A stretch of DNA of 63,292 nucleotides from Prevotella sp. GTDB taxonomy: Bacteria > Bacteroidota > Bacteroidia > Bacteroidales > Bacteroidaceae. The number at the start of each line of letters is the position of its first letter. Position 1 is the first letter of the stretch. The notes under the pieces were generated by a model. That model had not been told where the DNA came from. It did not search any database and saw only the letters and a list, made by a program, of their open reading frames with translations. The stretch covers positions 1 to 63,292 of the forward strand of contig JAFVHN010000027.1 of the NCBI GenBank assembly GCA_017474515.1, written 5' to 3'. The position numbers and the translations under genes were made by a program. Shown in pieces: positions 1 to 63,292 of the stretch.

Positions 1-17
1 ACTTCCCTGCAAGTCGC

Positions 18-140
18 AGCCTGCAAAATGACCTATTGAGCGCTTTCAAAAGTATATTTTGCCTTCCAAATAGTTGAAATGCCCGCAACCCCCGTGTTTG
101 TCGGGGCTGCGGGCATGTTGTAGCCTGCAAAATGACCTAT
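18..140. repeat. 19-bp direct repeats flanking a hairpin
   Basis: The string AGCCTGCAAAATGACCTAT occurs at 18-36 and again at 122-140. Between the copies is a strong GC-rich hairpin (79-94 pairing with 102-116, one mismatch and one bulge). The second copy runs into a short palindrome, GACCTATAGGTC. No gene overlaps it. It may be the edge of a repeat element or the tail of a gene lying left of the window; the sequence does not decide. Confidence 0.6.
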
Positions 141-539
141 AGGTCACATTCTTTCCAATTCGAAAGAAACTCAAAAGTGCAAATGACAGCAAACAGGCGC
201 AATATCAATGATTTACGCTATCTCACCCGTAATAACCTCATCATTCCCAACAACCTTGATATTCGCAGAAATAGTACGGTCTCTTATCCGTAACCCTCAA
301 AATCCTCAATTTCCCAAACTGCCTTTATATAAAGAAATCCTGCAAATTCTTCCAAAGTTACGAAAAATCGAGGGCAGAACAAAAAACCACGCTTTTTTTT
401 ATGCCGAGATGGGGTAACTTATCTAAAGTTACGAGAAAAAGTGAAAACCGAATGGATTTCCCGGAAAAATCATGGCGTTGCCCGTCCTTTTCTGGTAGAA
501 AAACGGTGGATAGCGTATGGCACTTCCGGCATCAGTTAT

Positions 540-768
540 TTGTCAAGATTTTTCAACGGATTTTTGGTTCCCCAAAGAGTTTGACCGCAATTTGAGGGGA
601 GGAATTTGCCAAATCTCTCCCTTCAAATTGGCAAATCTCTCCCCTCAAATTGCGGTCAAACTCAGTGGGATTTTCAAATAGCTGAAAATCAATGTTTTAC
701 GGAATGGGTGCAAAAACGGCCTGTTTTGTCAAATATTTTTACCAATTCTGACCTGTTTCGCTATCCAC
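540..768 (+). repeat. Dispersed 230-bp hairpin element, copy 1
   Basis: First of six clear copies of one element. It begins with TGTCAAGATTTTTCA at 541 and ends near the GCTATCCAC string at 760-768. The core is a perfect 25-bp inverted repeat, 577-601 pairing with 639-663, whose 37-bp spacer is itself an imperfect inverted repeat (ATTTGCC / GGCAAAT). The direct-repeat motif TGTCAA followed by a T-run occurs at both ends. It lies downstream of the secreted repeat protein. The rest of 141-839 shows no convincing gene; the small open frames there are spurious. Confidence 0.85.
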
Positions 769-839
769 ATTTTCGCTTCAGGAAACGACAGGTTGCCGGC
801 CTGGCCGACGCCGGTTTTTCCCCAGTTAAAGCGCCGTGC

Positions 840-3800
840 CTATTTCACTACGGTTTTCCTTACGCTCCCGTCGGCCCGCCTCATGATGGTGATGCCCCGT
901 ACGGCTTGTCCGTGGTTCAGCCTGCGTCCTTGCAGGTCGTAGGTCTCGGTAGTCGCGGCGTCGGCTATGGCGTTGACGGCGGTCGGCACGCCGGCATCAG
1001 GATTGGCGATGACGACGCCCAGGGCCATGTCTCCCCCGGCATCAAGCACGCACATGAAGTCGGCGTCGTAGTATCCGCCCTCGGGTTCAATGAACGCCAG
1101 TCCGTCGTTGAGCGTCACCTCCAGGAGGTTGAAGATGGTCCCCGCGAGCTCCACCCGCGTGCGTGCCCCCGAGAGCGTAAGCGTTTCCACGTCCCAGTTG
1201 CCTTTGATATCCTCGCAATTCACGATGGTGGGGCCGTTGATGTGGAGCGAAGCCCCGAAGAGCGAGATGTAGTTGCCGCCGAGGTCAACCTTTCCGTTTC
1301 CGCCCAGTGTCACGTCTTTTTCAATCGATATATAGCCGCCGTTGTCGGCTTTGTTCTGGCCGGTGAACACCACGTTGAGGTGTTCGCCGTCGAAGAGGTC
1401 GGTGACCGCCAGGAACATCTTCCCAGCGGGAGCCTCCGACACCAGGTTGTCGATGGTGAGCGTCTGCCTGTCGGCATCGTAAGAGGCTGACCCGCTGATG
1501 CTTGCCCCCTTGATGTCGGAGGCGTTGAAGTCGCACACGGGGATGCCGGCCACAAAGATGCCGAGCTTGTTGAGCAGCTTCACGCTTACGCCGTTGTCCC
1601 ATCCGTTGCCCTTTACATCCACCACCTTTTGCATTTGCGGGTCGTATTTTCCGCCCAGTGGCGTGAAGAAATCGAGCCCGTCGCCCAGCGGCACGCGATA
1701 GAAGTCCTTGATGGTGTTGGTGGCCTCCACCAATGTCGTGGCCCCCCGCAAGTAGAGCGACTCGTTGCCCGTTCCCACGAGGCTCCGCACGCTGACGGCC
1801 GCCCCGTCCTTGATGGTGAGGCTGCGGCCGTTGCCCACCTTGATGTCGCGCAGCACCTGTAGCGAGCCCGGCCCGGTGATTGTGGCGTCGGCCAGCAGGT
1901 AGAGTGCGACGGCGGAGGTGGTGTAGAGGTTGTTCGTGCCAATGAGTTTCAGCGTTAGGGTGCCGTTGAAGTCGGCACTCAGGCCGATGCACGGGCCGCT
2001 GATTTTCTCCATGTTCACGTTGCTGAGGGTGAGCGTCTTCGTGGCGGGGTCGTAGGCCACGGAGCCGCTCTTGACGGTGTTGTCGTTGAAGGCATCGTAG
2101 TTGTAGTTGTTCACTTCGGTGTCGCCCACGGTGATGCCGTAGCTTTTCACCGCCCCGATGGTCACTCCGGCCACCCTGTTCCCGTCGGCATCGGTCACAC
2201 ATCGCTTGCCGGCGTCGTAGTGTCCGCCCCTCGGCTTCAGCAGCACGAGGCCGTCGGTGAGGTTCATGGCCTGGAATCCCGACACGTTGTCGCTCAGGCT
2301 GACGTTGGTGGCGGCTCCCGAGAATGTCAGCGTTGAGGTGCTTGGCCCGCTGATGGTCTTGCCGTTCAGTTCGGCCACCGATATGTTGAGCGTCATGCCG
2401 CTCCCGGTGCTGATGTTGCCCGAAATCTTCCCCGGGCCGGTCAGCTCGGCGTTCTTGTTGAAGAACATGCTGCTGAAGGTTCCTTTTTGTAGGACGTTGT
2501 TGCCTTCGGCATAGACCGTCAGCTTGCCGTCGAAGTCAGCGGTCTGGTAAATGCACGACTCGTTGGTGTTGCTGATGGTGGCATTGTTCAGCGTCAGCCG
2601 GTGCCGGGCGGCATCATAGGAGGCCGTGCCCGTAATGAATTGGCCTTCAATGGCCGCGGCGTTGGTGTTGTTCACCATGAGCCCGCCCACCTTCAGGCCG
2701 TAATTCTCTACATATTCGATGGTTACGCCCTGTGCGGTGTTGCCGTTGGCATCCTTCACATATTTGGCCGTCGGGTCATAATAGCCCATGTTTGGTCGGC
2801 TGAAGTTCTGGCCGTCGTTGAAGAACACGCCGTGGAAGCCGGTGATGTTGGCAGAGAGTATCACCTTCGTGGCCGCGTCTTTCACGTTGACGTCGGCGTT
2901 GCCGTTGTTGCAGGCCAGGTAATTGGCTTCCACATGGCATCCGCCCTCGAAGGTGAGCATGATGTTTCCGGCCACCGCAATGGCGTTTTGACAACAGAGC
3001 TTTCCCGTGCCGCGCAGGTTGACATGGGTTAAGAAGTGCATGTCGTAGTAGCCCGAGGAGCTTGCCAGGCGGCTGGTGTTCACCGCTTCAACGTTGAGCG
3101 TTGACAGGTAGTATTGCCTGCCGTCGATGGCCGGGCTTCCGGCGTTGACGGTGGCGCCGTTCAGCACGAGGGTGTGCGTCATGCTGTTGTACCACACCGT
3201 GCCCGAGATGCCCGTGCCGTGGATGCCGTTGTCGTTTTCCGACGTCACGGCCACATCGCCCACCTTCAGGCCGTATTTGTGGAAGACCTTTGCGCTGGTG
3301 AACGTGTGGTATTGCGAGTTGGCATTATCTACAAATCCCAGTTCGTGCTTGCTTGAGTAGAACATTCCGCCCTGGTCCTGATAGCCCGGGCAGCTGCCCA
3401 CCACGCCGTAGTCGTTGCCAAGCGTGTCGAAAACGGCCATGTCGCCCATGGCCGCCGTCAGTCCCGAGAGGTTGAGGAAGGCTCCCTCGCCCAGCTTGAG
3501 CGTTTCCTGGCTGGTGCCGTTGGTGCCGTCGATGCCCCAGTTTCCGCTGGCCTGGATGGTGAGGTGCTCAATGGTGCAGGCGCAATACCTGTTGAGGTGG
3601 AGGCCGCTCTTCTCGCTGCCGCCCATGAGCACCAGGGCGGCACGGCCGTCGGCGTTGCCCTTGAACTTGATGTCCTGAAGGCTGTTTTCGTCAAGGCGGA
3701 TGGCGTTGTAGGCCGTACCCATGGCCCTGATGGTGTTTTGGCCATTGCAAACCACGGTGATGCCGTCACTGAGGATGGTGATGCCGTTGTAGCTGCTGGT

Positions 3801-3995
3801 AATGGTAAGGTTCACGGAGTTGAGCGTCAGGATTTTAGTATTGGCATCAAAGTAGATGCTGCCGCTTGAAAGATAGGGGGAGTTGACGGCGCCGGTGGCC
3901 GTGACCGACGTGTTGCCGACTTTCAGATAGGTGACTGCGCGCAGGCCCGTACTGACGATCAGCGCACACACGAGGAGGAGGAACTTCTGTTTCAT
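840..3995 (-). CDS. Large secreted protein of five repeated modules with a C-terminal sorting-like tail
   Basis: The 1051-residue product starts at the ATG at 3995, directly before a signal peptide (MKQKFLLLVCALIVSTGLRA); a start further upstream would bury that signal. Five modules of about 190-220 residues begin near residues 22, 241, 432, 619 and 811. Each opens with a 'YGLKVGxxxV' strand, followed by 'SGxxxYDxxxxxLTLxN' and later a 'GGxYDxxxxxVxDAxGN' segment. The composition (Gly, Asn, Thr, Val; alternating hydrophobics) suggests stacked beta-structure. The last 40 residues contain 'YDLQGRRLN' and end 'KTVVK', the tail found on many secreted Prevotella/Bacteroides proteins and resembling type IX secretion signals. 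Function is not recognised; a surface adhesin or glycan-binding role is inference. Transcription probably starts from the TATATTTGC at 4029-4037. Confidence 0.85.
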   Translation of the reverse strand: MKQKFLLLVCALIVSTGLRAVTYLKVGNTSVTATGAVNSPYLSSGSIYFDANTKILTLNSVNLTITSSYNGITILSDGITVVCNGQNTIRAMGTAYNAIRLDENSLQDIKFKGNADGRAALVLMGGSEKSGLHLNRYCACTIEHLTIQASGNWGIDGTNGTSQETLKLGEGAFLNLSGLTAAMGDMAVFDTLGNDYGVVGSCPGYQDQGGMFYSSKHELGFVDNANSQYHTFTSAKVFHKYGLKVGDVAVTSENDNGIHGTGISGTVWYNSMTHTLVLNGATVNAGSPAIDGRQYYLSTLNVEAVNTSRLASSSGYYDMHFLTHVNLRGTGKLCCQNAIAVAGNIMLTFEGGCHVEANYLACNNGNADVNVKDAATKVILSANITGFHGVFFNDGQNFSRPNMGYYDPTAKYVKDANGNTAQGVTIEYVENYGLKVGGLMVNNTNAAAIEGQFITGTASYDAARHRLTLNNATISNTNESCIYQTADFDGKLTVYAEGNNVLQKGTFSSMFFNKNAELTGPGKISGNISTGSGMTLNISVAELNGKTISGPSTSTLTFSGAATNVSLSDNVSGFQAMNLTDGLVLLKPRGGHYDAGKRCVTDADGNRVAGVTIGAVKSYGITVGDTEVNNYNYDAFNDNTVKSGSVAYDPATKTLTLSNVNMEKISGPCIGLSADFNGTLTLKLIGTNNLYTTSAVALYLLADATITGPGSLQVLRDIKVGNGRSLTIKDGAAVSVRSLVGTGNESLYLRGATTLVEATNTIKDFYRVPLGDGLDFFTPLGGKYDPQMQKVVDVKGNGWDNGVSVKLLNKLGIFVAGIPVCDFNASDIKGASISGSASYDADRQTLTIDNLVSEAPAGKMFLAVTDLFDGEHLNVVFTGQNKADNGGYISIEKDVTLGGNGKVDLGGNYISLFGASLHINGPTIVNCEDIKGNWDVETLTLSGARTRVELAGTIFNLLEVTLNDGLAFIEPEGGYYDADFMCVLDAGGDMALGVVIANPDAGVPTAVNAIADAATTETYDLQGRRLNHGQAVRGITIMRRADGSVRKTVVK

Positions 3996-4028
3996 AGTGG
4001 CAAAAATGATGTTATTACTCTTTTGTCT

Positions 4029-4037
4029 GCAAATATA
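4029..4037 (-). promoter_or_regulatory. Promoter -7 element of the modular secreted protein
   Basis: On the minus strand this reads TATATTTGC, matching the Bacteroidota TAnnTTTG element, 33 bases upstream of the ATG. Confidence 0.6.
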
Positions 4038-4151
4038 GGAAAAATAATGCAATTAGGCGGGTTAAAGATAAAAAATTTTGACAAAATGCCGAAAAATGCT
4101 TCGGAATTGACTTTTTTGCCTCCGTAAATATTGTTTTTGGCAAAAAATTCA

Positions 4152-4160
4152 TATCTTTGC
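4152..4160 (+). promoter_or_regulatory. Promoter -7 element of the lipoprotein gene
   Basis: TATCTTTGC, 32 bases before the ATG at 4193. An ATTG about 18 bases upstream is a weak -33 match. It is divergent from the 4029 promoter. Confidence 0.6.
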
Positions 4161-4192
4161 AATCAAAAGAATGACCCTAAAATAGTTGAGCA

Positions 4193-4954
4193 ATGAAGAA
4201 GAAAGGCCTCATGGCATTGCTGTTGACAGCCCTGGCCGTTGCCCTGGCCACCTCGTGCCGCGAGCAGGCGGCCCCCGAGGAAAAGCAGAATGTGGGAACA
4301 AGCACAAGCATTGAGGGCGACAGCACCCTCTACGGCTTGGCATGCTACGGATGCACCGACACCGTGTTGGTGTTCTTGCCGGGAAGGGGCGGCGACCCCG
4401 TTTCCTATAACATCTTGGAAGCCACCAAGAACCACCAAATCATAGGGCATCCGCAAGTGGGCGACTGGGTGGCCGTGATTCGCAACGGCAAAGACTCCAC
4501 CAAGGCCGACATGGTCATCAACCTCGACCTGTTGAAAGGCAACTGGGTGTCGCAGGTGATGCCCATGTTGCGCGAGCGCATTGAAACCAATGAGCAAGAC
4601 TCGGTCTATATGGCCGAGCAGGACTCGCTGGTGGCTGAGCTGATGAAGCCGATGGAAATAGGTTTCCAGCTGAAACGCCACTACATGGCACAACCCGTGG
4701 GGCGGCAATACGCCAGGCGAAATAGCGATGACAGCCCCGTCATCTATCCTTCCATACGCAATTATATCCAATGGCACGTCATCAACGGCAAGCTGGTGCT
4801 TACGGCCAACCTGGACGAGCTGGCAACGGCCTCCGACGGCAACAAGCCCCAGAAGGTGGAAAACGACACCGCCGAGTTCATCTTCCTGCTTCGCGATTCG
4901 CTACGCCTGCGCTTCAAAAACGGCGAGAGGGGGTACTACAGAAAGACCGAATAA
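4193..4954 (+). CDS. Putative lipoprotein of unknown function
   Basis: A 253-residue protein with a short lysine-rich N-terminus, a hydrophobic stretch and the lipobox-like 'ATSC' (Cys22), so probably an acylated, membrane-anchored lipoprotein. The mature part contains a 'YGLACYGCTDTVLVFLP' segment with a CxxC-like pair, then mixed alpha/beta sequence without a catalytic motif I can name. The start is the ATG that begins the signal peptide. It stands alone, divergent from the modular secreted protein and followed by a decayed repeat element. No function is assigned. Confidence 0.75.
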   Translation: MKKKGLMALLLTALAVALATSCREQAAPEEKQNVGTSTSIEGDSTLYGLACYGCTDTVLVFLPGRGGDPVSYNILEATKNHQIIGHPQVGDWVAVIRNGKDSTKADMVINLDLLKGNWVSQVMPMLRERIETNEQDSVYMAEQDSLVAELMKPMEIGFQLKRHYMAQPVGRQYARRNSDDSPVIYPSIRNYIQWHVINGKLVLTANLDELATASDGNKPQKVENDTAEFIFLLRDSLRLRFKNGERGYYRKTE

Positions 4955-4980
4955 AAGGCCGGGAAACAGTAGCAAGGACC

Positions 4981-5205
4981 GGCAAGATGTAAATATATTT
5001 CATATTTTTTTGGGACCAACGAAAGTTTGGCGGTAAATTTCAATGAGAAATATGGCACTTTTCCTTGTGAAAACTTAAAGATTTCACCCCGAAATCTTAG
5101 GGCAAACACCCCGAATGATTGCAGGTGCTGATTATCAAAGAGTTACAACGACACCCCCGAAACAGCGGAAATGTAAACATTTTTCATCGTTCCTAACCAT
5201 ACAAA
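4981..5205 (+). repeat. Probable decayed copy of the 230-bp hairpin element
   Basis: The order of motifs follows the intact copies in degenerate form: CAAGATG...TTTCATATTTTTTTGGG, then GTTTGGCGGTAAATTTC (intact: GTTTGACCGCAAATTTC), a CCCCGAAATCTT block, GGGCAAAC, GCTGATTATC (intact: GTTGATATTC), and TGTAAACATTTTTCA near the end. No long arm is preserved. The rest of the 4955-5259 gap shows nothing else. Confidence 0.5.
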
Positions 5206-5259
5206 CAGTCGCTTTTGAACAGATACATACAAACAGACAAAACTATAAAAACACTAATT

Positions 5260-7428
5260 ATGAAGACAAGACACTCACTTAGGATGCTGGCCACGGCTTG
5301 GATGCTGGCGGCATCGCTCGCGGCCAATGCCGTGACACTGACGGCGGACTACTTCCCCGACGAAAACTTCCGCTCGCAGGTTATCTACCTGACGGGCCTT
5401 GCACCAGGTTCCGTAATCCCCAACGACATGCTCATGAGCATTAAGACCATCAACGTGTCGAACAAAAACATCGGCTCGCTCGTGGGCGTCACCCATTTCA
5501 GCAACCTGGAAAGCCTGGACTGCAGCAACAACAACCTGACGGAACTCGACCTGACGGGCCTGCACTATCTGACGTATCTTAATTGCAACTACAACCAAAT
5601 TGGGTTGCTCGACATCCGCAGCACTGACGTTCTGAAAACGCTGAAATGCAGAAGCAACAAGCTGACATCGCTCGACCTGCGGCATGAGCGCGAGCTGATT
5701 ACACTGGACCTCTACGGTAACCTTCTGACAGTGGTGCAACTCTACTACCACCACGCCATGACTTCCATCAACGTGGGCAACAACCCCAACCTCTCGGATC
5801 TTTACTTGTCGCGGTGCCCGGAACTCACACAAGTCATCTGCAACAACACAAGCATCATAGAGCTTGACCTGTCGAACGCGCCGCTGCTCACCAAACTGAA
5901 CTGCGAACATTGTTATCTGACAGAGCTCGACTTGAGCAATAACCCGCAGCTCACCATGCTCGATTGCGCCTACAACACGCTGGGAATGGTTGACGTGAAT
6001 GACAAAGCGGAACTGGGATACCTGGACTGCAGGTCGTGCTCGCTGACGAAACTCGTGCTGCCGGAGGAAAAAGGAAACCTCCAGGTTCTGTACTGCAGCA
6101 ACAACCAATTGGAACGGCTGAACGTTTCAGAATATGTCTTCCTGACAACACTCTACTGCGGCAACAACCACCTCACCATGCTCGACCTGTCGTCAAACAC
6201 TAAGCTCACCGACGTGAGCATCAACCAAGGCAACTCTTTCGAAATGGATTGGTGGACAGCACCCGGGTTCAGCCACGACGCTTTCATCCCCCTGCACGGC
6301 CACAACTTATGCTTCAACACCAGCCGCTTTCAAAACCTCACGGTCCTTGGCCTTAGCGGTACACAGGAACCCTGCATCAGTTTCGGCTACCTGAAAATAC
6401 CTTGGATTAACACATCCTCATCGACTTGGGAAAGTCCCTCAAAGGTTTTCTACGACTTCAATACAGGCAACGAGGTGGCCGGAAACATGCACGTGAACAT
6501 ACAGTTGGCGCAAAACATGGGCGTGTTGCAGCCTGTCGGCTCGGTACACATCACCGACTATGACCTGCCCCAGGACTTCGAGCCGGGCGACCACACAGCC
6601 TCCACCGACGTTGAGGGGGCTGTGGTGACGCTGATAGAATACATCATGTTCAATAAAGTCATACAATTATACGAGGGAACTGCTGGCGAAAGAGTGGGAA
6701 TAAGGATGAGAGTGGAGCTGCCCGACGGATTCTTCTGGAACTCTCCCGACGCTTTCATAGGCACACTGCAGCAAAACCATCTCATAAACACCAACGACCA
6801 AAAGGCCATTGGCTTCTATTGGATTTACGACGTGCCTGAACCCGAGGGCGGATTATACATACGCTCGGTGTCTGAGACCATCGAGGAACCCGCGGTCGGG
6901 GCTTCACCGGCCTTCCAGACAGAATCGATGATGGAGACCTCCACCACAAGCGCGAACAGGGCGAAACCTACATACGTGCGCAATTACACTGTGACCGGCG
7001 TTGTCTGGGCGGAATTAAATCTTTATGCCGAAACCGTTGAAGACTACGTTATAATGATGGACGAAGACGACATCTTCCAGCCCAACAAGCTTTATTCCGT
7101 CTTCCTGATGATGGAGCCAAAAGAGGGCTGGCAGTTCCATGAGCGCACGGAATGTAGGCTCAACAACATAATATGCAACACGGAAAGTAACCCAATGTTC
7201 AACTACGTCCTCAACCTGGATGAGGCGATGGAAGGGTTGTTTAACTTTGACGGCCCGGCCATCGCGGCGGCTTTTATCCTTGAAGGGCCTGATATGCCCA
7301 CGGCCATCAGCGACATCACCACGCGCTCAGACGACACTTGGTACACGCTGAGCGGCGTGCGGTTGAACGCCATGCCTACGCGCAACGGCATTTACATCCA
7401 CAACGGAAAGAAAGTGGTGGTGAAATAA
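5260..7428 (+). CDS. Secreted leucine-rich-repeat protein with C-terminal sorting-like tail
   Basis: A 722-residue product. The ATG at 5260 is chosen because it begins a signal peptide (MKTRHSLRMLATAWMLAASL); the in-frame ATG at 5215 adds 15 polar residues. Residues of about 60-340 are leucine-rich repeats of roughly 21 residues with the pattern 'LxxLDCSNNxLTELDLSxN', including Cys/Asn at the ladder position, as in Bacteroidota LRR surface proteins. The region from about 340 to 690 is a non-repeat beta-rich domain. The end, 'WYTLSGVRLN...GIYIHNGKKVVVK', is the same type of tail as in the modular protein at 840-3995. Surface exposure and a protein- or glycan-binding role are inferred; no enzymatic motif is visible. 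Confidence 0.85.
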   Translation: MKTRHSLRMLATAWMLAASLAANAVTLTADYFPDENFRSQVIYLTGLAPGSVIPNDMLMSIKTINVSNKNIGSLVGVTHFSNLESLDCSNNNLTELDLTGLHYLTYLNCNYNQIGLLDIRSTDVLKTLKCRSNKLTSLDLRHERELITLDLYGNLLTVVQLYYHHAMTSINVGNNPNLSDLYLSRCPELTQVICNNTSIIELDLSNAPLLTKLNCEHCYLTELDLSNNPQLTMLDCAYNTLGMVDVNDKAELGYLDCRSCSLTKLVLPEEKGNLQVLYCSNNQLERLNVSEYVFLTTLYCGNNHLTMLDLSSNTKLTDVSINQGNSFEMDWWTAPGFSHDAFIPLHGHNLCFNTSRFQNLTVLGLSGTQEPCISFGYLKIPWINTSSSTWESPSKVFYDFNTGNEVAGNMHVNIQLAQNMGVLQPVGSVHITDYDLPQDFEPGDHTASTDVEGAVVTLIEYIMFNKVIQLYEGTAGERVGIRMRVELPDGFFWNSPDAFIGTLQQNHLINTNDQKAIGFYWIYDVPEPEGGLYIRSVSETIEEPAVGASPAFQTESMMETSTTSANRAKPTYVRNYTVTGVVWAELNLYAETVEDYVIMMDEDDIFQPNKLYSVFLMMEPKEGWQFHERTECRLNNIICNTESNPMFNYVLNLDEAMEGLFNFDGPAIAAAFILEGPDMPTAISDITTRSDDTWYTLSGVRLNAMPTRNGIYIHNGKKVVVK

Positions 7429-7450
7429 AGACCCGTTAAGCTTTTAGGAG

Positions 7451-7523
7451 TTTAGGAGTTTGGACAATAGTTATAATTGCCTCGTTTTTATAATGGCTTA
7501 AAACTATTGTCCAAACTCCTAAA
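7451..7523. terminator. 22-bp inverted repeat between converging genes
   Basis: 7451-7472 pairs perfectly with 7502-7523. The arms contain the AGGAGTTTGGACAATAG string, related to the 'CTAAACTCC' strings found elsewhere between genes. It lies between the converging LRR gene and queF, so it could end transcription from both sides, although there is no run of T. Confidence 0.55.
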
Positions 7524-7546
7524 TTTCTTTTCAGTCTATAAAAAGA

Positions 7547-8008
7547 TTACTGGTGGGCGGCAAACCGTTGCTCGGCCAGTTGTTCATACTTGGTGCCCGG
7601 ACGTCCGTAGTTGGCCCACGGATGAATGCTGATGCCTCCGCGCGGCACAAACAGCCCCACCACCTCAATATACTTGGGGTCCATCAGGCGGATGAGATCC
7701 TTCATAATGGTGTTCACGCAATCTTCGTGGAAACTGCCGTGGTTGCGGAAACTCATGAGATAGAGCTTCAGACTCTTGCTCTCAACCATGCGCTCGCCGG
7801 GGATATAGAGAATCCTGATTTCGGCAAAGTCCGGCTGGCCGGTAATGGGGCAGAGGGTGGTGAACTCGGGGCAATTGAACTGCACCCAATAATCGTTTTC
7901 GGGGTTCTGGTTGGTGAAAGCCTCCAGCACTTCCGGTGTATAACTCTGCTTGTACTCCGACTTATGGCCAAGGGCTTTCAGGCCTTCTTGTTTTCTGTCT
8001 TTTGTCAT
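7547..8008 (-). CDS. queF: NADPH-dependent 7-cyano-7-deazaguanine (preQ0) reductase
   Basis: A 153-residue protein matching the short unimodular QueF type. It reduces the nitrile of preQ0 to the amine of preQ1 in queuosine tRNA modification, in the cytoplasm. The catalytic Cys is C53 in '[10 protein letters not shown]' with the acidic partner D60; the family motif 'ESKSLKLY' lies at 76-83, followed by '[11 protein letters not shown]'. The start is the ATG at 8008, because the upstream in-frame ATG would reach into the promoter region. It is divergent from the thioredoxin gene; each has its own TAnnTTTG element (8063-8071 for queF). Confidence 0.95.
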
Positions 8009-8062
8009 TTTTTCTTGTTTTGATAAAGGGGGTTGTTCAAGCACCCCTGTGGGAAATGGAAT

Positions 8063-8071
8063 GCAAAATTA
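8063..8071 (-). promoter_or_regulatory. queF promoter -7 element
   Basis: Reads TAATTTTGC on the minus strand, 54 bases upstream of the queF ATG. Confidence 0.55.
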
Positions 8072-8114
8072 CAATTTTTTCCGCAATTATCCCCCTTGTT
8101 TCACAAAAAATGCC

Positions 8115-8123
8115 TATATTTGC
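8115..8123 (+). promoter_or_regulatory. Promoter -7 element of the thioredoxin-like gene
   Basis: TATATTTGC, 32 bases before the ATG at 8156 and divergent from the queF promoter. Confidence 0.6.
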
Positions 8124-8155
8124 CGCAAAATAAGACACTAATATCTTTTTAAAGC

Positions 8156-9133
8156 ATGAAAAAAGCACTTTTCGCGGTTGTCGCGTTGTTGCTCTCGCTG
8201 ACAGCCGCCGCACAAACGAAGTACCGGGTTAAAGGCACCACCAGCCCGGAGAGTTCTGAAGTGTTGTTGATTGACATCGTGAAAAACACCTCCGCGCCCG
8301 TCACGGTGACCGGCGGACAGTTCACCGCGTCCTTCGAGGCCGCCGAGGGCTCACTCATGTATGCTGTGGACCAAAGCGCGCAGATGGTGAGTTTCTTCAT
8401 TGCCGATGCGCCGGAAATCAGCATCAATCTTATCACCGATGAGCTGAAAGGGTCGCCCCTGAACGAGAAACTGTCGGCATGTCTCCGCACGGCCACGAAG
8501 ATAGAAGACAGCAAGGAAATGGCAACTTTCTGCGAGAAAGCCATCGCCGAAAACAAGGACAACATGGCGGGCGTGGCCATGCTCGCGCTTTTTGAAGGCG
8601 ACTTGCCCTATGAGGCCAAGAAGCGGCTGTTCAACAAAGAGTCGATGCTGGTCAAGCATCCCCTCACCATCAGCGTTTACAACCGCCTGGCATCCATGGA
8701 GAAACGCCTGCCCGGAATGATGTTCACCGACCTGGAGGAGAACGACATCACCGGCCTGCCCCACAAGCTGAGCGAATATGTGGGCCGCGGTAACTATGTG
8801 CTCATCGACTTCTGGGCGTCGTGGTGCGGACCCTGCCGGCAGGAGATGCCCAACGTGGTGGCCGCCTACGAGAAATACCACCCCAAAGGCTTCAACATCG
8901 TGGGCCTGTCGTTCGACCAGAGAGCCGAGGCGTGGAAAAAGGCCATCCTCGACCTCAAAATGCCGTGGATGCACCTTTCCGACCTGAAAGGATGGAAGAC
9001 CGTGGCCGCCGAGGTCTATGGCATCAACTCCATTCCCGCCAGCATACTGGTGGACCCGGAAGGGAAAATCGTTGACATCGACCTGCGAGGCCCCGCCTTG
9101 GGCAACAAGCTGAAGGAAATCTACGGATTTTAA
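8156..9133 (+). CDS. TlpA-like periplasmic thioredoxin-fold protein
   Basis: A 325-residue protein with an N-terminal signal peptide (residues 1-19, ending 'TAAAQ'). Residues of about 22-180 form the N-terminal domain common in Bacteroidota TlpA-like proteins (DUF4369-like beta part, then a helical part). Residues of about 187-325 are a thioredoxin fold with the active site 'FWASWCGPCRQEMP' (C224, C227) and the cis-proline loop 'INSIPASILVD'. It probably acts as a periplasmic thiol-disulfide reductase; its substrate is unknown. It is a single gene whose stop codon lies 2 bases from an inverted-repeat element. Confidence 0.9.
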   Translation: MKKALFAVVALLLSLTAAAQTKYRVKGTTSPESSEVLLIDIVKNTSAPVTVTGGQFTASFEAAEGSLMYAVDQSAQMVSFFIADAPEISINLITDELKGSPLNEKLSACLRTATKIEDSKEMATFCEKAIAENKDNMAGVAMLALFEGDLPYEAKKRLFNKESMLVKHPLTISVYNRLASMEKRLPGMMFTDLEENDITGLPHKLSEYVGRGNYVLIDFWASWCGPCRQEMPNVVAAYEKYHPKGFNIVGLSFDQRAEAWKKAILDLKMPWMHLSDLKGWKTVAAEVYGINSIPASILVDPEGKIVDIDLRGPALGNKLKEIYGF

Positions 9134-9135
9134 AA

Positions 9136-9321
9136 GAGGGTGTGTCAAAATGAAATAACGTGAATATTAAACTTACAGATTGTAAGTAAAACGGCCAGAA
9201 GTGCCAAAAGAAATAAGCCCAGGACAATCGCCCTGGGCTTATTTCTTTTGGCCTTCAGGCCACCAGAATAACTGCAAATTGTTAATATCGGTGGCGCAAA
9301 CCTTCTTTATGATACACCCTC
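9136..9321. mobile_element. 186-bp MITE-like element with terminal inverted repeats
   Basis: The ends are GAGGGTGTGTCA (9136-9147) and its near-perfect inverse (9310-9321, one mismatch). There is no coding capacity. The interior holds a small hairpin (about 9173-9189) and a perfect 20-bp stem at 9204-9251. It fits between two converging stop codons with two bases to spare on each side. I saw no clear target-site duplication. A non-autonomous transposable element is the best reading; a fixed structural terminator is the alternative. Confidence 0.6.
9204..9251. terminator. Strong bidirectional hairpin inside the MITE-like element
   Basis: A perfect 20-bp stem (9204-9223 with 9232-9251) and an 8-base loop. 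The arms include GCCCAGG and AAAAGAAAT, so each transcribed strand has a purine or pyrimidine stretch at the stem base. It lies between converging genes. Confidence 0.75.
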
Positions 9322-9323
9322 TC

Positions 9324-10220
9324 TCACTTAATCACGACTTTGTGTCCATTATTGATATAGATACCTTTCGCCGTGGGCTTGCTGCTCAGTCGGCGACCGT
9401 CGAGGGTAAACCATCCAAAGACCGCTTCTTCTTTCCCTGATACCTTAGAGATAGAGCCGACACCTGTGGGCTTATCCCCGAAGTTCAGCACGAACTTGTT
9501 GATTTCATTGGGCTCGTTGCCCGCCGTAAGGCCGTTGTTCAGTAGGAAGCAGGCTCTGAAGGATCCTATAGTCGTCTGGGCGTCAGGATAATAAAGGTTG
9601 TTTCCGCTGCCTAAAAGGAGTTTTGTGCGGTCATCGGCATCAAGGCTGACGGGCGAGAAGAAGCCGGCGAAGGTCACGTATTCGGTATCCACTGGGGCGT
9701 TGACATTATTGATGGTGACGTAGTTGAATGACGGATTTGTCCTGTTTCCGCCGCCCGTCCACTTGATGAGATAGGGCTTGCCTGCTTCGATGGCCGTGGC
9801 ATCGATGAAGTTCAGCGTCAGCGTGCCGGTCGAGCTGTTGTATTCCGACGAGCCGAGAGTCTTCAGTTCGGTGGGGTTAAGATACATATATACATCCTCA
9901 TTACTGAGGCTGAATGGCAAGCATAGCGTGTTCCACGAGCCGTCGGCATAGAGCGTGCGGCCCAGGAGCATGAGTGTGGTCACTTTCCGGCCACTATATG
10001 TGTCGAGGTTTTCTTCGTTGCTGGACGCATCGCGCAGTCCGAGAAAGTCTATCGGCAGGAGATAGGTGTCGGTGAAGGTGTAGGTGGCCCCGTTGTGGAC
10101 ATAGGTTCCCGTGGCGGTCTTGACGTCCCCGTCGGTGGTATAGGTGATATTGCTGACGTTGACGGCCTGGCTGCTCAGTGCACTGCACTTGTTTCCTTTG
10201 TTTGTTATATGAAAATGCAA
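9324..10220 (-). pseudogene. C-terminal remnant of a large secreted protein
   Basis: The open frame covers 298 residues without any signal peptide, yet it ends with 'FGWFTLDGRRLSSKPTAKGIYINNGHKVVIK'-type sequence, the tail of exported proteins in this genome. The middle ('DGSWNTLCLPFSLSNEDVYM') matches the common C-terminal region of large Prevotella surface proteins, where it follows repeats. The antiporter gene ends at 10313, leaving only about 90 bases upstream, so the N-terminal export and binding domains are missing. The most likely reading is a 5'-deleted remnant; a short expressed protein cannot be excluded because the frame is intact. Confidence 0.65.
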
Positions 10221-10312
10221 AATATAATCAATTTGTTAAGTCCAAGTTTTAGTTTGTCGAACGTAGCCTCTGTATGAATGAATGGCAGAATTCCGAACCG
10301 CTTTCTTTTTTT

Positions 10313-11257
10313 TCAGACTACATTATAAACCAGCCAGGAAATGTAGCCCACATAAAGGGCGGTGAGCACGCCGCCCTCCCATTTTTCCACTTTGAACTTT
10401 GTGTAGCAGAAGAACCAAAGCAGGAAAATGCTGCCCAAAAGGGCACAAAGGTCAACGGTGGTGATGCCCTGAATGTCGAGGGGGAGCACCAAGCCCGTGA
10501 TGCCCAATATCATCAACAGGTTGAACACGTTGGAGCCGATGACGTTGCCGATGGCGATGGCCGAGCGGCCCTTGCGCGCTGCCACCACGCTGGTGGCCAG
10601 TTCCGGCAGCGACGTGCCCATCGCAACGATGGTGAGGCCCACCACGGCATCGGGCACGCCCAAGGCCCGCGCCGCCTTCGACGCGCCGTCAACAAAGAGA
10701 TGGCTGCCGCCCACCAGGCACACCAGGCCCAGCAGGATGAAGGCGGCCGCCTTCCAGCCGTTCATGGGCTCCAGTTTGATTTCCTCCACGGGCGACGCCT
10801 GCCCCGTCTTGGCCAGGTAGAGCGTGTAGCCAATGAAAATGAGGAAGCCCAGGAACAACAGGGCGGCATCCAGGCGCGACACCTCGCCGTCGAGGCACAT
10901 CACCAGCAGGGCCGCCGAGGCCAGCACGGCAAAGAGCATGTCCTTGCGGACGGTGTTGCGCGAAATTATCATCGGCGCCACAAGGGCCGTGATGCCCACG
11001 ATGGCCAGCGTGTTGAACAAGTTGGAACCCACCACGTTGCCGACGGCCATGTCGGAAGTGCCCTTCACGGCCGACATGAGCGACACGAAAAACTCGGGCA
11101 TCGACGTGCCCATGGCCACCACCGTGAGGCCGATGACAATCTGGGGGATGTTCATCTTCTGCGCCAGCGAGGTGGAACCGTCGGTCAGGCGGTCGGCTCC
11201 CCACAGCACCAGGAACGCACCAATCAGTACCGAACCTATGATCATTACAATTTCCAT
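10313..11257 (-). CDS. Calcium/sodium antiporter of the CaCA family
   Basis: A 314-residue inner-membrane protein starting at the ATG at 11257 (MEIVMIIGSVL); the 50 residues encoded upstream are non-homologous leader. Two alpha-repeats each carry the ion-binding signature: 'GTSMPE' at 50-55 in the first half and 'GTSLPE' in the second, preceded by 'VVGLTIVAMG'. About ten hydrophobic helices and the pseudo-two-fold layout are those of YrbG-type K-independent Na/Ca exchangers, which probably exchange Ca2+ for Na+ or H+. It is a single gene with a TAATTTTGC promoter element at 11343-11351. Confidence 0.92.
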   Translation of the reverse strand: MEIVMIIGSVLIGAFLVLWGADRLTDGSTSLAQKMNIPQIVIGLTVVAMGTSMPEFFVSLMSAVKGTSDMAVGNVVGSNLFNTLAIVGITALVAPMIISRNTVRKDMLFAVLASAALLVMCLDGEVSRLDAALLFLGFLIFIGYTLYLAKTGQASPVEEIKLEPMNGWKAAAFILLGLVCLVGGSHLFVDGASKAARALGVPDAVVGLTIVAMGTSLPELATSVVAARKGRSAIAIGNVIGSNVFNLLMILGITGLVLPLDIQGITTVDLCALLGSIFLLWFFCYTKFKVEKWEGGVLTALYVGYISWLVYNVV

Positions 11258-11342
11258 GAAATGCTTTCTTCTAATTAAATTTTTAAACAATGATTTCCTG
11301 TCCCCCGGCATCCGGAAACAGCCCGTCGCCTGAAAAGACGGT

Positions 11343-11351
11343 GCAAAATTA
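11343..11351 (-). promoter_or_regulatory. Antiporter promoter -7 element
   Basis: Reads TAATTTTGC on the minus strand, 85 bases upstream of the ATG at 11257. Confidence 0.5.
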
Positions 11352-11481
11352 GGCAAAAAAAACGAATTACAACCCTTTGGCCCCAAGAAAATAATTTCCA
11401 CCCCCAATAAACCCCGTTTTGAAAACGTTTCCCGCCGTTTTTACAAACAAGGTGGGCTTAAAAGTAAATTCTCTTTTTGCA

Positions 11482-11711
11482 GTGGATAGCGGCATGGGGA
11501 AAAATTGGTAAAAATATTTGACAAAACGGGCTGTTTTGCGTTGTTTTTGTAAATCGTTGAAATTCAGCTGTTTGCAAACGGCCCTGAGTTTAACCTCAAA
11601 TTTCCAGGTGAAATCTTCAATTTCTCTCCTCTCAATCTTCAAGATCTCTCCCCTCAATTTGCGGTCAAACTTCATGGGACAACCCAAAAATTTTGAAAAA
11701 TCTTGACAAAA
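11482..11711 (-). repeat. Dispersed 230-bp hairpin element, copy 2
   Basis: Reverse orientation relative to copy 1. It starts with GTGGATAGC, then AATTGGTAAAAATATTTGAC, and ends with AAAATCTTGACAAAAC. The arm nearest the right end (CTCTCCCCTCAATTTGCGG) is intact, while the other (GAGTTTAACCTCAAATTTCC) has decayed, so the long hairpin is weakened. It lies between the divergent antiporter and RND operon promoters. Confidence 0.8.
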
Positions 11712-11727
11712 CAAGACGCTGATTACG

Positions 11728-11760
11728 CATCATTCATACACGTTTACATCATTCATACAC
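11728..11760 (+). promoter_or_regulatory. Direct repeat upstream of the RND operon, possible operator
   Basis: CATCATTCATACAC occurs at 11728-11741 and 11747-11760, a 19-base period, ending 31 bases upstream of the TATCTTTGC at 11792. The phasing is close to two helical turns, as for an activator or repressor binding as tandem subunits. No cognate regulator is encoded nearby. Confidence 0.4.
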
Positions 11761-11791
11761 TGGAAATGTTGGATAAAAAAACATTTTTCAT

Positions 11792-11800
11792 TATCTTTGC
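11792..11800 (+). promoter_or_regulatory. RND operon promoter -7 element
   Basis: TATCTTTGC, 26 bases upstream of the adaptor-gene ATG at 11827. Confidence 0.65.
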
Positions 11801-11826
11801 ACGCGAAATTAAAAAAACAAGGCGAT

Positions 11827-12861
11827 ATGAAATATGGCATTGCGGGCGTTTCGGCCCTTGTGGTCCTCCTTCTGGCCACGGCATGCAGCAAACAGGAAGG
11901 ACAAAAGACGAAGGCACCCATAAGGGTGAAAACCGAGGTGGCGGCAACATCCTTCAACGGGAAGGGCACCACCTACGTGGGCATTGTGGAAGAGCGCGAG
12001 GCCACCGCCGTGAGCTTCACCGGCATGGGCGTGGTGAAGCGCATGCTGGTTGACGAGGGGCAGGCGGTAAGGCGCGGCCAGCTCATTGCCGAGATGGACG
12101 ACACGCAGGCCCGCAACCTTCTGAAAGGTGCCGAGGCCGCCATGGTGCAGGCCAACGACGCCCTTCAGCGCTATGGCATGCTCCACGACAACGGCTCGCT
12201 GCCCGAGGTGCAGTGGGTGGAGGTGCAGAGCAAGGTGGCGCAGGCCCGTTCGCAACTTGACGTGGCGCGCAAGAACCTGGCCGACTGCCGCCTGACCGCC
12301 CCCGTGAGCGGCATCATAGGGCGCAAGCAGGTGGGAGCAGGCGAAACGGCCCTGCCCTCACAGGCCGTGGTGAGCATTCTCGACATCAGCACCGTGAAGG
12401 TGAAAGCCGCCATTCCCGAGGCCGAAATCGGCAACATAGGACAACATACGCCCTCTACCATCTGGGTGGAGGCCGTGGGCGGCACCTATCGCGGCGGCAC
12501 CATTGAGAAGGGCGTGCAGGCCGATGCCCTGACGCATACTTACGACATCCGTATCAGCGTGGCCAACAATGGGTTAAGGCTCATGCCGGGCATGGTGGCC
12601 GAAGTGCGGCTCGACACCGGTGCCGGCAGCCATTCATTGCAAGGTCAGGTGAACCTTCCGCTGGCCGCCGTTCAGAAAAAGGCCGACGGCACGCTCTTCG
12701 TGTGGACCGTTGACCAGGACAGCACCGCCCACCGCACCACCGTCATCACGGGCCCCACGTCGGGAAACCGCGTGGCCGTGTCGTCGGGCATCGGTGCCGG
12801 GCAGCGCGTCGTCACCGAGGGATACCAGAAACTGAGTGAAGGAACGAAAGTTGCCTATTGA
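11827..12861 (+). CDS. RND efflux periplasmic adaptor (membrane fusion protein)
   Basis: A 344-residue lipoprotein starting at the ATG at 11827, with the lipobox 'LLATAC' (Cys20). The order is typical of AcrA/MexA-like adaptors: the first half of the lipoyl domain ('VEEREATAVSFTGMGVVKRM'), an alpha-helical hairpin of about residues 90-150, the second lipoyl half ('LTAPVSGIIGRKQVGAGE'), then a beta-barrel and a membrane-proximal domain. It couples the inner-membrane pump to the outer-membrane channel encoded downstream. First gene of a three-gene operon; its stop codon is just before the pump start. Confidence 0.93.
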   Translation: MKYGIAGVSALVVLLLATACSKQEGQKTKAPIRVKTEVAATSFNGKGTTYVGIVEEREATAVSFTGMGVVKRMLVDEGQAVRRGQLIAEMDDTQARNLLKGAEAAMVQANDALQRYGMLHDNGSLPEVQWVEVQSKVAQARSQLDVARKNLADCRLTAPVSGIIGRKQVGAGETALPSQAVVSILDISTVKVKAAIPEAEIGNIGQHTPSTIWVEAVGGTYRGGTIEKGVQADALTHTYDIRISVANNGLRLMPGMVAEVRLDTGAGSHSLQGQVNLPLAAVQKKADGTLFVWTVDQDSTAHRTTVITGPTSGNRVAVSSGIGAGQRVVTEGYQKLSEGTKVAY

Positions 12862-12863
12862 CC

Positions 12864-15800
12864 ATGGGAAAGGACATGAATTGGCTGAAGTGGCCCCTGG
12901 AGCACTATTCCATTTCTCTGCTCCTTGTCGTCATTCTTTTTGGCTTGGGCATCTATGGCATGTATGTCATGCCGAAAGACGAATTTCCGGCCTTCACCAT
13001 CCGCCAGGGCGTGGTGGTGGCCGTCTATCCCGGCGCCACCGCCGAAGAAATTGAGGAGCAGGTGGCCAAGCCCTTGGAGCGCTATCTGTTCACCTTCGGC
13101 GAGGTGAAGCGCAACAAGACCACCACGACCTCGAAGAATGGCATGTGCATGGTGCTGGTCCACTTGAACGACGACGTGAACAACAAAGACGAGGTGTGGT
13201 CGAAAATCAAGCATGGGCTGACGTTGTTCAAGCAACAACTGCCCGCCGGCGTGCTTGCCCTGGTGGCCAACGATGACTTCGGCAACACCTCGGCCCTGCT
13301 CATTGCCGTTGAAAGCCCTGAGCGGAGCCACCGCGAGCTGCAATCCTACGGCGACGCCCTTTCCGACCGCCTGCGCCGCATCCCCTCGGTGGCCAACGTG
13401 CGTATGTACGGCCAGCAGAAGGAGCAGATTTCGCTCTATGTGGACCGCCGCCGCATGCAGGCCTACGGCATTGGCCAGCAGATGCTTTTCTCGAGGCTGC
13501 AGGCCCAGGGCATCACCGCCATGGCCGGAAGCATCAGCGACGGCGACCAGCAGACGCCCATCCACCTGGAGCCTTCGGAACGCGGTGAGGAGGAAATTGC
13601 CAACCAAATCATTTTCACCGAGCCGGTCACCGGAAAGGTGGCCCGCGTGAGGGACGTGGCCCGCGTGGTGAGGGAATACGACACGTCGGAAGGATATATA
13701 GAACAAGACGGGCACCCCTGTCTGTTGTTGTCGCTCGAGATGACACCCGGCAACAACATCGTGCAATACGGCCGCGACGTGGACCGCGTGCTCGACGATT
13801 TCCGCCAAAACACGCTGCCCGAGGACGTTACGCTCACACGCATTGCCGACCAGCCCAAGGTGGTGGGCACCAGCGTGAGCGACTTCCTGCGCGACCTTAT
13901 CGTTTCAATGGCCATCATCATTATTGTCATGATGGTGTTGTTTCCGCTCAGGTCGGCCATCGTGGCGGCCATCACCATTCCCCTGAGCACATTCATTTCA
14001 GTGTCAATCATGTACATGGCGGGCATCGAGCTCAACATCGTCACGCTGGCCGCGCTCATCGTGGTGCTGGGCATGGTGGTTGACAATGCCATCGTGGTCA
14101 TCGACGGCTACCTGGAATACCTGAACAAGGGCCTTGCGCCGAAAGATGCCGCCATCAGCTCTGCCCGGCAATATTTCATGCCGATGATGCTGGCCACGCT
14201 TTGCATCTCCATCATCTTTTTCCCCTTGCTCCTTACGATGAAGGGGGCCTTTCAAGACGCCATTCAAGCCTTTCCGTGGACCATCGGCATCAACCTGCTG
14301 GTGTCGCTATTCCTGGCCGTCATGGTCATTCCCTTCCTCGAGGTGCTCATCATCAAGCCCGGAAAGGTGAGCACCGGCGGAAATGCCGTCACGCGGTGGG
14401 TGCAGCGCACTTACGACACGGTGCTCGGCTTCACTTTCCGCCACCCATGGGCAACTATCACCGGCGGCATGGTCGTCATTGCGCTCTCGCTCCTCATTGT
14501 GCCTAATCTGAAGGTGCGCCTCTTCCCCTTTGCCGACCGCGACCAGCTGGCGGTGGAGATTTTCCTGCCCGAGGGAAAGGGAATGAACGACACGCGGGCC
14601 ATTGCCGACTCCCTGCGCCATGTGCTGGAGAAAGACGAGCGGGTGAAGTGCATAACGTCGTTCATAGGCTGTTCTTCGCCGCGTTTCATGACGTGTTACG
14701 CTCCCCAGGTGGCCGGGCGCAACTTTGCGCAATTCATTGTCAACACCACCTCTCAGAAGGCCACGCTCGAAGTCTTGGAGAAATACCAGCCGCAATGGGC
14801 CGAAGCGTTCCCCGAAGCCTATGTCCGTTTTAAACGCCTTGATTATCTGGAAGTTCCCGAACTGGAGTACAGGTTCTACGGCGAGGACCTCGACTCGCTG
14901 CACACTGTGTCCGAGCGCATGATGGACCGCATGCGCGACATGCCCGAGCTGGAATGGGTCCACACCGACTTCATGCAACCTTTCCCCATTATCAACGTGG
15001 AACTGGACCCCGTGGCCTCGGCCATGCTCGGCATTACGCGCTCCACGGCGGCCATGGCGCTGAGTGCCACCACCGGCAACCTGCGCGCCGGGCAGATTTG
15101 GGAAGGCGACTACGAACTGCCCATCATTGTGAAAGACGATGCCGACATGGTCTTCTCCGATATCGGCGACCTGGGCCTTGCCACGCCCATGACGATGCTT
15201 TCCGCCGGCCTCGACGACAAGAACACCACCGTTCCGCTTCGTCAGGTGGCCAAGGTGTCGCCTCGGTGGACCGAAAGCCGTATCATGCACCGCGGCGGCG
15301 AGCGTTGCATCACCGTGACGGCTCAGTTTGCCAACGGCATCTATGCCGCACCCGTGGAGCGACGCCTTGCCGACATCATGGAAAACGAAATTGATGTGCC
15401 CCAGGGCGTCAGGGCCGAGGTGGGCGGAGAAACGGAATACGATGCCGAAGCCATACCGCAAATCTTTGGCGGAGTGGCCATTGCCATGGCCATCGTGTTC
15501 TTCTTCCTGCTCTTTAATTTCAAGAAATACGGCATCACCACCGTTTGCATGGCGGCCTTGGGCCTGATGCTTCCCGGAGCCCTTGTCGGCCTGGGAATCA
15601 TGGACCGCACGCTGGGCCTGACCTCCGTGATGGGCGTCATCACGCTGATGGGAATGATCATGCGCAACGAAATCCTTATTTTTGAACATGCCAACGACCT
15701 GGTGAAGCAATTCGTGGCCCAGAACCCCAAGCCGCAAGGTGCCACGAGAGAACAGCTCAGGCAATACCGCCGCGACTATAACGACGCGGTGCGCCAGGCC

Positions 15801-16001
15801 GCCTACGAGGCCGGAAAGCGGCGCATGGTGCCCATCTTCCTCACTACGGCCACAACGGCCGTGGGCGTGGTGCCCATGATTATTGCCGGCTCCAGTTTCT
15901 GGATGCCCGTGGGCGTCACCATTTTTGCCGGCGGCATAGGCTCGCTCATCATGGTGGTCACCATGCTGCCCGTGGTTTATTGGAAAGTCAACAAGAAATA
16001 A
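12864..16001 (+). CDS. RND efflux pump, inner-membrane permease
   Basis: About 1045 residues, the family size. The ATG at 12864 follows the adaptor stop (12859-12861) by two bases; an overlapping TTG at 12858 or the ATG at 12876 are alternatives. It has 12 predicted membrane helices in the RND layout: one near the N-terminus, two large periplasmic loops and two blocks of helices, with 'VVLGMVVDNAIVVIDGYLEY' in helix 4 carrying an acidic proton-relay residue and 'TLMGMIMRNEILIFEHAND' in the second half. Exports substrates by proton-motive force; the substrate cannot be read from sequence. Resembles the HAE1/heavy-metal group generally. Confidence 0.93.
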   Translation: MGKDMNWLKWPLEHYSISLLLVVILFGLGIYGMYVMPKDEFPAFTIRQGVVVAVYPGATAEEIEEQVAKPLERYLFTFGEVKRNKTTTTSKNGMCMVLVHLNDDVNNKDEVWSKIKHGLTLFKQQLPAGVLALVANDDFGNTSALLIAVESPERSHRELQSYGDALSDRLRRIPSVANVRMYGQQKEQISLYVDRRRMQAYGIGQQMLFSRLQAQGITAMAGSISDGDQQTPIHLEPSERGEEEIANQIIFTEPVTGKVARVRDVARVVREYDTSEGYIEQDGHPCLLLSLEMTPGNNIVQYGRDVDRVLDDFRQNTLPEDVTLTRIADQPKVVGTSVSDFLRDLIVSMAIIIIVMMVLFPLRSAIVAAITIPLSTFISVSIMYMAGIELNIVTLAALIVVLGMVVDNAIVVIDGYLEYLNKGLAPKDAAISSARQYFMPMMLATLCISIIFFPLLLTMKGAFQDAIQAFPWTIGINLLVSLFLAVMVIPFLEVLIIKPGKVSTGGNAVTRWVQRTYDTVLGFTFRHPWATITGGMVVIALSLLIVPNLKVRLFPFADRDQLAVEIFLPEGKGMNDTRAIADSLRHVLEKDERVKCITSFIGCSSPRFMTCYAPQVAGRNFAQFIVNTTSQKATLEVLEKYQPQWAEAFPEAYVRFKRLDYLEVPELEYRFYGEDLDSLHTVSERMMDRMRDMPELEWVHTDFMQPFPIINVELDPVASAMLGITRSTAAMALSATTGNLRAGQIWEGDYELPIIVKDDADMVFSDIGDLGLATPMTMLSAGLDDKNTTVPLRQVAKVSPRWTESRIMHRGGERCITVTAQFANGIYAAPVERRLADIMENEIDVPQGVRAEVGGETEYDAEAIPQIFGGVAIAMAIVFFFLLFNFKKYGITTVCMAALGLMLPGALVGLGIMDRTLGLTSVMGVITLMGMIMRNEILIFEHANDLVKQFVAQNPKPQGATREQLRQYRRDYNDAVRQAAYEAGKRRMVPIFLTTATTAVGVVPMIIAGSSFWMPVGVTIFAGGIGSLIMVVTMLPVVYWKVNKK

Positions 16002-16007
16002 TCTCAC

Positions 16008-17351
16008 ATGAAGAAATCAGCCCTCCTCTTCCTGCTTGCCGTCCTTGGCATTGCCACTTCTTCGGCACAGGCCACCTACAACCTTCAACAACTCAAGGAC
16101 TCCGCCCTCCAGAACAACCTGGCCATGCGTTCGGCACGCCACGACCTCGAGGCGGCACGCCTGCAACGCAAAGAGGCATATACCAAGTACTTCCCGCAAG
16201 TCAGCGCCACCGCCCTGTGGTTCAATGCCGACAAGGGCATGGCGAAGATGGACATGAACCCGTCGGAAATCATTCCGCCCGAAATGGGTGCCATGCTGGC
16301 GCAGACCTTCCCGCCCGAAGCGTTGGCGGCACTGGCCAACCCCGTCAGCATGACCATGATGAAAAACGGCACCATCGGCTCGCTCACCGCCGTTCAGCCC
16401 GTTTATGCCGGCGGGCAAATTGTCAACGGCAACAAACTGGCGAAAGTGGGCGAGGAGGCCAGCATGCTTCAAATGCAGCTGAAGGAAGACGAGGTGGAAA
16501 AAAACACCGAGGAATATTTCTGGCAGATAGCGGCCCTGCAAGAGAAAGCCAACACCATTGCCGCCGCGCAGGCCCTGCTGGGCGACATCCGCAAGGACGT
16601 GGAGGTGGCCATCAAGGCCGGTGTGGCCTTGCGCAACGACCTCCTGCAAGTTCAGCTACGGCAGAACGACATGGCCAGCCAGCAACTGAAGTTGCAAAAC
16701 GGCATCTCGCTCGTCAGGATGCTCCTTTCGCAATATTGCGGCCTGCGCGACACCGCTTTCACCATCGCCTACGATGCCGACGCCACCATTCCCCTGGCCG
16801 TCAGGAAAGACCATCGCCAGGCCCTCGCAGCCACCACCGAATACCAGCTCCTGGGCAAGCAGGTGGAGGCCGCCGGCCTGCAACAAAAGATGGCCGTGGG
16901 AAAGAACATGCCCTCCGTGGCCGTGGGAGCCGGCTACAACTATCACAACCTGATGGAAACCGACCGCACCTTCGCCATGCTCTTTGCCACCGTCAGCATT
17001 CCCATTTCCGACTGGTGGGGCGGCTCCAAGGCCATCAAGCGCAGCAAGATAGAAACCCAGAAGGCACAGGAACAACTCGACGACAACGCCCAGTTGCTCC
17101 TGATTCGCATGCAGAATGCGTGGAACGGCGTGGAGGAGGCTTACCAACAGCTCACCCTGGCCAAGCAAAGCATTGCCCAGGCCGAGGAGAACCTGCGCCT
17201 GAACCGCGACTTCTACAAGGCGGGCACGTCGAAGATGACCGACCTGCTGGAGGCCCAGCTGCTCATGCAGCAGGCCCGCGACCGCCACACCGAGGCTTTC
17301 ACCCAGTACCAGCTAAAATTGATGGAATACCGCCTGGCCGTGGGACAATAG
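16008..17351 (+). CDS. TolC-family outer-membrane efflux channel
   Basis: A 447-residue protein with a signal peptide (residues 1-20, 'LGIATSSAQA'). Two homologous halves of long amphipathic helices ('QLKDSALQNNLAMRSARHDL' and 'AQEQLDDNAQLLLIRMQNAW') and the late 'YKAGTSKMTDLLEAQ' motif are typical of TolC/OprM. Third gene of the operon, six bases after the pump stop, completing the tripartite system across both membranes. A hairpin at 17382-17407 ends the operon. Confidence 0.93.
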   Translation: MKKSALLFLLAVLGIATSSAQATYNLQQLKDSALQNNLAMRSARHDLEAARLQRKEAYTKYFPQVSATALWFNADKGMAKMDMNPSEIIPPEMGAMLAQTFPPEALAALANPVSMTMMKNGTIGSLTAVQPVYAGGQIVNGNKLAKVGEEASMLQMQLKEDEVEKNTEEYFWQIAALQEKANTIAAAQALLGDIRKDVEVAIKAGVALRNDLLQVQLRQNDMASQQLKLQNGISLVRMLLSQYCGLRDTAFTIAYDADATIPLAVRKDHRQALAATTEYQLLGKQVEAAGLQQKMAVGKNMPSVAVGAGYNYHNLMETDRTFAMLFATVSIPISDWWGGSKAIKRSKIETQKAQEQLDDNAQLLLIRMQNAWNGVEEAYQQLTLAKQSIAQAEENLRLNRDFYKAGTSKMTDLLEAQLLMQQARDRHTEAFTQYQLKLMEYRLAVGQ

Positions 17352-17381
17352 TCCGGGCGGCCAGGCGCTATGGCAACAAAA

Positions 17382-17407
17382 AAAGGGAATGCTCACGCAC
17401 TCCCTTT
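17382..17407 (+). terminator. Terminator of the RND operon
   Basis: An 11-bp stem (one mismatch), AAAGGGAATGC with GCACTCCCTTT, around the loop TCAC, 30 bases after the TolC-like stop. The A-rich left flank makes it a possible terminator for the minus strand as well. Confidence 0.7.
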
Positions 17408-17531
17408 CCCCAAAAAATCTAACAATCACACAATCTAATCAAACTAACTAAAAAAACAATCGAATCTAAGCTTATCCTGAAACAAATCTTTTACCATTTA
17501 CCTCCTTTTCATCAGCCCTCCTGGAGTGTGG

Positions 17532-17945
17532 TCAGCCCACGGTAATCTGCCGGGCCACCTTCACTTCTTCCTTCGCCACCTTGGGCAGTTCCACGGTGAG
17601 CACACCGTCGGCCACGCGGGCGGCAATCTTCTCTTTGTCAACGTCTTCGGGAAGGAGCAACGTCTGCTCAAACTTCGTGTAGCTGAACTCGCGGCGCAGG
17701 TAGCGGGCCTTCTGGTCTTCTTCCTCCTGCTTGTGCTCCATTTTCACCACCAGGTTGCCGTCGTGGTTGATGTTCACGTCGAAGTCTTCCTTCTTCATGC
17801 CCGGGGCGGCAAGCTCCACGGTGTACTGCTTTTCGCTTTCCTTCACATTGATGGCCGGGGCCGTAGAATTGGGGCGCGGCAGCATGATGCCATCAAACAA
17901 ATCGTTAAACACTGTGGGAAGCCATTCGTTACGTCTTGTAATCAT
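17532..17945 (-). CDS. Small heat-shock protein (Hsp20/alpha-crystallin family)
   Basis: A 137-residue cytoplasmic chaperone. Residues of about 30-130 form the alpha-crystallin domain, with 'ELAAPGMKKEDFDVNINHDG', 'LVVKMEHKQ' and the conserved 'ADGVLTVELPK' near the end; a short tail with 'RQITVG' supplies the I-x-V-type anchor. It holds unfolded proteins during stress. The start ATG (17945) is preceded at 6 bases by a perfect AGGAGGA on its strand, exceptional for this genome and consistent with strong translation. No repressor site was recognised upstream. Confidence 0.93.
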   Translation of the reverse strand: MITRRNEWLPTVFNDLFDGIMLPRPNSTAPAINVKESEKQYTVELAAPGMKKEDFDVNINHDGNLVVKMEHKQEEEDQKARYLRREFSYTKFEQTLLLPEDVDKEKIAARVADGVLTVELPKVAKEEVKVARQITVG

Positions 17946-17951
17946 AATATT

Positions 17952-17958
17952 TCCTCCT
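17952..17958 (-). promoter_or_regulatory. Consensus Shine-Dalgarno site of hsp20
   Basis: AGGAGGA on the minus strand, 6 bases before the ATG. Bacteroidota genes rarely use this; most neighbours here have only AT-rich leaders. Confidence 0.75.
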
Positions 17959-18187
17959 GATTTTTATTTTAAAGTTGTTAATGTTTAAAGGTTTTACTTT
18001 TGCCTCCGCCGCCGGGACCTTTTTCAATCCCCAACCGCATCGGCGTTCACTTAGTAAAGTGCAATTTGCGTGCCAACAGGAAAATGCCGACAACCTGTCA
18101 CTTCTTCTGTGTCATTCTGTCATAGTTGTACATCATATACCTTATATAATATATAAAACCAGCCATCGCAAAAACAATAATTCCGGC

Positions 18188-18417
18188 GTATAGCGACATG
18201 GATAAAAAATGGTAAAAAAAATTGACAAAACGAGCGATTTTTTGCCGTTTTTCCAAGTGATTGAATATCAGTGGTTTGCAAATTTTGCAAAGTTTGGCTG
18301 CAAATTTCGGGGAGAGATTTGGCGTTTTGAGAGGAGAGATTTGGCAAATCTCTCCCCGAGATTTGCGGTCAAACCTCCTGGGGGGAGATAAATATCATGA
18401 AAAATCTTGACAAAATG
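18188..18417 (-). repeat. Dispersed 230-bp hairpin element, copy 3
   Basis: Reverse orientation: GTATAGC, GGTAAAAAAAATTGACAAAA, GATTGAATATCAGTGGTTTG, then the core TTTCGGGGAGAGATTTG ... CAAATCTCTCCCCGAGATTT, ending AAAAATCTTGACAAAATG. The inner stem is intact, but the outer left arm has changed (GTTTGGCTGC against GCGGTCAAAC). It sits between the divergent hsp20 and acetyltransferase genes. In the 726-base gap 17946-18671 the other contents are AT-rich strings (18431-18469) and tandem promoter-like sites. Confidence 0.85.
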
Positions 18418-18430
18418 TGGGCGCTGCGCA

Positions 18431-18469
18431 AAATGAAAAATGATAAATGACAAATGACAAATGACAAAG
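18431..18469. repeat. AT-rich short tandem string (AAATGACA type)
   Basis: Imperfect repetition of the 7- to 9-base unit AATGACAA/AATGATAA directly after element copy 3. Similar 'ATTTATCATT' strings occur at about 61880-61905. Confidence 0.5.
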
Positions 18470-18567
18470 CAGGCTGGCTAATCGTTCGCTTTTTTGGAGT
18501 TCATAACAAATGTCTGAACTCCGTTTGTAAGATCGTTCGTAATAAAAAACGTATTATATCCCGGAAG

Positions 18568-18653
18568 TTTGACGTTTTCCTCAATTATTCGTACCTTTGC
18601 AACATCTATAATTCACATCTCATCACTCATCACTCAATTATTTGTTCCTTTGC
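18568..18653 (+). promoter_or_regulatory. Duplicated promoter region of the acetyltransferase gene
   Basis: TTTG at 18568-18571, a 20-base spacer, then TACCTTTGC at 18592-18600, a full Bacteroidota promoter. A second, weaker copy of the -7 region (TTCCTTTGC, 18645-18653) lies in a similar context (ATTATT...CCTTTGCAACA), suggesting a short duplication. The second lies only 18 bases before the ATG. Confidence 0.6.
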
Positions 18654-18671
18654 AACAATCAATAACAGACA

Positions 18672-19574
18672 ATGAACATAAGATTAGAAACTCCCAAAGA
18701 TTTTCGTGAGGTAGAGACCCTTACGCGCGAGGCATTCTGGAACGTCTATCGTCCCGGATGCACGGAGCATTACGTGCTCAATCAGTATAGAACCAATCCC
18801 GACTTCATCCCAGCGCTAAACTTAGTGATGGAGGAAGGCGATGGCGAGTGTCAATCGCCCGGCAAGATTATCGGCCATGTGATGTTCTCGAAAGCCGAAA
18901 TCGTCCTTGATGACGGCACCCACTTTCCATCATGGACATTCGGCCCCATCAGCATCCACCCTGACTATAAGCGCAAAGGATATGGCCTGAAGCTGCTGAA
19001 CCATGCCTTGGAGAAGGCCAGGGAGATGGGAATCGGCTTGCTTCAGATGGAGGGCAATATCGAGTTCTACAAACATGCAGGCTTCGACTTGGCCAGCAAA
19101 CTTAAGATTCACTATCATGCAGAGCCGAGAGAGTCAGAAGTGCCTTATTTCCTTGCCCAAGAGCTGATTCCCGGCTATTGGGGCCGTCGCGAGGGAACCT
19201 ATTGTCCTCCCAAGGGCTATTTCGTGGCCGATGATCATCCCGAGGCTTTCGAAGCCTATGACGCAACATTCCCCTGTAAGGAGAAAGCCTTTCAGAAAGG
19301 CCAGTTGCCTCAGTTCTGCCAGAGTTGCGGCATGCCTCTCAACAAAAAAGAAGATTGCGGCACAAATGCCGATGGCAGCACGAATTTCGATTATTGCAAG
19401 TATTGCTATCAAGACGGGCACTTCCTTCAGGAATGTACCATGGACGAGATGATTGAACATTGCACACAATTTGTTGATGAGGTCAACAAGCTGATGCCCA
19501 AACCTATGACCAAGGAAGAGTATCGCCAGATGATGCGCGGCTTTTTCCCGATGCTGAAAAGATGGAGAAAGTGA
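18672..19574 (+). CDS. GNAT acetyltransferase fused to a zinc-ribbon domain
   Basis: A 300-residue cytoplasmic protein. Residues 1 to about 190 are a GNAT N-acetyltransferase with the acetyl-CoA loop 'IHPDYKRKGYGLKLLNHAL' and the 'FYKHAGF' strand. Residues of about 210-300 are a putative zinc ribbon with C216, C219, C242 and C245 ('FCQSCGMPL', 'YCKYCYQDG') followed by helices with 'MTKEEYRQMMRGFFPMLKRW'. The C-terminal part matches small stand-alone zinc-ribbon proteins common in Bacteroidota and Firmicutes. The acceptor substrate is unknown. Codon use is visibly more AT-rich than in neighbours such as ftcD, suggesting a different origin. Confidence 0.88.
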   Translation: MNIRLETPKDFREVETLTREAFWNVYRPGCTEHYVLNQYRTNPDFIPALNLVMEEGDGECQSPGKIIGHVMFSKAEIVLDDGTHFPSWTFGPISIHPDYKRKGYGLKLLNHALEKAREMGIGLLQMEGNIEFYKHAGFDLASKLKIHYHAEPRESEVPYFLAQELIPGYWGRREGTYCPPKGYFVADDHPEAFEAYDATFPCKEKAFQKGQLPQFCQSCGMPLNKKEDCGTNADGSTNFDYCKYCYQDGHFLQECTMDEMIEHCTQFVDEVNKLMPKPMTKEEYRQMMRGFFPMLKRWRK

Positions 19575-19630
19575 ATTGGAATCATCTGTTCCACCCACAA
19601 AGCCCTGCTCAAACATTTCTGCCCAAATAA

Positions 19631-19663
19631 TTTGGCGGAATGGTGGGAAGTGTGTATCTTTGC
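19631..19663 (+). promoter_or_regulatory. Promoter of the ftcD-hutU-hutH cluster
   Basis: TTTG at 19631-19634, a 20-base spacer and TATCTTTGC at 19655-19663: a close match to the Bacteroidota consensus, 52 bases before the ftcD ATG. Confidence 0.7.
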
Positions 19664-19714
19664 ATTTGTTTTTAACTAACAATCCTTTGCTTATTAACCT
19701 TTTGAAACGAAGAC

Positions 19715-21427
19715 ATGACCACAGAAAGACCAATCATTGAGTGTGTGCCCAATTTCAGCGAGGGCCGCAACCAGCAAGTCATTAACGACATCACCCAGGC
19801 CATCAGCTCGGTGGGCGGTGTGCGCCTGCTCGATGTTGACCCGGGCGAGGCCACCAACCGCACCGTGGTGACCTTCGTGGGCGACCCCGAGTCGGTGGTT
19901 GAAGCCGCCTTCCGCGGTGTGAAGCGCGCCGCCGAGCTCATCGACATGCGGCGGCACCACGGTGCCCATCCGCGCATGGGTGCCACCGACGTGCTGCCCC
20001 TCATCCCCGTGAGCGGCATCACCCTTGAGGAGTGTGCCCAGCTGGCCCGCGGTCTGGCCCGCCGCATTGCCGACGAGTTGCTCATTCCCTGCTATTGCTA
20101 CGAGGCCGCCGCCACGGTGCCCGAGCGCAAGAACCTCGCCGTGTGCCGCGAAGGGGAATACGAGGCCCTGGCCGAGAAACTCACCACCCCCGGCCGCCAG
20201 CCCGACTACGGAGCGCGGCCCCTCGACGAGCAGGTGGCGCGGACAGGGTGCACCGCCGTGGGCGCCCGCGACTTCCTCATTGCCGTGAACTTCAACCTGA
20301 ACACCACCTCCACCCGTCGCGCCAACGCCATTGCCTTCGACGTGAGGGAGAAGGGGCGGCCCGTCAGGGAGGGGCACCCCATCACCGGCAAGCCCAAGAA
20401 AGATGCCCAGGGCAATGTCATTATGCAACCCGGCACGCTGAAATGCACCAAGGCCATAGGCTGGTTTATCGACGAATATGGCATTGCCCAGGTGTCGATG
20501 AACATGACCAACCTCGGCGTTACGCCCCTCCACGTGGCCTTCGACGAGGTGTGCCGTTGTGCGCAAAACCGCGGCATACGCGTCACCGGCACCGAGATAG
20601 TGGGGCTCATTCCCAAGAAAACGCTCATCGACGCCGGCAAGTATTTCCTGCGCAAGCAAAACCGGTCGGAGGGCATTCCCGAGGACGACATCATCAGAAT
20701 GGCCGTGAAGTCCATGGGCCTCGACGACCTGAAGCCCTTCAACCCGCGCGAGAAAGTCATTGAATACCTCCTGGAGGACGCTCAGAAAGGCGGAAAGGCA
20801 AGGCTGGTGGACCTCACCGTGAAAGGCTTTGCCGAAGAAACGTCGCGCGAGAGTGCCGCCCCCGGCGGAGGCACCATCTCGGCATATATGGGCGCACTGG
20901 GCGCCGCTCTGGGCACCATGGTTGCCAACCTGTCGTCGCACAAGGCAGGGTGGGACGAGCGCTGCCCCGAGTTTTCCGAATGGGCCCAGCGCGGACAGAA
21001 CATCATGGCCCGCCTGCTCCACCTGGTGGACGAGGACACCGAGGCCTTCAACCGCGTCATGGCCGCCTTCGCCATGCCCAAGAAGAGCGACGAGGAGAAG
21101 GCCTTGCGGCAGGAAGCCATCGAAGCGGCCACCCTCTATGCCGCCCAGGTGCCGTTGCTCACCATGAAGACGGCGCTGGAAGCCTTCCCCCTCTGCCTCT
21201 ATATGGCCCGCGAGGGCAATCCCAATAGCGTGTCGGACGCCGGCGTGGGTGCCCTGGCGCTGAGGGCCGCCGTGCACGGTGCCGCCCTCAACGTGCGCAT
21301 CAATGCCGCGTCGTTGAAGGACAAGACGGCCGCCGCCCGGCTGGCCGACGAAGCCCGTGCCCTGGCCGAAAAGGCCGACCAGGCCGAGAAGGAAGTCATC
21401 GACGCCGTTGAAAATAAATTTTCATAG
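19715..21427 (+). CDS. ftcD: Bifunctional formimidoyltransferase-cyclodeaminase
   Basis: A 570-residue fusion. Residues 1 to about 300 are glutamate formimidoyltransferase ('VPNFSEGRN', 'DPGEATNRTVVTFVG', 'HHGAHPRMGATDVLPLIP'), moving the formimino group of formiminoglutamate to tetrahydrofolate. Residues of about 365-560 are the cyclodeaminase ('SAAPGGGTISAYMGALGAAL'), releasing ammonia and giving 5,10-methenyl-THF. The order is that of the mammalian bifunctional enzyme; other Bacteroidota carry the two as separate genes. It heads the histidine-degradation cluster, producing one-carbon units that the nearby metF/metH pathway could use. Confidence 0.95.
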   Translation: MTTERPIIECVPNFSEGRNQQVINDITQAISSVGGVRLLDVDPGEATNRTVVTFVGDPESVVEAAFRGVKRAAELIDMRRHHGAHPRMGATDVLPLIPVSGITLEECAQLARGLARRIADELLIPCYCYEAAATVPERKNLAVCREGEYEALAEKLTTPGRQPDYGARPLDEQVARTGCTAVGARDFLIAVNFNLNTTSTRRANAIAFDVREKGRPVREGHPITGKPKKDAQGNVIMQPGTLKCTKAIGWFIDEYGIAQVSMNMTNLGVTPLHVAFDEVCRCAQNRGIRVTGTEIVGLIPKKTLIDAGKYFLRKQNRSEGIPEDDIIRMAVKSMGLDDLKPFNPREKVIEYLLEDAQKGGKARLVDLTVKGFAEETSRESAAPGGGTISAYMGALGAALGTMVANLSSHKAGWDERCPEFSEWAQRGQNIMARLLHLVDEDTEAFNRVMAAFAMPKKSDEEKALRQEAIEAATLYAAQVPLLTMKTALEAFPLCLYMAREGNPNSVSDAGVGALALRAAVHGAALNVRINAASLKDKTAAARLADEARALAEKADQAEKEVIDAVENKFS

Positions 21428-21548
21428 TTAGGAGATATGAGTTATGATACATAAAATTGAAAAGGTGAAAAATTGAAAAGGTGAAAAAGCCTGCCGCCGT
21501 AAATCATAATTCATAACTAAGAATTCATACCTAAAAATATCATTTTTA
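21428..21548. repeat. Composite short intergenic repeats between ftcD and hutU
   Basis: Contains AATTGAAAAGGTGAAAA twice, then GCCTGCCGCC and the strings AATTCATAACT/AATTCATACCT. The same classes occur at 38893-38977, 53803-54098 and 61641-61885. It separates two genes probably cotranscribed; no promoter is obvious. Confidence 0.6.
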
Positions 21549-21550
21549 CC

Positions 21551-23554
21551 ATGACCCCCGAAGAATTTAGAAAAGAAATCCGCCTGGGCATTCCCGACAC
21601 CCTGCCCGAGGCCATGCCATACGATCCCGCCATCAACCATGCCCCGCGTCGCAAGGACATATTGACCGACCAGCAGAAACAATTGGCCTTGCGCAATGCC
21701 CTGCGCTATTTCCCCCGGCACCTGCATGCCCGGCTGGCTCCCGAGTTTGCCGAGGAACTCAATGCCTACGGCAGGATTTACATGTACCGATACCGTCCGC
21801 GCTACGAAATGTATGCCCGCCCCATCGACGAATATCCGGCCCGAAGCCGGCAGGCCGCCGCCATCATGCTGATGATTCAGAACAACCTGGACCCGCGGGT
21901 GGCGCAGCACCCCCACGAACTCATCATCTACGGTGGCAACGGCGCCATCTTCCAGAACTGGGCCCAGTACCGGCTGGCAATGAAATACCTTTCGGAAATG
22001 ACCGATGAGCAAACGCTCGTCATGTACAGCGGCCATCCCCTGGGCCTCTTTCCGTCGCACAAGGATGCCCCGCGCGTGGTGGTAACCAACGGCATGGTCA
22101 TTCCCAACTACTCGAAACCCGACGACTGGGAGCGCATGAACGCCCTGGGCGTGAGCCAATACGGGCAGATGACCGCTGGGTCGTATATGTACATCGGTCC
22201 GCAGGGCATTGTGCACGGCACCACCATCACCGTGCTCAACGCCGCGCGGAAGATTCGGAAAGCCGGGCGCATTCCGCTATTCGTGACCGCCGGACTGGGC
22301 GGCATGAGCGGGGCACAGCCCAAGGCCGGAAACATTGCGGGAGTGGTGAGCGTGACGGCCGAAATCAACCCGAAGGCCGCCATGAAACGCTATGAGCAAG
22401 GGTGGGTTGACGAAATCTACCATAGCCTCGACGAACTGATGCCGGCACTGAAGAAATCCATCGGCGAGTGCCGCGTGGTGTCGATGGCATACGTTGGAAA
22501 CGTGGTGGACCTCTGGGAAAGACTGGCCGACGACAACGTCGCCGTGGACCTTGGCAGCGACCAGACATCGTTGCACAACCCGTGGGCCGGAGGCTATTAC
22601 CCCGTGGGCCTGAGCCTCGAGGAGTCCAAGCAGATGATGGCCGCGCAACCCGAACTGTTCAAGGAGAAGGTGCAGGCATCTTTGAGAAGGCAGGTGGCCG
22701 CCATCAACCGTCTCACCGCCCGTGGAATGTATTTCTTCGACTATGGCAACGCCTTCCTGCTGGAGTCGGGCCGCGCCGGGGCCGACATTCTGAAGGCCGA
22801 CGGCACTTTCCGCTATCCCAGCTATGTGCAGGACATCATGGGGCCCATGTTCTTCGACTACGGCTTCGGACCCTTCCGATGGGTGTGCACGTCGGGCGAC
22901 GCCGACGACCTGGCCACCACCGACCGGCTGGCCGCCCAGGTGCTGGAAGAAATGATGCAGACCGCACCTGCCGACATTCACGGCCAGCTTGCCGACAACC
23001 TCCACTGGATTAAGGAGGCCGGCCGCAACCACCTCGTGGTGGGCTCGCAGGCACGCATCCTCTATGCCGATTGCGAGGGGCGCACAAAGATTGCGCTGGC
23101 CTTCAACGAGGCCGTCAGGAGCGGCCTGCTGAAGGCACCGGTGGTGCTGGGGCGCGACCATCACGACGTGAGCGGCACCGACTCGCCATTCCGCGAAACC
23201 AGCAACATCTACGACGGATCGCAATTCTGTGCCGACATGGCCGTGCAAAATGTCATCGGCGACGCCTTCCGCGGTGCCACATGGGTGAGCATTCACAACG
23301 GCGGCGGCGTGGGCTGGGGAGAGGTCATCAACGGCGGCTTCGGAATGGTCATCGACGGCAGCGACGAAAGCGACCGCCACATCCGCGAAATGCTCTTCTG
23401 GGACGTCAACAACGGCATTGCACGCCGGTCGTGGGCGCGCAACAGCGGTTCGATGGATGCCATACGGCGCGAAATGGAGCGCACGCCCGGCCTGCGTGTC
23501 ACCATGCCCAACCTTGTAGATGACAGCCTGTTGGCCAATGCCTTCAACAAATAA
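21551..23554 (+). CDS. hutU: Urocanate hydratase
   Basis: A 667-residue enzyme of the long (about 670 residue) urocanase type found in Bacteroidota. It converts urocanate to imidazolonepropionate using tightly bound NAD+. The glycine motif 'GGNGAIFQNW' (from 128), 'SGHPLGLFPS', 'TAGLGGMSGAQ' for NAD binding and 'FDYGFGPFRWVCTSGD' with the active-site cysteine are all present. Second step of histidine breakdown, between hutH (18 bases downstream) and ftcD. The start at 21551 is the only ATG giving the conserved N-terminus. Confidence 0.95.
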   Translation: MTPEEFRKEIRLGIPDTLPEAMPYDPAINHAPRRKDILTDQQKQLALRNALRYFPRHLHARLAPEFAEELNAYGRIYMYRYRPRYEMYARPIDEYPARSRQAAAIMLMIQNNLDPRVAQHPHELIIYGGNGAIFQNWAQYRLAMKYLSEMTDEQTLVMYSGHPLGLFPSHKDAPRVVVTNGMVIPNYSKPDDWERMNALGVSQYGQMTAGSYMYIGPQGIVHGTTITVLNAARKIRKAGRIPLFVTAGLGGMSGAQPKAGNIAGVVSVTAEINPKAAMKRYEQGWVDEIYHSLDELMPALKKSIGECRVVSMAYVGNVVDLWERLADDNVAVDLGSDQTSLHNPWAGGYYPVGLSLEESKQMMAAQPELFKEKVQASLRRQVAAINRLTARGMYFFDYGNAFLLESGRAGADILKADGTFRYPSYVQDIMGPMFFDYGFGPFRWVCTSGDADDLATTDRLAAQVLEEMMQTAPADIHGQLADNLHWIKEAGRNHLVVGSQARILYADCEGRTKIALAFNEAVRSGLLKAPVVLGRDHHDVSGTDSPFRETSNIYDGSQFCADMAVQNVIGDAFRGATWVSIHNGGGVGWGEVINGGFGMVIDGSDESDRHIREMLFWDVNNGIARRSWARNSGSMDAIRREMERTPGLRVTMPNLVDDSLLANAFNK

Positions 23555-23571
23555 AAAAACATTCTCCGACC

Positions 23572-25059
23572 ATGATACATAAAATAAGTGCAGGACACCT
23601 GACGCAGGACAAGATAGAGGAAATCATCCTCAACGGCTACCAGCTGGAACTGAGCGAGGAAACGCGCCAGCGCATCATCCATTGCCGCGAATATCTCGAC
23701 AACAAGGTGGCCACCAGCGAGGTGCCCATCTACGGCGTCACCACCGGCTTCGGCTCGCTTTGCAAAATCAGCATCGGCGACGACCAGCTGGCGCAATTGC
23801 AAATCAACCTGATGATGAGCCATGCCTGCGGCACCGGCGACCGCGTTCCCAACGACATCGTGAAAATCATGACGCTCCTGAAGATTCAATCGCTCAGCTA
23901 CGGCTATTCGGGTTGCAAGCTCGACACCGTGGAGCGGCTCATCGATTTCTTCAACAACGACATCTTCCCCGTGGTCTATATGCAGGGCTCGGTGGGCGCC
24001 TCGGGTGACCTTGTGCCCCTGGCACACCTCTGCCTGCCCCTGGTAGGGCTGGGCGAGGTGGAGTACAAGGGCGAACGCATGTCGGGCGCGGCCATTCACG
24101 AGAAAATGGGGTGGACGCCCATCAGCCTCGGCTCGAAGGAGGGCCTGGCACTGCTCAACGGCACGCAAAACATGAGCGCCTTCGCCGTGTGGTCGCTCAT
24201 TCATGCCAAGCGGCTGGCCAACCAGGCCGACGTCATTGCGGCCATGTCGCTCGAAGCCTACGACGGGCGGCGCGAGCCCTTCAACCTGGCCGTTCACATG
24301 GTGAGGCCCCACCAGGGACAGATTGCCACGGCCGCACATATCAACGAACTGCTGAAGGGCAGCGAAATGATTGCGCAGCCCAAGACGCATGTGCAGGACC
24401 CCTATTCCTTCCGCTGCATTCCGCAGGTACACGGGGCGGTGAAGGACACGTTGTCTTACGTGAAAAGCATTGTTGACATTGAAATCAACGCCACCACCGA
24501 CAACCCGACGGTGTGTCCCGACGAAGACCTTATCATCTCGGCGGGCAATTTCCACGGCGAGCCCATTGCCATGCCCATGGATTTCCTGTGCATTGCGCTT
24601 TGCGAACTGAGCAATATTTCCGAGCGGCGCACCTATAAGCTGGTGAGCGGCACCCGCGGACTGCCTTCCTTCCTGGTGGCACGTCCGGGCCTGAACAGTG
24701 GTTTTATGATTCCGCAATACACCGCCGCAAGCATTGTCAGCCAGAGCAAGACGCTCTGCATGCCCTCGTCGGCCGACAGCATTCCCACCTCGCAGGGGCA
24801 GGAGGACCATGTGAGCATGGGTGCCAATGCCGGCACCAAGCTCTTCAAGGTCATCAAGAACACCGAGCGCGTGCTGGCCATCGAGCTCTTCAATGCCGCC
24901 CAGGCCCTGGAGTTCCGCCGCCCCCTGCGGTCGTCGCCGCACATAGAGCGCGTGCATGCCGACTATCGGCAGGTGGTGCCGTTTATTGAAAACGACGAGG
25001 TGATGTACCCTCACATCGAGAAAAGCGTGCAGTTCCTGCGCGCCCATGCCGACATGTAG
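23572..25059 (+). CDS. hutH: Histidine ammonia-lyase
   Basis: A 495-residue enzyme that eliminates ammonia from histidine to give urocanate. The autocatalytic MIO cofactor tripeptide Ala-Ser-Gly lies at 143-145 in 'GSVGASGDLVPLAH'; the catalytic tyrosine loop 'YGVTTGFGSL' starts at Y54; 'QDPYSFRCIPQVHG' and 'TDNPTV' are further family motifs. It follows hutU by 17 bases, so the two are surely cotranscribed, and a hairpin follows at 25068-25134. Cytoplasmic homotetramer by family knowledge. Confidence 0.96.
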   Translation: MIHKISAGHLTQDKIEEIILNGYQLELSEETRQRIIHCREYLDNKVATSEVPIYGVTTGFGSLCKISIGDDQLAQLQINLMMSHACGTGDRVPNDIVKIMTLLKIQSLSYGYSGCKLDTVERLIDFFNNDIFPVVYMQGSVGASGDLVPLAHLCLPLVGLGEVEYKGERMSGAAIHEKMGWTPISLGSKEGLALLNGTQNMSAFAVWSLIHAKRLANQADVIAAMSLEAYDGRREPFNLAVHMVRPHQGQIATAAHINELLKGSEMIAQPKTHVQDPYSFRCIPQVHGAVKDTLSYVKSIVDIEINATTDNPTVCPDEDLIISAGNFHGEPIAMPMDFLCIALCELSNISERRTYKLVSGTRGLPSFLVARPGLNSGFMIPQYTAASIVSQSKTLCMPSSADSIPTSQGQEDHVSMGANAGTKLFKVIKNTERVLAIELFNAAQALEFRRPLRSSPHIERVHADYRQVVPFIENDEVMYPHIEKSVQFLRAHADM

Positions 25060-25067
25060 CGCCTTAT

Positions 25068-25134
25068 AACCCCAAATCGGTCATTAGAAAGCCGGACCAT
25101 GAATGATGGTACGTCTTATAACCGATTTGGGGTT
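25068..25134 (+). terminator. Terminator of the hut cluster
   Basis: A perfect 14-bp stem, AACCCCAAATCGGT (25068-25081) with its inverse at 25121-25134, followed by TTTCTTTAT. It begins 9 bases after the hutH stop. Confidence 0.75.
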
Positions 25135-25151
25135 TTTCTTTATCTTGAGAC

Positions 25152-25382
25152 GGGTAGCTGGACAGGTAAAAATTGGTAAAAATTTTTGACAAAATGCGTG
25201 GCTTTTGCCCAGCCTTTGTAATTTGTTGAATTTCAAGGGTTTGCAAATTGTCTTTGGTTTGACCGCAAATTTCGGGGAGAGATCTTGAAGATTTCGAGGA
25301 GAGATCTTCAAGATTTCTCCCCTCAATTTGCGGTCAAACCTTTTGGAGTAGCCCAAAAACCATGAAAAATCTTGACAAAATG
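25152..25382 (-). repeat. Dispersed 230-bp hairpin element, copy 4
   Basis: Reverse orientation, full length: GGGTAGC, AATTGGTAAAAATTTTTGAC, the core GGTTTGACCGCAAATTTCG ... CAATTTGCGGTCAAACC, and the end AAAAATCTTGACAAAATG. The inner variable part is the ATCTTGAAGAT / ATCTTCAAGAT type, unlike copies 1, 3 and 6, which carry TTTGCC/TTGGCAA. It lies between the converging hutH and 25517-26026 genes. Confidence 0.87.
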
Positions 25383-25450
25383 GGGTTCTTGCGCAGAGGT
25401 ACAAAGACAGCCCCCAAATCAACTATCCCAATGACCGATTGGGGATAAAA

Positions 25451-25499
25451 GAAAAGCCCTTCTGGTTTTCCCCGACGGGGAAATGCAGAAGGGCTTTTC
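25451..25499 (-). terminator. Terminator of the regulatory-domain protein gene
   Basis: GAAAAGCCCTTCT (25451-25463) pairs perfectly with 25487-25499, with an inner TTTTCCCC/GGGGAAA stem. On the minus strand it lies 17 bases after the stop at 25517 and ends in a T-rich run. Confidence 0.7.
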
Positions 25500-25516
25500 T
25501 CTATGGTGAAACAGGC

Positions 25517-26026
25517 TTATTTCTTGTCGTATTCTTCAATGATTTTCTCGGCTTGCTTCAGGTGCTTCTGGTCGCGGCGCCAACGGCGGTCCAGCAGCCT
25601 CGCCATGTCGAAACGGGCGAGCGGTTGCGGCGGCTGGGCCGCTACGATTTGCGCTATGCCTTCTTTGATGCTGCTCAAAAGTTCCGGACTGACACTGACC
25701 ACCTGCACCTCGGGCAGCATCATGGCGCTCGGAAACATCTGCATGGTGTCGCCCACTTCGGCAAAGGCCAGCCGTTCGCGCTCATAAAGCACATGGCTGA
25801 AACTGATGCTGTCGAAGCGTTCAGCCACGGTGACCACGCCCTGGCGGTCGGTTATTACGGCTTGGCAGCTGTCAACCCTCACCGTAACGCCTTCAATGGG
25901 CTGTAGCGTTTCCACGTCGAGCACATGGATTTTTCGCTGGGCCTCCGCCGTCAGGCAACAAAGGAGCAGCAGCATGGCCGCCAGGCCGCGCCTCCGTGTC
26001 TCGTGCCGTGTGGTTGTTTCGCTCAT
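25517..26026 (-). CDS. Exported protein with a carboxypeptidase-regulatory-like domain
   Basis: A 169-residue product, start ATG at 26026. A positively charged N-terminus and a hydrophobic stretch ('LAAMLLLLCCLTAEAQ') indicate export. Residues of about 30-95 resemble a CarboxypepD-regulatory-like beta-sandwich ('IHVLDVETLQPIEGVTVRV...TDRQGVVTV'), the domain found at the N-terminus of TonB-dependent receptors; here it stands alone and is followed by a helical, Arg/Lys-rich tail. Function unknown. It is antisense to the hut genes and splits hutI from the rest. Confidence 0.75.
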   Translation of the reverse strand: MSETTTRHETRRRGLAAMLLLLCCLTAEAQRKIHVLDVETLQPIEGVTVRVDSCQAVITDRQGVVTVAERFDSISFSHVLYERERLAFAEVGDTMQMFPSAMMLPEVQVVSVSPELLSSIKEGIAQIVAAQPPQPLARFDMARLLDRRWRRDQKHLKQAEKIIEEYDKK

Positions 26027-26049
26027 GTCGTCGGCAAGGTTTTTCGGCT

Positions 26050-26058
26050 GCAAATATA
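26050..26058 (-). promoter_or_regulatory. Promoter -7 element of the 25517-26026 gene
   Basis: TATATTTGC on the minus strand, 23 bases before the ATG at 26026. Confidence 0.6.
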
Positions 26059-26128
26059 AGCATTAAGTGCCGAAAGTAATATGGCGGTTAGTTACAATTA
26101 GAATTTTTCAACGATTATTACGCAAATA

Positions 26129-26161
26129 ATTGTATCATATAAAAAAGATTTAGTAAATTTG
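26129..26161 (+). promoter_or_regulatory. hutI promoter
   Basis: ATTG at 26129-26132, a 21-base spacer and TAAATTTG at 26154-26161, 21 bases before the hutI ATG. It shows that hutI is transcribed separately from ftcD-hutU-hutH. Confidence 0.55.
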
Positions 26162-26182
26162 TGGCATCTTAACGAATGAAAG

Positions 26183-27442
26183 ATGAAACAGCTGCTTATT
26201 GAGAACATCGGCCTGCTGGCCGGCCTGCTGCCCGAGGGAAAAACCACGCTGCGAGGGCAGGAGATGGCACACATGGAAACGCTGGAAAACGCCTGGCTCC
26301 TGGTGGAAGACGGGCTGGTGAAGGACTTTGGCCCGCAAGGCCAGCCGCCGGAACCTCTCGCCCCCGAATGTAGCAAGGTCGATGCGAAGGGCGGCACGTT
26401 GTTGCCCTCATTTTGCGATAGCCACACCCACATCGTCTATGCCGGAAGCCGCGAACAGGAGTTTGTTGACAAAATCCGCGGCCTGAGCTATGCCGAAATA
26501 GCGCGGCGCGGCGGCGGAATCCTCAATTCTGCCGACCGCCTGCACGAAATGAGCGAGGACGACCTTTACCATCAGGCCATGTGCCGCGTCCGCGAAATGG
26601 TGGCCAAAGGCACCGGCGCCATGGAGATAAAGAGCGGCTATGGACTCAATACCGCCGACGAACTGAAGATGTTGTGCGTCATCCGACGCATTGCGGAAAC
26701 CACGCCGGCCACCGTGCGCGCCACGTTCCTCGGGGCACATGCCGTGGGAAGGGCATTCGCAGGGCGGCAGGAGGAGTATGTGGACCTGGTGGTCAACGAA
26801 ATGATACCCGAAGTGGGGCGGCAGCAGTTGGCCGATTTCGTGGATGTGTTTTGCGACGAAGGGTTTTTCACACCTCGCGACACCGCCCGCATACTGGAAG
26901 CCGCCGCGAAATACGGCATGCGCCCGAAGATTCACGGGCAGGAGCTGGCCGATAGCGGGGGAGTGGAGGTGGCCGTGGAGCACAATGCGCTCAGCGTGGA
27001 CCACTTGGAAAGCATGACCTTGCGCGACATCGAACTGCTGCGTGCCCATCCTCAGACCATTCCGACCGCCTTGCCCGGCACCAGTTTCTTCCTTAACATG
27101 CCTTTCGCCCCCGGCCGCCGCATCATCGATGCCGGCCTGCCTCTTGCCCTGGCCAGCGACTACAACCCCGGTTCCACGCCCTCGGGCGACATGAAATTCG
27201 TGGTGTCGTTGGCGTGCATCAAAATGCGGCTTTTGCCCGAAGAGGCGCTCAATGCAGCCACCCTCAATAGCGCCGCCGCCATGGATTTGTCGGCCACTCA
27301 CGGCAGCATCACGCGTGGCAAGGTGGCCAATTTCTTCATCACGGCCCCCATGCCGTCGTTGGCCTTCCTTCCTTACGCCTACACGCTGCCCCTCATCCGC
27401 CGCGTGTTCCTCAAAGGTGAAGAACAGTCCCTAACCCCCTAA
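26183..27442 (+). CDS. hutI: Imidazolonepropionase
   Basis: A 419-residue amidohydrolase that opens imidazolone-5-propionate to N-formimino-glutamate, the substrate of FtcD. The metal-binding 'DSHTHIVYAG' places the HxH pair at 81-83; 'GAMEIKSGYGL', 'ATFLGAHA' and 'KIHGQELADSGG' with further metal ligands and 'ASDYNPGS' with the catalytic Asp follow in family order. It completes the four-step path to glutamate. It lies on the same strand as the other hut genes but has its own promoter. Confidence 0.95.
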   Translation: MKQLLIENIGLLAGLLPEGKTTLRGQEMAHMETLENAWLLVEDGLVKDFGPQGQPPEPLAPECSKVDAKGGTLLPSFCDSHTHIVYAGSREQEFVDKIRGLSYAEIARRGGGILNSADRLHEMSEDDLYHQAMCRVREMVAKGTGAMEIKSGYGLNTADELKMLCVIRRIAETTPATVRATFLGAHAVGRAFAGRQEEYVDLVVNEMIPEVGRQQLADFVDVFCDEGFFTPRDTARILEAAAKYGMRPKIHGQELADSGGVEVAVEHNALSVDHLESMTLRDIELLRAHPQTIPTALPGTSFFLNMPFAPGRRIIDAGLPLALASDYNPGSTPSGDMKFVVSLACIKMRLLPEEALNAATLNSAAAMDLSATHGSITRGKVANFFITAPMPSLAFLPYAYTLPLIRRVFLKGEEQSLTP

Positions 27443-27453
27443 TCCCAAGAACC

Positions 27454-27870
27454 ATGAGCATTACAAGAGCTTTCGAAGCGGCCTTCCACCGCAAGCAAGA
27501 AAAAGAGTGGGAGAAAATCTACGTCATCGTGGACATCCACGACACCATCATCACGGCCTGCTACGACGCCGAGGAAACCTACCATTACTTCCCTTTGGCA
27601 AAGGAGGTGCTCCAGGTGCTCTCCGTGCGCCAGGACATCTGCCTCATCCTGTGGACCGGCTGCTATCCCGACGCTTTGCAGCGCTATCTTGACCATTTCG
27701 CCGCCGACGGCATCCATTTCGACTATGCCAACGAAAACCCCGAGGTGGGCAACACGCGCATTTCGTGCTTCGACCAGAAGCTCTATTTCAACGTGGGCAT
27801 TGACGACAAGTTCGGCTTTGAACCCGAAACCGACTGGCAGGAGGTGGCCGAGGTGGTCAGCCGCTTTTGA
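27454..27870 (+). CDS. HAD-like hydrolase-fold protein
   Basis: A 138-residue cytoplasmic protein 11 bases after hutI, so probably cotranscribed. It has the outline of a HAD fold: an N-terminal strand with acidic motif 'VIVDIHDTII' (D27, D30), 'ILWTG' with T68 as motif II, K109 as possible motif III, and 'VGIDDKFG' with D117/D118 as motif IV. Motif I is DxxDT rather than the classic DxDx(T/V), so catalysis is uncertain. Small HAD proteins of this kind are widespread in Bacteroidota without an assigned substrate. A link to histidine catabolism rests only on proximity. Confidence 0.75.
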   Translation: MSITRAFEAAFHRKQEKEWEKIYVIVDIHDTIITACYDAEETYHYFPLAKEVLQVLSVRQDICLILWTGCYPDALQRYLDHFAADGIHFDYANENPEVGNTRISCFDQKLYFNVGIDDKFGFEPETDWQEVAEVVSRF

Positions 27871-27974
27871 GTGCGGGCACGCAAAAGTGTCATGGCAAGG
27901 GCGGTGAAATAGTAAAAAACGTTAAACATGATGATTTTCCATGCCGCCATGTTCGCCGTTTCGCCAAAAAGAAT

Positions 27975-27983
27975 TACCTTTGC
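27975..27983 (+). promoter_or_regulatory. Promoter of the tRNA-Thr/tRNA-Gly unit
   Basis: TACCTTTGC, 33 bases upstream of the tRNA-Thr 5' end. Confidence 0.65.
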
Positions 27984-28015
27984 ACCCGCATTTGGAAAAC
28001 AGCCCGATGCCAAAT

Positions 28016-28088
<73 letters not shown>

Positions 28089-28179
28089 CATTTTGAACAA
28101 GTTTATGCTTTTACATGCAACGGCTGTGGTGCTATCAGGCGTTTATCGCTTGCTGCCGCACACTCCAAATAGCCGGCAG

Positions 28180-28252
28180 GCGATAATAGCTCAGTTGGTA
28201 GAGCATTGGCTTCCCAAGCCGAGGGTCGCGGGTTCGAGTCCCGTTTATCGCT
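28180..28252 (+). tRNA. tRNA-Gly (anticodon CCC)
   Basis: A 73-base cloverleaf: acceptor GCGATAA/TTATCGC, D arm GCTC/GAGC, anticodon loop TTCCCAA (anticodon CCC, codon GGG), T arm GCGGG/CCCGT with TTCGAGT. It follows tRNA-Thr by 91 bases and ends at a terminator. Confidence 0.94.
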
Positions 28253-28255
28253 CAT

Positions 28256-28289
28256 AAAAAAAGTAGCAGTCAAGCTGTTACTTTTTTTT
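28256..28289 (+). terminator. Terminator after tRNA-Gly
   Basis: AAAAAAAGTAGCAG, a 5-base loop, then CTGTTACTTTTTTTT: a hairpin with a long T run, classic intrinsic terminator, 3 bases after the tRNA. Confidence 0.85.
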
Positions 28290-28312
28290 GTTGATATTTA
28301 TGAGAAAAAAAG

Positions 28313-28350
28313 AAAGCCGCAAGTTTTCGTTTCCGAGAACTTGCGGCTTT
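28313..28350 (-). terminator. Terminator after tRNA-Arg
   Basis: Perfect 17-bp stem 28313-28329 with 28334-28350 and a 4-base loop. On the minus strand it lies 6 bases beyond the tRNA-Arg 3' end and runs into a CTTTTTTTCT tract. Confidence 0.85.
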
Positions 28351-28356
28351 GCTTTG

Positions 28357-28430
28357 TGATTCCGGCGGGATTCAAACCCACAACCTTCTGATCCGTAGTC
28401 AGATGCTCTATTCAGTTGAGCTACGGAACC
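28357..28430 (-). tRNA. tRNA-Arg (anticodon ACG)
   Basis: A 74-base cloverleaf on the minus strand: acceptor GGTTCCG/CGGAATC, D arm GCTC/GAGC, anticodon loop CTACGGA (ACG, read as inosine for CGN codons), T arm GTGGG/CCCGC with TTTGAAT. It faces the tRNA-Thr/Gly unit. Confidence 0.95.
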
Positions 28431-28460
28431 CTCCGTGCGCTTCATTTCTGAATTGCGGTT

Positions 28461-28469
28461 GCAAAGGTA
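28461..28469 (-). promoter_or_regulatory. tRNA-Arg promoter -7 element
   Basis: TACCTTTGC on the minus strand, 31 bases upstream of the tRNA 5' end. Confidence 0.65.
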
Positions 28470-28628
28470 CGCACTTTCTGCCATACCGCCAAATTTTTTT
28501 CGCATTATTTTCAAAAAAGTGCTTTTCTGCGCTTCTTTTTTGTGAAGAAGGAGCCGTTTTCGGGGCCATTCGTCGAAGAAAAGCGGGGAATTGGTCGAAA
28601 GAAGTATGGCCGGCGCCACTTTTTGCCA

Positions 28629-28637
28629 TACCTTTGC
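28629..28637 (+). promoter_or_regulatory. Promoter -7 element of the outer-membrane barrel gene
   Basis: TACCTTTGC, 28 bases before the ATG at 28665. Confidence 0.65.
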
Positions 28638-28664
28638 ACGGGAAAACAAAAATAAAAATCAGAT

Positions 28665-31121
28665 ATGAAAGCATCAAGAAAACTCGTGTTAGTGTTGATG
28701 GCGCTCGTTTCGTTGCCATCGTTGTCGCAAACCACCGTGAAGGGCATCCTCGTTGACCAGAGCCTGGGCGAGGGTGAGCCCTACGCCACCGTGCGCGTGT
28801 TCCAGCCGGGCAAGAGCGACAAGGCCGTGGCCATGTTCCTCACCGGTGAAGACGGCCGTTTCAGCCATGAGGTGAATGGCCGTGGCAAGTACGACATCGT
28901 GTTCAGCAGTGTGGGCAAGAAAGAACTTCGCCGCGCCATAGAGCTGCCCGGAAGCGGCGAGCTCGACCTTGGCACCGTGTATGTGACCGACGACGCCACC
29001 ATGCTCGGCGGCGTGGAAGTGGTGGGGCAGAAGCCGCTGGTGAAAATGGAAGTTGACAAGATGAGCTACAACGTGAGCGAAGACGAAGACGCCAAGGCCT
29101 CCACCGTGCTCGACATGTTGCGCAAGGTGCCCATGGTGACCGTTGACGGCCAGGACAACATCTCGGTGAACGGCTCGTCGTCGTTCAAGATTTATGTTGA
29201 CGGCAAGCCCAACGTGATGTTCCAGAGCAACCCCTCGATGATTTTCAAGAGCATGCCCGCCGCCGCCGTCAAGAGCATTGAGGTGGTGACCAATCCCGGT
29301 GCCCGCTACGATGCCGAGGGTGCCGGTGGCGTGCTCAACATTGTGATGAACCGCATGGATGCGCAGGCCATGCAATCGCTCAACGGCATCAACGGCACCC
29401 TGCGTGCCCAGGCCGGCAACCGTGGCGTGGGCGGCGGCGCCTTCGTCAGCGGGCAGCAGGGCAAGTTCTCCTTCAGTGCCAACGTGATGGAAAACTACTC
29501 CACGCCCGGCACCACCGACGTTGAAATGGAGCAGCAGAACGGCGGCGGCACCATTCTCACCAATGCCGCCACCACGGTGAAGCTGCCCTTCACCCTGGGC
29601 AACGTGAGCCTGGGCTATGACCTCGACGCCATGAGCAGCCTCAACGCCACCTTCTCGCTCACCAGCTTCAACATGAAGAACGAGGGCTCCACCACCACGC
29701 GCCAGCTGGGCGGTGCCTACGGCAGCGGCTTCAACTACATCACGAACATGAACACGCGCAACGCCCGCACCTCGTTCAGCGGCAACGTGGACTACCAGCG
29801 CTTTTTCAACAAAGAGCGCACCCAGTCGCTCGTGCTCACCTACCAGTTGTCGTATAGCCCGTCGAAGACCGAGCAGGACAACGACTTCCAGTCGGACGTG
29901 GCCGCCACCATCGACCTTACCGACCGCCACTCGGTGAACCGCGAGCACACCACCGACCACACCTTCCAGGCCGACTATACCATGCCCACCGCCCCCGGCC
30001 ACACGCTGAGCCTGGGTGCCAAGACGACCATTCACAACGCCACGTCCGACGCCGACTACTTCCTGTCGGGCATTGCCGACGCCGGTTCGGGCATGGACTA
30101 CACCTATAAGAACATCATCGGCGCCGCCTATGCCGAGTACGCCGCACAGTGGAACCAGCTGGGCGCCAAGGCCGGCCTGCGCTATGAGCACACCTGGCAG
30201 GAGGTGGAATACCGCCAGGGCCTGGGCCGCGACTTCAGCACCGACTACGGCTCGCTGGTGCCCACGGCCAGCCTGTCCTACAACCTCACGCAGGGCAGCA
30301 ACATCGGCCTGACCTACAACATGCGCATTTCGCGCCCGGGCATTTCCTACCTCAACCCCTACATCGACCGCAGCGACCCCAACGCCCTGGCCTATGGCAA
30401 CACCAACCTTGACGTGGAGAAGTCGCACAACATCTCGCTGGTTTACAACAAGTTCACGCAAAAACTCATGCTCAACGTGAACCTCCACCACAACTTTACC
30501 GATAACGCCATTGAGCAGTACAGCTTCTTCGACGGCCAGTTGCTCAACACCACCTACGGCAACATCGTGAAGCGCCACCAGACGGGTGCCAACGTCTATG
30601 CCAACTGGCTGGCCACGCCCAAGACGCGCCTCTTTGTGAACGGCAGCCTGAACTACACCGACATGCGCAGCGAAACGCTCAATATGCGCAGCAACGGCTG
30701 GACGGCCACCGCCATGACCGGCGTTCAGCAGACCCTGCCCTGGGACATCAAGCTGGCGGCCTATTTCATCAGCTCGTCGAAAACCTACACCCTGCAGGGC
30801 TGGACCAGCGGCATGAACCTGCTGACGGCCAACGTGTCGAAAACCTTCTTCGACGACCGCCTTACCCTGAGCCTGCAAGGGCTGACCGGCCTCACCGACG
30901 GCGGCAACCTGAAGATGGAAACCTATAGCCGCGGCAACGACTTCCTGAGCCACCAGACCATCAAGGTGCCCATGAGCGGCCTGACCTTCAGCGTGAGCTA
31001 CACCTTCGGCAACAACAAGCGCCAGATGAAGCAGCACTCCAGCCGCGTGCAGAGCGACTTTATAGAGCAGCAATCGCAGGGCGAGAAAATCAACAACATG
31101 GGCAACATGCAACAGCAATAA
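28665..31121 (+). CDS. TonB-receptor-like outer-membrane beta-barrel protein
   Basis: An 818-residue protein with a signal peptide (residues 1-22, 'LVSLPSLSQ'). Residues of about 23-110 form a carboxypeptidase-regulatory-like domain, about 120-230 a plug-like domain ('VLDMLRKVPMVTVDGQDNISVNG', 'IEVVTNPGARYDAEGAGGVLNIV'), and the rest a beta-barrel rich in Asn/Thr/Tyr ending with an alternating 'GLTFSVSYTFGNNKRQMKQ' segment and a Gln-rich tail. This is the OMP_b-brl_3-type family. Substrate unknown; there is no SusD partner. Monocistronic, ending near element copy 5, and followed by a separately promoted two-component system. Confidence 0.9.
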   Translation: MKASRKLVLVLMALVSLPSLSQTTVKGILVDQSLGEGEPYATVRVFQPGKSDKAVAMFLTGEDGRFSHEVNGRGKYDIVFSSVGKKELRRAIELPGSGELDLGTVYVTDDATMLGGVEVVGQKPLVKMEVDKMSYNVSEDEDAKASTVLDMLRKVPMVTVDGQDNISVNGSSSFKIYVDGKPNVMFQSNPSMIFKSMPAAAVKSIEVVTNPGARYDAEGAGGVLNIVMNRMDAQAMQSLNGINGTLRAQAGNRGVGGGAFVSGQQGKFSFSANVMENYSTPGTTDVEMEQQNGGGTILTNAATTVKLPFTLGNVSLGYDLDAMSSLNATFSLTSFNMKNEGSTTTRQLGGAYGSGFNYITNMNTRNARTSFSGNVDYQRFFNKERTQSLVLTYQLSYSPSKTEQDNDFQSDVAATIDLTDRHSVNREHTTDHTFQADYTMPTAPGHTLSLGAKTTIHNATSDADYFLSGIADAGSGMDYTYKNIIGAAYAEYAAQWNQLGAKAGLRYEHTWQEVEYRQGLGRDFSTDYGSLVPTASLSYNLTQGSNIGLTYNMRISRPGISYLNPYIDRSDPNALAYGNTNLDVEKSHNISLVYNKFTQKLMLNVNLHHNFTDNAIEQYSFFDGQLLNTTYGNIVKRHQTGANVYANWLATPKTRLFVNGSLNYTDMRSETLNMRSNGWTATAMTGVQQTLPWDIKLAAYFISSSKTYTLQGWTSGMNLLTANVSKTFFDDRLTLSLQGLTGLTDGGNLKMETYSRGNDFLSHQTIKVPMSGLTFSVSYTFGNNKRQMKQHSSRVQSDFIEQQSQGEKINNMGNMQQQ

Positions 31122-31157
31122 GCCGGCGACCGGAACCAGTGTCGCGATAAGGAAAAA

Positions 31158-31370
31158 TGTCAAGATTTTTCATGAAAATTTCCCACCTGCCATGAGCTTG
31201 ACCGCAAATTTCGGGGAGAGATCTTCAAGATTTCTCCCCTCAATCTTCAAAATCTCTCCCCGAAATTTGCGGTCAAAACCAAGGCGATTTGCAAGCCGTT
31301 GATATTCAGTGGTTTACAAAATTGTTGAAAAATCAGAGATTTTGTCAATATTTTTTACCATTTTCACGCC
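31158..31370 (+). repeat. Dispersed 230-bp hairpin element, copy 5
   Basis: Forward orientation: TGTCAAGATTTTTCATG, core TTGACCGCAAATTTCGGGG ... CCCCGAAATTTGCGGTCAA (a perfect 25-bp inverted repeat), GTTGATATTCAGTGGTTTAC and the end TTTGTCAATATTTTTTACC. The inner part is the CTTCAAG type. It is a little shorter (213 bp) at its right end. The gap 31122-31472 holds nothing else besides the histidine-kinase promoter. Confidence 0.87.
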
Positions 31371-31459
31371 CCCAAAATCCATCATTTCCGGCCGCTGCCA
31401 AAGGTCTAAAGAAAACTTAATTTCTTGGCATGGTTGGCCCGTAATTCAGAAAAAATATT

Positions 31460-31468
31460 TATTTTTGC
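31460..31468 (+). promoter_or_regulatory. Promoter -7 element of the two-component operon
   Basis: TATTTTTGC, only 4 bases before the ATG at 31473, so the transcript would be nearly leaderless if this is the true start. Confidence 0.5.
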
Positions 31469-31472
31469 AATC

Positions 31473-32501
31473 ATGAAGAAAATAGGAAAGAAAGACATCC
31501 TGCTGCTGGTCATGCAGCTGGCCGTGTGGGCCGCCATTATCTCGGTTCCCGCCCTTACCGCCTACGTCACCACCCACGACTGGAAAAACGTGCGGGCCAC
31601 CACCTGGGCCACCGTGTTCATGCTCCAGTCGCCGCTGGTCATCTACTTTGCCAACTTCTATCTTCTTCACCACCTGTTCTTCCGCCGCCGCTATGTGTGG
31701 TTCGCGTTGTTGAACCTTGTGCTCATGCTTGGGCTGAACTTCGGGCTGTTCTACATCAGGTATTTCACCCACAACATGCCCTATTTCGCCAAGCTCAACA
31801 TGTACATGGGCCTGTTTGTCTTCATGCTCTTCAACTGTGCCATGATAGCCACCGCCGTCGGCATCCGCCACTTCATGCGCACCAACCGCCTGAAGCAGCA
31901 GCTGGCCGAGCAACGGCAGAAGACCACCGAGGCCGAGCTGGCGTGGCTGAAGAACCAAATCAACCCCCATTTCCTGTTCAACACGCTCAACAACATTTCG
32001 AGCCTCACGCAGATAGACCCCGACAAGGCCCAGGAGGCCATTGCCCAGCTGAGCGACCTGCTGCGCTATGCCATGTACGAAACCGACAAGCAGGACGTGC
32101 CCCTCAGGGGCGAGGTGGAGTTCATGCGCAACTACGTGGAACTGATGCGTTTGCGCTGCAACAGCAAGACCAGCGTGGAGTTCACCACCGACATAGAGAA
32201 CGAGCAGGCCCCGGTGGCTCCGCTGCTCTTCATCTCGCTGGTGGAAAACGCCTTCAAGCACGGCACCAGCACCAGCCGCCCCTCGTTGGTGAACATCTCG
32301 ATGGTGCAGCGCGACAACGCCCTCACCTTCACCTGCGACAACACCAACTACCCCAAGAGCGACACCGACCGCAGCGGCTCGGGCATAGGCATTGAGAACA
32401 CGCGGCGGCGCCTCCAGCTCCTCTATCCCGGCCGCTTCGACTGGCAACAGGAGGTGACCGCCGACAACATCTACCATACGCAAATCACCATTCGCCCATG
32501 A
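31473..32501 (+). CDS. LytS/YehU-type sensor histidine kinase
   Basis: A 342-residue inner-membrane kinase. The ATG at 31473 begins the charged N-terminus before helix 1 (MKKIGKKDILLLVMQLAVWA). Four membrane helices fill residues of about 10-145; a coiled region leads to the His_kinase domain with phospho-acceptor H166 in 'NQINPHFLFNTLNNISS'. The ATPase part holds 'SLVENAFKHGTS' (N box) and 'GIGIENTRRRLQLLYP' (G box). Forms a pair with the LytTR regulator, whose ATG overlaps its stop by 4 bases. The signal is unknown; the lack of an extracellular domain suggests sensing within the membrane. Confidence 0.93.
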   Translation: MKKIGKKDILLLVMQLAVWAAIISVPALTAYVTTHDWKNVRATTWATVFMLQSPLVIYFANFYLLHHLFFRRRYVWFALLNLVLMLGLNFGLFYIRYFTHNMPYFAKLNMYMGLFVFMLFNCAMIATAVGIRHFMRTNRLKQQLAEQRQKTTEAELAWLKNQINPHFLFNTLNNISSLTQIDPDKAQEAIAQLSDLLRYAMYETDKQDVPLRGEVEFMRNYVELMRLRCNSKTSVEFTTDIENEQAPVAPLLFISLVENAFKHGTSTSRPSLVNISMVQRDNALTFTCDNTNYPKSDTDRSGSGIGIENTRRRLQLLYPGRFDWQQEVTADNIYHTQITIRP

Positions 32502-33265
32502 ACACCCTTACCTGCATCATCGTCGATGACGAGCCGCTGGCCGTCAGCCTCATGGAGGCTTTTGTAGGCAGGACGCCCGACCTGCAGCTCCTGGCATCGT
32601 TCACCGACTCGGTGGAGGCCGTGGAAGCCATCGGCCGCATGAAGCCCGACCTGCTTTTCCTCGACATTCAGATGCCCGACCTCAACGGCATGGAGCTGGC
32701 CCATATCCTGCCCGAGGAAACGCTTATCGTGTTCACCACCGCCTTCAAGGAATACGCCTTCGAGAGCTATGAGGTGAGCGCCCTCGACTTCCTTTTGAAG
32801 CCCATCCGCTACAACAAGTTCCTCATGGCCGTGGAAAAGGCACGAAAGCGCAAGGCAGGCACCCAGAGAGTGGACGAGGTGAAAACGCCCGTCGCTCCGG
32901 ACACACCGGCCGTTTCCGAGCCGCCCGCCACCTCCATCTTCATCCGCGTGGACGGCGAGTTGCGGCAGTTGCAGCTCGCACAGGTGCTTTATGTGAGTGG
33001 CATGAAAGACTACGTCATGTTCTACCTGGAGGGCGAGCGCAAGCCGCTCATCACCCACATGACCATGAAGGCGGTGGAGGAAATGCTGCCCCGCGGCCGT
33101 TTCCTGCGCATCCACCGCTCGTATATCGTTGCCCTCGACCGCATTGCGAAGGTTGACCGCAACGATTGCGTGTACATCGGTAACGAAATCATCCACGTCA
33201 CCGATGCCTATGCCGACGAGTTCCACCGCTTCATCAATGAGCGAACCATGGGGGGCCGTGGATGA
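32498..33265 (+). CDS. LytTR-family response regulator
   Basis: A 255-residue regulator. Receiver domain residues 1 to about 120 with acidic pocket D10/D11, phospho-acceptor D56 in 'LLFLDIQMPDLNG', the switch Thr in 'FTTAFKEYA', and K in 'DFLLKPI'. A Pro/Ala-rich linker joins it to a LytTR DNA-binding domain (about 145-250, 'LYVSGMKDYVMFYL', 'RGRFLRIHRSYIVALDRI'). Its start overlaps the kinase stop (ATGA), implying translational coupling. Such regulators bind paired direct repeats; a target was not identified here. Confidence 0.94.
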   Translation: MNTLTCIIVDDEPLAVSLMEAFVGRTPDLQLLASFTDSVEAVEAIGRMKPDLLFLDIQMPDLNGMELAHILPEETLIVFTTAFKEYAFESYEVSALDFLLKPIRYNKFLMAVEKARKRKAGTQRVDEVKTPVAPDTPAVSEPPATSIFIRVDGELRQLQLAQVLYVSGMKDYVMFYLEGERKPLITHMTMKAVEEMLPRGRFLRIHRSYIVALDRIAKVDRNDCVYIGNEIIHVTDAYADEFHRFINERTMGGRG

Positions 33266-33306
33266 AATTTGCAAGGAAAAGAATTGGCAATTAGAAAAAT
33301 TAACAC

Positions 33307-33314
33307 TATCTTTG
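33307..33314 (+). promoter_or_regulatory. Promoter -7 element of the antitoxin-like gene
   Basis: TATCTTTG, 28 bases before the ATG at 33343. Confidence 0.6.
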
Positions 33315-33342
33315 TAGCCCGAACGTATAACATGTAAAGAAT

Positions 33343-33573
33343 ATGGCAACAATAATATTACAAATTCCCGACGAAACCCTTGTGTCGAAAGTAAAACAGG
33401 CATGTAAAATGTTGGTGGGCGTGACATCGGTGAAAATTCTGAAAGATGCCCAGCCCCCGGAAAATGATGTCACCAAGACGGCCGGTTTTCGCGAGGCTAT
33501 GGACGACGTGAAAAACGGCCGGGTTTATCAAGCCGACAGTGTGGATGACATGTTTAAGAAAATACTTGGTTGA
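33343..33573 (+). CDS. Antitoxin-like small protein
   Basis: A 76-residue protein beginning with a beta-strand ('MATIILQIPDETL'), like ribbon-helix-helix or RelB-type antitoxins, and ending with an acidic segment ('MDDVKNGRVYQADSVDDMF') characteristic of Bacteroidota antitoxins encoded next to RelE/YafQ-type toxins. It has its own promoter. Directly downstream, after a 5-base gap, lies the 17-codon stub of a toxin-like gene. If correct, it is now an orphan antitoxin. Family assignment rests on short motifs and is moderate. Confidence 0.7.
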   Translation: MATIILQIPDETLVSKVKQACKMLVGVTSVKILKDAQPPENDVTKTAGFREAMDDVKNGRVYQADSVDDMFKKILG

Positions 33574-33578
33574 CAGAT

Positions 33579-33632
33579 ATGTATAGCATTCGCTATTCTA
33601 AGCGATTTGAGAACTGCTCCTATGGACTATAA
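33579..33632 (+). pseudogene. N-terminal stub of a RelE/YafQ-type toxin
   Basis: The open frame gives MYSIRYSKRFENCSYGL and then stops; the first 11 residues fit the start of RelE/YafQ mRNA-interferase toxins ('MYxIRYxxRFxK'). Full toxins have about 90 residues. The frame runs into the start of the HD gene (ATG at 33622, inside the stub), so the rest of the toxin seems to have been deleted when the two regions were joined. Only 17 codons are available, so the identification is tentative, but its place right after an antitoxin-like gene supports it. Confidence 0.55.
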
Positions 33633-34158
33633 TTCCATCATCAACAAATATTATCCGGAGGACAACGCCCTTCGCCGCATCTTGCTCACCCATAGCCGTG
33701 CCGTTGCCGACAAGGCGCTGGCCATTGCCGCCGCCCATCCCGAACTGCCCATCGACACCGCCTTCGTGGAGGAGGCCGCCATGCTCCACGACATCGGCAT
33801 CGTGCGTTGCAATGCCCCCGGCATAGAATGTTTCGGCACAGAGCCGTATATCTGCCACGGGCGCATCGGTGCCGAAATGTTGAGGGAAGAGGGGTTGCCA
33901 AGGCATGCCAGGGTGTGCGAGCGACATACCGGAGCCGGCCTCACCGAGGAAGACATCGTGAGCCAGCAGCTGCCCTTGCCCCATCAGTCGTTCTTGCCCG
34001 AAACCCTTGAGGAACAGCTCATTTGCTACGCCGACAAGTTCTTCTCGAAGACGCGCCCCGACCAGGAGAAAACCCTGGAACAGGCCGAGCGCAGCCTCGC
34101 CAAGTTCGGACAGCCCGGCCTCATCCGCTTCCGCCATTGGGCCGAATTGTTCGGGTGA
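33622..34158 (+). CDS. HD-domain phosphohydrolase-like protein
   Basis: A 178-residue cytoplasmic protein starting at the ATG at 33622 (MDYNSIINKYYPEDN); an upstream in-frame start at 33607 would lie inside the toxin stub. It has the HD signature: H24 in 'LLTHSRAVADKAL', the metal-binding H56-D57 in 'AAMLHDIGIVR', a further His in 'CHGRIGAEML' and D in 'ICYADKFFSK'. Proteins of this type act as metal-dependent phosphohydrolases, sometimes on nucleotides; the substrate is unknown. Transcription may come from the antitoxin promoter. Confidence 0.88.
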   Translation: MDYNSIINKYYPEDNALRRILLTHSRAVADKALAIAAAHPELPIDTAFVEEAAMLHDIGIVRCNAPGIECFGTEPYICHGRIGAEMLREEGLPRHARVCERHTGAGLTEEDIVSQQLPLPHQSFLPETLEEQLICYADKFFSKTRPDQEKTLEQAERSLAKFGQPGLIRFRHWAELFG

Positions 34159-34205
34159 AAAGATAGGAAATTGTTACTTATCCGTCAAAATAGCTTTCAG
34201 ATTGT

Positions 34206-34237
34206 TTTGCATTTCTCGCGTTTATCTGTAACTTTGC
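34206..34237 (+). promoter_or_regulatory. metH promoter
   Basis: TTTG at 34206-34209, a 19-base spacer and TAACTTTGC at 34229-34237. The leader to the ATG at 34312 is about 70 bases with a GCCTGCC...GGCAGG stem; it is too short for a cobalamin riboswitch. Confidence 0.7.
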
Positions 34238-34311
34238 AGCCATCTTGTGCTTTGCCTGCCGGAATGACAATGTCTGACCTTGGCAGGAGAAAGGCGTGAA
34301 AAGTTACGGAA

Positions 34312-37300
34312 ATGACTATTGCAGAGCAACTTAAAAGTAGGATTCTCATTCTCGACGGTGCCATGGGCACCCGCATACAGGCCCTTGGCGTGGGGGCCGA
34401 CAGCTTCCATCGCGGACGCTTTGCGCAGTGGCCGGTGTCGCTGGCGGGCAACAACGACGTGCTGTGCCTTACCGCTCCCGACGTCATCAAGGACATCCAC
34501 CGCCGTTATGTGGAGGCCGGTGCCGACATCATCACCACCAACACCTTTTCGGCCAATCGCATCAGCCAGCAAGAATACCGCTGCGAGGACGTGGCGCGCG
34601 ACATGGCGCAGGCCGGTGCCCGCCTTGCCCGACAGGTGGCCGATGAATTTATAAATATAAAAAAGGTGTGGGTGGCCGGGTCGATGGGACCCACGTCGAA
34701 GTCGCTCTCGCTGGCCTCCGACATGAGCCGTCCGGCCCAGCGTGCCGTCAGTTTCGACGAGATGGCCTCGGCCTACGGCGAGCAGGCGGAAGCCCTCATT
34801 GCGGGCGGTGCCGACATGCTTCTATTGGAGACCTGCTTCGACGCCCTGAACACCAAGGCGGCGCTCTATGCCGTCAGCCGGCTCAACGAACGGCTGGGGC
34901 GCGTGGTGCCGGTCATGGTGTCGGCAACCATCAACGACCGCAGCGGGCGAACATTGACCGGGCAGACGCTGGAGGCATTCTATATCAGCATCTGCCATTA
35001 CCCGGGACTTGTGAGCTTTGGACTGAACTGTTCGTTCGGCGTAAAGGAACTGCGGCCTTTTGCCGAACAGCTGGCACGCCGCGTCGGGGTGGCCCTCAGT
35101 CTGCATCCCAATGCCGGACTGCCCAACGAAATGGGTGAATATGAGGAGTTGCCCGAGGTGACCGCCTCGTATCTGCGCCAGATGGCCGACGGCGGGCTGC
35201 TGAACATTGCCGGCGGATGTTGCGGAACGGATGAACGCCACATACGCGCTATCAGTGAGGCCCTGAACGGCATTGCTCCGAGGCACATTCCCGAAAAGAA
35301 CCACCAGTTGTGGGTGTCGGGACTGGAACCCGTGCTCATCGACCGCGAGGCGGCCAACTTCACCAATGTGGGCGAGCGCACCAACGTGGCCGGCTCGCGG
35401 AAGTTTGCTCGCCTGATAGCCTCGAAACAATACGACGAGGCCCTTGGCGTGGCACGCCAGCAGATAGAAGGCGGCGCGGCGGTCATCGACATCAACATGG
35501 ACGATGCCATGCTCGACAGCCGCGAGGAAATGCAGACCTTCCTGCGATATATTGCCAACGACCCCGCCGTGGGGCGCAGTGCATTGATGATTGACTCCAG
35601 CGACTGGCCAACGCTCGTGGCCGGACTGAAGAACGCCCAGGGGAAGTGCATCGTCAACTCCATCAGCCTGAAGAACGGCGACGGCGATTTCATGGAAAAA
35701 GCCCGCGAACTGCGCCGCTTGGGCGCCGCCGTCGTGGTGATGGCCTTCGACGAGGAAGGTCAGGCTACCACATACGAACGAAAGACGGAAATTGCCCGCC
35801 GCGCATATCGTTTGCTGACGGACATGGGCTTCCCGCCCGAGGAAATCATTTTGGATGTTAATATCCTGTCTGTGGGAACGGGTGTCAGCGAGCACCGCGA
35901 CTATGGGCGCGACTTCATCCGTGCCGTGGGCTGGATAAAGCAGAACCTGCCCTTTGCCAAGACGAGCGGAGGCGTCAGCAACCTGTCGTTTGCCTTCCGT
36001 GGCAACAACACGGTGCGCGAGGCCATGCACTCGGCTTTCCTCTACCATGCCATCCGCGCCGGACTCGACATGGCCATTGTCAATCCCTCCATGCTCCAGG
36101 TTTACGACAGCATTGAGCCGAACCTTTTGCAGGCCGTTGAGGATGTCGTTCTCAACACCGGCGACGAGGCCACCGAAAAACTTATTGCGCTGGCCGCCAC
36201 CGTTCAGAAAGGCTCGTCGGCAGAGAAAAATTCCGACGGGCAGTCGGGCTCCTGGCGAAGCGAAAACATAGAAAAGAGGCTGGACTACGCGCTGAGCAGC
36301 GGGTTGAGCGACTATCTGCCGGAAGACATTCCCGAGGCGTTGAAATGCTATGGCAACGACCCCGTGCGCGTCATTGAGGAACCGCTGATGAAGGCCTTGG
36401 AGCATGTGGGACAGCTGTTTGGTGAAGGAAAAATGTTCCTGCCGCAGGTGGTGAAATCGGCAAAGGTGATGAAAGATGCCGTGGCCCTGTTGCAACCTTA
36501 TATGGAAAAGGGCAGGGCGGGGCAGAACACGCGCCCTGTGGTGATAACGGCCACTGCCAACGGCGACGTTCACGACATCGGGAAGAACATTGTCGGCATT
36601 GTGCTGGGATGCAATGGCTTCGACGTCCGCGACCTCGGCGTAATGGTGCCCGCCGACACCATTTTGCAAGAAACATTGAGGCTGAAACCCTGCATGGTGG
36701 GCATCAGCGGGCTGATTACGCCCTCGTTGAAAGAAATGGAACTGTTGTGCCGCCTGTTTCAGCAACACCGGTTGCATGTGCCCATCGTGGTGGGCGGCGC
36801 TACAACATCTGCCCTTCACACCGCCGTGCGCCTGGCGCCTCTTTACGACGGACTGGTGGTTCATGGCGGCGATGCCTCGCAGACTTCCCTTTTGGCCAAG
36901 CGACTGCTGACGGCTCCCGAAGAAACGGAACGTCAGATTCGTGCCGAGCAGCAACAAATTCGCGATGCCTATAGCGAGCACCACTCCGAACTTACACCCT
37001 ACGAGGAGGCCAACCGGCGGGGAACGCCCGAGAGAGCCGAAGCAAGGGAGTTTTTCCAACACATCAGTTTGCCGAAAGGCCCGTTGCTCACTTCCCGTTT
37101 CCTTCCGGTGGCCGACGTTGCCGAATACATTGACTGGCGTATGTTCCTGTTGTTCTGGGGATTTAAGGGCGAGACGTTGCAACAACAGTTGGTCAACCCC
37201 GAGGCCGCACGCATGCTCAGCGAGGGCAGGCAATGGTTGCGGGAGGCCATTGAAGCCGACAATATCTACTTGCGCGGCCTGTTGCAATTTGAAGATGCCT

Positions 37301-37854
37301 GCCGCCAGGGAAACGACATTTTTTTGGCCGACGGACAACGCCTCCCCATGTTGCGTAGTCAGAGCGCGGCCGGACATTGCCGGTGTGTGGCCGACTTTTT
37401 CGACGAGAAGCAACCGCGTCCGATCGGACTTTTTACCATTGCCGCCAGCATGAAGACACAGGCCACCGACGATACTACGCGGCTGATGGGGCATGCCCTT
37501 TGTGCACGCCTGGCCGAGGCCGCCGCGGAATGGATGCAATCATCGGTTGTCAATGGCCAACTATCGGTAAACAACATTCTCCGTGTGGCCTTCGGTTATG
37601 CCACCTGTCCCGACCACTCGCTCAAGCGCATTGTCTTCGACCGGCTGGATGCAGAAACTTTGTTGGATGTCATGCTGACCGACCGCTATTCCATTCAGCC
37701 CTCAACCGCCATTTGCGGACTGTTCATCATCCATCCTGACGCCCGCTATTTCCCCGTGGGCATGATAGACCGCATTCAGCTGGCCGACTACTGCCTCCGC
37801 CGTGGCATCACCACGGAAGAAGGCGAGCACCTGTTGTCGAAATATGTAAAATAG
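34312..37854 (+). CDS. metH: Cobalamin-dependent methionine synthase
   Basis: An 1180-residue four-domain enzyme that transfers the methyl of 5-methyl-THF to homocysteine through cobalamin. Residues of about 1-325: homocysteine domain with Zn ligands C240, C303, C304 ('NIAGGCCGTDERH'). About 350-610: pterin domain ('NFTNVGERTNVAGS'). About 640-880: B12 cap and binding domain with lower ligand H754 in 'DVHDIGKNIVG'. About 890-1180: reactivation domain with the S-adenosylmethionine motif 'RVAFGYATCPDH'. It is slightly shorter than E. coli MetH (1227). A loop just before that motif reads 'SSVVNGQLSVNN', resembling a translated intergenic repeat. metF follows. Confidence 0.96.
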   Translation: MTIAEQLKSRILILDGAMGTRIQALGVGADSFHRGRFAQWPVSLAGNNDVLCLTAPDVIKDIHRRYVEAGADIITTNTFSANRISQQEYRCEDVARDMAQAGARLARQVADEFINIKKVWVAGSMGPTSKSLSLASDMSRPAQRAVSFDEMASAYGEQAEALIAGGADMLLLETCFDALNTKAALYAVSRLNERLGRVVPVMVSATINDRSGRTLTGQTLEAFYISICHYPGLVSFGLNCSFGVKELRPFAEQLARRVGVALSLHPNAGLPNEMGEYEELPEVTASYLRQMADGGLLNIAGGCCGTDERHIRAISEALNGIAPRHIPEKNHQLWVSGLEPVLIDREAANFTNVGERTNVAGSRKFARLIASKQYDEALGVARQQIEGGAAVIDINMDDAMLDSREEMQTFLRYIANDPAVGRSALMIDSSDWPTLVAGLKNAQGKCIVNSISLKNGDGDFMEKARELRRLGAAVVVMAFDEEGQATTYERKTEIARRAYRLLTDMGFPPEEIILDVNILSVGTGVSEHRDYGRDFIRAVGWIKQNLPFAKTSGGVSNLSFAFRGNNTVREAMHSAFLYHAIRAGLDMAIVNPSMLQVYDSIEPNLLQAVEDVVLNTGDEATEKLIALAATVQKGSSAEKNSDGQSGSWRSENIEKRLDYALSSGLSDYLPEDIPEALKCYGNDPVRVIEEPLMKALEHVGQLFGEGKMFLPQVVKSAKVMKDAVALLQPYMEKGRAGQNTRPVVITATANGDVHDIGKNIVGIVLGCNGFDVRDLGVMVPADTILQETLRLKPCMVGISGLITPSLKEMELLCRLFQQHRLHVPIVVGGATTSALHTAVRLAPLYDGLVVHGGDASQTSLLAKRLLTAPEETERQIRAEQQQIRDAYSEHHSELTPYEEANRRGTPERAEAREFFQHISLPKGPLLTSRFLPVADVAEYIDWRMFLLFWGFKGETLQQQLVNPEAARMLSEGRQWLREAIEADNIYLRGLLQFEDACRQGNDIFLADGQRLPMLRSQSAAGHCRCVADFFDEKQPRPIGLFTIAASMKTQATDDTTRLMGHALCARLAEAAAEWMQSSVVNGQLSVNNILRVAFGYATCPDHSLKRIVFDRLDAETLLDVMLTDRYSIQPSTAICGLFIIHPDARYFPVGMIDRIQLADYCLRRGITTEEGEHLLSKYVK

Positions 37855-37922
37855 AATTTTAAAGTGATGAGACATGAGTTCCAAACTATGAGCAACCTCA
37901 TGCCTCGTCACTTATACCTCAA

Positions 37923-38894
37923 ATGAAATTTCCCATGTCCAAAGTAGCAGATTTACTCCGAAAGAACGAAAAGCCCTTTGCCAGTTTTGAGTTGGTGCCG
38001 CCCCTGAAGGGAAGCGACGTCAGCCGTCTTTACGACAGCCTGGACCCGCTGATGCAATTCCACCCGCCGTTTATCAACATCACCTGCCATCGCGATGAGG
38101 TGGAATACGTGTCCAATCCCGACGGCACCTACACGAAAATGACGCTTACCAAACGTCCCGGCACGGTGGCCGTGGTGGCCGCCATCATGCGCCGTTACCC
38201 ACAGTTGGAGATTGTGCCGCACGTCATTTGCGGCGGCGCCTCACGGTCGCGGGTGGAGAGCGAACTGCTCGACCTCCACTTCCTCGGCATCCGTAATGTG
38301 GTGGCCCTGCGCGGCGATGCCATTCCCGGACAACGCTATTTCATTCCCGAGGCCGACGGCTTTTCGCATACCGACGAGCTGGTGGCCATGATCAACCGCC
38401 TGAACCACGGCCAGTACCTCGACCCGACGGTAAGGAACGGGTTGCCCACCGACTTCTGCGTGGGCGTGGCCGCCTATCCCGAGAAACATTTTGAGGCACC
38501 CAACCTTGACGTTGACATTGAGTACCTGAAACGCAAGGTGGAGGCCGGAGCCGACTACATCGTCACGCAGATGGTTTTCGACAACGAGCCTTTCTACCGT
38601 TTCCGCGACCGTCTGGTTGCCGCCGGCATCACCGTTCCCGTGGTTCCCGGCCTGAAGCCCATTTCGAAACTACGCCAGACGGACCTGTTGCCCCGCGCCT
38701 TCCACATCGACATTCCGCAACCGCTGGTAAGCCGTTTGCGGCAGGCACGGACGGAGGACGATGCCTACCAGGTGGGCATTGAATGGGCCATAGAACAAAG
38801 CCGCGACCTGCTAAGCCACGGCGTGCCGGCCATTCACTACTACACGATGTCGAAGACCGACAATATCTGCCAGATAGTGAAAACCTCTTTTTAA
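37923..38894 (+). CDS. metF: 5,10-methylenetetrahydrofolate reductase
   Basis: A 323-residue flavoprotein of the MetF family that reduces 5,10-methylene-THF to 5-methyl-THF, the methyl donor for MetH. The N-terminal 'ASFELVPPLKG' holds the catalytic Glu; 'NITCHRDE', 'HVICGGASRSRVESEL' and 'GADYIVTQMVFD' are family motifs in a TIM barrel. The ATG at 37935 (MSKVADLLRKNEKPF) fits relatives better than the one at 37923, which adds four residues. It lies 68 bases after metH and probably shares its transcript. Confidence 0.94.
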   Translation: MKFPMSKVADLLRKNEKPFASFELVPPLKGSDVSRLYDSLDPLMQFHPPFINITCHRDEVEYVSNPDGTYTKMTLTKRPGTVAVVAAIMRRYPQLEIVPHVICGGASRSRVESELLDLHFLGIRNVVALRGDAIPGQRYFIPEADGFSHTDELVAMINRLNHGQYLDPTVRNGLPTDFCVGVAAYPEKHFEAPNLDVDIEYLKRKVEAGADYIVTQMVFDNEPFYRFRDRLVAAGITVPVVPGLKPISKLRQTDLLPRAFHIDIPQPLVSRLRQARTEDDAYQVGIEWAIEQSRDLLSHGVPAIHYYTMSKTDNICQIVKTSF

Positions 38895-38977
38895 GTGAAA
38901 AGTGAGCCCCCTCTAATCCCCCCTTGGGGGGAGACGTATGGCCCAAGGCTCTCCTCATAATTCATAACTCATAACTT
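38893..38977. repeat. Composite short intergenic repeats after metF
   Basis: In order: GTGAAAAGTGA, a C/G-rich string (CCCCCTCTAATCCCCCC then TTGGGGGGAGACGTATGGCCC), and AATTCATAACTCATAACT. The same three classes recur at 53803-54098 and 61641-61885. Confidence 0.7.
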
Positions 38978-39017
38978 AAAAATGGCATCTTAGTTCGCGA
39001 ACTAAGATGCCATTTTT
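38978..39017. terminator. Perfect 40-bp palindrome ending two converging genes
   Basis: 20-bp arms meet without a loop around TTCGCGAA; the outer bases are AAAAA and TTTTT, giving a T run in both directions. It includes the last codons and stop (39002-39004) of the hexosaminidase gene. Confidence 0.85.
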
Positions 39018-40159
39018 AGTTTCAGAATACGGCGTACGCTTTGGTTGATGCGTTCCTCGGGGATGACACCTGTTTCCACGGCCTTCACCACGGCATCAAA
39101 AGCCTCGATGAAGTTCCTCGGCCCGAGCACGATGTCCACGCCGGCCTGTATGCTGCCCACGGCAGCCTCGGCGCTGGTGAACTGCTGCGTGATGGCCCCC
39201 ATCTCCATGGCGTCGGTGATGATGATGTTCTGGTAGCCCAGTTCACCACGAAGTTTGTCTTGTAGAATGACGGACGAGAGCGTTGAGGGAATGTCGCTTC
39301 CCGTCACTTTGGGCGCGCCGACATGGGCGGTCATAATCAGCTGGCAGCCCCATTGTATGCCGGCTTTGAAAGTCACCATCTCGCATTGTAGCATCTCTTG
39401 CCACGTTTTTTGCGTGCTGGCATAGCCGTAGTGAGTGTCGGCCTTGGTGTCGCCGTGGCCGGGGAAATGCTTGATGCAGCCCGTGACGCCGGCATCCTTC
39501 AGGCCCTGCAGGTAGTTCACCACCATCGGCGCGGCCACCGCCGGGTCGTCAGAGAAGGCGCGGTCGCCGATGACGATGTTTTCGGGGTTGGTGTTCACGT
39601 CGGCCACCGGCGCGAAGTCGATGTCGAAGCCGTATTTCGAGAGATACGATCCGATGACATTTCCGGCGTGGTAGGCATTGTTAGGGTCGCCCGTTTTCCC
39701 TATTTCGCCCATTGGTTCTACCACCTCCACGTTGAAGTTGCTGTTTTTTGCTATGCGTGCAATGCGTCCACCCTCCTCGTCGATGCACAGCAGCGGGTGC
39801 CCGTTGAGCGTGCGGATGTCGGAGATAAGTCTCGCCAGTTGCGACTCGTTGTTAATGTTCCAAGCGTAGAGGATAATGCCGCCGACGGGATATTTGGTGT
39901 TCACGCCCCTGACGACGTTGTTCACATCATACATGGGATTTTCCTGAAGGTCGGCGTAGGTGTTCCAGTGAATGGTGGTGTCGAGCGATTCCATGCGCAC
40001 ATAAAACATCTGCCCAACCTTTTCGCGTAATGTCATTTGCCGCAACTGGGCCTCCACCTCGTCGGCGGGTGCCGAACTGGGGTCATCGTCTCTACAAGAA
40101 GTCATCAAGAGGCCGCAGGTAAGGATGGCGGCGAACATCCATAAAAGATTCTTTTTCAT
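39002..40159 (-). CDS. Glycoside hydrolase family 3 beta-N-acetylhexosaminidase-like lipoprotein
   Basis: A 385-residue protein starting at the ATG at 40159, with lipobox 'LLMTSC' (Cys22), so probably anchored to a membrane. It has the NagZ-type GH3 signature 'KHFPGHGDTKADTHYG' (from 230), with the His/Asp pair that acts as acid/base, 'LLCIDEEGGRIARI' for substrate binding and the nucleophile D316 in 'IITDAMEMGAI'. It removes terminal N-acetylglucosamine from glycans or muropeptides. Classic NagZ is cytoplasmic; the lipoprotein signal suggests a periplasmic or surface role. The stop lies inside a 40-bp palindrome. Confidence 0.92.
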   Translation of the reverse strand: MKKNLLWMFAAILTCGLLMTSCRDDDPSSAPADEVEAQLRQMTLREKVGQMFYVRMESLDTTIHWNTYADLQENPMYDVNNVVRGVNTKYPVGGIILYAWNINNESQLARLISDIRTLNGHPLLCIDEEGGRIARIAKNSNFNVEVVEPMGEIGKTGDPNNAYHAGNVIGSYLSKYGFDIDFAPVADVNTNPENIVIGDRAFSDDPAVAAPMVVNYLQGLKDAGVTGCIKHFPGHGDTKADTHYGYASTQKTWQEMLQCEMVTFKAGIQWGCQLIMTAHVGAPKVTGSDIPSTLSSVILQDKLRGELGYQNIIITDAMEMGAITQQFTSAEAAVGSIQAGVDIVLGPRNFIEAFDAVVKAVETGVIPEERINQSVRRILKLKMAS

Positions 40160-40179
40160 TTTATTTTTGATTTGAGCGT

Positions 40180-40188
40180 GCAAAATTA
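40180..40188 (-). promoter_or_regulatory. Promoter -7 element of the GH3 gene
   Basis: TAATTTTGC on the minus strand, 20 bases upstream of the ATG at 40159. Confidence 0.6.
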
Positions 40189-40345
40189 CTGATTTTTGGA
40201 GAAACAAAAGCAGATTGCCGGATAATAGTAAGAAAAAACTCCTGAAACTCCAAGAAGTTGAGCAAATGAGACACTTGAATCAATGATAAAGAAGGCTGGT
40301 GTAAGGTGCTTACTTTTGTAAATGAAAAGAAAAACGGGCATTTTT

Positions 40346-40377
40346 TTTGCGTTTTGTTCGTTTTTTCGTAACTTTGC
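40346..40377 (+). promoter_or_regulatory. Promoter of the fructan-locus regulator
   Basis: TTTG at 40346-40349, a 19-base spacer and TAACTTTGC at 40369-40377. It implies a leader of about 210 bases before the ATG at 40592, unusually long here, containing a 10-codon open frame (ATG at 40398). In the 432-base gap 40160-40591 I see no other gene. Confidence 0.65.
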
Positions 40378-40591
40378 ACTGCAAAGGAGTTGTCGTAATG
40401 AAGCGCAAAACTTTGGAACGGGAACCATAGAAAAAAACTATTCTCCTAATGAGGGCTTCCCTGTGTAAATATTGTGAAACCAGGATGTTATTTGGCTGCA
40501 ACAATGTTGCGGCATAGAAGACAAAACAGAGAGGGCTCTTCCGGGTGTTTGTGCGTAATTGCGCAATGATACAAAAGAATGTCTTTGAAAT

Positions 40592-42145
40592 ATGCGAAAG
40601 AGTTTATTTTTTATTTTCATCATAGCGGCTGCATTGGCTTCTTGTTCTCCGGGCAAGGTGAAATATCGTATTGGCGTTTCACAGTGCTCAGAGGATATTT
40701 GGCGCGAGAAGCAGAACGCCGAGCTGCGCATGGGAGCTTATTTCCATGACAACGTGGAACTGAAGTTCGCGGCGGCCTACGATAGCGACGAGCGGCAGGT
40801 GCAACAGATTGACAGCCTGGTAAATGAAGGCATCGACCTGCTCATTGTCGCCCCCAACCAGGTGATGACCATCTCGCCCGCCATCGACCGTGCCTACGAC
40901 AACGGCATCCCCGTCATAGTGTTCGAGCGCAAAACCAGTTCCCAGAAATTCACCGCTTTCATCAGTGCCGACAACTACGAGATGGGCCATGTGATGGGCG
41001 AATACATCGTGAGCCGCCTTCATGGGAACGGTAACGTATTGGAAATTAAAGGCTTGGCCGGCTCGTCGCCCGCCATTGAAAGGCATAACGGCTTCATGGA
41101 CGCCCTCAAAAGTGCCCCCGGCATCAAGGTGGTGGGCTCGTTGCAAGGCGACTGGACGGAGCCCACGGCCTACGAGACCACGCGCCAGTGGCTCGCTGGC
41201 CATCAGGGCGAGCGCGTGGACTTGGTGTTTGGCGCCAACGACCGCACCGCGATGGGCGCAAGAAAGGCGTTGGGAGACGGCCCCCTCTATTGCGGCATCG
41301 ACGGCCTTCCCGGCAAGAACGGCGGCATACAGTTGGTGCGCGACTCCTTGCTCGACGCATCGTATATTTATCCCACCCACGGCGACCAGCTGCTCGATTT
41401 GGCGTTCAGCATCCTGGAGGGCCAGCCCTATCAGAAGGAGACGATGCTGATGTCGGCCATCGTTACCCGCGACAATGCCAAGGTGCTTTACATGCAGAGC
41501 GAGGAAATCATGCACCAGGCCAACCGCCTGGACCTTTTGCACGAAAAGGCCGACACCTATCTGCGCGAGCTCGATACGCAGCGCGTGGTCAGCTGGCTGG
41601 CCCTCGGCATCATCGGCCTGATGATAGTGGTGTTCGTGCTTTTCTACCTCTATCATCTTCGCAAGATTGCCTTGCAGCGCGAGCGCGTTGTCAGCACCTT
41701 GTGGAATATGGAGAAATCTTCTGCCGAAACCCCCGAAGTGGCGGAAGTGGCGGCTTCCAATCCCGTTCCGGCTTCCGAGCCCAAGTCCGAGGAGGATGTT
41801 GCCCAGCCCGAGAGCGACGGCAATGCCGCCGGCTCGCTCTTTATCGCCCGTTTCCGCGAAGCCGTGGAGGCACGGTTGGACAATAGCGACCTTAGCGTTG
41901 ACGACCTGGCGGCCGACATGAACCTCAGTCGTGTGCAACTTTACCGCAAAGTGAAGTCTGTCACCGGTTTTTCGCCCGTGGAATTATTGCGGACAGCCCG
42001 TCTGAGCCGTGCCTACCAGCTGCTGCTCACCACCGACAAGAGCGTTAGCGAAGTGGCCTACGCCGTCGGCTTCACCGCCCCCAGCTATTTCACCAAGTGC
42101 TTCAAGGAGGAATACGGCATGGTGCCCGGCGACGTGCGCAAATAA
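40592..42145 (+). CDS. Transmembrane regulator: periplasmic sugar-binding domain joined to AraC-type DNA-binding domain
   Basis: A 517-residue single polypeptide. Residues 1-18: signal or anchor ('FIIAAALASC'). About 24-310: type-1 periplasmic binding fold of the ribose/fructose-binding kind ('YRIGVSQCSEDIWR', 'VAPNQ', 'NGIPVIVFERK', 'NGFMDAL', 'GANDRTAMGA'). 333-354: one membrane helix. 355-414: charged, Pro/Glu-rich cytoplasmic linker. 415-517: two helix-turn-helix motifs of the AraC family ('LSVDDLAADMNLSRVQLYRKV', 'SVSEVAYAVGF'). There is no histidine kinase or receiver. Sits 607 bases upstream of susC, in the place of the hybrid two-component fructose sensor of B. thetaiotaomicron. Probably detects fructose and activates the locus. 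Confidence 0.9.
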   Translation: MRKSLFFIFIIAAALASCSPGKVKYRIGVSQCSEDIWREKQNAELRMGAYFHDNVELKFAAAYDSDERQVQQIDSLVNEGIDLLIVAPNQVMTISPAIDRAYDNGIPVIVFERKTSSQKFTAFISADNYEMGHVMGEYIVSRLHGNGNVLEIKGLAGSSPAIERHNGFMDALKSAPGIKVVGSLQGDWTEPTAYETTRQWLAGHQGERVDLVFGANDRTAMGARKALGDGPLYCGIDGLPGKNGGIQLVRDSLLDASYIYPTHGDQLLDLAFSILEGQPYQKETMLMSAIVTRDNAKVLYMQSEEIMHQANRLDLLHEKADTYLRELDTQRVVSWLALGIIGLMIVVFVLFYLYHLRKIALQRERVVSTLWNMEKSSAETPEVAEVAASNPVPASEPKSEEDVAQPESDGNAAGSLFIARFREAVEARLDNSDLSVDDLAADMNLSRVQLYRKVKSVTGFSPVELLRTARLSRAYQLLLTTDKSVSEVAYAVGFTAPSYFTKCFKEEYGMVPGDVRK

Positions 42146-42320
42146 CGGCATTTTTCTTTTTTTTTCTGAATTTCAGGAGTTCAGAAACAGTGCCGGCGGC
42201 CGTCCATTTCCTTTTTTCCCATTTCCCCTTTCCCTTTTTTCGAGGTGGCCGCGCCGAAAAGCACTGTCTTTTTGTACTTTCGAAGGCGCTATCCACTTAG
42301 TCCTGCCCTGACTCTTTTTG

Positions 42321-42432
42321 CATCCGACTGCAGTCCAGACCGCATCCGACTGCAGTCCAAACCGCATCCGACTGCAGTCCAAACCGCATCCGACTGCAGT
42401 CCAAACCGCAAAACGACTGCAGTCGGATGCGG
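42321..42432. repeat. Four 22-bp tandem repeats followed by an inverted partial copy
   Basis: The unit CATCCGACTGCAGTCCAAACCG occurs at 42321-42342 (one change), 42343-42364, 42365-42386 and 42387-42408. An inverted copy, CGACTGCAGTCGGATGCGG, follows at 42414-42432 and can pair with any unit. It lies between the regulator and susC. There are no spacers, so this is not a CRISPR array. No similar string was seen elsewhere in the window. Confidence 0.9.
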
Positions 42433-42620
42433 CTTGGACTGGCTGGATATGCCGTTTCGGGTGCCGAGTAAGTGTGTTTTTACATATAATCTGTCGGAAT
42501 TTGGCATCGGCAAATTGTTTGAGAAAGTGTATTTTTTACAAATATTTTTTCACCGTACGCCCCCTTCTCTTCAATCATCAAAGCCCCCAAGAGGGCGTTT
42601 CCAATAAAAATAATCGTTCA

Positions 42621-42679
42621 TTTCATGTAATTTTTGTTTCATGTAACATATTTTTTACGTGACGAACGATATTTTTACG
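42621..42679 (+). promoter_or_regulatory. Candidate operator region for the fructan regulator
   Basis: Two pairs of direct repeats lie just upstream of the susC promoter: TTTCATGTAA at 42621-42630 and 42637-42646 (16-base period), and TTTTTACG at 42652-42659 and 42672-42679 (20-base period). An ATCGTTC/GAACGAT inverted pair surrounds part of it. Tandem direct half-sites upstream of the -33 position are typical of AraC-family activators. Binding is inference. Confidence 0.5.
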
Positions 42680-42699
42680 CCTTTGGGGGCGATAGTTCG

Positions 42700-42708
42700 T
42701 ACTTTTGC
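42700..42708 (+). promoter_or_regulatory. susC promoter -7 element
   Basis: TACTTTTGC, 44 bases before the susC ATG. The -33 region lacks a well-placed TTTG, as expected for an activator-dependent promoter. Confidence 0.6.
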
Positions 42709-42752
42709 GACAAATTCGTGAAAACATAGTATTAACTAAAAACGTAAAGCAA

Positions 42753-45700
42753 ATGAGACAAACAAGAAGACTAATTCTGAGTGTCCTGACTCTGCTGTTT
42801 AGTACATTGATGTACGCGCAGGAGATTACGGGAACGGTGGTCGATGAAACCGGAGAGGGGGTCATCGGAGCCACGGTGAAAGAGAAAGGCACCGCCAACG
42901 GTACGGTGACCGACTTTGACGGTAACTTCAAGCTGAAAGTTTCCAGCGGTGCCGTCCTCGTGTTCAGCTACATCGGCTACGACAACGTAGAGATGGCCGC
43001 CACCCCCGGCATGAAAGTCGAAATGAGGGAGAACGCCTCCGAGCTGGCCGAAGTGGTGGTGACCGGTTACCAGACGCAGCGCAAGGCCGACCTCACCGGT
43101 TCGGTGGCTGTGGTGAAGACCGACGAGCTGAAGACTTCGTCAGACACCGACCCCATGCGTGCATTGCAAGGCAAGGTGCCGGGCATGACCATCACCAGCA
43201 CCGGTTCGCCCGTGGGCGCCGGTACCGTCCGCATTCGTGGCGGCGGCTCGTTCAACTCGTCGCAGGACCCCCTGTTCATCATCGACGGCGTGCCCACCAC
43301 CACCAACCTGAACACCCTGAATATGAACGACATAGAGTCGATGCAGGTGTTGAAGGACGCTGCTTCCGCTTCTATTTACGGTAGCCGCGCTGCCAACGGC
43401 GTCATCATCATCACCACCCGTTCGGGAAAGAAGGGTGAAAAGGTGAAGGTTGACTTTTCGGCCAACCTGACCGCATCGTTCTATAACAAGCAGACCATGA
43501 TGAAGTTGGCCAATACCGCCGACTACGCCACCGCCATGGCCCAGGCAGCCATGAACGACGGACTGGACCCCGAGCAGTATGCCAACAACTACGGCCTCAC
43601 GCTGAACGCCCCGTCGGGCACGGCCATCAGCGCCTACGACCCCGCCACGGGCCAGATGCGCCAGTTTACGGTGAACGGCCTCTACGACGGCTTCATGAAC
43701 TCTAAGAGGACCATGCGCTTCAGCGATACCGACTGGCTCGACGAAATCTCGCGCACCGGCTTCGCCCAGAGCTACGACCTCAGCATTTCCAACGCCAACG
43801 AAAAGTCGTCGGCACTGGTCAGCTTCGGTTACAAGAAGAACAACGGTATCCTGAAATACACCGATTTCGAGAGCTTCTCGGGCCGCATCAACACCAGCTA
43901 CAAGGTCAACAAGATGGTGACCATCGGCGAAAATGCCACCATCACCTATTCCGACCAGGTGGACTGCGCACCTCTGGAGAACGCATTGAAGATGGCCCCG
44001 ACGCTTCCCGTCTATGAGGAAGACGGCACCACCTTCTCGGGTCCCGTGGGAGGCATGAGCGACAGGCAGAACCCCCTGCGCGAACTCTATCACAACCGCG
44101 ACAACCGCCTGAAAATGTGGCGTATCTTCGGTAACGGATACATCAACATTCAGCCCATCAAGGGCCTCACGCTCCGTTCAAACTTCGGTCTCGACTACTG
44201 GTCGGAGTTCATCCACAGCGTGACCTACACCTGGCACTCCGACGTGGTGAACAACTCCACACCGTCGTCGAACATCGGCACCAAGAACTCCATCAAGTGG
44301 ACTTGGTCGAACACTGCCAACTACAACTTCACCCTCGGCGTGGACCACTCGTTCATCCTCCTGGGCGGTGTTGAGCTGCACAGGGACATTGAGGACCGCT
44401 CGTCGGCCTACGCTCAGATGTATGCCCTTGAAACCTATAACTACATGTGGCCCGATGCCGCCACGGGCACCCAGCGCGCCGGCGGTATTGAGGAAGGCTA
44501 CAACCTCGTTTCCTTCTTCGGAAAAGTTGACTACAACTATAAAGACCTGTTGCTGGCATCGTTCACCATCCGTCACGACGGTTCGAGCCGCTTCGGTGAA
44601 AACAACCGCTACGGTACGTTCCCTGCCGCCACGCTCGGTTATCGTATTTCCCAGCACCTCGGCCAGGACTGGATTGACGACCTGAAGCTCCGCGCCTCTT
44701 GGGGTCAGACCGGTAACCAGGCCATCAGCAACTATGCCCGCTACGGTCTGTATGCCGCCACCTACGGCGGAGGCCGCAACGAGTCCACTGCCTACGACCT
44801 CGCCCTTCAGGGCAGCGGTATCTATCCTTCCGGTTTCCGTGCCACCCAGTCGCAGAACAACAACCTGAAGTGGGAGACCACCGAGCAGTGGAACGCCGGT
44901 CTGGACTTCAACCTCTTCCGCAACAGCGTTTACGGAACCTTCGATACATATATTAAGAAGGTGAAGGACATGCTCATCAACCCCGCTTACCTCGGCTCGA
45001 TGGGTGAGGGCGGCGCCTCTTGGCTCAACGGCCCCTCGCTTCAGAACTGGGGTATGGAGTTTGCCCTGGGCTATCGCGGCAGGACCAGCTTCGGCCTTAC
45101 TTACAACATCAACGGCAACCTGGACTTCTACCGCCAGAAGGTGACTTACCTGCCCGAAACCACCACCGGCAGCTATGTTCACACCGCCAAGGAGAACCTG
45201 GTTGAGAGCAAGCGCCCCTATGGCTCCATCGTCGGCTATGTGGTTGACGGACTCTTCCAGAGCCGCGAGGAAGTGCTGGCAAGCGGTCAGGAGAATGCCC
45301 GCGTGGGCGGCCTGAAATATGCCGACCTCGACGGCAACGGCATCATCAACGAGTTCGACCAGACCTGGATTTTCAATCCCGTGCCCAACTTCTCTTGGGG
45401 TCTGAATTTTGAACTTGGTTACAAGGACTTCGACTTCAACATGTTCTGGCAGGGCGTTGCCGGTCAGGATGTCTATAACGACCAGAAGTTCCAGACCGAC
45501 TTCTACTCCATCACCGACGCCGGCTCCAACAAGGGCAGCCGCATGCTCGACGCATGGACAACTGCCAACAGGGGCAGCAGCATTCCCGCCTTGACCACCA
45601 ACAACGTGGGCAACGAGAACCGCACTTCAACCTATTTCGTGGAGAACGGCTCCTACGCCAAACTGCGTCAGGTACAGATTGGTTACAACGTTCCGGAGCG

Positions 45701-45863
45701 GCTGCTCAAGAAGGTCAGCATGACCAGCGCCCGCGTCTATCTCTCCGGCCACAACCTGCTTACCTTGAAGAGCAGCTCTCTCACTTGCCCCGATCCTGAG
45801 AACCCGCGTTGGATGTATCCCAACAGCACCAGCTTCTCATTCGGCATCCAGACTTCTTTCTAA
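42753..45863 (+). CDS. susC: SusC-family TonB-dependent outer-membrane transporter (fructan locus)
   Basis: A 1036-residue protein. The ATG at 42753 starts the signal peptide (MRQTRRLILSVLTLLFSTLM). Residues of about 22-105: carboxypeptidase-regulatory-like domain ('EITGTVVDETGEGVIGATVKEKG'); then 'EVVVTGYQTQRKADLTGSV', plug domain ('RIRGGGSFNSSQDPLFIIDG', 'IYGSRAANGVIIITT'), and a 22-stranded barrel ending 'TSFSFGIQTSF'. It imports oligosaccharides into the periplasm with TonB energy, with SusD as the lid. Gene order matches the fructan locus of B. thetaiotaomicron (BT1763 position). First gene of a probable seven-gene operon. Confidence 0.95.
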   Translation: MRQTRRLILSVLTLLFSTLMYAQEITGTVVDETGEGVIGATVKEKGTANGTVTDFDGNFKLKVSSGAVLVFSYIGYDNVEMAATPGMKVEMRENASELAEVVVTGYQTQRKADLTGSVAVVKTDELKTSSDTDPMRALQGKVPGMTITSTGSPVGAGTVRIRGGGSFNSSQDPLFIIDGVPTTTNLNTLNMNDIESMQVLKDAASASIYGSRAANGVIIITTRSGKKGEKVKVDFSANLTASFYNKQTMMKLANTADYATAMAQAAMNDGLDPEQYANNYGLTLNAPSGTAISAYDPATGQMRQFTVNGLYDGFMNSKRTMRFSDTDWLDEISRTGFAQSYDLSISNANEKSSALVSFGYKKNNGILKYTDFESFSGRINTSYKVNKMVTIGENATITYSDQVDCAPLENALKMAPTLPVYEEDGTTFSGPVGGMSDRQNPLRELYHNRDNRLKMWRIFGNGYINIQPIKGLTLRSNFGLDYWSEFIHSVTYTWHSDVVNNSTPSSNIGTKNSIKWTWSNTANYNFTLGVDHSFILLGGVELHRDIEDRSSAYAQMYALETYNYMWPDAATGTQRAGGIEEGYNLVSFFGKVDYNYKDLLLASFTIRHDGSSRFGENNRYGTFPAATLGYRISQHLGQDWIDDLKLRASWGQTGNQAISNYARYGLYAATYGGGRNESTAYDLALQGSGIYPSGFRATQSQNNNLKWETTEQWNAGLDFNLFRNSVYGTFDTYIKKVKDMLINPAYLGSMGEGGASWLNGPSLQNWGMEFALGYRGRTSFGLTYNINGNLDFYRQKVTYLPETTTGSYVHTAKENLVESKRPYGSIVGYVVDGLFQSREEVLASGQENARVGGLKYADLDGNGIINEFDQTWIFNPVPNFSWGLNFELGYKDFDFNMFWQGVAGQDVYNDQKFQTDFYSITDAGSNKGSRMLDAWTTANRGSSIPALTTNNVGNENRTSTYFVENGSYAKLRQVQIGYNVPERLLKKVSMTSARVYLSGHNLLTLKSSSLTCPDPENPRWMYPNSTSFSFGIQTSF

Positions 45864-45900
45864 ACAACAATCATCAAAACGAACTCAATTCACAGAAGTT

Positions 45901-47652
45901 ATGAAAACGACATATAAAGTTTTATGCACTGGTTTCGTGGGCTGCATGATGGCATTGGCCTTCACCAGTTGCGACGATTTCATCGACGTCGAGCCGAAGG
46001 GCGTCATCAGCGAGGACCTCGCCATGAGCCAGCCCGACGAGATGGTCACTTCGGCCTATGCCAAGCTGGGTGACGACTGGTACACTTATCCTTTCAACCT
46101 GTGGCCCTACGGCGACGTGTCGTCTGACGACGCCATGAAGGGCGGCAGCGGAACCACCGACACCAACTATCACCCCGTTGAGGTGTGGTCAACGCTTACG
46201 GCATCCACCCCCGACCACATGGACGAGCAGTGGTATCACTTCTATTGCAGCATTTCGCGTTGCAACCGCGCACTGGTTTCCCTCGAAGAATACGGCAAGG
46301 ACAAACTGGGCGAGGAGCTCACGCGAATCCGCGAAGGCGAGGTGCGCTTCCTTCGTGCACACTTCTACTTCAAGCTCGTGCAGATGTGGTATCAGGTGCC
46401 CTGGGTTGACGAGGAAGTCTATAAAAACCACACCGAGGAGCAAACTCCCAACAACCAGTTCTCGCATGCCGAGCTGATGGAGAAAATCATCTCCGACTTC
46501 AAGTTTGCCTACGACGTGCTTCCCGCTGTCCAGCAGGATGGTGGACGCGCCAACAAGATTGCCGCCGCTGCCTATCTGGCCAAGTGCTACCTCACCATTG
46601 CCTGGGGCGACGGTTATGAGGCAACAACCGGCGTGAGCCACATCAACCAGGAGTACATGAACAAGGTGATTGAATACACCGAGGTGGTGAAGAATTCCCA
46701 GTACGGCTACTTGGAAGACTACGGCGACATCTTCCTCCCCGAATACAAAAACTCGAAGGAGAGCGTCTTTGCCGTGCAACATTCTGACTATCAGGACGAC
46801 AATACCCTCTACGGCCGCGCCAACTGGAGCAACATGCTCAACGGCTGCTGGCAGATCTGGTCGTGCGGATGGGACTTCCACAAGCCCACTCAGAACCTTG
46901 TCAACGCCTTCAAGACAAAAGACGGCCTGCCCATGTTCGACGACTACAACAACGTCATCGCCTATCCCATCAACGGCGTTCCCAACGCTCAGAAATGGGA
47001 TCCGCGCCTTTTCCACACCGTCGGCATGCCCACTTTCCCCTACAAGTATGAAGTGGAGTACACCATGACCAAGGACAACAGCCGCACACCCAACACCTAC
47101 GGCTACTATGCCTCGATGAAGGAGGTGCCGCAGCGTTCCAAGGGTGAGACCTTCGACAACCCCTGGCAGGCATTTGCCATGAACGACTATGTGTTCCGCT
47201 ATACCGACGTGATGCTCATGCGTGCCGAGGCACTGGTGGAGACCGGTAAGCTCGAGGAAGCCCGCACCATCATCAACGACATCCGCCAGCGCGCCAAGAA
47301 CAGCGTTGCCAAGCACATCAGCTATGCCGCCGACCAGTGCGAGATTGCACTCTATCCTTCAAGTTATTTCCAGACCAAGGAACAGGCCCGCAAGTGCCTG
47401 CAATGGGAACGCCGCCTGGAGCTGGCCATGGAGAACGGACGCTACTTCGACCTGCGCCGCTGGGGCATTGCATCGCAGACCCTGAACAACTTCTTTGAAA
47501 AGGAGAAGGACGTCGTGTATGACGGACAGACCTACGCCCAGTATTACAAGGACGCCCACTACACTCCGGGAAAGAACGAGTACTTCCCCCTGCCATACAT
47601 TCAGCTCTACTACGTCCCCGGGCTTTACACCCAGAACAAGGGATATAATTAA
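45901..47652 (+). CDS. susD: SusD-family surface glycan-binding lipoprotein (fructan locus)
   Basis: A 583-residue lipoprotein with lipobox 'AFTSC' (Cys24) followed by acidic 'DDFIDVEP', which favours surface export in Bacteroidota. SusD features: 'RCNRALVSLEEY', TPR-like helices ('EVRFLRAHFYFKLVQMWY', 'ANKIAAAAYLAKCYLTIA'), 'RYTDVMLMRAEALVE' and a RagB-type C-terminus ('RRLELAMENGRYFDLRRWGI'). It forms the hinged lid over SusC and captures fructan fragments. It lies 37 bases after susC. Confidence 0.95.
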   Translation: MKTTYKVLCTGFVGCMMALAFTSCDDFIDVEPKGVISEDLAMSQPDEMVTSAYAKLGDDWYTYPFNLWPYGDVSSDDAMKGGSGTTDTNYHPVEVWSTLTASTPDHMDEQWYHFYCSISRCNRALVSLEEYGKDKLGEELTRIREGEVRFLRAHFYFKLVQMWYQVPWVDEEVYKNHTEEQTPNNQFSHAELMEKIISDFKFAYDVLPAVQQDGGRANKIAAAAYLAKCYLTIAWGDGYEATTGVSHINQEYMNKVIEYTEVVKNSQYGYLEDYGDIFLPEYKNSKESVFAVQHSDYQDDNTLYGRANWSNMLNGCWQIWSCGWDFHKPTQNLVNAFKTKDGLPMFDDYNNVIAYPINGVPNAQKWDPRLFHTVGMPTFPYKYEVEYTMTKDNSRTPNTYGYYASMKEVPQRSKGETFDNPWQAFAMNDYVFRYTDVMLMRAEALVETGKLEEARTIINDIRQRAKNSVAKHISYAADQCEIALYPSSYFQTKEQARKCLQWERRLELAMENGRYFDLRRWGIASQTLNNFFEKEKDVVYDGQTYAQYYKDAHYTPGKNEYFPLPYIQLYYVPGLYTQNKGYN

Positions 47653-47790
47653 AAGGTGAAACAGTGAAGGTGAAAAGGTAAAAAAGTAAAGTTGATAGAT
47701 TGAATAGTTGATAGATTGAAAAAAAGAAAAAATAATAGTCCACTTTCCCTTTTTTTTACCTTTCACCTTTAAACTTCAAAACTCCCATTA
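47653..47790. repeat. Low-complexity intergenic strings between susD and the glycan-binding protein
   Basis: Repeated GTGAAA/GGTGAAAA units, the 15-base string TTGATAGATTGAAxA twice, then poly-A tracts and a CTTTTTTTTACC string. Similar G/A-rich strings occur at 21440-21490 and 53803-53990. No gene. Confidence 0.6.
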
Positions 47791-47812
47791 ACGTCAATAA
47801 AACAAGAAAGAT

Positions 47813-49327
47813 ATGAAAACCAGAACATATAAAAGCATACGTGTACTCTGTGCACTCTGTCTTCTTTCGGTCCTCACCATTTCCTGTCAGGACAAAGACT
47901 ATGACATTGAGGCCATGCACCTTCAGGCTCCCGACGTGAGCCAAATCAGCGGTGCCCTCAACGGCGACGACTACGTCCTTACTTGGCCTGCCCAGCAAGG
48001 CCAGATGCAGGTCACCATTTACAGGAACGGCACACTGTCATCCTCTGAGATTGTCAGCGGAAACAGCTACACCCAGAAGAACGTTCCCACGAACGTGCCC
48101 TTTGAATATGTTTTCAAAGTCACCGACGGCACTAACTTCTCGCATGGCGTGGTAACCCATTTCACCCGCGAAGGTGCCACCAGCATCACCGGTGTGCAGA
48201 TGAGCCAGCTCGACAAGGCCGGCGGCTACGATGCCCTCGTGGAGTGGAACAAGGCCGTTGATGCCACCAGCATCCTCTTCACCGCCACCAACGGCAAGCA
48301 GACCATCAACCAGACGCTCGGCGGCAGCGAAACTTCTTATGTAATCAATGATGTGCAGACCGGCGACACCTGGAGTGTCACCCTCGTGGCCAAGAACGAC
48401 AAGGGCACTTCGCTCTCCACTTCTTCCTCGTTGCGCATTGGTAAGACCGCCATCGGCTTCCTGAGCATCTACGACACGCCCGAGCAGCTCATCAGCGACG
48501 GCGACGACGACGAAGCCTCGGCATGGCTCTGGCTCCATGAAACTTATCCCACGGCTCAGTTCGTGCCCTTCAGCACCATCAACTCCATCGACGTGATTGA
48601 TCCCTTCCGCGTGCTCTTCTGGCTGCGCGACCTCGAAGGCGTAGGCGAAGACCAGGTATGGGCAGTGCCGCCCGTGGTAGAGGCTGCCACACCGGTCATC
48701 AAGGAGTGGTACAAGCAGGGCGGAAGCATGCTCCTCTGGAGCCACGCCACCACCTACATCGGCCACCTGGGACGCATGAACCTTGATGACATGAAGGCCA
48801 ACGACCACACCATCGGCACCGGCGTCGGCGGCATCAACAACGATGTTTGGAAGATGGGCGTGCAGCTCAATCCCGGCTCGCGCTTCTCGAAAGACTTCTC
48901 CACACATCCCATCTACAAAGGACTGGAAGTGGAGCCCACCGACCGCACGAAGCTCATCGCCTTCAAGGGTCCGGGATGGACGGAAGACCACAACTGCCTG
49001 TTCTTCAACCTGCCGTCGCTCATCACTGGCATCGGCAATCAGGAAGAAGCCTGCTACACGCAGATTACACAGACCTACGGCATCTATCCCCTCGGCACCT
49101 GGGACAGCCAGATTGACTGGGTGAGCCAGCTCAATGTCTGGGAGGCCCAGCAGGGCAACACCGAATTCCAGGGCACCATCCTCTGCATTGGCAACGGCGG
49201 TTGCGAGTTCTCAATGAAGAACCCCGACGGCACACCCGACAAGAGCGCACGCCCGAAGAACAACATCTACCAGGACAATGTGCTCCGTCTGGCCAAGAAC
49301 TCCCTTGAATACCTGAAGACAAGATAA
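47813..49327 (+). CDS. Surface glycan-binding lipoprotein, DUF4960-like (fructan locus)
   Basis: A 504-residue lipoprotein with lipobox 'LTISC' (Cys25) and acidic 'DKDYD' after it. Residues of about 30-215 look like two fibronectin-III-type beta-sandwiches ('YVLTWPAQQGQMQVTIYRNG', 'ALVEWNKAVDATSILFTATN'). The C-terminal half ('FWLRDLEGVGEDQVW', 'SMLLWSHATTYIGHLGRM', 'VLRLAKNSLEYLKTR') matches the DUF4960 region found in fructan-locus binding proteins. It occupies the position of BT1761 and probably holds fructan chains at the surface for the GH32 enzyme. The exact ligand linkage (levan or inulin) cannot be read. Confidence 0.85.
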   Translation: MKTRTYKSIRVLCALCLLSVLTISCQDKDYDIEAMHLQAPDVSQISGALNGDDYVLTWPAQQGQMQVTIYRNGTLSSSEIVSGNSYTQKNVPTNVPFEYVFKVTDGTNFSHGVVTHFTREGATSITGVQMSQLDKAGGYDALVEWNKAVDATSILFTATNGKQTINQTLGGSETSYVINDVQTGDTWSVTLVAKNDKGTSLSTSSSLRIGKTAIGFLSIYDTPEQLISDGDDDEASAWLWLHETYPTAQFVPFSTINSIDVIDPFRVLFWLRDLEGVGEDQVWAVPPVVEAATPVIKEWYKQGGSMLLWSHATTYIGHLGRMNLDDMKANDHTIGTGVGGINNDVWKMGVQLNPGSRFSKDFSTHPIYKGLEVEPTDRTKLIAFKGPGWTEDHNCLFFNLPSLITGIGNQEEACYTQITQTYGIYPLGTWDSQIDWVSQLNVWEAQQGNTEFQGTILCIGNGGCEFSMKNPDGTPDKSARPKNNIYQDNVLRLAKNSLEYLKTR

Positions 49328-49351
49328 CTCGCAATTAAGTGTTTGCCTGTT

Positions 49352-50890
49352 ATGAAGACATCTGCAAATCTCTTTTTCAGAACCATGGTGGCTGCCTTTG
49401 CGGCAGCTGCCATGGTGGCTTGCGGCGGCAGCGACGACCCTGAGCATGACATTCCCGTCAACGAAGAACCGAAGCCCGTTGACCCCGTGACGCCTTCTCC
49501 GGCCAGCAGCTACAACGAGCAATATCGCCCGCAGATACACTTCACCCCGGCCCGCAACTGGATGAACGACCCCAACGGCATGGTCTATGTCGATGGCACC
49601 TATCATCTGTTCTATCAGTACAACCCGCAAGGCAACGACTGGGGAAACATGTCGTGGGGCCATGCCACTTCCACCGACCTCATGCACTGGACGGAACAGG
49701 CGGTGGCACTGACGCGCGACGAGCTGGGCGACATCTTCTCGGGCTCTGCCGTCATTGACAAGGACAACACCGCAGGCTTCGGAGCCGGTGCCATGGTAGC
49801 ACTCTACACCTCGGCCAGCGGCGCACAGCAGCAGTCCATCGCCTACAGCACCGACGGCGGCAAGAACTTCACCCGCTACAGCGGCAACCCCGTCATTCGC
49901 AACAACGACGACAACCTGCGCGACCCGAAGGTGTTCTGGCATGAGCCCACCAAGCGCTGGGTGATGGCCTTGGCAAAAGGCTGGAAGATGGGCGTTGAGT
50001 TCTACGCCTCGTCAGACCTGAAGTCGTGGCAGCACCTGAGCACGTTCTTCGTGCCCCTCATTGGCCGTCCCAGCCTGCAGTGGGAGTGCCCCGACCTCAT
50101 CCAGATAGGCAACAAGTGGGTGCTCCTTGTCAGCGTCAACCCCGGCGGCCCCATTCTCGGCTCGGGCATGATGTATTTCGTGGGCAATTTCGACGGCAAG
50201 GAGTTTACGGCCGACAATGTCACCGATGCGCAAACGCCCGTGGAACCCGCCTGGCTCGACTATGGCATGGACAACTATGCCGGTGTCACCTGGAGCAATA
50301 CCGGCACCCGCCGCATCATGATTGGCTGGATGAACAACTGGTCCTACAGCGGAGCCGTTCCCTGTTCGCCGTGGCGCTCGGCCATGACCCTGCCCCGCGA
50401 GCTGAAACTCACGGAATACGACGGCAAGCCGCTGCTCTGCGCACCCGTTGTTGACGAAATCGACAAGATTGCCGGACAGTGGAAAGCCGCCTCGGGCATC
50501 CTCGACGTGAAGGACGCCTACCAGCTGCGCCTCACCCTGAAGCTCGACAAGGGCAGCACCATCGCCCTCGGCAACGACCAGGGCGAGCAGTTCACCTTCG
50601 ATGTCAGTCCTTCCGCACGCACGCTGATAGCCCACCGCACGTCGGCCAGCGGCAAGACCTCGTTCAACGGCACCTTCTCCATCCCTTCCATGCAGGCCCC
50701 GCTGAACACCGCCGGCTCAACCGTGGTGCTCGACATCTTTGTGGACCGCTCATCGGTGGAGCTGCTGACGAAAGACGGCACCATGTCGATGACCAACCTC
50801 GTCTTTCCCACCGTGCTTTACGACCGCGTGACGGTGACCGGTGCCGATTGCGACATCCAGTATCGTCCGCTCAACCGCATCTGGAATTAA
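49352..50890 (+). CDS. GH32 fructan hydrolase, lipoprotein
   Basis: A 512-residue lipoprotein (ATG at 49352; an upstream ATG adds three residues). Lipobox 'AMVAC' at Cys24, then 'GGSDDPEHD' suggests surface display. GH32 beta-propeller motifs: 'NWMNDPNG' with nucleophile D73, 'LRDPKVFW' with transition-state stabiliser D191, 'WECPDL' with acid/base E245. A C-terminal beta-sandwich ('IFVDRSSVELLTKDG') follows. The position (BT1760 equivalent) suggests an endo-acting surface fructanase, but exo activity cannot be excluded from sequence. Confidence 0.92.
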   Translation: MKTSANLFFRTMVAAFAAAAMVACGGSDDPEHDIPVNEEPKPVDPVTPSPASSYNEQYRPQIHFTPARNWMNDPNGMVYVDGTYHLFYQYNPQGNDWGNMSWGHATSTDLMHWTEQAVALTRDELGDIFSGSAVIDKDNTAGFGAGAMVALYTSASGAQQQSIAYSTDGGKNFTRYSGNPVIRNNDDNLRDPKVFWHEPTKRWVMALAKGWKMGVEFYASSDLKSWQHLSTFFVPLIGRPSLQWECPDLIQIGNKWVLLVSVNPGGPILGSGMMYFVGNFDGKEFTADNVTDAQTPVEPAWLDYGMDNYAGVTWSNTGTRRIMIGWMNNWSYSGAVPCSPWRSAMTLPRELKLTEYDGKPLLCAPVVDEIDKIAGQWKAASGILDVKDAYQLRLTLKLDKGSTIALGNDQGEQFTFDVSPSARTLIAHRTSASGKTSFNGTFSIPSMQAPLNTAGSTVVLDIFVDRSSVELLTKDGTMSMTNLVFPTVLYDRVTVTGADCDIQYRPLNRIWN

Positions 50891-50950
50891 CAATCTCCCA
50901 ATCTCCTAAACTTCTAAACTCCTAAACTCCTAAACTCCTAAAAAAACACA
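50891..50950. repeat. CTAAACTCC strings between the GH32 genes
   Basis: Four or more copies of CTAAACTCCTAAACT type units; the same units recur at 54001-54090 and, in inverted form, at 7441-7523. Confidence 0.65.
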
Positions 50951-50955
50951 TCCCC

Positions 50956-52620
50956 ATGAAGAAACTTTTGATTATACTGATGGCGGTGGCTTCCTTCACG
51001 GCAGCACGGGCGCAGGTGGCGCCCCAGGTGCTGGGAGAGAAGCACGTCATGCTGAAAATAGGCGACGACGCACCGTCTGCCTCCAAATATATTCTCCTGC
51101 CCGTGCAAGAGAATGAGGAGATAGCCGCCATTGCCGCCCTCGACAACCGCAACATGATGGTGCAGCGCCTCAACGTCAAGCTGGCCATCGACCGCGTGGA
51201 CTACTGGGTGCCCTTTGAGCTGAAGGGAACCCGCCTGCTCGACATCGAGTTCCATGGCGACCGCCGGCAGAAAGGCGCCGTGGCTGAGTTCGTGTGCTGG
51301 AAGGAAATAAAGTTCTCCAATACTTTCGACACCTCCAACCGCGAGCACTTCCGCCCCCTCTACCATCACACGCCGCAATACGGCTGGATGAACGACCCCA
51401 ACGGCATGTTCTATAAGGACGGCGTCTGGCACCTCTATTACCAGTTCAACCCCTACGGCTCACAGTGGGAAAACATGACGTGGGGACATTCCACCTCCAC
51501 CGACCTCATCCACTGGGAACCGCAGCCCCTGGCCCTGGAGGCCGACTGGCTGGGCGCCATCTTCTCCGGCTCGTGCATCACGCGCGGCAACGACGTGGTG
51601 GCGTTCTACACCTCGGCCGGAATGCACCAGACGCAGTCGATGGCCGTATCGAAGGACAACGGCCGCACCTTCACGAAATATGCCGGCAACCCCGTCATCA
51701 CTTCCGACAAGCCCGACTTCCGCGACCCCAACGTCTTCTGGCACGAGGCCACCAGCCGCTGGATAATGATTTTGGCCGTGGGACAAGAGATGCAGCTCTA
51801 TTCCTCCGCCGACCTGAAGGCATGGAAATACGAGTCGTCCTTCGGCCAGGAGTATGGCAACCACGGCGGCGTGTGGGAGTGCCCCGACCTGTTCAAGCTG
51901 GGCGACAAGTGGGTGTTGTTGTGCAACATCAACCCCGGCGGACCCTTCGGAGGCAGCGCCACGCAATACTTCATCGGGCAGTTCGACGGCCACCGCTTCA
52001 CTTGCGAGTCGATGCCGAAGGTCACCAAGTGGCTCGACTACGGCAAGGACCACTATGCCACCGTCTCCTTCTACAACGCCCCCGACAACCGCCGCGTGGT
52101 GCTGGCATGGATGTCCAACTGGCAGTATGCCAACCAGGTGCCCACCAAGCAGTTCCGTTCCGCCAACTCCATTCCCCGCGACCTCGGACTCTTCACCCAC
52201 GGCGAGGAGACCTATGTCAGCGTGGTGCCCTCCAAGGAGATGCTCGCCGTGCGCGGGCAGAAGGTGAAGAAGCCCACCGAGGCCTGCGAGATTGTCGTTG
52301 ACGTGAACAGCCAGGCCGAGATAGTGCTCTCCAACGCCAAGGGCGAGCAGGTCGTCATGAAGTACGACGGCGCCAAGGGCTCCTTCCTCATGGACCGCAC
52401 CAAGAGCGGCGACGTCTCCTTTAGCGAGGCCTTCCCCTGCGTCACCACGGCGCCCACCTACGGCACCGTGAAGCAGCTGCGCCTCTTCATCGACCGCTGC
52501 AGCATAGAGGCCTTCGATGCCGAAGGCAAGGTGGCCATGACCAACCTCGTGTTCCCCTCAGAGCCGTACAACACCATCAAGGTGAAGGGCGGAAAAGCCA
52601 CGATATATGAAATCCGGTAA
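50956..52620 (+). CDS. GH32 fructan hydrolase with N-terminal DUF4980-like domain, periplasmic
   Basis: A 554-residue protein with a cleavable signal (residues 1-20, 'FTAARAQ') and no lipobox. Residues of about 25-118 form a beta-rich domain like DUF4980 ('YILLPVQENEEIAAIAALDN', 'YWVPFELKGTRLLDIEFHG'). The GH32 domain carries D147 ('WMNDPNG'), D257 ('FRDPNVFW') and E308 ('WECPDLF'), and a C-terminal sandwich ('LFIDRCSIEAFDAEG'). Probably releases fructose from oligosaccharides in the periplasm, the BT1759 position. It is 65 bases after the other GH32 gene. Confidence 0.93.
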   Translation: MKKLLIILMAVASFTAARAQVAPQVLGEKHVMLKIGDDAPSASKYILLPVQENEEIAAIAALDNRNMMVQRLNVKLAIDRVDYWVPFELKGTRLLDIEFHGDRRQKGAVAEFVCWKEIKFSNTFDTSNREHFRPLYHHTPQYGWMNDPNGMFYKDGVWHLYYQFNPYGSQWENMTWGHSTSTDLIHWEPQPLALEADWLGAIFSGSCITRGNDVVAFYTSAGMHQTQSMAVSKDNGRTFTKYAGNPVITSDKPDFRDPNVFWHEATSRWIMILAVGQEMQLYSSADLKAWKYESSFGQEYGNHGGVWECPDLFKLGDKWVLLCNINPGGPFGGSATQYFIGQFDGHRFTCESMPKVTKWLDYGKDHYATVSFYNAPDNRRVVLAWMSNWQYANQVPTKQFRSANSIPRDLGLFTHGEETYVSVVPSKEMLAVRGQKVKKPTEACEIVVDVNSQAEIVLSNAKGEQVVMKYDGAKGSFLMDRTKSGDVSFSEAFPCVTTAPTYGTVKQLRLFIDRCSIEAFDAEGKVAMTNLVFPSEPYNTIKVKGGKATIYEIR

Positions 52621-52644
52621 ACCGTAATTAGCAAACAAATCATT

Positions 52645-53799
52645 ATGAAGAATAAATCCATATACCTCGTCCCGGTGATGCTCTGCTTCTTCTGCATGGG
52701 CTTCGTGGACCTGGTGGGCATTGCCTCCAACTATGTGAAGGAAGACCTGGCGCTGTCCGACTCCGTGGCCAACGTGTTCCCCTCGCTGGTGTTCTTCTGG
52801 TTCCTCATTTTCAGCGTGCCCACGGGAATGTTGATGAACAAGATAGGTCGCAAGAATACCGTGCTGCTGTCGCTCGTCGTCACCGTGGTGTCGCTGTTCA
52901 TTCCCCTGCTCGGCCATTCCTTTGCCGTCATGCTGGTGGCTTTCTCCCTGCTGGGCATCGGCAACGCCCTCATGCAGACGAGCATCAACCCGCTGGCCAT
53001 GCTCATCATCGGCGACAAGAACCTGGCCTCCACGCTCACCTTCGGGCAGTTTGTAAAGGCCATCGCCTCCTTCCTGGCACCTTATCTCGCCATGTGGGGC
53101 GCCACGCAGGCCATGCCCTCCTTCGGCTACGACTGGCGCGTGCTCTTCCTCGTATATTTCGTGGTGGGCATTCTGGCCACCGCCCTCCTGTGGGTGACGC
53201 CCATCCATGAGGAGATGCGCGAGGGCAAGTCGTCGTCGTTCATGGACTGCATCAGGCTGCTCAGCAAGCCCATCGTGCTGCTCTCCTTCTTCGGCATCAT
53301 GTGCCATGTGGGCATCGACGTGGGCACCAACACTACGGCCCCCAAGCTGCTCATGGAGCGCGTGGGCATGTCGCTCAACGATGCCGCCTTCGCCACCTCG
53401 CTCTATTTCATCTTCCGTACCGTGGGCGCACTCACAGGCTCCTTCTTCCTTCGTGTGCTGCGCACCCGCTGGTTTTTCATCATCAGCGTATGCCTGATGG
53501 CCGCATCCATGATACTGATGTTTGGCGGACAGACGAAAGCCGTGCTCTACACGGCCATCGCGCTCGTGGGCTACGGCAACTCCAACATCTTTTCCATGGC
53601 CTTCTCCGAGGCGCTGCTTTCCGTGCCCGACAAGCAGAACGAGGTCTCCGGCCTTATGATTATGGGTCTCTTCGGCGGCACCATCTTCCCCCTCATCATG
53701 GGCTTCATGAGCGATGCCATGGGGCAGGCAGGGGCAGTGGCCGTCATGGCCGTCGGCGTCATCTACCTCTTCACCTATATTCCGCAAGTAAAACACTGA
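52645..53799 (+). CDS. MFS sugar transporter, probable fructose permease
   Basis: A 384-residue inner-membrane protein with 12 predicted helices. MFS loop 'NKIGRKNTV' lies between helices 2 and 3, and the second half begins after a central loop near residue 190 ('EEMREGKSSSF'). Short FucP-like transporters hold this place in Bacteroidota fructan loci (BT1758 equivalent). It would bring fructose from the periplasm into the cytoplasm for the kinase encoded next. It follows the GH32 gene by 24 bases. Confidence 0.88.
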   Translation: MKNKSIYLVPVMLCFFCMGFVDLVGIASNYVKEDLALSDSVANVFPSLVFFWFLIFSVPTGMLMNKIGRKNTVLLSLVVTVVSLFIPLLGHSFAVMLVAFSLLGIGNALMQTSINPLAMLIIGDKNLASTLTFGQFVKAIASFLAPYLAMWGATQAMPSFGYDWRVLFLVYFVVGILATALLWVTPIHEEMREGKSSSFMDCIRLLSKPIVLLSFFGIMCHVGIDVGTNTTAPKLLMERVGMSLNDAAFATSLYFIFRTVGALTGSFFLRVLRTRWFFIISVCLMAASMILMFGGQTKAVLYTAIALVGYGNSNIFSMAFSEALLSVPDKQNEVSGLMIMGLFGGTIFPLIMGFMSDAMGQAGAVAVMAVGVIYLFTYIPQVKH

Positions 53800-53802
53800 T
53801 TT

Positions 53803-54098
53803 TAAGTGAAGAGTGAAGAGTGAAAAGTGAAAAATGAAGGCCCCCTCATGTCCCCCCTTGGGGGGAAGACGTACGGCCCAAAGGCTCCCCTCCTTACGGG
53901 AGGGGCCGGGGGTAGGCTAAGAGTGAAAAATTTGCTGCCGCCATCGGTTAAGTGAAAAGTGAAGAGTGAAGAGTGAAAAATTTGCTGCCGCCATCAGTAA
54001 TGTCTAAACTCCTAAACTTCTAAACTCCTAAACTTCTAAACTCCTTTGTTATGTCTAAACTCCTAAACTTCTAAACTCCTAAACTTCAAAAAAAATAA
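53803..54098. repeat. Large composite of short intergenic repeats before the fructokinase gene
   Basis: In order: GTGAAGAGTGAAAAGTGA strings, the C/G-rich string (GTCCCCCCTTGGGGGGAAG and ACGTACGGCCCA), a TCCCCTCCTTACGGGAGGGG hairpin, the block TTTGCTGCCGCCAT twice (53941-53956 and 53980-53993), then repeated CTAAACTTCTAAACTCC. No gene or promoter. This is the longest gap inside the fructan operon. Confidence 0.75.
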
Positions 54099-54099
54099 T

Positions 54100-54972
54100 A
54101 TGAAACAATATGTAGTAGGACTCGGCGAAGTACTCTGGGACGTACTTCCCGAAGGAAAGAAACTGGGCGGAGCCCCCGCCAACTTTGCATACCATGCCGG
54201 ACAGTTCGGCCTTGACACGCTGGCCGTCAGCGCCCTCGGCGAGGACGCCCTGGCCGAAGAAACCATCCAGGCCCTCCGCGAGAACGGCCTCCACTACCTC
54301 CTGCCGCGCGTGGCCTTCCCCACCGGCACCGTCCAGGTGACGCTCTCCGGCGACGGCATCCCCGCCTACGAAATCAAGGAGAACGTGGCGTGGGACAACA
54401 TTCCCTACACCCCCGAAATCGCCAACGTAGCACGCCAGTGCCGCGCCGTATGCTTCGGCTCCCTGGCACAGCGCAACGCCGTGTCGTGGGCCACCATCCG
54501 CCAGTTCCTCGACGACACCCCCGCCGACTGCCTCAAAATCTTCGACATCAACCTGCGCCAGCAGTTCTACACCAAGGAGGTCATCGAGCAGTCGCTACAG
54601 CGGTGCAACATTCTCAAGATTAACGACGAGGAGCTTGTCGTCATCAAACGCATGTACGGCTACGACGACCTCGACATGCGCGACATCTGCGAGAAGATGC
54701 TCGCCGCCTACCAGCTCAGGATGCTCGTGCTCACCTGCGGCACCAACGGCTCCTATGTCTTCGCGCCCGGCATCACCTCCTTCCAGGAAACGCCGCGCGT
54801 CACCGTTGCCGACACCGTGGGCGCCGGCGACTCCTTCACGGGGTCCTTCTGCGCCGCCATCCTCAACGGCAAGCCCATCGAGGAGGCACACCGCACCGCC
54901 GTCACCGTGTCTGCTTTCGTATGCACACAAAACGGCGCCATGCCCAAATACCCCGAAGAGCTGCGCAAGTAA
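54100..54972 (+). CDS. Fructokinase (PfkB family)
   Basis: A 290-residue cytoplasmic sugar kinase. The N-terminal 'GLGEVLWDVLPEGKKLGGAPANFAYH' is typical of PfkB fructokinases, with Gly-Gly-Ala at the sugar site. The C-terminal signature 'DTVGAGDSFTGSF' holds the catalytic base D244. It makes fructose-6-phosphate from imported fructose, as the BT1757 equivalent. It is last in the fructan locus and is followed by a strong terminator at 54992-55035. Confidence 0.94.
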   Translation: MKQYVVGLGEVLWDVLPEGKKLGGAPANFAYHAGQFGLDTLAVSALGEDALAEETIQALRENGLHYLLPRVAFPTGTVQVTLSGDGIPAYEIKENVAWDNIPYTPEIANVARQCRAVCFGSLAQRNAVSWATIRQFLDDTPADCLKIFDINLRQQFYTKEVIEQSLQRCNILKINDEELVVIKRMYGYDDLDMRDICEKMLAAYQLRMLVLTCGTNGSYVFAPGITSFQETPRVTVADTVGAGDSFTGSFCAAILNGKPIEEAHRTAVTVSAFVCTQNGAMPKYPEELRK

Positions 54973-54991
54973 ACAGCAAAACACACCACGA

Positions 54992-55035
54992 AACAATGCC
55001 AAGGCACGACCACCAGTCAGCGCCTTGGCATTGTT
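54992..55035 (+). terminator. Terminator of the fructan locus
   Basis: AACAATGCCAAGGC (54992-55005) pairs with 55022-55035, followed by a T-rich run; 20 bases after the fructokinase stop. Confidence 0.85.
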
Positions 55036-55051
55036 TTTGTATCATGCCGTT

Positions 55052-55280
55052 TTGTCAAAATTTTTCAATCGTCTTGACTTCTTGGAAATAGTTTGACGGC
55101 AAATCGAGGGCCTCAATTTGCCAATTTGCCCACCTCAATTTGCCAAATCTCTCCCCTCAAATTGCCGTCAACCCCGGGGCGTTTTTTAAACCGTTGATAT
55201 TCAGCGCTTTGTAAAATAGCGGGGGATTTGGTCTTTTTGTCAAATATTTTTACCAATTCTTGCCTACGTCGCTACCCGTC
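55052..55280 (+). repeat. Dispersed 230-bp hairpin element, copy 6
   Basis: Forward orientation: TGTCAAAATTTTTCAATC, then GTTTGACGGCAAAT and the facing ATTGCCGTCAA, where other copies have GACCGC and GCGGTC: both arms changed together. The inner region has CAATTTGCCA twice and a third GCCAATTTGC, then GTTGATATTCAGCGCTTTG and TGTCAAATATTTTTACCAAT, ending GCTACCCGTC. The rest of the 421-base gap 54973-55393 holds only the fructokinase terminator and an AT-rich leader for the sigma factor. Confidence 0.87.
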
Positions 55281-55393
55281 AATATTCAGTAGGAAACGAA
55301 AAAAAATACGGCTTTTCCGTAAAAAAAGCCGGGCCTGAAGTGTCTTATATATAGACAGCCCCAAAAAGGGGGCGCGGAAAACAGGAATACTAC

Positions 55394-55870
55394 ATGTTTG
55401 AACATAGAAAAATAGAACAGCTCTTCCGTCAGCACTATGCCGAGATGATACACCTGGCCAGGGTACTGCTGGGCGACGACGACGAGGCCGAGGACGTGGT
55501 GCAGGACATCTTCCTGCACCTGGCCGCCACCGCCAGTCCTCCCCGACGCGACGGCTACCTGCTGGTGGCCGTGCGCAACGCCTGCCTGAACAGAATACGG
55601 CAAAAGAAATTGCACGAAAAAGTGAAGGCCCTGCTGCCTGTTGACGACGCCATCGACCTGCAACCCCTTGACAAACAGCTGGAACGCCTCGACGCCATCG
55701 CCTCCTACACGGAAGAGCGCCTGGAGGAGCCGCACCGCACCATCTTCCGCCTGCGTTTCGACGACGGCCTCACCATTGCCGAGATTGCCAGCCTGCTACA
55801 CCTCAACCCGAACACCGCCTACAAATATCTGGCGCAAAGCATTCAGCAAGTAAGAAACCACTTCAAATGA
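55394..55870 (+). CDS. ECF-type RNA polymerase sigma factor
   Basis: A 158-residue sigma-70 family protein with only regions 2 and 4. Region 2 (about 5-75): 'YAEMIHLARVLLGDDDEAEDVVQDIFLHL'-type helices with the DDEAEDVVQ core. Region 4 (about 105-155): 'HRTIFRLRFDDGLTIAEIASLLHLNPNTAYKYL', a helix-turn-helix for the -35 element. It directs transcription of a small regulon, probably including the neighbouring outer-membrane gene. First of three tightly packed genes. Confidence 0.93.
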   Translation: MFEHRKIEQLFRQHYAEMIHLARVLLGDDDEAEDVVQDIFLHLAATASPPRRDGYLLVAVRNACLNRIRQKKLHEKVKALLPVDDAIDLQPLDKQLERLDAIASYTEERLEEPHRTIFRLRFDDGLTIAEIASLLHLNPNTAYKYLAQSIQQVRNHFK

Positions 55871-55879
55871 AATAAAAAG

Positions 55880-56524
55880 ATGACCACCATGTCCACGACA
55901 AACGAAAACATCCGCCTGCTATTGGAAATGCTCGACAACCCCGAGGCATACTCCGCGCAGGAAATCCACGACATCATCAACCGCGATGAAGACACGCGCG
56001 CCACCTACCGCCTGATGGTGGAGGCCAGGCGCTGCCGCCGCCCCACGCCCGTAGATGTGGATGGCGCATGGCAGGCGTTCTGCCGCCGCCGCCATGCCAC
56101 GGGGCAGGGGAGGGGATGGCTGAAGGCCGCCGCCATCTTCTTGGGAATTGTCTTCGTGTCGGGGCTTGCCTTTGCCGCCATCCACCTTGTGAGGCAGGGC
56201 CATGGGCCGGCCACCGTGACACCGCAGCAGACGGCCGTACGGACAACGCCCGCCGAACCTGTTGCCGCACCTTCCGACACCGCCCGGGCCGACACCCTCA
56301 GCGTGCAACCGGTCATCTACGACAACACGCCGCTGGAAAAGATGCTGCCCGAGATTGCCCTGCACTACGGTGCCGACGTCACCTTCGCCAACGACGACGC
56401 GCGACAGCTACGGTTCCGCTTTGTGTGGAATCCGCAGAAGGGCATCGACCAGGTGGTGAACGACCTCAACCAGTTTGAGCGCCTGAGAGTATCGTTGAAG
56501 GAAAACCAAATCATCGTAGAATAG
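55880..56524 (+). CDS. Membrane anti-sigma-like protein with C-terminal DUF4974-like domain
   Basis: A 214-residue protein (alternative ATG at 55889), 9 bases after the sigma gene. The cytoplasmic N-terminus (about 1-75) is helical and could bind the sigma factor. A membrane helix follows at about 80-105 ('LKAAAIFLGIVFVSGLAFAAI'), then a Pro/Thr-rich linker, and a periplasmic domain of about 145-214 ('VIYDNTPLEKMLPEIALHYGADVTF', 'LRVSLKENQIIVE') resembling DUF4974 / secretin-TonB N-domains. The usual FecR domain between helix and DUF4974 is missing, so it is a shortened version. Confidence 0.8.
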   Translation: MTTMSTTNENIRLLLEMLDNPEAYSAQEIHDIINRDEDTRATYRLMVEARRCRRPTPVDVDGAWQAFCRRRHATGQGRGWLKAAAIFLGIVFVSGLAFAAIHLVRQGHGPATVTPQQTAVRTTPAEPVAAPSDTARADTLSVQPVIYDNTPLEKMLPEIALHYGADVTFANDDARQLRFRFVWNPQKGIDQVVNDLNQFERLRVSLKENQIIVE

Positions 56525-56532
56525 CGGGCGCC

Positions 56533-59109
56533 ATGAACAGACATCTTGCACTCATCGTCGTCGCCCTCCTGATGGCTTCAGGCACCCAGGCGCAACAAAG
56601 AGTCAACCGGAAATATAACAACGTGTCGCTGGCCGATGCCCTGAGCCAGCTCAGCGAGCAAGCCACTGGCTACACCATCTACTTCATCTATAATGAGTTG
56701 GAGGACTTCCGCATCACCACCACGGTCAGGAACAAGCCCCTGCCGGAAGCCATCCGCCAGATGATTGGCTTCTACCCCGTCCGCATGACGACGAGCAGCG
56801 ACGACAGCGGCCGCAAAATCTTCGTGGAGTGCCTGCAGAAAGCCGGGCGCCACCTCACCGGCACCATCATCGACGAGCATCGCCAGCCCGTGCCCTACGC
56901 CAACATTTGCCTGCTTCATCCTTCCGACTCAACCGTCGTCGGCGGGGGCGTGAGCAACGAGGCTGGCCTGTTCGTCATTCCCTGCAACGAGCCCGAGGTG
57001 CTGGCGCGCATTTCCTTCGTGGGCTATAAGACCGTGTGGCGGAGGTGGAGCCGTGAGCAGGTGGGAACCATACAGCTGACGCCCGAAACGCTGACGGTGG
57101 AAGGCGTCGAGGTGACCGGCGAGCGGCCGAAGGTGCTGCTGCAAGGCAACGCCCTCGTAATGAACGTGGAAGGCACGGTGATGGAGCGGCTGGGAACGGC
57201 GGAAGATGTGCTCTCGCGCGTGCCCGCCATCTCGCGGAAAGGCGACGCGTTTGAAATCCTGGGCAAGGGCGTGCCCCTGATATACCTGAACAACCGCAAG
57301 CTGACCGACCTGCAGGAGCTGAGGAACGTGCGGTCGGACAATATCAAGAGCGTGGAGGTGGTGCAGAACCCCGGCGCACGCTATGACGCCTCGGTCAATG
57401 CCGTCATCATCATCCATACCAGGCGGGCGGCAGGAGAAGGCCTGGGTGTGGAGCTGACCTCGTGGAGCCGCAAGGGGCGCGGCCATGCCAACAACGAGCG
57501 CGTCAACCTGACCTACCGCACCGGAGGGCTGGAGCTGTTTGCCAACCTCTTCGGGGCATACAACAAATACTGGAGGCGCTGCGAGTTCCAGCAGACCGTC
57601 TTTGCCGACACCTTGTGGGTTATCAATAACAAGGAGAAAAACGCGAGGCAAAACCCCTTCTTTGAAGGACGTATGGGGTTTAACTATCAGTTGGATGACA
57701 AAAACTCCTTTGGCGGATTCTACCAGAACACCTACGACTACGTGAAAAGGTATGCCGAGTATGACGACGTTCTGCAAGCCGATGGCATCTACTACGACCA
57801 TTTGCAGAACAGCAGCGTAAGGCGAAACAAAAACACCCCCCTTCACCAGGTTAATCTCTACTACACGGGAAAGGCCGGGCTGTGGGGCATAGACTTCAAC
57901 GCCGATTATAGTTTCCGAAAACAACTGGGGCGCAACCACCAGCAAGAAATGAGCGCAGCGTATGAAAACCGCGATGTCAACACCGAGAGCGTGACGCGCA
58001 GCAAGCTGTTGGCCGAAAAACTCATTGTGAGCCATCCCCTGTGGAAAGGGCAGGTGGAGGTGGGCGAGGAATACACCAACACCCGTTGGCGCAGCCGATT
58101 CGAAAACCCCGAGGGCTATATTTCCAACAGCAACAACGAGCAGCACGAGAACAACATAGCGCCGTTTGTGGAACTGCGACAGCAACTGGCCCGCGTCCAG
58201 CTATCCGTTGGCCTGCGTTACGAACATGTGGAATCGGAATATTTCGTGAGTGGTGTCCGACGCGACGACCAATGCCGCACTTACGATGATTTCTTCCCCT
58301 CCATATCAGCCTCCGGGAAGTTGAAGGAGATACAACTCTCCGTCAGTTATTCCAAACGCTCCACGCGCCCGTCCTACTGGCAGTTGAGCAGCGACGTCAC
58401 CTACGAGAACCGCCTCAACCAAGAAACGGGGAATCCCTACCTCAAGCCCGTCAAATATCACAACCTGAATGTGACGGCGATGTGGAAATGGCTCTTCCTG
58501 ACAACCAACTTCTCACATTGTGTCGATCCCATCCTGTACACGGTAGAAAGCATGGCAGAGGACTCGAAAGCAAATCTCGTGACATACAAGAACTACGACC
58601 ATGCCGACTGGCTCACCGTCACCTTGGGGGCTCAGAAGAGCATCAAGCTGTGGCAGGGCACCTGGACGCCGCAATACAACGTCACGCTTATGAAACCGTG
58701 GTTCAAGTCTTTGTTCTTAGACAAACAGAGAAGTTTCAACCATCCGATGATGACATTGCAGTTAGGCAACATCCTTACCCTGCCCCGCGACTGGCTGTTT
58801 CAGGCCGACTTCAGCATGAACACCCACGGCTACCAGCAGAATGCCTGGTTTGACTGCACCAATGCGATGCTCTCGCTGAGCATCAGCAAGGACCTCTTCA
58901 GGCGCCGCCTGAACGTCAAGCTCACAGGCAACGACCTCCTCAATGGCGGCGTCAACCGCTTCACCCTATACAGCAACCGCATGATGTTCCGCAAGACGGA
59001 AGACAACGACTCCCGCTGCGTCCAACTCTCCCTACGCTACCGCTTCAATGTCACCCCCTCGAAATATCGCGGGACAGGAGCCGGAAATGCGGAGAAAAAT
59101 CGATTGTAG
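56533..59109 (+). CDS. Outer-membrane beta-barrel receptor with N-terminal signalling-like domain
   Basis: An 858-residue protein with a signal peptide (residues 1-20, 'MASGTQA'). Residues of about 24-105 resemble an STN signalling domain ('VSLADALSQLSEQATGYTIYFIYNEL', 'PLPEAIRQMIG'), then a carboxypeptidase-regulatory-like domain ('LTGTIIDEHRQPVPYANICLL'), a plug ('VEVVQNPGARYDASVNAVIIIHT') and a beta-barrel to 'VQLSLRYRFNV'. The STN domain and place behind sigma/anti-sigma genes suggest a cell-surface signalling receptor. No SusD-like partner follows. The gene is 8 bases after the anti-sigma-like gene. Confidence 0.88.
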   Translation: MNRHLALIVVALLMASGTQAQQRVNRKYNNVSLADALSQLSEQATGYTIYFIYNELEDFRITTTVRNKPLPEAIRQMIGFYPVRMTTSSDDSGRKIFVECLQKAGRHLTGTIIDEHRQPVPYANICLLHPSDSTVVGGGVSNEAGLFVIPCNEPEVLARISFVGYKTVWRRWSREQVGTIQLTPETLTVEGVEVTGERPKVLLQGNALVMNVEGTVMERLGTAEDVLSRVPAISRKGDAFEILGKGVPLIYLNNRKLTDLQELRNVRSDNIKSVEVVQNPGARYDASVNAVIIIHTRRAAGEGLGVELTSWSRKGRGHANNERVNLTYRTGGLELFANLFGAYNKYWRRCEFQQTVFADTLWVINNKEKNARQNPFFEGRMGFNYQLDDKNSFGGFYQNTYDYVKRYAEYDDVLQADGIYYDHLQNSSVRRNKNTPLHQVNLYYTGKAGLWGIDFNADYSFRKQLGRNHQQEMSAAYENRDVNTESVTRSKLLAEKLIVSHPLWKGQVEVGEEYTNTRWRSRFENPEGYISNSNNEQHENNIAPFVELRQQLARVQLSVGLRYEHVESEYFVSGVRRDDQCRTYDDFFPSISASGKLKEIQLSVSYSKRSTRPSYWQLSSDVTYENRLNQETGNPYLKPVKYHNLNVTAMWKWLFLTTNFSHCVDPILYTVESMAEDSKANLVTYKNYDHADWLTVTLGAQKSIKLWQGTWTPQYNVTLMKPWFKSLFLDKQRSFNHPMMTLQLGNILTLPRDWLFQADFSMNTHGYQQNAWFDCTNAMLSLSISKDLFRRRLNVKLTGNDLLNGGVNRFTLYSNRMMFRKTEDNDSRCVQLSLRYRFNVTPSKYRGTGAGNAEKNRL

Positions 59110-59180
59110 AGAGGGAAAAGTGAAGAGTGAAAAATGGAAAGTGAAAAATGAAGAGTGAAAAATGAAAAGTGAAAAGTGAA
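59110..59180. repeat. GTGAAAAATG strings after the receptor gene
   Basis: Six or so imperfect copies of AAGTGAAAAATGAAGAGTG units, the same class as at 53803-53830 and 61641-61675. Confidence 0.65.
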
Positions 59181-59227
59181 AAAAGAATCTGGAAATTCCT
59201 TGTTTTCAAGGGTTTCCAGATTCTTTT
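59181..59227. terminator. Hairpin between the receptor gene and the tamA-like gene
   Basis: AAAAGAATCTGGAAA (59181-59195) pairs with 59213-59227 and is followed by T's; on the minus strand it also ends in a run of T after the stop at 59237. Probable bidirectional terminator. Confidence 0.8.
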
Positions 59228-59236
59228 TTTATATTC

Positions 59237-61687
59237 TTAGAACGGGTATCCCACAGCGAGGTGGAGTGCCTGTCCGTCGGCGAAGCGTGGTATGTTATAG
59301 AAACCGCTGCGGCCGGTGTCGTAGGGCACATGTAGTCCGATGCCCCAGTCGAGGCGTAGGACGAGGAAGTCGAGGTCGTAGCGCAGTCCGGCTCCCGTTC
59401 CCACGGCCATCTGCCGGAGGAAGCTTCCGGGGCGGAAAGTCATGTCGCGGACCACGGCGTTGATGGACTCCTCGCCGTAGTCGCGGTCGATGTCCCAGAC
59501 ATTGCCCATGTCGATGAAGAGTGCGCCGTGGAGGTTTCCGAAGAGCCGTGTGCGGTATTCGAGGTTGGCCACGAGCTTGATGTCGCCGTTTTGTACGAGG
59601 AACGAATATTGTGCGTCGCCGTCGGGAGCGAAGCGCCCGGGCCCTATGCTCCTCACGGGGAATGCGCGAATGCTGTTGGCGCCGCCGACGTAGAAGCTCT
59701 CGGAGAAGGGTGTGACCGTGGAGTTGCCGTAGCAGTAGATGGCGCCGGCGGAGAGGTGGGCGGCCAGCTGCGACGTGCTGTTGAGGCGCCACAGCTTGGT
59801 GAGGTCGGTCTCCACCTTGACGAACTGCGAATAGGGGTTCTTGAAGAGCTGCTTGTCCTCCTCGTTCCATTTCCTGCCCGCCGCCATATAGGCCAGCGAG
59901 GTGAGGTTGGCGGCCTGCGAGAGCGTCAGCTCCCACACGACGGGGTTGGGGTTGCTGGCGGGGCTGGTGTAGGCGTAGGTATAGCGCATCTTGGGAATGA
60001 AGACGTCGCTCATGGTGGCCAGGAGGTAGGGGCTGTTGAAAATGATGTCCTCAAATTTTTCGGTGGTGTGCACGAGGTGCTGGTAGGTGATGGTGAGCGG
60101 CGACAGCTCGTGGCGGCTGGTCTGCGTGCGCTGCCATCGGTAGGTCCATTCGCCGGAGAAGTTCACCATCTTGAAGAAGTCGGGGCGGTTGAGGGTGGTG
60201 CGCGACAGGCGGGCCAGCGTGGAGGGTGTGGTGAAGAAGCGGCTGTTGCTCAGCCGGCGGCGCCGTCGCGCCATGGCTGCGCTGTCGAGGGGCTGCTGCT
60301 GCATGGCGGTGCGTGCACGCTGCATACGCCGTTGCTGCATCCATTCGCGCCAGGGCAGCATGATGCGTGGGAACTCCAGCGAGGCGTCGATGCCATATTC
60401 GTAGCTTCCCAGTCGCTCGGTGCCTCCGTCGGCCTTTCGTCCGCGCTGCCACTCATAGGAGCCGTGGAGGTTGACGTCGAGGAGCTCGCCGCCGCGGAAG
60501 GCGTTGCGCTTGGTGAAGCCCAGGCGCAGCTCGGGTCCCAGCCGGCCGGAGGTCTTGCCCTGCACGTTGGCCTCTATGTAGGAGTCGTAGGGCTTCTCGA
60601 GCACGCAGTTCATGAGCAGGTCGAGGGTGTCGGCCTGGCTGTCGTTGGCCGCGGGGCGCGGGGTGAAGGTGAAATCGACGAGCGAGAAGATGCCGGTGCT
60701 GTTGAACTTGGAGATGGTCTCGAGGTAGTTGTCGTAGCTGTAGGGCTGTCCGGTGCGCAGTTTCAGGCTGTTGGAGAGCACGTTGCGGCGGACGGGCATG
60801 CGTCGGCCTGAGAAGCGGAACTTGATGCGCCGGCCCGAAGAGTCGGTGAGCTGCTGCATGAACTGGCGTCGCACGTCGATGGTGACCTTTCCGATATACC
60901 ATTTGCGCATGGCCTCGGGGGGAAGGTCGTCGGCCAGTTGCAGTCGGAGGCTGGCCTTGCCGCCGTGGGCGATGGTGTCGGCGAGGTAGGAGGCGTAGCC
61001 CGTCTGGTAGAAATAGTAGCCGTTGTTGCGCAGGAGGCTTCCCAGTCGTGTGCGCTCGGCGTCGAGGGCGGCCACGGTGAGGGGGTCGCCGCTTTTCAGG
61101 TTGGGCTCGGTGATGGCCAGCAGGCTGTCGGCCTCGGGCGGGAAGCCCACATAGGCGAGGGTGTCGACTGTGCAGAGGTCGCCCATGGAGACGGTGTAGC
61201 CAATTTTCTGCTTCTTGGGGTTTCGCTGCTGGAGGATGTCGTAGGTCACCGTGCCGTGGAAATAGCCGTGGCTGCGGAGCACCGACTGCGCCACGGAGGC
61301 GCGCAGGGCGGGGTTCACCCAGCTCATGAGGACGGGCTGCTTGCCGAAGGCCTTGGTCATCCACTGGGCGAAGGGCCCTTCCTTCCCCGAGAAGGCATTC
61401 CATATCCACAGGCCGTAGGGGAAGGGCGTGCGGTGGAAACTGCTGCCGAAGAGGGCACCGTTGGGGGCGGTGGCCAGGGCGGCCTCCACCTCCTCTTGCG
61501 TGGAGATGAAATTCTGGTTGCGAGTGTAGTCGCGGTAGTCTATCTTTGTGAGGCCCACAAAGAGATGGTCGTCGTCGGGGATGTGCTTGGTGGTGGAGCA
61601 GGAAACAAAGGCCAGGCACGCGGACAAGACGGCGAGGGCTTTAAGTGAAGAGTGAAGAGTGAAGAATATGCTGCCGCCATAACTCAT
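59237..61687 (-). CDS. BamA/TamA-family outer-membrane assembly protein, lipoprotein signal
   Basis: An 816-residue protein. Residues of about 40-330 form POTRA-like domains ('NPALRASVAQSVLRSHGYFHG', 'RRNVLSNSLKLRTGQPYSYDNYL'); the C-terminal 400 residues form the barrel with 'FYVGGANSIRAFPVRSIGPG' (the conserved RGF-type loop region) and end 'ALHLAVGYPF'. 'AFVSC' at Cys30 is a lipobox, as in other Bacteroidota TamA-like proteins. The only usable ATG (61687) lies inside repeat sequence, so residues 1-16 (MSYGGSIFFTLHSSLK) are repeat-encoded. It follows the tamB-like gene, its usual partner. Confidence 0.9.
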   Translation of the reverse strand: MSYGGSIFFTLHSSLKALAVLSACLAFVSCSTTKHIPDDDHLFVGLTKIDYRDYTRNQNFISTQEEVEAALATAPNGALFGSSFHRTPFPYGLWIWNAFSGKEGPFAQWMTKAFGKQPVLMSWVNPALRASVAQSVLRSHGYFHGTVTYDILQQRNPKKQKIGYTVSMGDLCTVDTLAYVGFPPEADSLLAITEPNLKSGDPLTVAALDAERTRLGSLLRNNGYYFYQTGYASYLADTIAHGGKASLRLQLADDLPPEAMRKWYIGKVTIDVRRQFMQQLTDSSGRRIKFRFSGRRMPVRRNVLSNSLKLRTGQPYSYDNYLETISKFNSTGIFSLVDFTFTPRPAANDSQADTLDLLMNCVLEKPYDSYIEANVQGKTSGRLGPELRLGFTKRNAFRGGELLDVNLHGSYEWQRGRKADGGTERLGSYEYGIDASLEFPRIMLPWREWMQQRRMQRARTAMQQQPLDSAAMARRRRRLSNSRFFTTPSTLARLSRTTLNRPDFFKMVNFSGEWTYRWQRTQTSRHELSPLTITYQHLVHTTEKFEDIIFNSPYLLATMSDVFIPKMRYTYAYTSPASNPNPVVWELTLSQAANLTSLAYMAAGRKWNEEDKQLFKNPYSQFVKVETDLTKLWRLNSTSQLAAHLSAGAIYCYGNSTVTPFSESFYVGGANSIRAFPVRSIGPGRFAPDGDAQYSFLVQNGDIKLVANLEYRTRLFGNLHGALFIDMGNVWDIDRDYGEESINAVVRDMTFRPGSFLRQMAVGTGAGLRYDLDFLVLRLDWGIGLHVPYDTGRSGFYNIPRFADGQALHLAVGYPF
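61641..61687. repeat. Intergenic repeat that supplies the start of the tamA-like gene
   Basis: TTAAGTGAAGAGTGAAGAGT, then GAAGAATATGCTGCCGCCAT, then AACTCAT. The same sequence, with two changes, occurs at about 53948-53993 between genes. Read on the minus strand it encodes residues 1-16. Confidence 0.8.
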
Positions 61688-61689
61688 AA

Positions 61690-61885
61690 ATAATTACTCA
61701 AAATAAAAAAGTTTTTTTGAAAGAGCTCCCTCAAATATTTGAAACTAATTGGAGCTAATTACAACTAATTTAATCCACAAATTACAACTAATTTAAACAG
61801 CCCCCCTCTAATCCCTCCCCCCTGGGGGGAGAAGACGCGGCGGTGTCATAACTTATAACTAAGAGCTCATAACTAAAATGATTTA
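61690..61885. repeat. Composite AT-rich and C/G-rich strings between tamB and tamA
   Basis: TTACAACTAATTTAA twice (about 61757-61797), the C/G-rich string CCCCCCTCTAATCCC with CCCCCTGGGGGGAG (61801-61831), CATAACTTATAACTAAGAGC, and TTTATCATTTATCATTATC, the last overlapping the tamB 3' end. No gene. Confidence 0.65.
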
Positions 61886-63292
61886 TCATTTATCATTATC
61901 ATTTAGCGCAGGCGCAGGCGCGGGCGGCAGGGCGGGTAGCGGCGGCACGGAGTCGGTGGAGCCGCTGAAGCGGAAGATGTCCTTGAAATGGCGGAGGGTG
62001 CGGCGCCAGATGAAGCCGGCGCCGTACTGCTGGGTGTAGCCCTCGAGCCAGTCGTAGGAGTTGTTGTCGAAAAAGAGTTTCACGTATTTGTTGGCGGTGT
62101 CGTCGAGGCGGTATTCCAGCGACACGTTGTCGAAGAACGACTGCTTGGCGCCGTAGGCCTCGGCTCCCGTCGATACCTTTCCGCCGATGCTGATTTTCAC
62201 GCGGTTGTTCCAGAAACGCTTGGCAAAGCGGAAGGAATAGTCGGTGTGCATGGCCCCCGAGGCATCGGTGGCGTTGTCGAGGCCGATGGAGAGGTCGAGG
62301 GTGCGCAGGGCGTTGCCAGTGATATTGTTGATTTCGTTCTCGAGGAAGGAGCTCAGCGCGCCATTCATGGAAAAGCCGCTGGTGTTGCCGTCGGCGAGGT
62401 ACATGCCGGTGGTGAGCATGGTGACGGCGAGCTTTCCGCGCTGCTCTTTCGACATGCTGAGCAGCTCGTTGTGCAGCTGCATGTCCTCGGGGGCGTCGAG
62501 GGTGAATTCCAGTCCCATGTCGTTGAGCGTCTTGGTGATGATGACGCCGCAGTTGAAGTCCACGCCCCTTCCCACGCCGTTGCTCGACGACACGGTGGCC
62601 TTGGTGCGCTCGGTGGCCGTGATGTTGAGCGTGGGGTTCATGGGGTCGCCGGTGAACTCTATGTAGCTGCCGTCCTGGATGGTGAAGGTTTTCAGTGGGA
62701 TGATGGGGAGCGAGTATTTCATTTCACCGTTGGCCAGCGTATATTTTCCGGTGAGGCGCAGGTCGTCGCTGGGGTTGTAGCGCATGCGGAGGGTGCCGCC
62801 GCCCATCAGGTCGATGTAGTTGGTGTGGTCGTTGTTCAGATAGGCCATGACGTGTGCGCCCTTGGCCACGTCCATGGTGAGGTCCATGTTGAAGCCGGTG
62901 AGCGGCGGGCGGTTGACGACAATCTGCGTGGTGTCGCTGAAGTCGGTGAACTTCACCAGCTCGTCGAGCTGGTTGTCGGTGGTTAGGGGGCTGTCGCGCA
63001 AGACGTAGCTCACGTCGGTGGTGCCCAGCACGTCGAGCCTTCCCTTCATCTGGAGGTTGTCGAGGAGGCCGTTGAGGCGGCCGTAGATATTGACGAACGC
63101 CTTTCCGAAGGCCACGCTGCGCGGGTTCTCCTTAGCGTTGATGATTTCGAAGTTGCGCGCCGACATCTGCACGTTCATGGATGTTTTCGAGAGGTCGGAG
63201 AAATTGATGTTGCCGGTGAGCTGCAGCGGGTTCTCGTTATATGAGAACATGTCGAACTGCTCCATGATGAGGTGGCTTCCCACCACCCTGAG
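61886..63292 (-). CDS. TamB-like translocation/assembly protein, C-terminal part (cut by window edge)
   Basis: The frame is open to the right edge, so the N-terminus lies outside; 468 codons are visible. They contain the DUF490/TamB C-terminal region: repeated beta-strands ('LTGNINFSDLSKTSMNVQMSARN', 'GRLDVLGTTDVSYVLRD', 'PTLNITATERTKA', 'GVIITKTLNDMGLEFTLDAPEDM'), then 'GKLAVTMLTTGMYLADG' and 'NRVKISIGGKVSTG'. TamB spans the periplasm and carries lipids or outer-membrane proteins with TamA. The Pro/Ala-rich end 'PAPAPALNDNDK' runs into an AT-rich repeat that supplies the last codons. Confidence 0.9.
   Translation of the reverse strand, partial: LRVVGSHLIMEQFDMFSYNENPLQLTGNINFSDLSKTSMNVQMSARNFEIINAKENPRSVAFGKAFVNIYGRLNGLLDNLQMKGRLDVLGTTDVSYVLRDSPLTTDNQLDELVKFTDFSDTTQIVVNRPPLTGFNMDLTMDVAKGAHVMAYLNNDHTNYIDLMGGGTLRMRYNPSDDLRLTGKYTLANGEMKYSLPIIPLKTFTIQDGSYIEFTGDPMNPTLNITATERTKATVSSSNGVGRGVDFNCGVIITKTLNDMGLEFTLDAPEDMQLHNELLSMSKEQRGKLAVTMLTTGMYLADGNTSGFSMNGALSSFLENEINNITGNALRTLDLSIGLDNATDASGAMHTDYSFRFAKRFWNNRVKISIGGKVSTGAEAYGAKQSFFDNVSLEYRLDDTANKYVKLFFDNNSYDWLEGYTQQYGAGFIWRRTLRHFKDIFRFSGSTDSVPPLPALPPAPAPALNDNDK

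Follow-up and report, generated by a model that had tools for sequence, protein, structure and literature searches.

A 63,292-bp stretch of DNA from a Prevotella sp. genome (hereafter the window; the genome is labelled G000) carries seven copies of an intergenic element built around 22-bp modules, and from sequence comparison its family looks like this species' version of a wider class of Prevotella elements that includes the published repeat PINSR. What is new is the even spacing of the copies, the retention of their sites without an orthology signal in the copies' own sequence, and the breadth of the class across the genus. Our best explanation, to which we give a probability of roughly 0.4, is that the element is a helically phased array of binding sites for a putative protein.

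All seven places named by the original prediction, six full copies and a decayed one, proved real under the covariance model R1. Copy 1 is full length and spans 538–771 on the forward strand (model core 540–748, 211 bits, part of R1); its module array at 579–661 (model columns 40–122) folds as a hairpin with 90% complementary arms, and is followed by a 34-bp near-palindrome at 671–704 (columns 132–165) and by the right end box TTTTGTCAAATATTTTTACC at 724–743. The decayed copy 2 (4987–5193, forward) still matches the model over its full length, columns 1–209, with 63 bits (E 1.6e-6). Copies 3 and 4, both full length and on the reverse strand, lie between divergent genes at 11479–11711 (core 11502–11709, 181 bits) and 18185–18417 (core 18206–18413, 202 bits). 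The full-length copy 5 at 25152–25382 (reverse; core 25170–25378, 230 bits) sits in a convergent context, with its near-palindrome at 25214–25247 and its module array, which also folds as a hairpin, at 25257–25339. Copy 6 (31156–31390, forward) has a full-length core at 31157–31364 (210.5 bits) and a near-palindrome at 31288–31321; its last ~25 bases are unlike those of the other copies. Copy 7 occupies 55050–55282 in full length (forward; core 55052–55259, 161 bits). Four copies are forward and three reverse, and the claimed intergenic placement on both strands is borne out. R1 comprises 35 copies, 30 from G000 loci and five from the window, and one of the 30 loci (L001) is the window copy at 25152; the six full window copies match the model by construction, and only the decayed copy, outside the training set, is independent of it. 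The stem of R1 was made by hand: with modules in both orientations, RNAalifold gave a poor structure for the copies.

The element consists of a left end box, a 22-bp module array, a 34-bp near-palindrome (TTTGCAA..C.TTGAnAtTCAA...TTACAAA, with GTTGATATTCAG as its middle) and a right end box at fixed spacing, in the order originally claimed. In G000, TGTCAA with a T-run is present at both ends, as had been described, in the form of direct repeats and not of terminal inverted repeats; by eye, the end boxes of PINSR-type copies in other genomes can be read as inverted. Autocorrelation over 53 G000 copies is best at lag 22 (0.50, versus a mean of 0.26 at other lags), and the inner module is found in both orientations. 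The long hairpin that had given the family its first description arises in G000 from 22-bp modules facing in opposite directions and is not the defining feature. In several other species the arrays lack one long hairpin, as judged by eye.

Length is held far more tightly than sequence. Across 56 G000 copies, a set without a 28-bit hit (C59:40460) and a copy split at the border of a stretch, we counted 2803 substitutions from the consensus versus 34 indel events, with none or one such event in 53 copies; the core measures 206–209 bp in 53 of the 56, although mean identity between copies is 67%. The end boxes lie 205–206 bp apart in all 33 copies that pass the mismatch limits (the decayed copy fails them, as do copies 4 and 6 of the window), one of which also has a second, 214-bp reading; length is at least as constant as first noted. 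The mean majority base in the 56 copies is 0.96 in the left box, 0.76 in the palindrome, 0.83 in the right box and 0.50–0.59 in the spacers, whose length is kept although their sequence is little conserved. In two other genomes, G170 and G372, 13 of 14 loci have their right end box 50–51 bp beyond the palindrome. The element is non-coding: none of the six reading frames is open in more than 17 of 56 copies, in line with the early remark that no frame is conserved.

The model search of the genome found far more than the window copies. R1 yielded 58 copies in 799,915 bases, kept from 123 cmsearch rows after removal of antisense hairpin matches, hits below 28 bits and the second half of the border-split copy; this scales to ~250 per genome, matching the several hundred foreseen from the window. 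A first look had given 2040 candidates, of which the best 150 were scored and were all end-to-end matches, and a left-end and arm pattern matched 215 times with at most three mismatches and not at all in a reversed control. A de novo search found 39 long hairpins in 379 kb of G000 versus two in 320 kb of G007, the latter two not of this family by eye, and R1 had no match in 297 kb of G007. The copies favour divergent gene gaps (24 of 53, in a count that leaves out three of the 58 copies for want of a neighbouring gene call on one side). At a density of about one element per 14 kb, none of 49 gaps between copies is below 4 kb versus 11.2 expected, and none of 5000 simulations that placed copies randomly in gene gaps of the same class gave so low a count; the 28-bit hit is counted in the census and gene context and left out of this simulation. 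Even spacing and species-specific modules were absent from the original prediction.

That prediction recognised no named family, and here it must be corrected: a homologous repeat, PINSR, is already published. The published account (PMC4755523) reports it only from the P. intermedia/nigrescens group (P. intermedia, P. nigrescens, P. falsenii and P. disiens), with a length of 188 bp, no assigned function, 177–184 copies per genome and a placement downstream of tnaA; its section 3.4 makes no mention of 22-bp modules, even spacing or concerted evolution. R1, trained on G000 alone, finds 29 of the 43 PINSR-type copies of genome G108 at E<=1. It gives 30 matches there in 697 kb, 10 of them at E<=0.01 (best 5.2e-4), and the 30th (E 0.98) coincides with no PINSR-type copy when compared by hand. 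Like PINSR as described there, the G000 family is intergenic, non-coding, without terminal inverted repeats and present in more than 100 copies (~250, versus 177–184). The two differ in module sequence, right end box spacing, gene context and core length: ~208 bp in G000, 186 in G108 and 188 as published. We regard the G000 family as related to PINSR and not as PINSR itself, because its core is ~208 bp and because the best-matching hutH sequences come from other Prevotella sp. MAGs (sheep omasum and cattle rumen included), which by hutH appear to lie outside the published clade.

The family of G108 and G017 is PINSR-type and may be PINSR itself. Its identity with P. nigrescens FDAARGOS_1486 is 79.5% across 87% of the query length, its core of 186 bp compares with the published 188 bp, and one G108 copy follows a tryptophanase-like ORF, 231 bp downstream of the stop codon. 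The order of parts equals that in G000. G108 holds 43 full copies and six fragments; its copies favour convergent gaps (17 of 38) and 3' ends. Spacing is less even than in G000: two gaps fall below 2 kb versus 8.3 expected, and the coefficient of variation gives a non-significant P of 0.11 for full copies alone and 0.015 when the separately tested fragments are included.

Across the genus, the palindrome pattern is found in 175 of 398 Prevotella genomes and has no match in the other 223. Lag 22 is strongest in 8/8 Prevotella sets, namely all seven species sets (without locus L227, a different-looking array, and six loci of genome G016) and G016, tested afterwards; 15 of 30 single loci pass the lag-22 test versus 6.75% of 2000 random positions. 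Module sequence is common within a genome and different between species. When R1, a model tuned to G000 modules, was run on 35 other genomes of the genus (best 40 candidates scored in each), 34 gave no match, and neither did 43 hut loci of relatives. At the level of the order, 65 of 198 genomes, G000 among them, have a palindrome match, with at most 16 in any outside G000, and none of 13 loci passes the lag-22 test in three such genomes from outside the genus. The earlier interpretation of the family is partly supported.

Between G017 and G108, 10 of 14 distinct mapped flanks keep their site (L060 and L102 are one G017 copy and were counted once; three flanks below 60% identity are left out of a flank total). 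Orthologous and non-orthologous copies are equally similar between the two genomes (0.796 in both cases). In addition, the two flanks of one G017 copy map to two different G108 copies, which fits recombination between copies; copies also appear to act as recombination points. One apparent empty site was seen: UBA2756 still has the minus-strand gene between hutH and hutI, accompanied by a paralogous second one, and its two stop codons are 52 bp apart without the element; the corresponding interval in the window, copy 5 included, measures 457 bp. The sequence is too diverged to show a target duplication. A candidate orthologue of the copy 4 site, sought through a GNAT gene, was rejected as not syntenic in G007.

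We propose that the element acts as DNA. A putative protein, whose recognition sequence would change between lineages, may occupy adjacent modules; with a period of roughly two helix turns (22 bp), the bound modules would lie on one face of the helix. A further factor may occupy the palindrome and end boxes, and together they would form a nucleoprotein node of several sites roughly once per 14 kb. Copies would arise within a lineage and then be inherited in place, recombination between them would homogenise the family, and exclusion or loss of copies near an existing one would give the even spacing. Such a node may serve the host, in chromosome organisation or insulation, or only the element. 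For the array we counted lag 22 in all sets, the kept spacer length, the even spacing and the kept sites without orthology signal; against it, the opposite gene context in G000 and G108, the many Prevotella without a family match, and the fragments and less even spacing of G108. Homogenisation by recombination alone could hold length constant, which counts against binding. Copies favour divergent gaps in G000 and convergent ones in G108, and therefore no single regulatory role fits; a general divergent-promoter or supercoiling role, suggested by G000, was dropped for this reason. It is doubtful, though conceivable, that the arrays form a genus-wide barcoded site system, in which evenly spaced, recombination-synchronised nucleoprotein arrays with a lineage-specific word would organise the chromosome or mark self DNA.

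The main rival, a real possibility, is a non-autonomous mobile element spread in trans by an enzyme binding the 22-bp sites, with target immunity, and now quiescent in G000. Tn7 and Mu ends carry arrays of 22-bp transposase sites and show target immunity. By this analogy the modules might be transposase sites and immunity would give the even spacing; hundreds of copies in some lineages with none seen in others, and the short interval in UBA2756, would also follow. However, no target duplication was seen, none of 1540 G000 pairs reaches 90% identity (although pairs of this kind could be masked in a short-read MAG), and a dead element should gather indels, of which G000 copies have few. The G000 array, unlike Tn7 and Mu ends, is part of a ~230-bp element, and no matching transposase was found: Mu-transpos_C had no match in 14 genomes (nor in control genomes), and the Y1 transposase had none in 10 of the 14. 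MITEs have a similar economy, but G000 copies lack terminal inverted repeats. The BrickBuilt MITE of Porphyromonas gingivalis is likewise intergenic, with tandem units (23 nt, versus 22 bp) between conserved leader and tail; it has 19 copies of 1 to 22.8 units, variable length and terminal inverted repeats resembling those of IS5-family elements (PMC4596501), whereas the G000 element has fixed length and direct-repeat end boxes.

A structured RNA, promoter or bidirectional terminator is very unlikely. Pairing stem cells amount to 88.1%, above all 500 shuffles, and double-change cells to 38 versus 25.3, yet related sequences exceed shuffles even without structure, and for pairs with a double change there is no excess over the shuffles (10 versus 9.0). 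Apart from three tRNAs the window has no Rfam match at gathering score, as anticipated for a family that is not a described RNA, and at E<=1 six loci gave 29 sub-threshold matches, mostly miRNA-type hairpins. The 3'-end preference in G108 would suit a terminator; the divergent preference in G000 would not, and none of 14 terminator-like sites lies in copy 5 or 6. Four of seven sigma-70-like matches within 24900–31500 lie in or overlap these two copies, but Bacteroidota are not known to use the sigma-70 consensus on which the scan relied. REP/BIME elements spread by a REP-associated (Y1) transposase would share abundant, extragenic, species-specific palindromic units in alternating orientation, and G000 itself has one Y1_Tnp match (C24:23184, 35.5 bits), as do the palindrome carriers G016 and G219. 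The G000 element is larger and of fixed length; BIMEs are not known to have a fixed length and module number. Among the 150 G000 copies listed, the nearest on C24 is ~19 kb from the Y1 match. Eight of the ten genomes without a Y1_Tnp (PF01797) match carry palindrome matches, G108 (two contigs, 99% complete, PINSR-type family) is among these eight, and E. coli and four other controls gave matches. As far as the Pfam model reaches, this reading is largely refuted for G108, and we set it aside as scarcely credible, though G000 has its one match. It is also unlikely that the element is a self-recognition signal for DNA uptake or recombination, with biased uptake (molecular drive) maintaining its words and evening them out. 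Haemophilus and Neisseria have uptake sequences with species dialects, and words coherent within a genome and evenly spaced in G000 would fit, as would the report that most strain-specific transposon regions lack PINSR (PMC4755523, section 3.4). Uptake sequences are described as fairly even in their spread and as scarce in coding sequence and in recently acquired segments (PMC7811141). They are short single motifs about every 1 kb, without array, caps or fixed internal spacing; the element, with its conserved caps and fixed internal spacing, exceeds the 31-bp full motif about sevenfold in length and, at one per ~14 kb, is more than ten times rarer per kb.

The repeat published for four related species looks like a single dialect of an element widespread in a large genus. 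Nearly fixed length at 33% divergence, a 22-bp phase, species words and kilobase exclusion together raise testable questions about the protein that reads the words and about whether even spacing reflects immunity, selection or drive. A species-specific word repeated hundreds of times would also make a ready species marker.

All the copies that the original prediction placed in the window, six full and one decayed, were recovered (540-768, 4981-5205 for the decayed copy 2, 11482-11711, 18188-18417, 25152-25382 on the minus strand for copy 5, 31156-31390 on the plus strand for copy 6, and 55052-55280). The window makes up a whole contig (C56) of G000, a draft genome of 3.51 Mb in 118 contigs, and a covariance model of 209 columns built from 35 copies found at least 150 matches in that genome, far beyond the window copies, all end to end and 197-209 bp long (150 of 150 scored candidates, from 2040 first-look candidates). 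A left-end plus arm pattern gave 215 matches, with none for its reversed control; these fell in both orientations, as predicted (112 forward, 103 reverse). Because 58 copies lie in a sample of 799,915 bases, comprising the window plus parts of seven further contigs, the whole genome should hold about 250, in line with the several hundred foreseen. Near-constant length and the absence of a conserved reading frame likewise held: the core is 206-209 bp in 53 of 56 copies, departures from the consensus comprise 34 indel events and 2803 substitutions, and no frame is kept. Mean pairwise identity among these 56 copies was 0.667, and none of 1540 pairs reached 0.90, although near-identical copies may be missing from a 118-contig draft.

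The element opens with a strongly kept left end box, TTTTGTCAAGATTTTTCA (majority base 0.96), followed by a 23-bp spacer and a module array of ~83 bp, which folds into a long hairpin. A second spacer, of 9 bp, leads to a near-palindrome of 34 bp, and a third, of 19 bp, separates that from a strongly kept right end box, TTTTGTCAAATATTTTTACC (0.83); a less conserved tail beyond it ends near CGCTAyCC. The spacers have little common sequence (majority base 0.50-0.59) and a kept length, and the orientation of the inner module varies from copy to copy. In the stem 88.1% of cells pair, and pairs with changes on both sides show no excess (10 versus 9.0 in shuffles). Copy 5 is flanked, at ~25070-25132 and ~25410-25450, by CCCCAAATCGGTCAT ... 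ACCGATTTGGGG and CCCCAAATC ... GACCGATTGGGG; by eye, similar stretches lie beside several other copies (loci L002, L004, L005, L006 and L013), as if a larger composite surrounded the element. Other repeats share the window. A second dispersed repeat, AAGTGAAGAGTGAAGAATTTGCTGCCGCC and similar, at times in inverted pairs, occurs at 21463-21507, 53907-54001 and 61643-61687, and in loci L066, L067, L069 and L075; a 22-bp tandem repeat of ~4 units, GCATCCGACTGCAGTCCAAACC, at 42320-42407 matches the period of the module array and is unrelated in sequence; and tandem octamers, CTAAACTC/CTAAACTT, occupy 50883-50950 and 53997-54107.

The original prediction recognised no named family; here our conclusion differs. 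With 40 candidates scored per genome, the model found no match in 34 of 35 other same-genus genomes and three weak matches in the remaining one, G017 (best E 9.5e-5). These loci belong to a high-copy family (40 of 40 scored candidates match, of 335 at first look) that is 79.5% identical to P. nigrescens FDAARGOS_1486 at 10 places. Naito et al. (PMC4755523) describe a Prevotella repeat, PINSR, of 188 bp, with 177 and 184 copies in two genomes, and place it downstream of tnaA. Since a second carrier, G108, has one copy 231 bp beyond a gene resembling tryptophanase, the family of G017 and G108 is probably PINSR. Of the 43 PINSR-type copies in G108, the model recovers 29 at E<=1; ten of its matches there reach E<=0.01 (best 5.2e-4), and 297 kb of G007 give none. 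The window family is thus a divergent homologue of PINSR that seems to lie outside the published clade. Besides Naito et al. (PMC4755523), we found no account of this element class in Prevotella by title and abstract among the matches listed, most subscription papers and all bioRxiv preprints being beyond reach.

The four best hutH relatives of G000 are Prevotella sp. MAGs at 91-93% protein identity (its own record perhaps omitted), and sheep omasum and cattle rumen are the sources of two. The model has no match in 43 hut loci of relatives of G000 (338 kb), the nearest four of which stand at a four-fold-site distance of 0.48-0.66. One relative, UBA2756, keeps the order hutH, minus-strand gene, hutI, and its gap at the counterpart of copy 5 measures 52 bp, against 457 bp including copy 5 in the window. 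The family was therefore gained in the line of G000, or lost in those of its relatives.

Between G017 and G108, whose matched flanks are 85-93% identical, sites are kept. For the G017 copies, 14 distinct flanks were mapped, and ten of these adjoin a G108 copy within 90 bp, nine in the expected orientation; one of the others adjoins a fragment, one leaves the fetched stretch and two are without a G108 copy, and both flanks are in place at two sites only (L061, L115). Orthologous copies (seven pairs, locus L108 in two) have an identity of 0.796, equal to that of random pairs across the two genomes; copies within G108 reach 0.815, and the 0.865 within G017 is inflated, because its members were selected for similarity to a single copy and one of them entered twice. 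Six orthologous pairs differ by 232 substitutions and one gap, and seven flanks, part coding, by 199 substitutions and 7 gaps, three poorly matched flanks having been dropped. Kept sites whose orthologous copies are no more alike than random pairs indicate concerted evolution or turnover. At L108 a single G017 copy has its left flank and its right flank at different G108 copies (C1:140230 and C1:204614), which are in opposite orientation and 64 kb apart; this places a rearrangement breakpoint inside the element, probably through inversion by recombination between elements. Naito et al. (PMC4755523) likewise implicate PINSR in rearrangement. A 1.9-kb segment with one PINSR-type copy (L129, 1157-3072) is absent from G108, whose sequence runs on unbroken at the counterpart (position 91023 in the C2 stretch analysed). 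Several PINSR-type copies have a separate ~160-bp repeat beside them, TTTTCTCGTTCCTCGAAAAGTGCGTTTTCTCGCC and similar (L119, L122, L125, L127 and L129 of G017; position 20247 in the same G108 C2 stretch).

We derived a 34-bp palindrome pattern from G000 and G017 and, allowing up to 3 mismatches, found it in 175 of 398 Prevotella genomes, at least five times in 27 (hand count) and at most 116 times; its reversed control never exceeded 3. G007, G024 and G003 have no match, and some Prevotella are without any family. At the loci read, module arrays with a species-specific word adjoin the palindrome, and the end boxes resemble TTTTGTAAAGATAnTTC. Autocorrelation peaks at lag 22 in G000, G108, G372, G403, G219, G361 and G170, as it does in G016 to either side of the palindrome. 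A lag-22 test on a single locus from each of 30 genomes gives 15 passes and 15 failures (random positions, 6.75% passes); none of 13 loci from three genomes outside the genus passes. In G170 and G372, the distance from the palindrome on to the right end box is 50-51 bp at 13 of 14 loci, the exception being the different-looking L227 (18 bp).

Adjacent G000 copies keep apart: 57 copies leave 49 gaps, the smallest 4447 bp and none below 4 kb, against 11.2 expected with random placement in same-class gene gaps (0 of 5000 simulations as low), and the gap CV is 0.57 against 0.86 simulated (P 0.0004). With one dubious match retained, 1 gap falls below 4 kb, against 13.1 expected under uniform placement. 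The strand of neighbours looks random (same in 25 of 50). According to our gene calls, copies are present in 24 of 53 divergent gaps in G000, in 6 of 51 that are convergent and in 25 of 329 that are tandem; the corresponding counts for G108 are 3 of 39, 17 of 38 and 23 of 179. This reversed preference makes a fixed promoter-side or terminator-side role unlikely. Positions 24900-31500 of the window contain seven sigma-70-like promoter matches, of which four fall wholly or partly within copies 5 and 6 (25145-25173, 31321-31354), the end-box TTGACA being the first hexamer of one, and none of 14 terminator-like sites lies in these copies.

One or more matches to a Y1 transposase occur in each of G000, G016, G219 and G007, but the other 10 of the 14 genomes searched, including eight carriers, have none; three Y1 transposase-like stretches of G016 (L219, L222, L224) lie within 60 kb, one with a stop. 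A Mu-type C-terminal domain was found in none of the 14 genomes, control genomes being without a match too. We rank first for the G000 element an array of bound proteins, and a mobile element limited by immunity is a close second; the two are mutually compatible. The element is nearly fixed-length modular DNA with even spacing, kept sites and homogenised sequence. Proteins may bind its modules cooperatively, in a two-turn phase, and close neighbours would be excluded by target immunity, selection or uptake drive.
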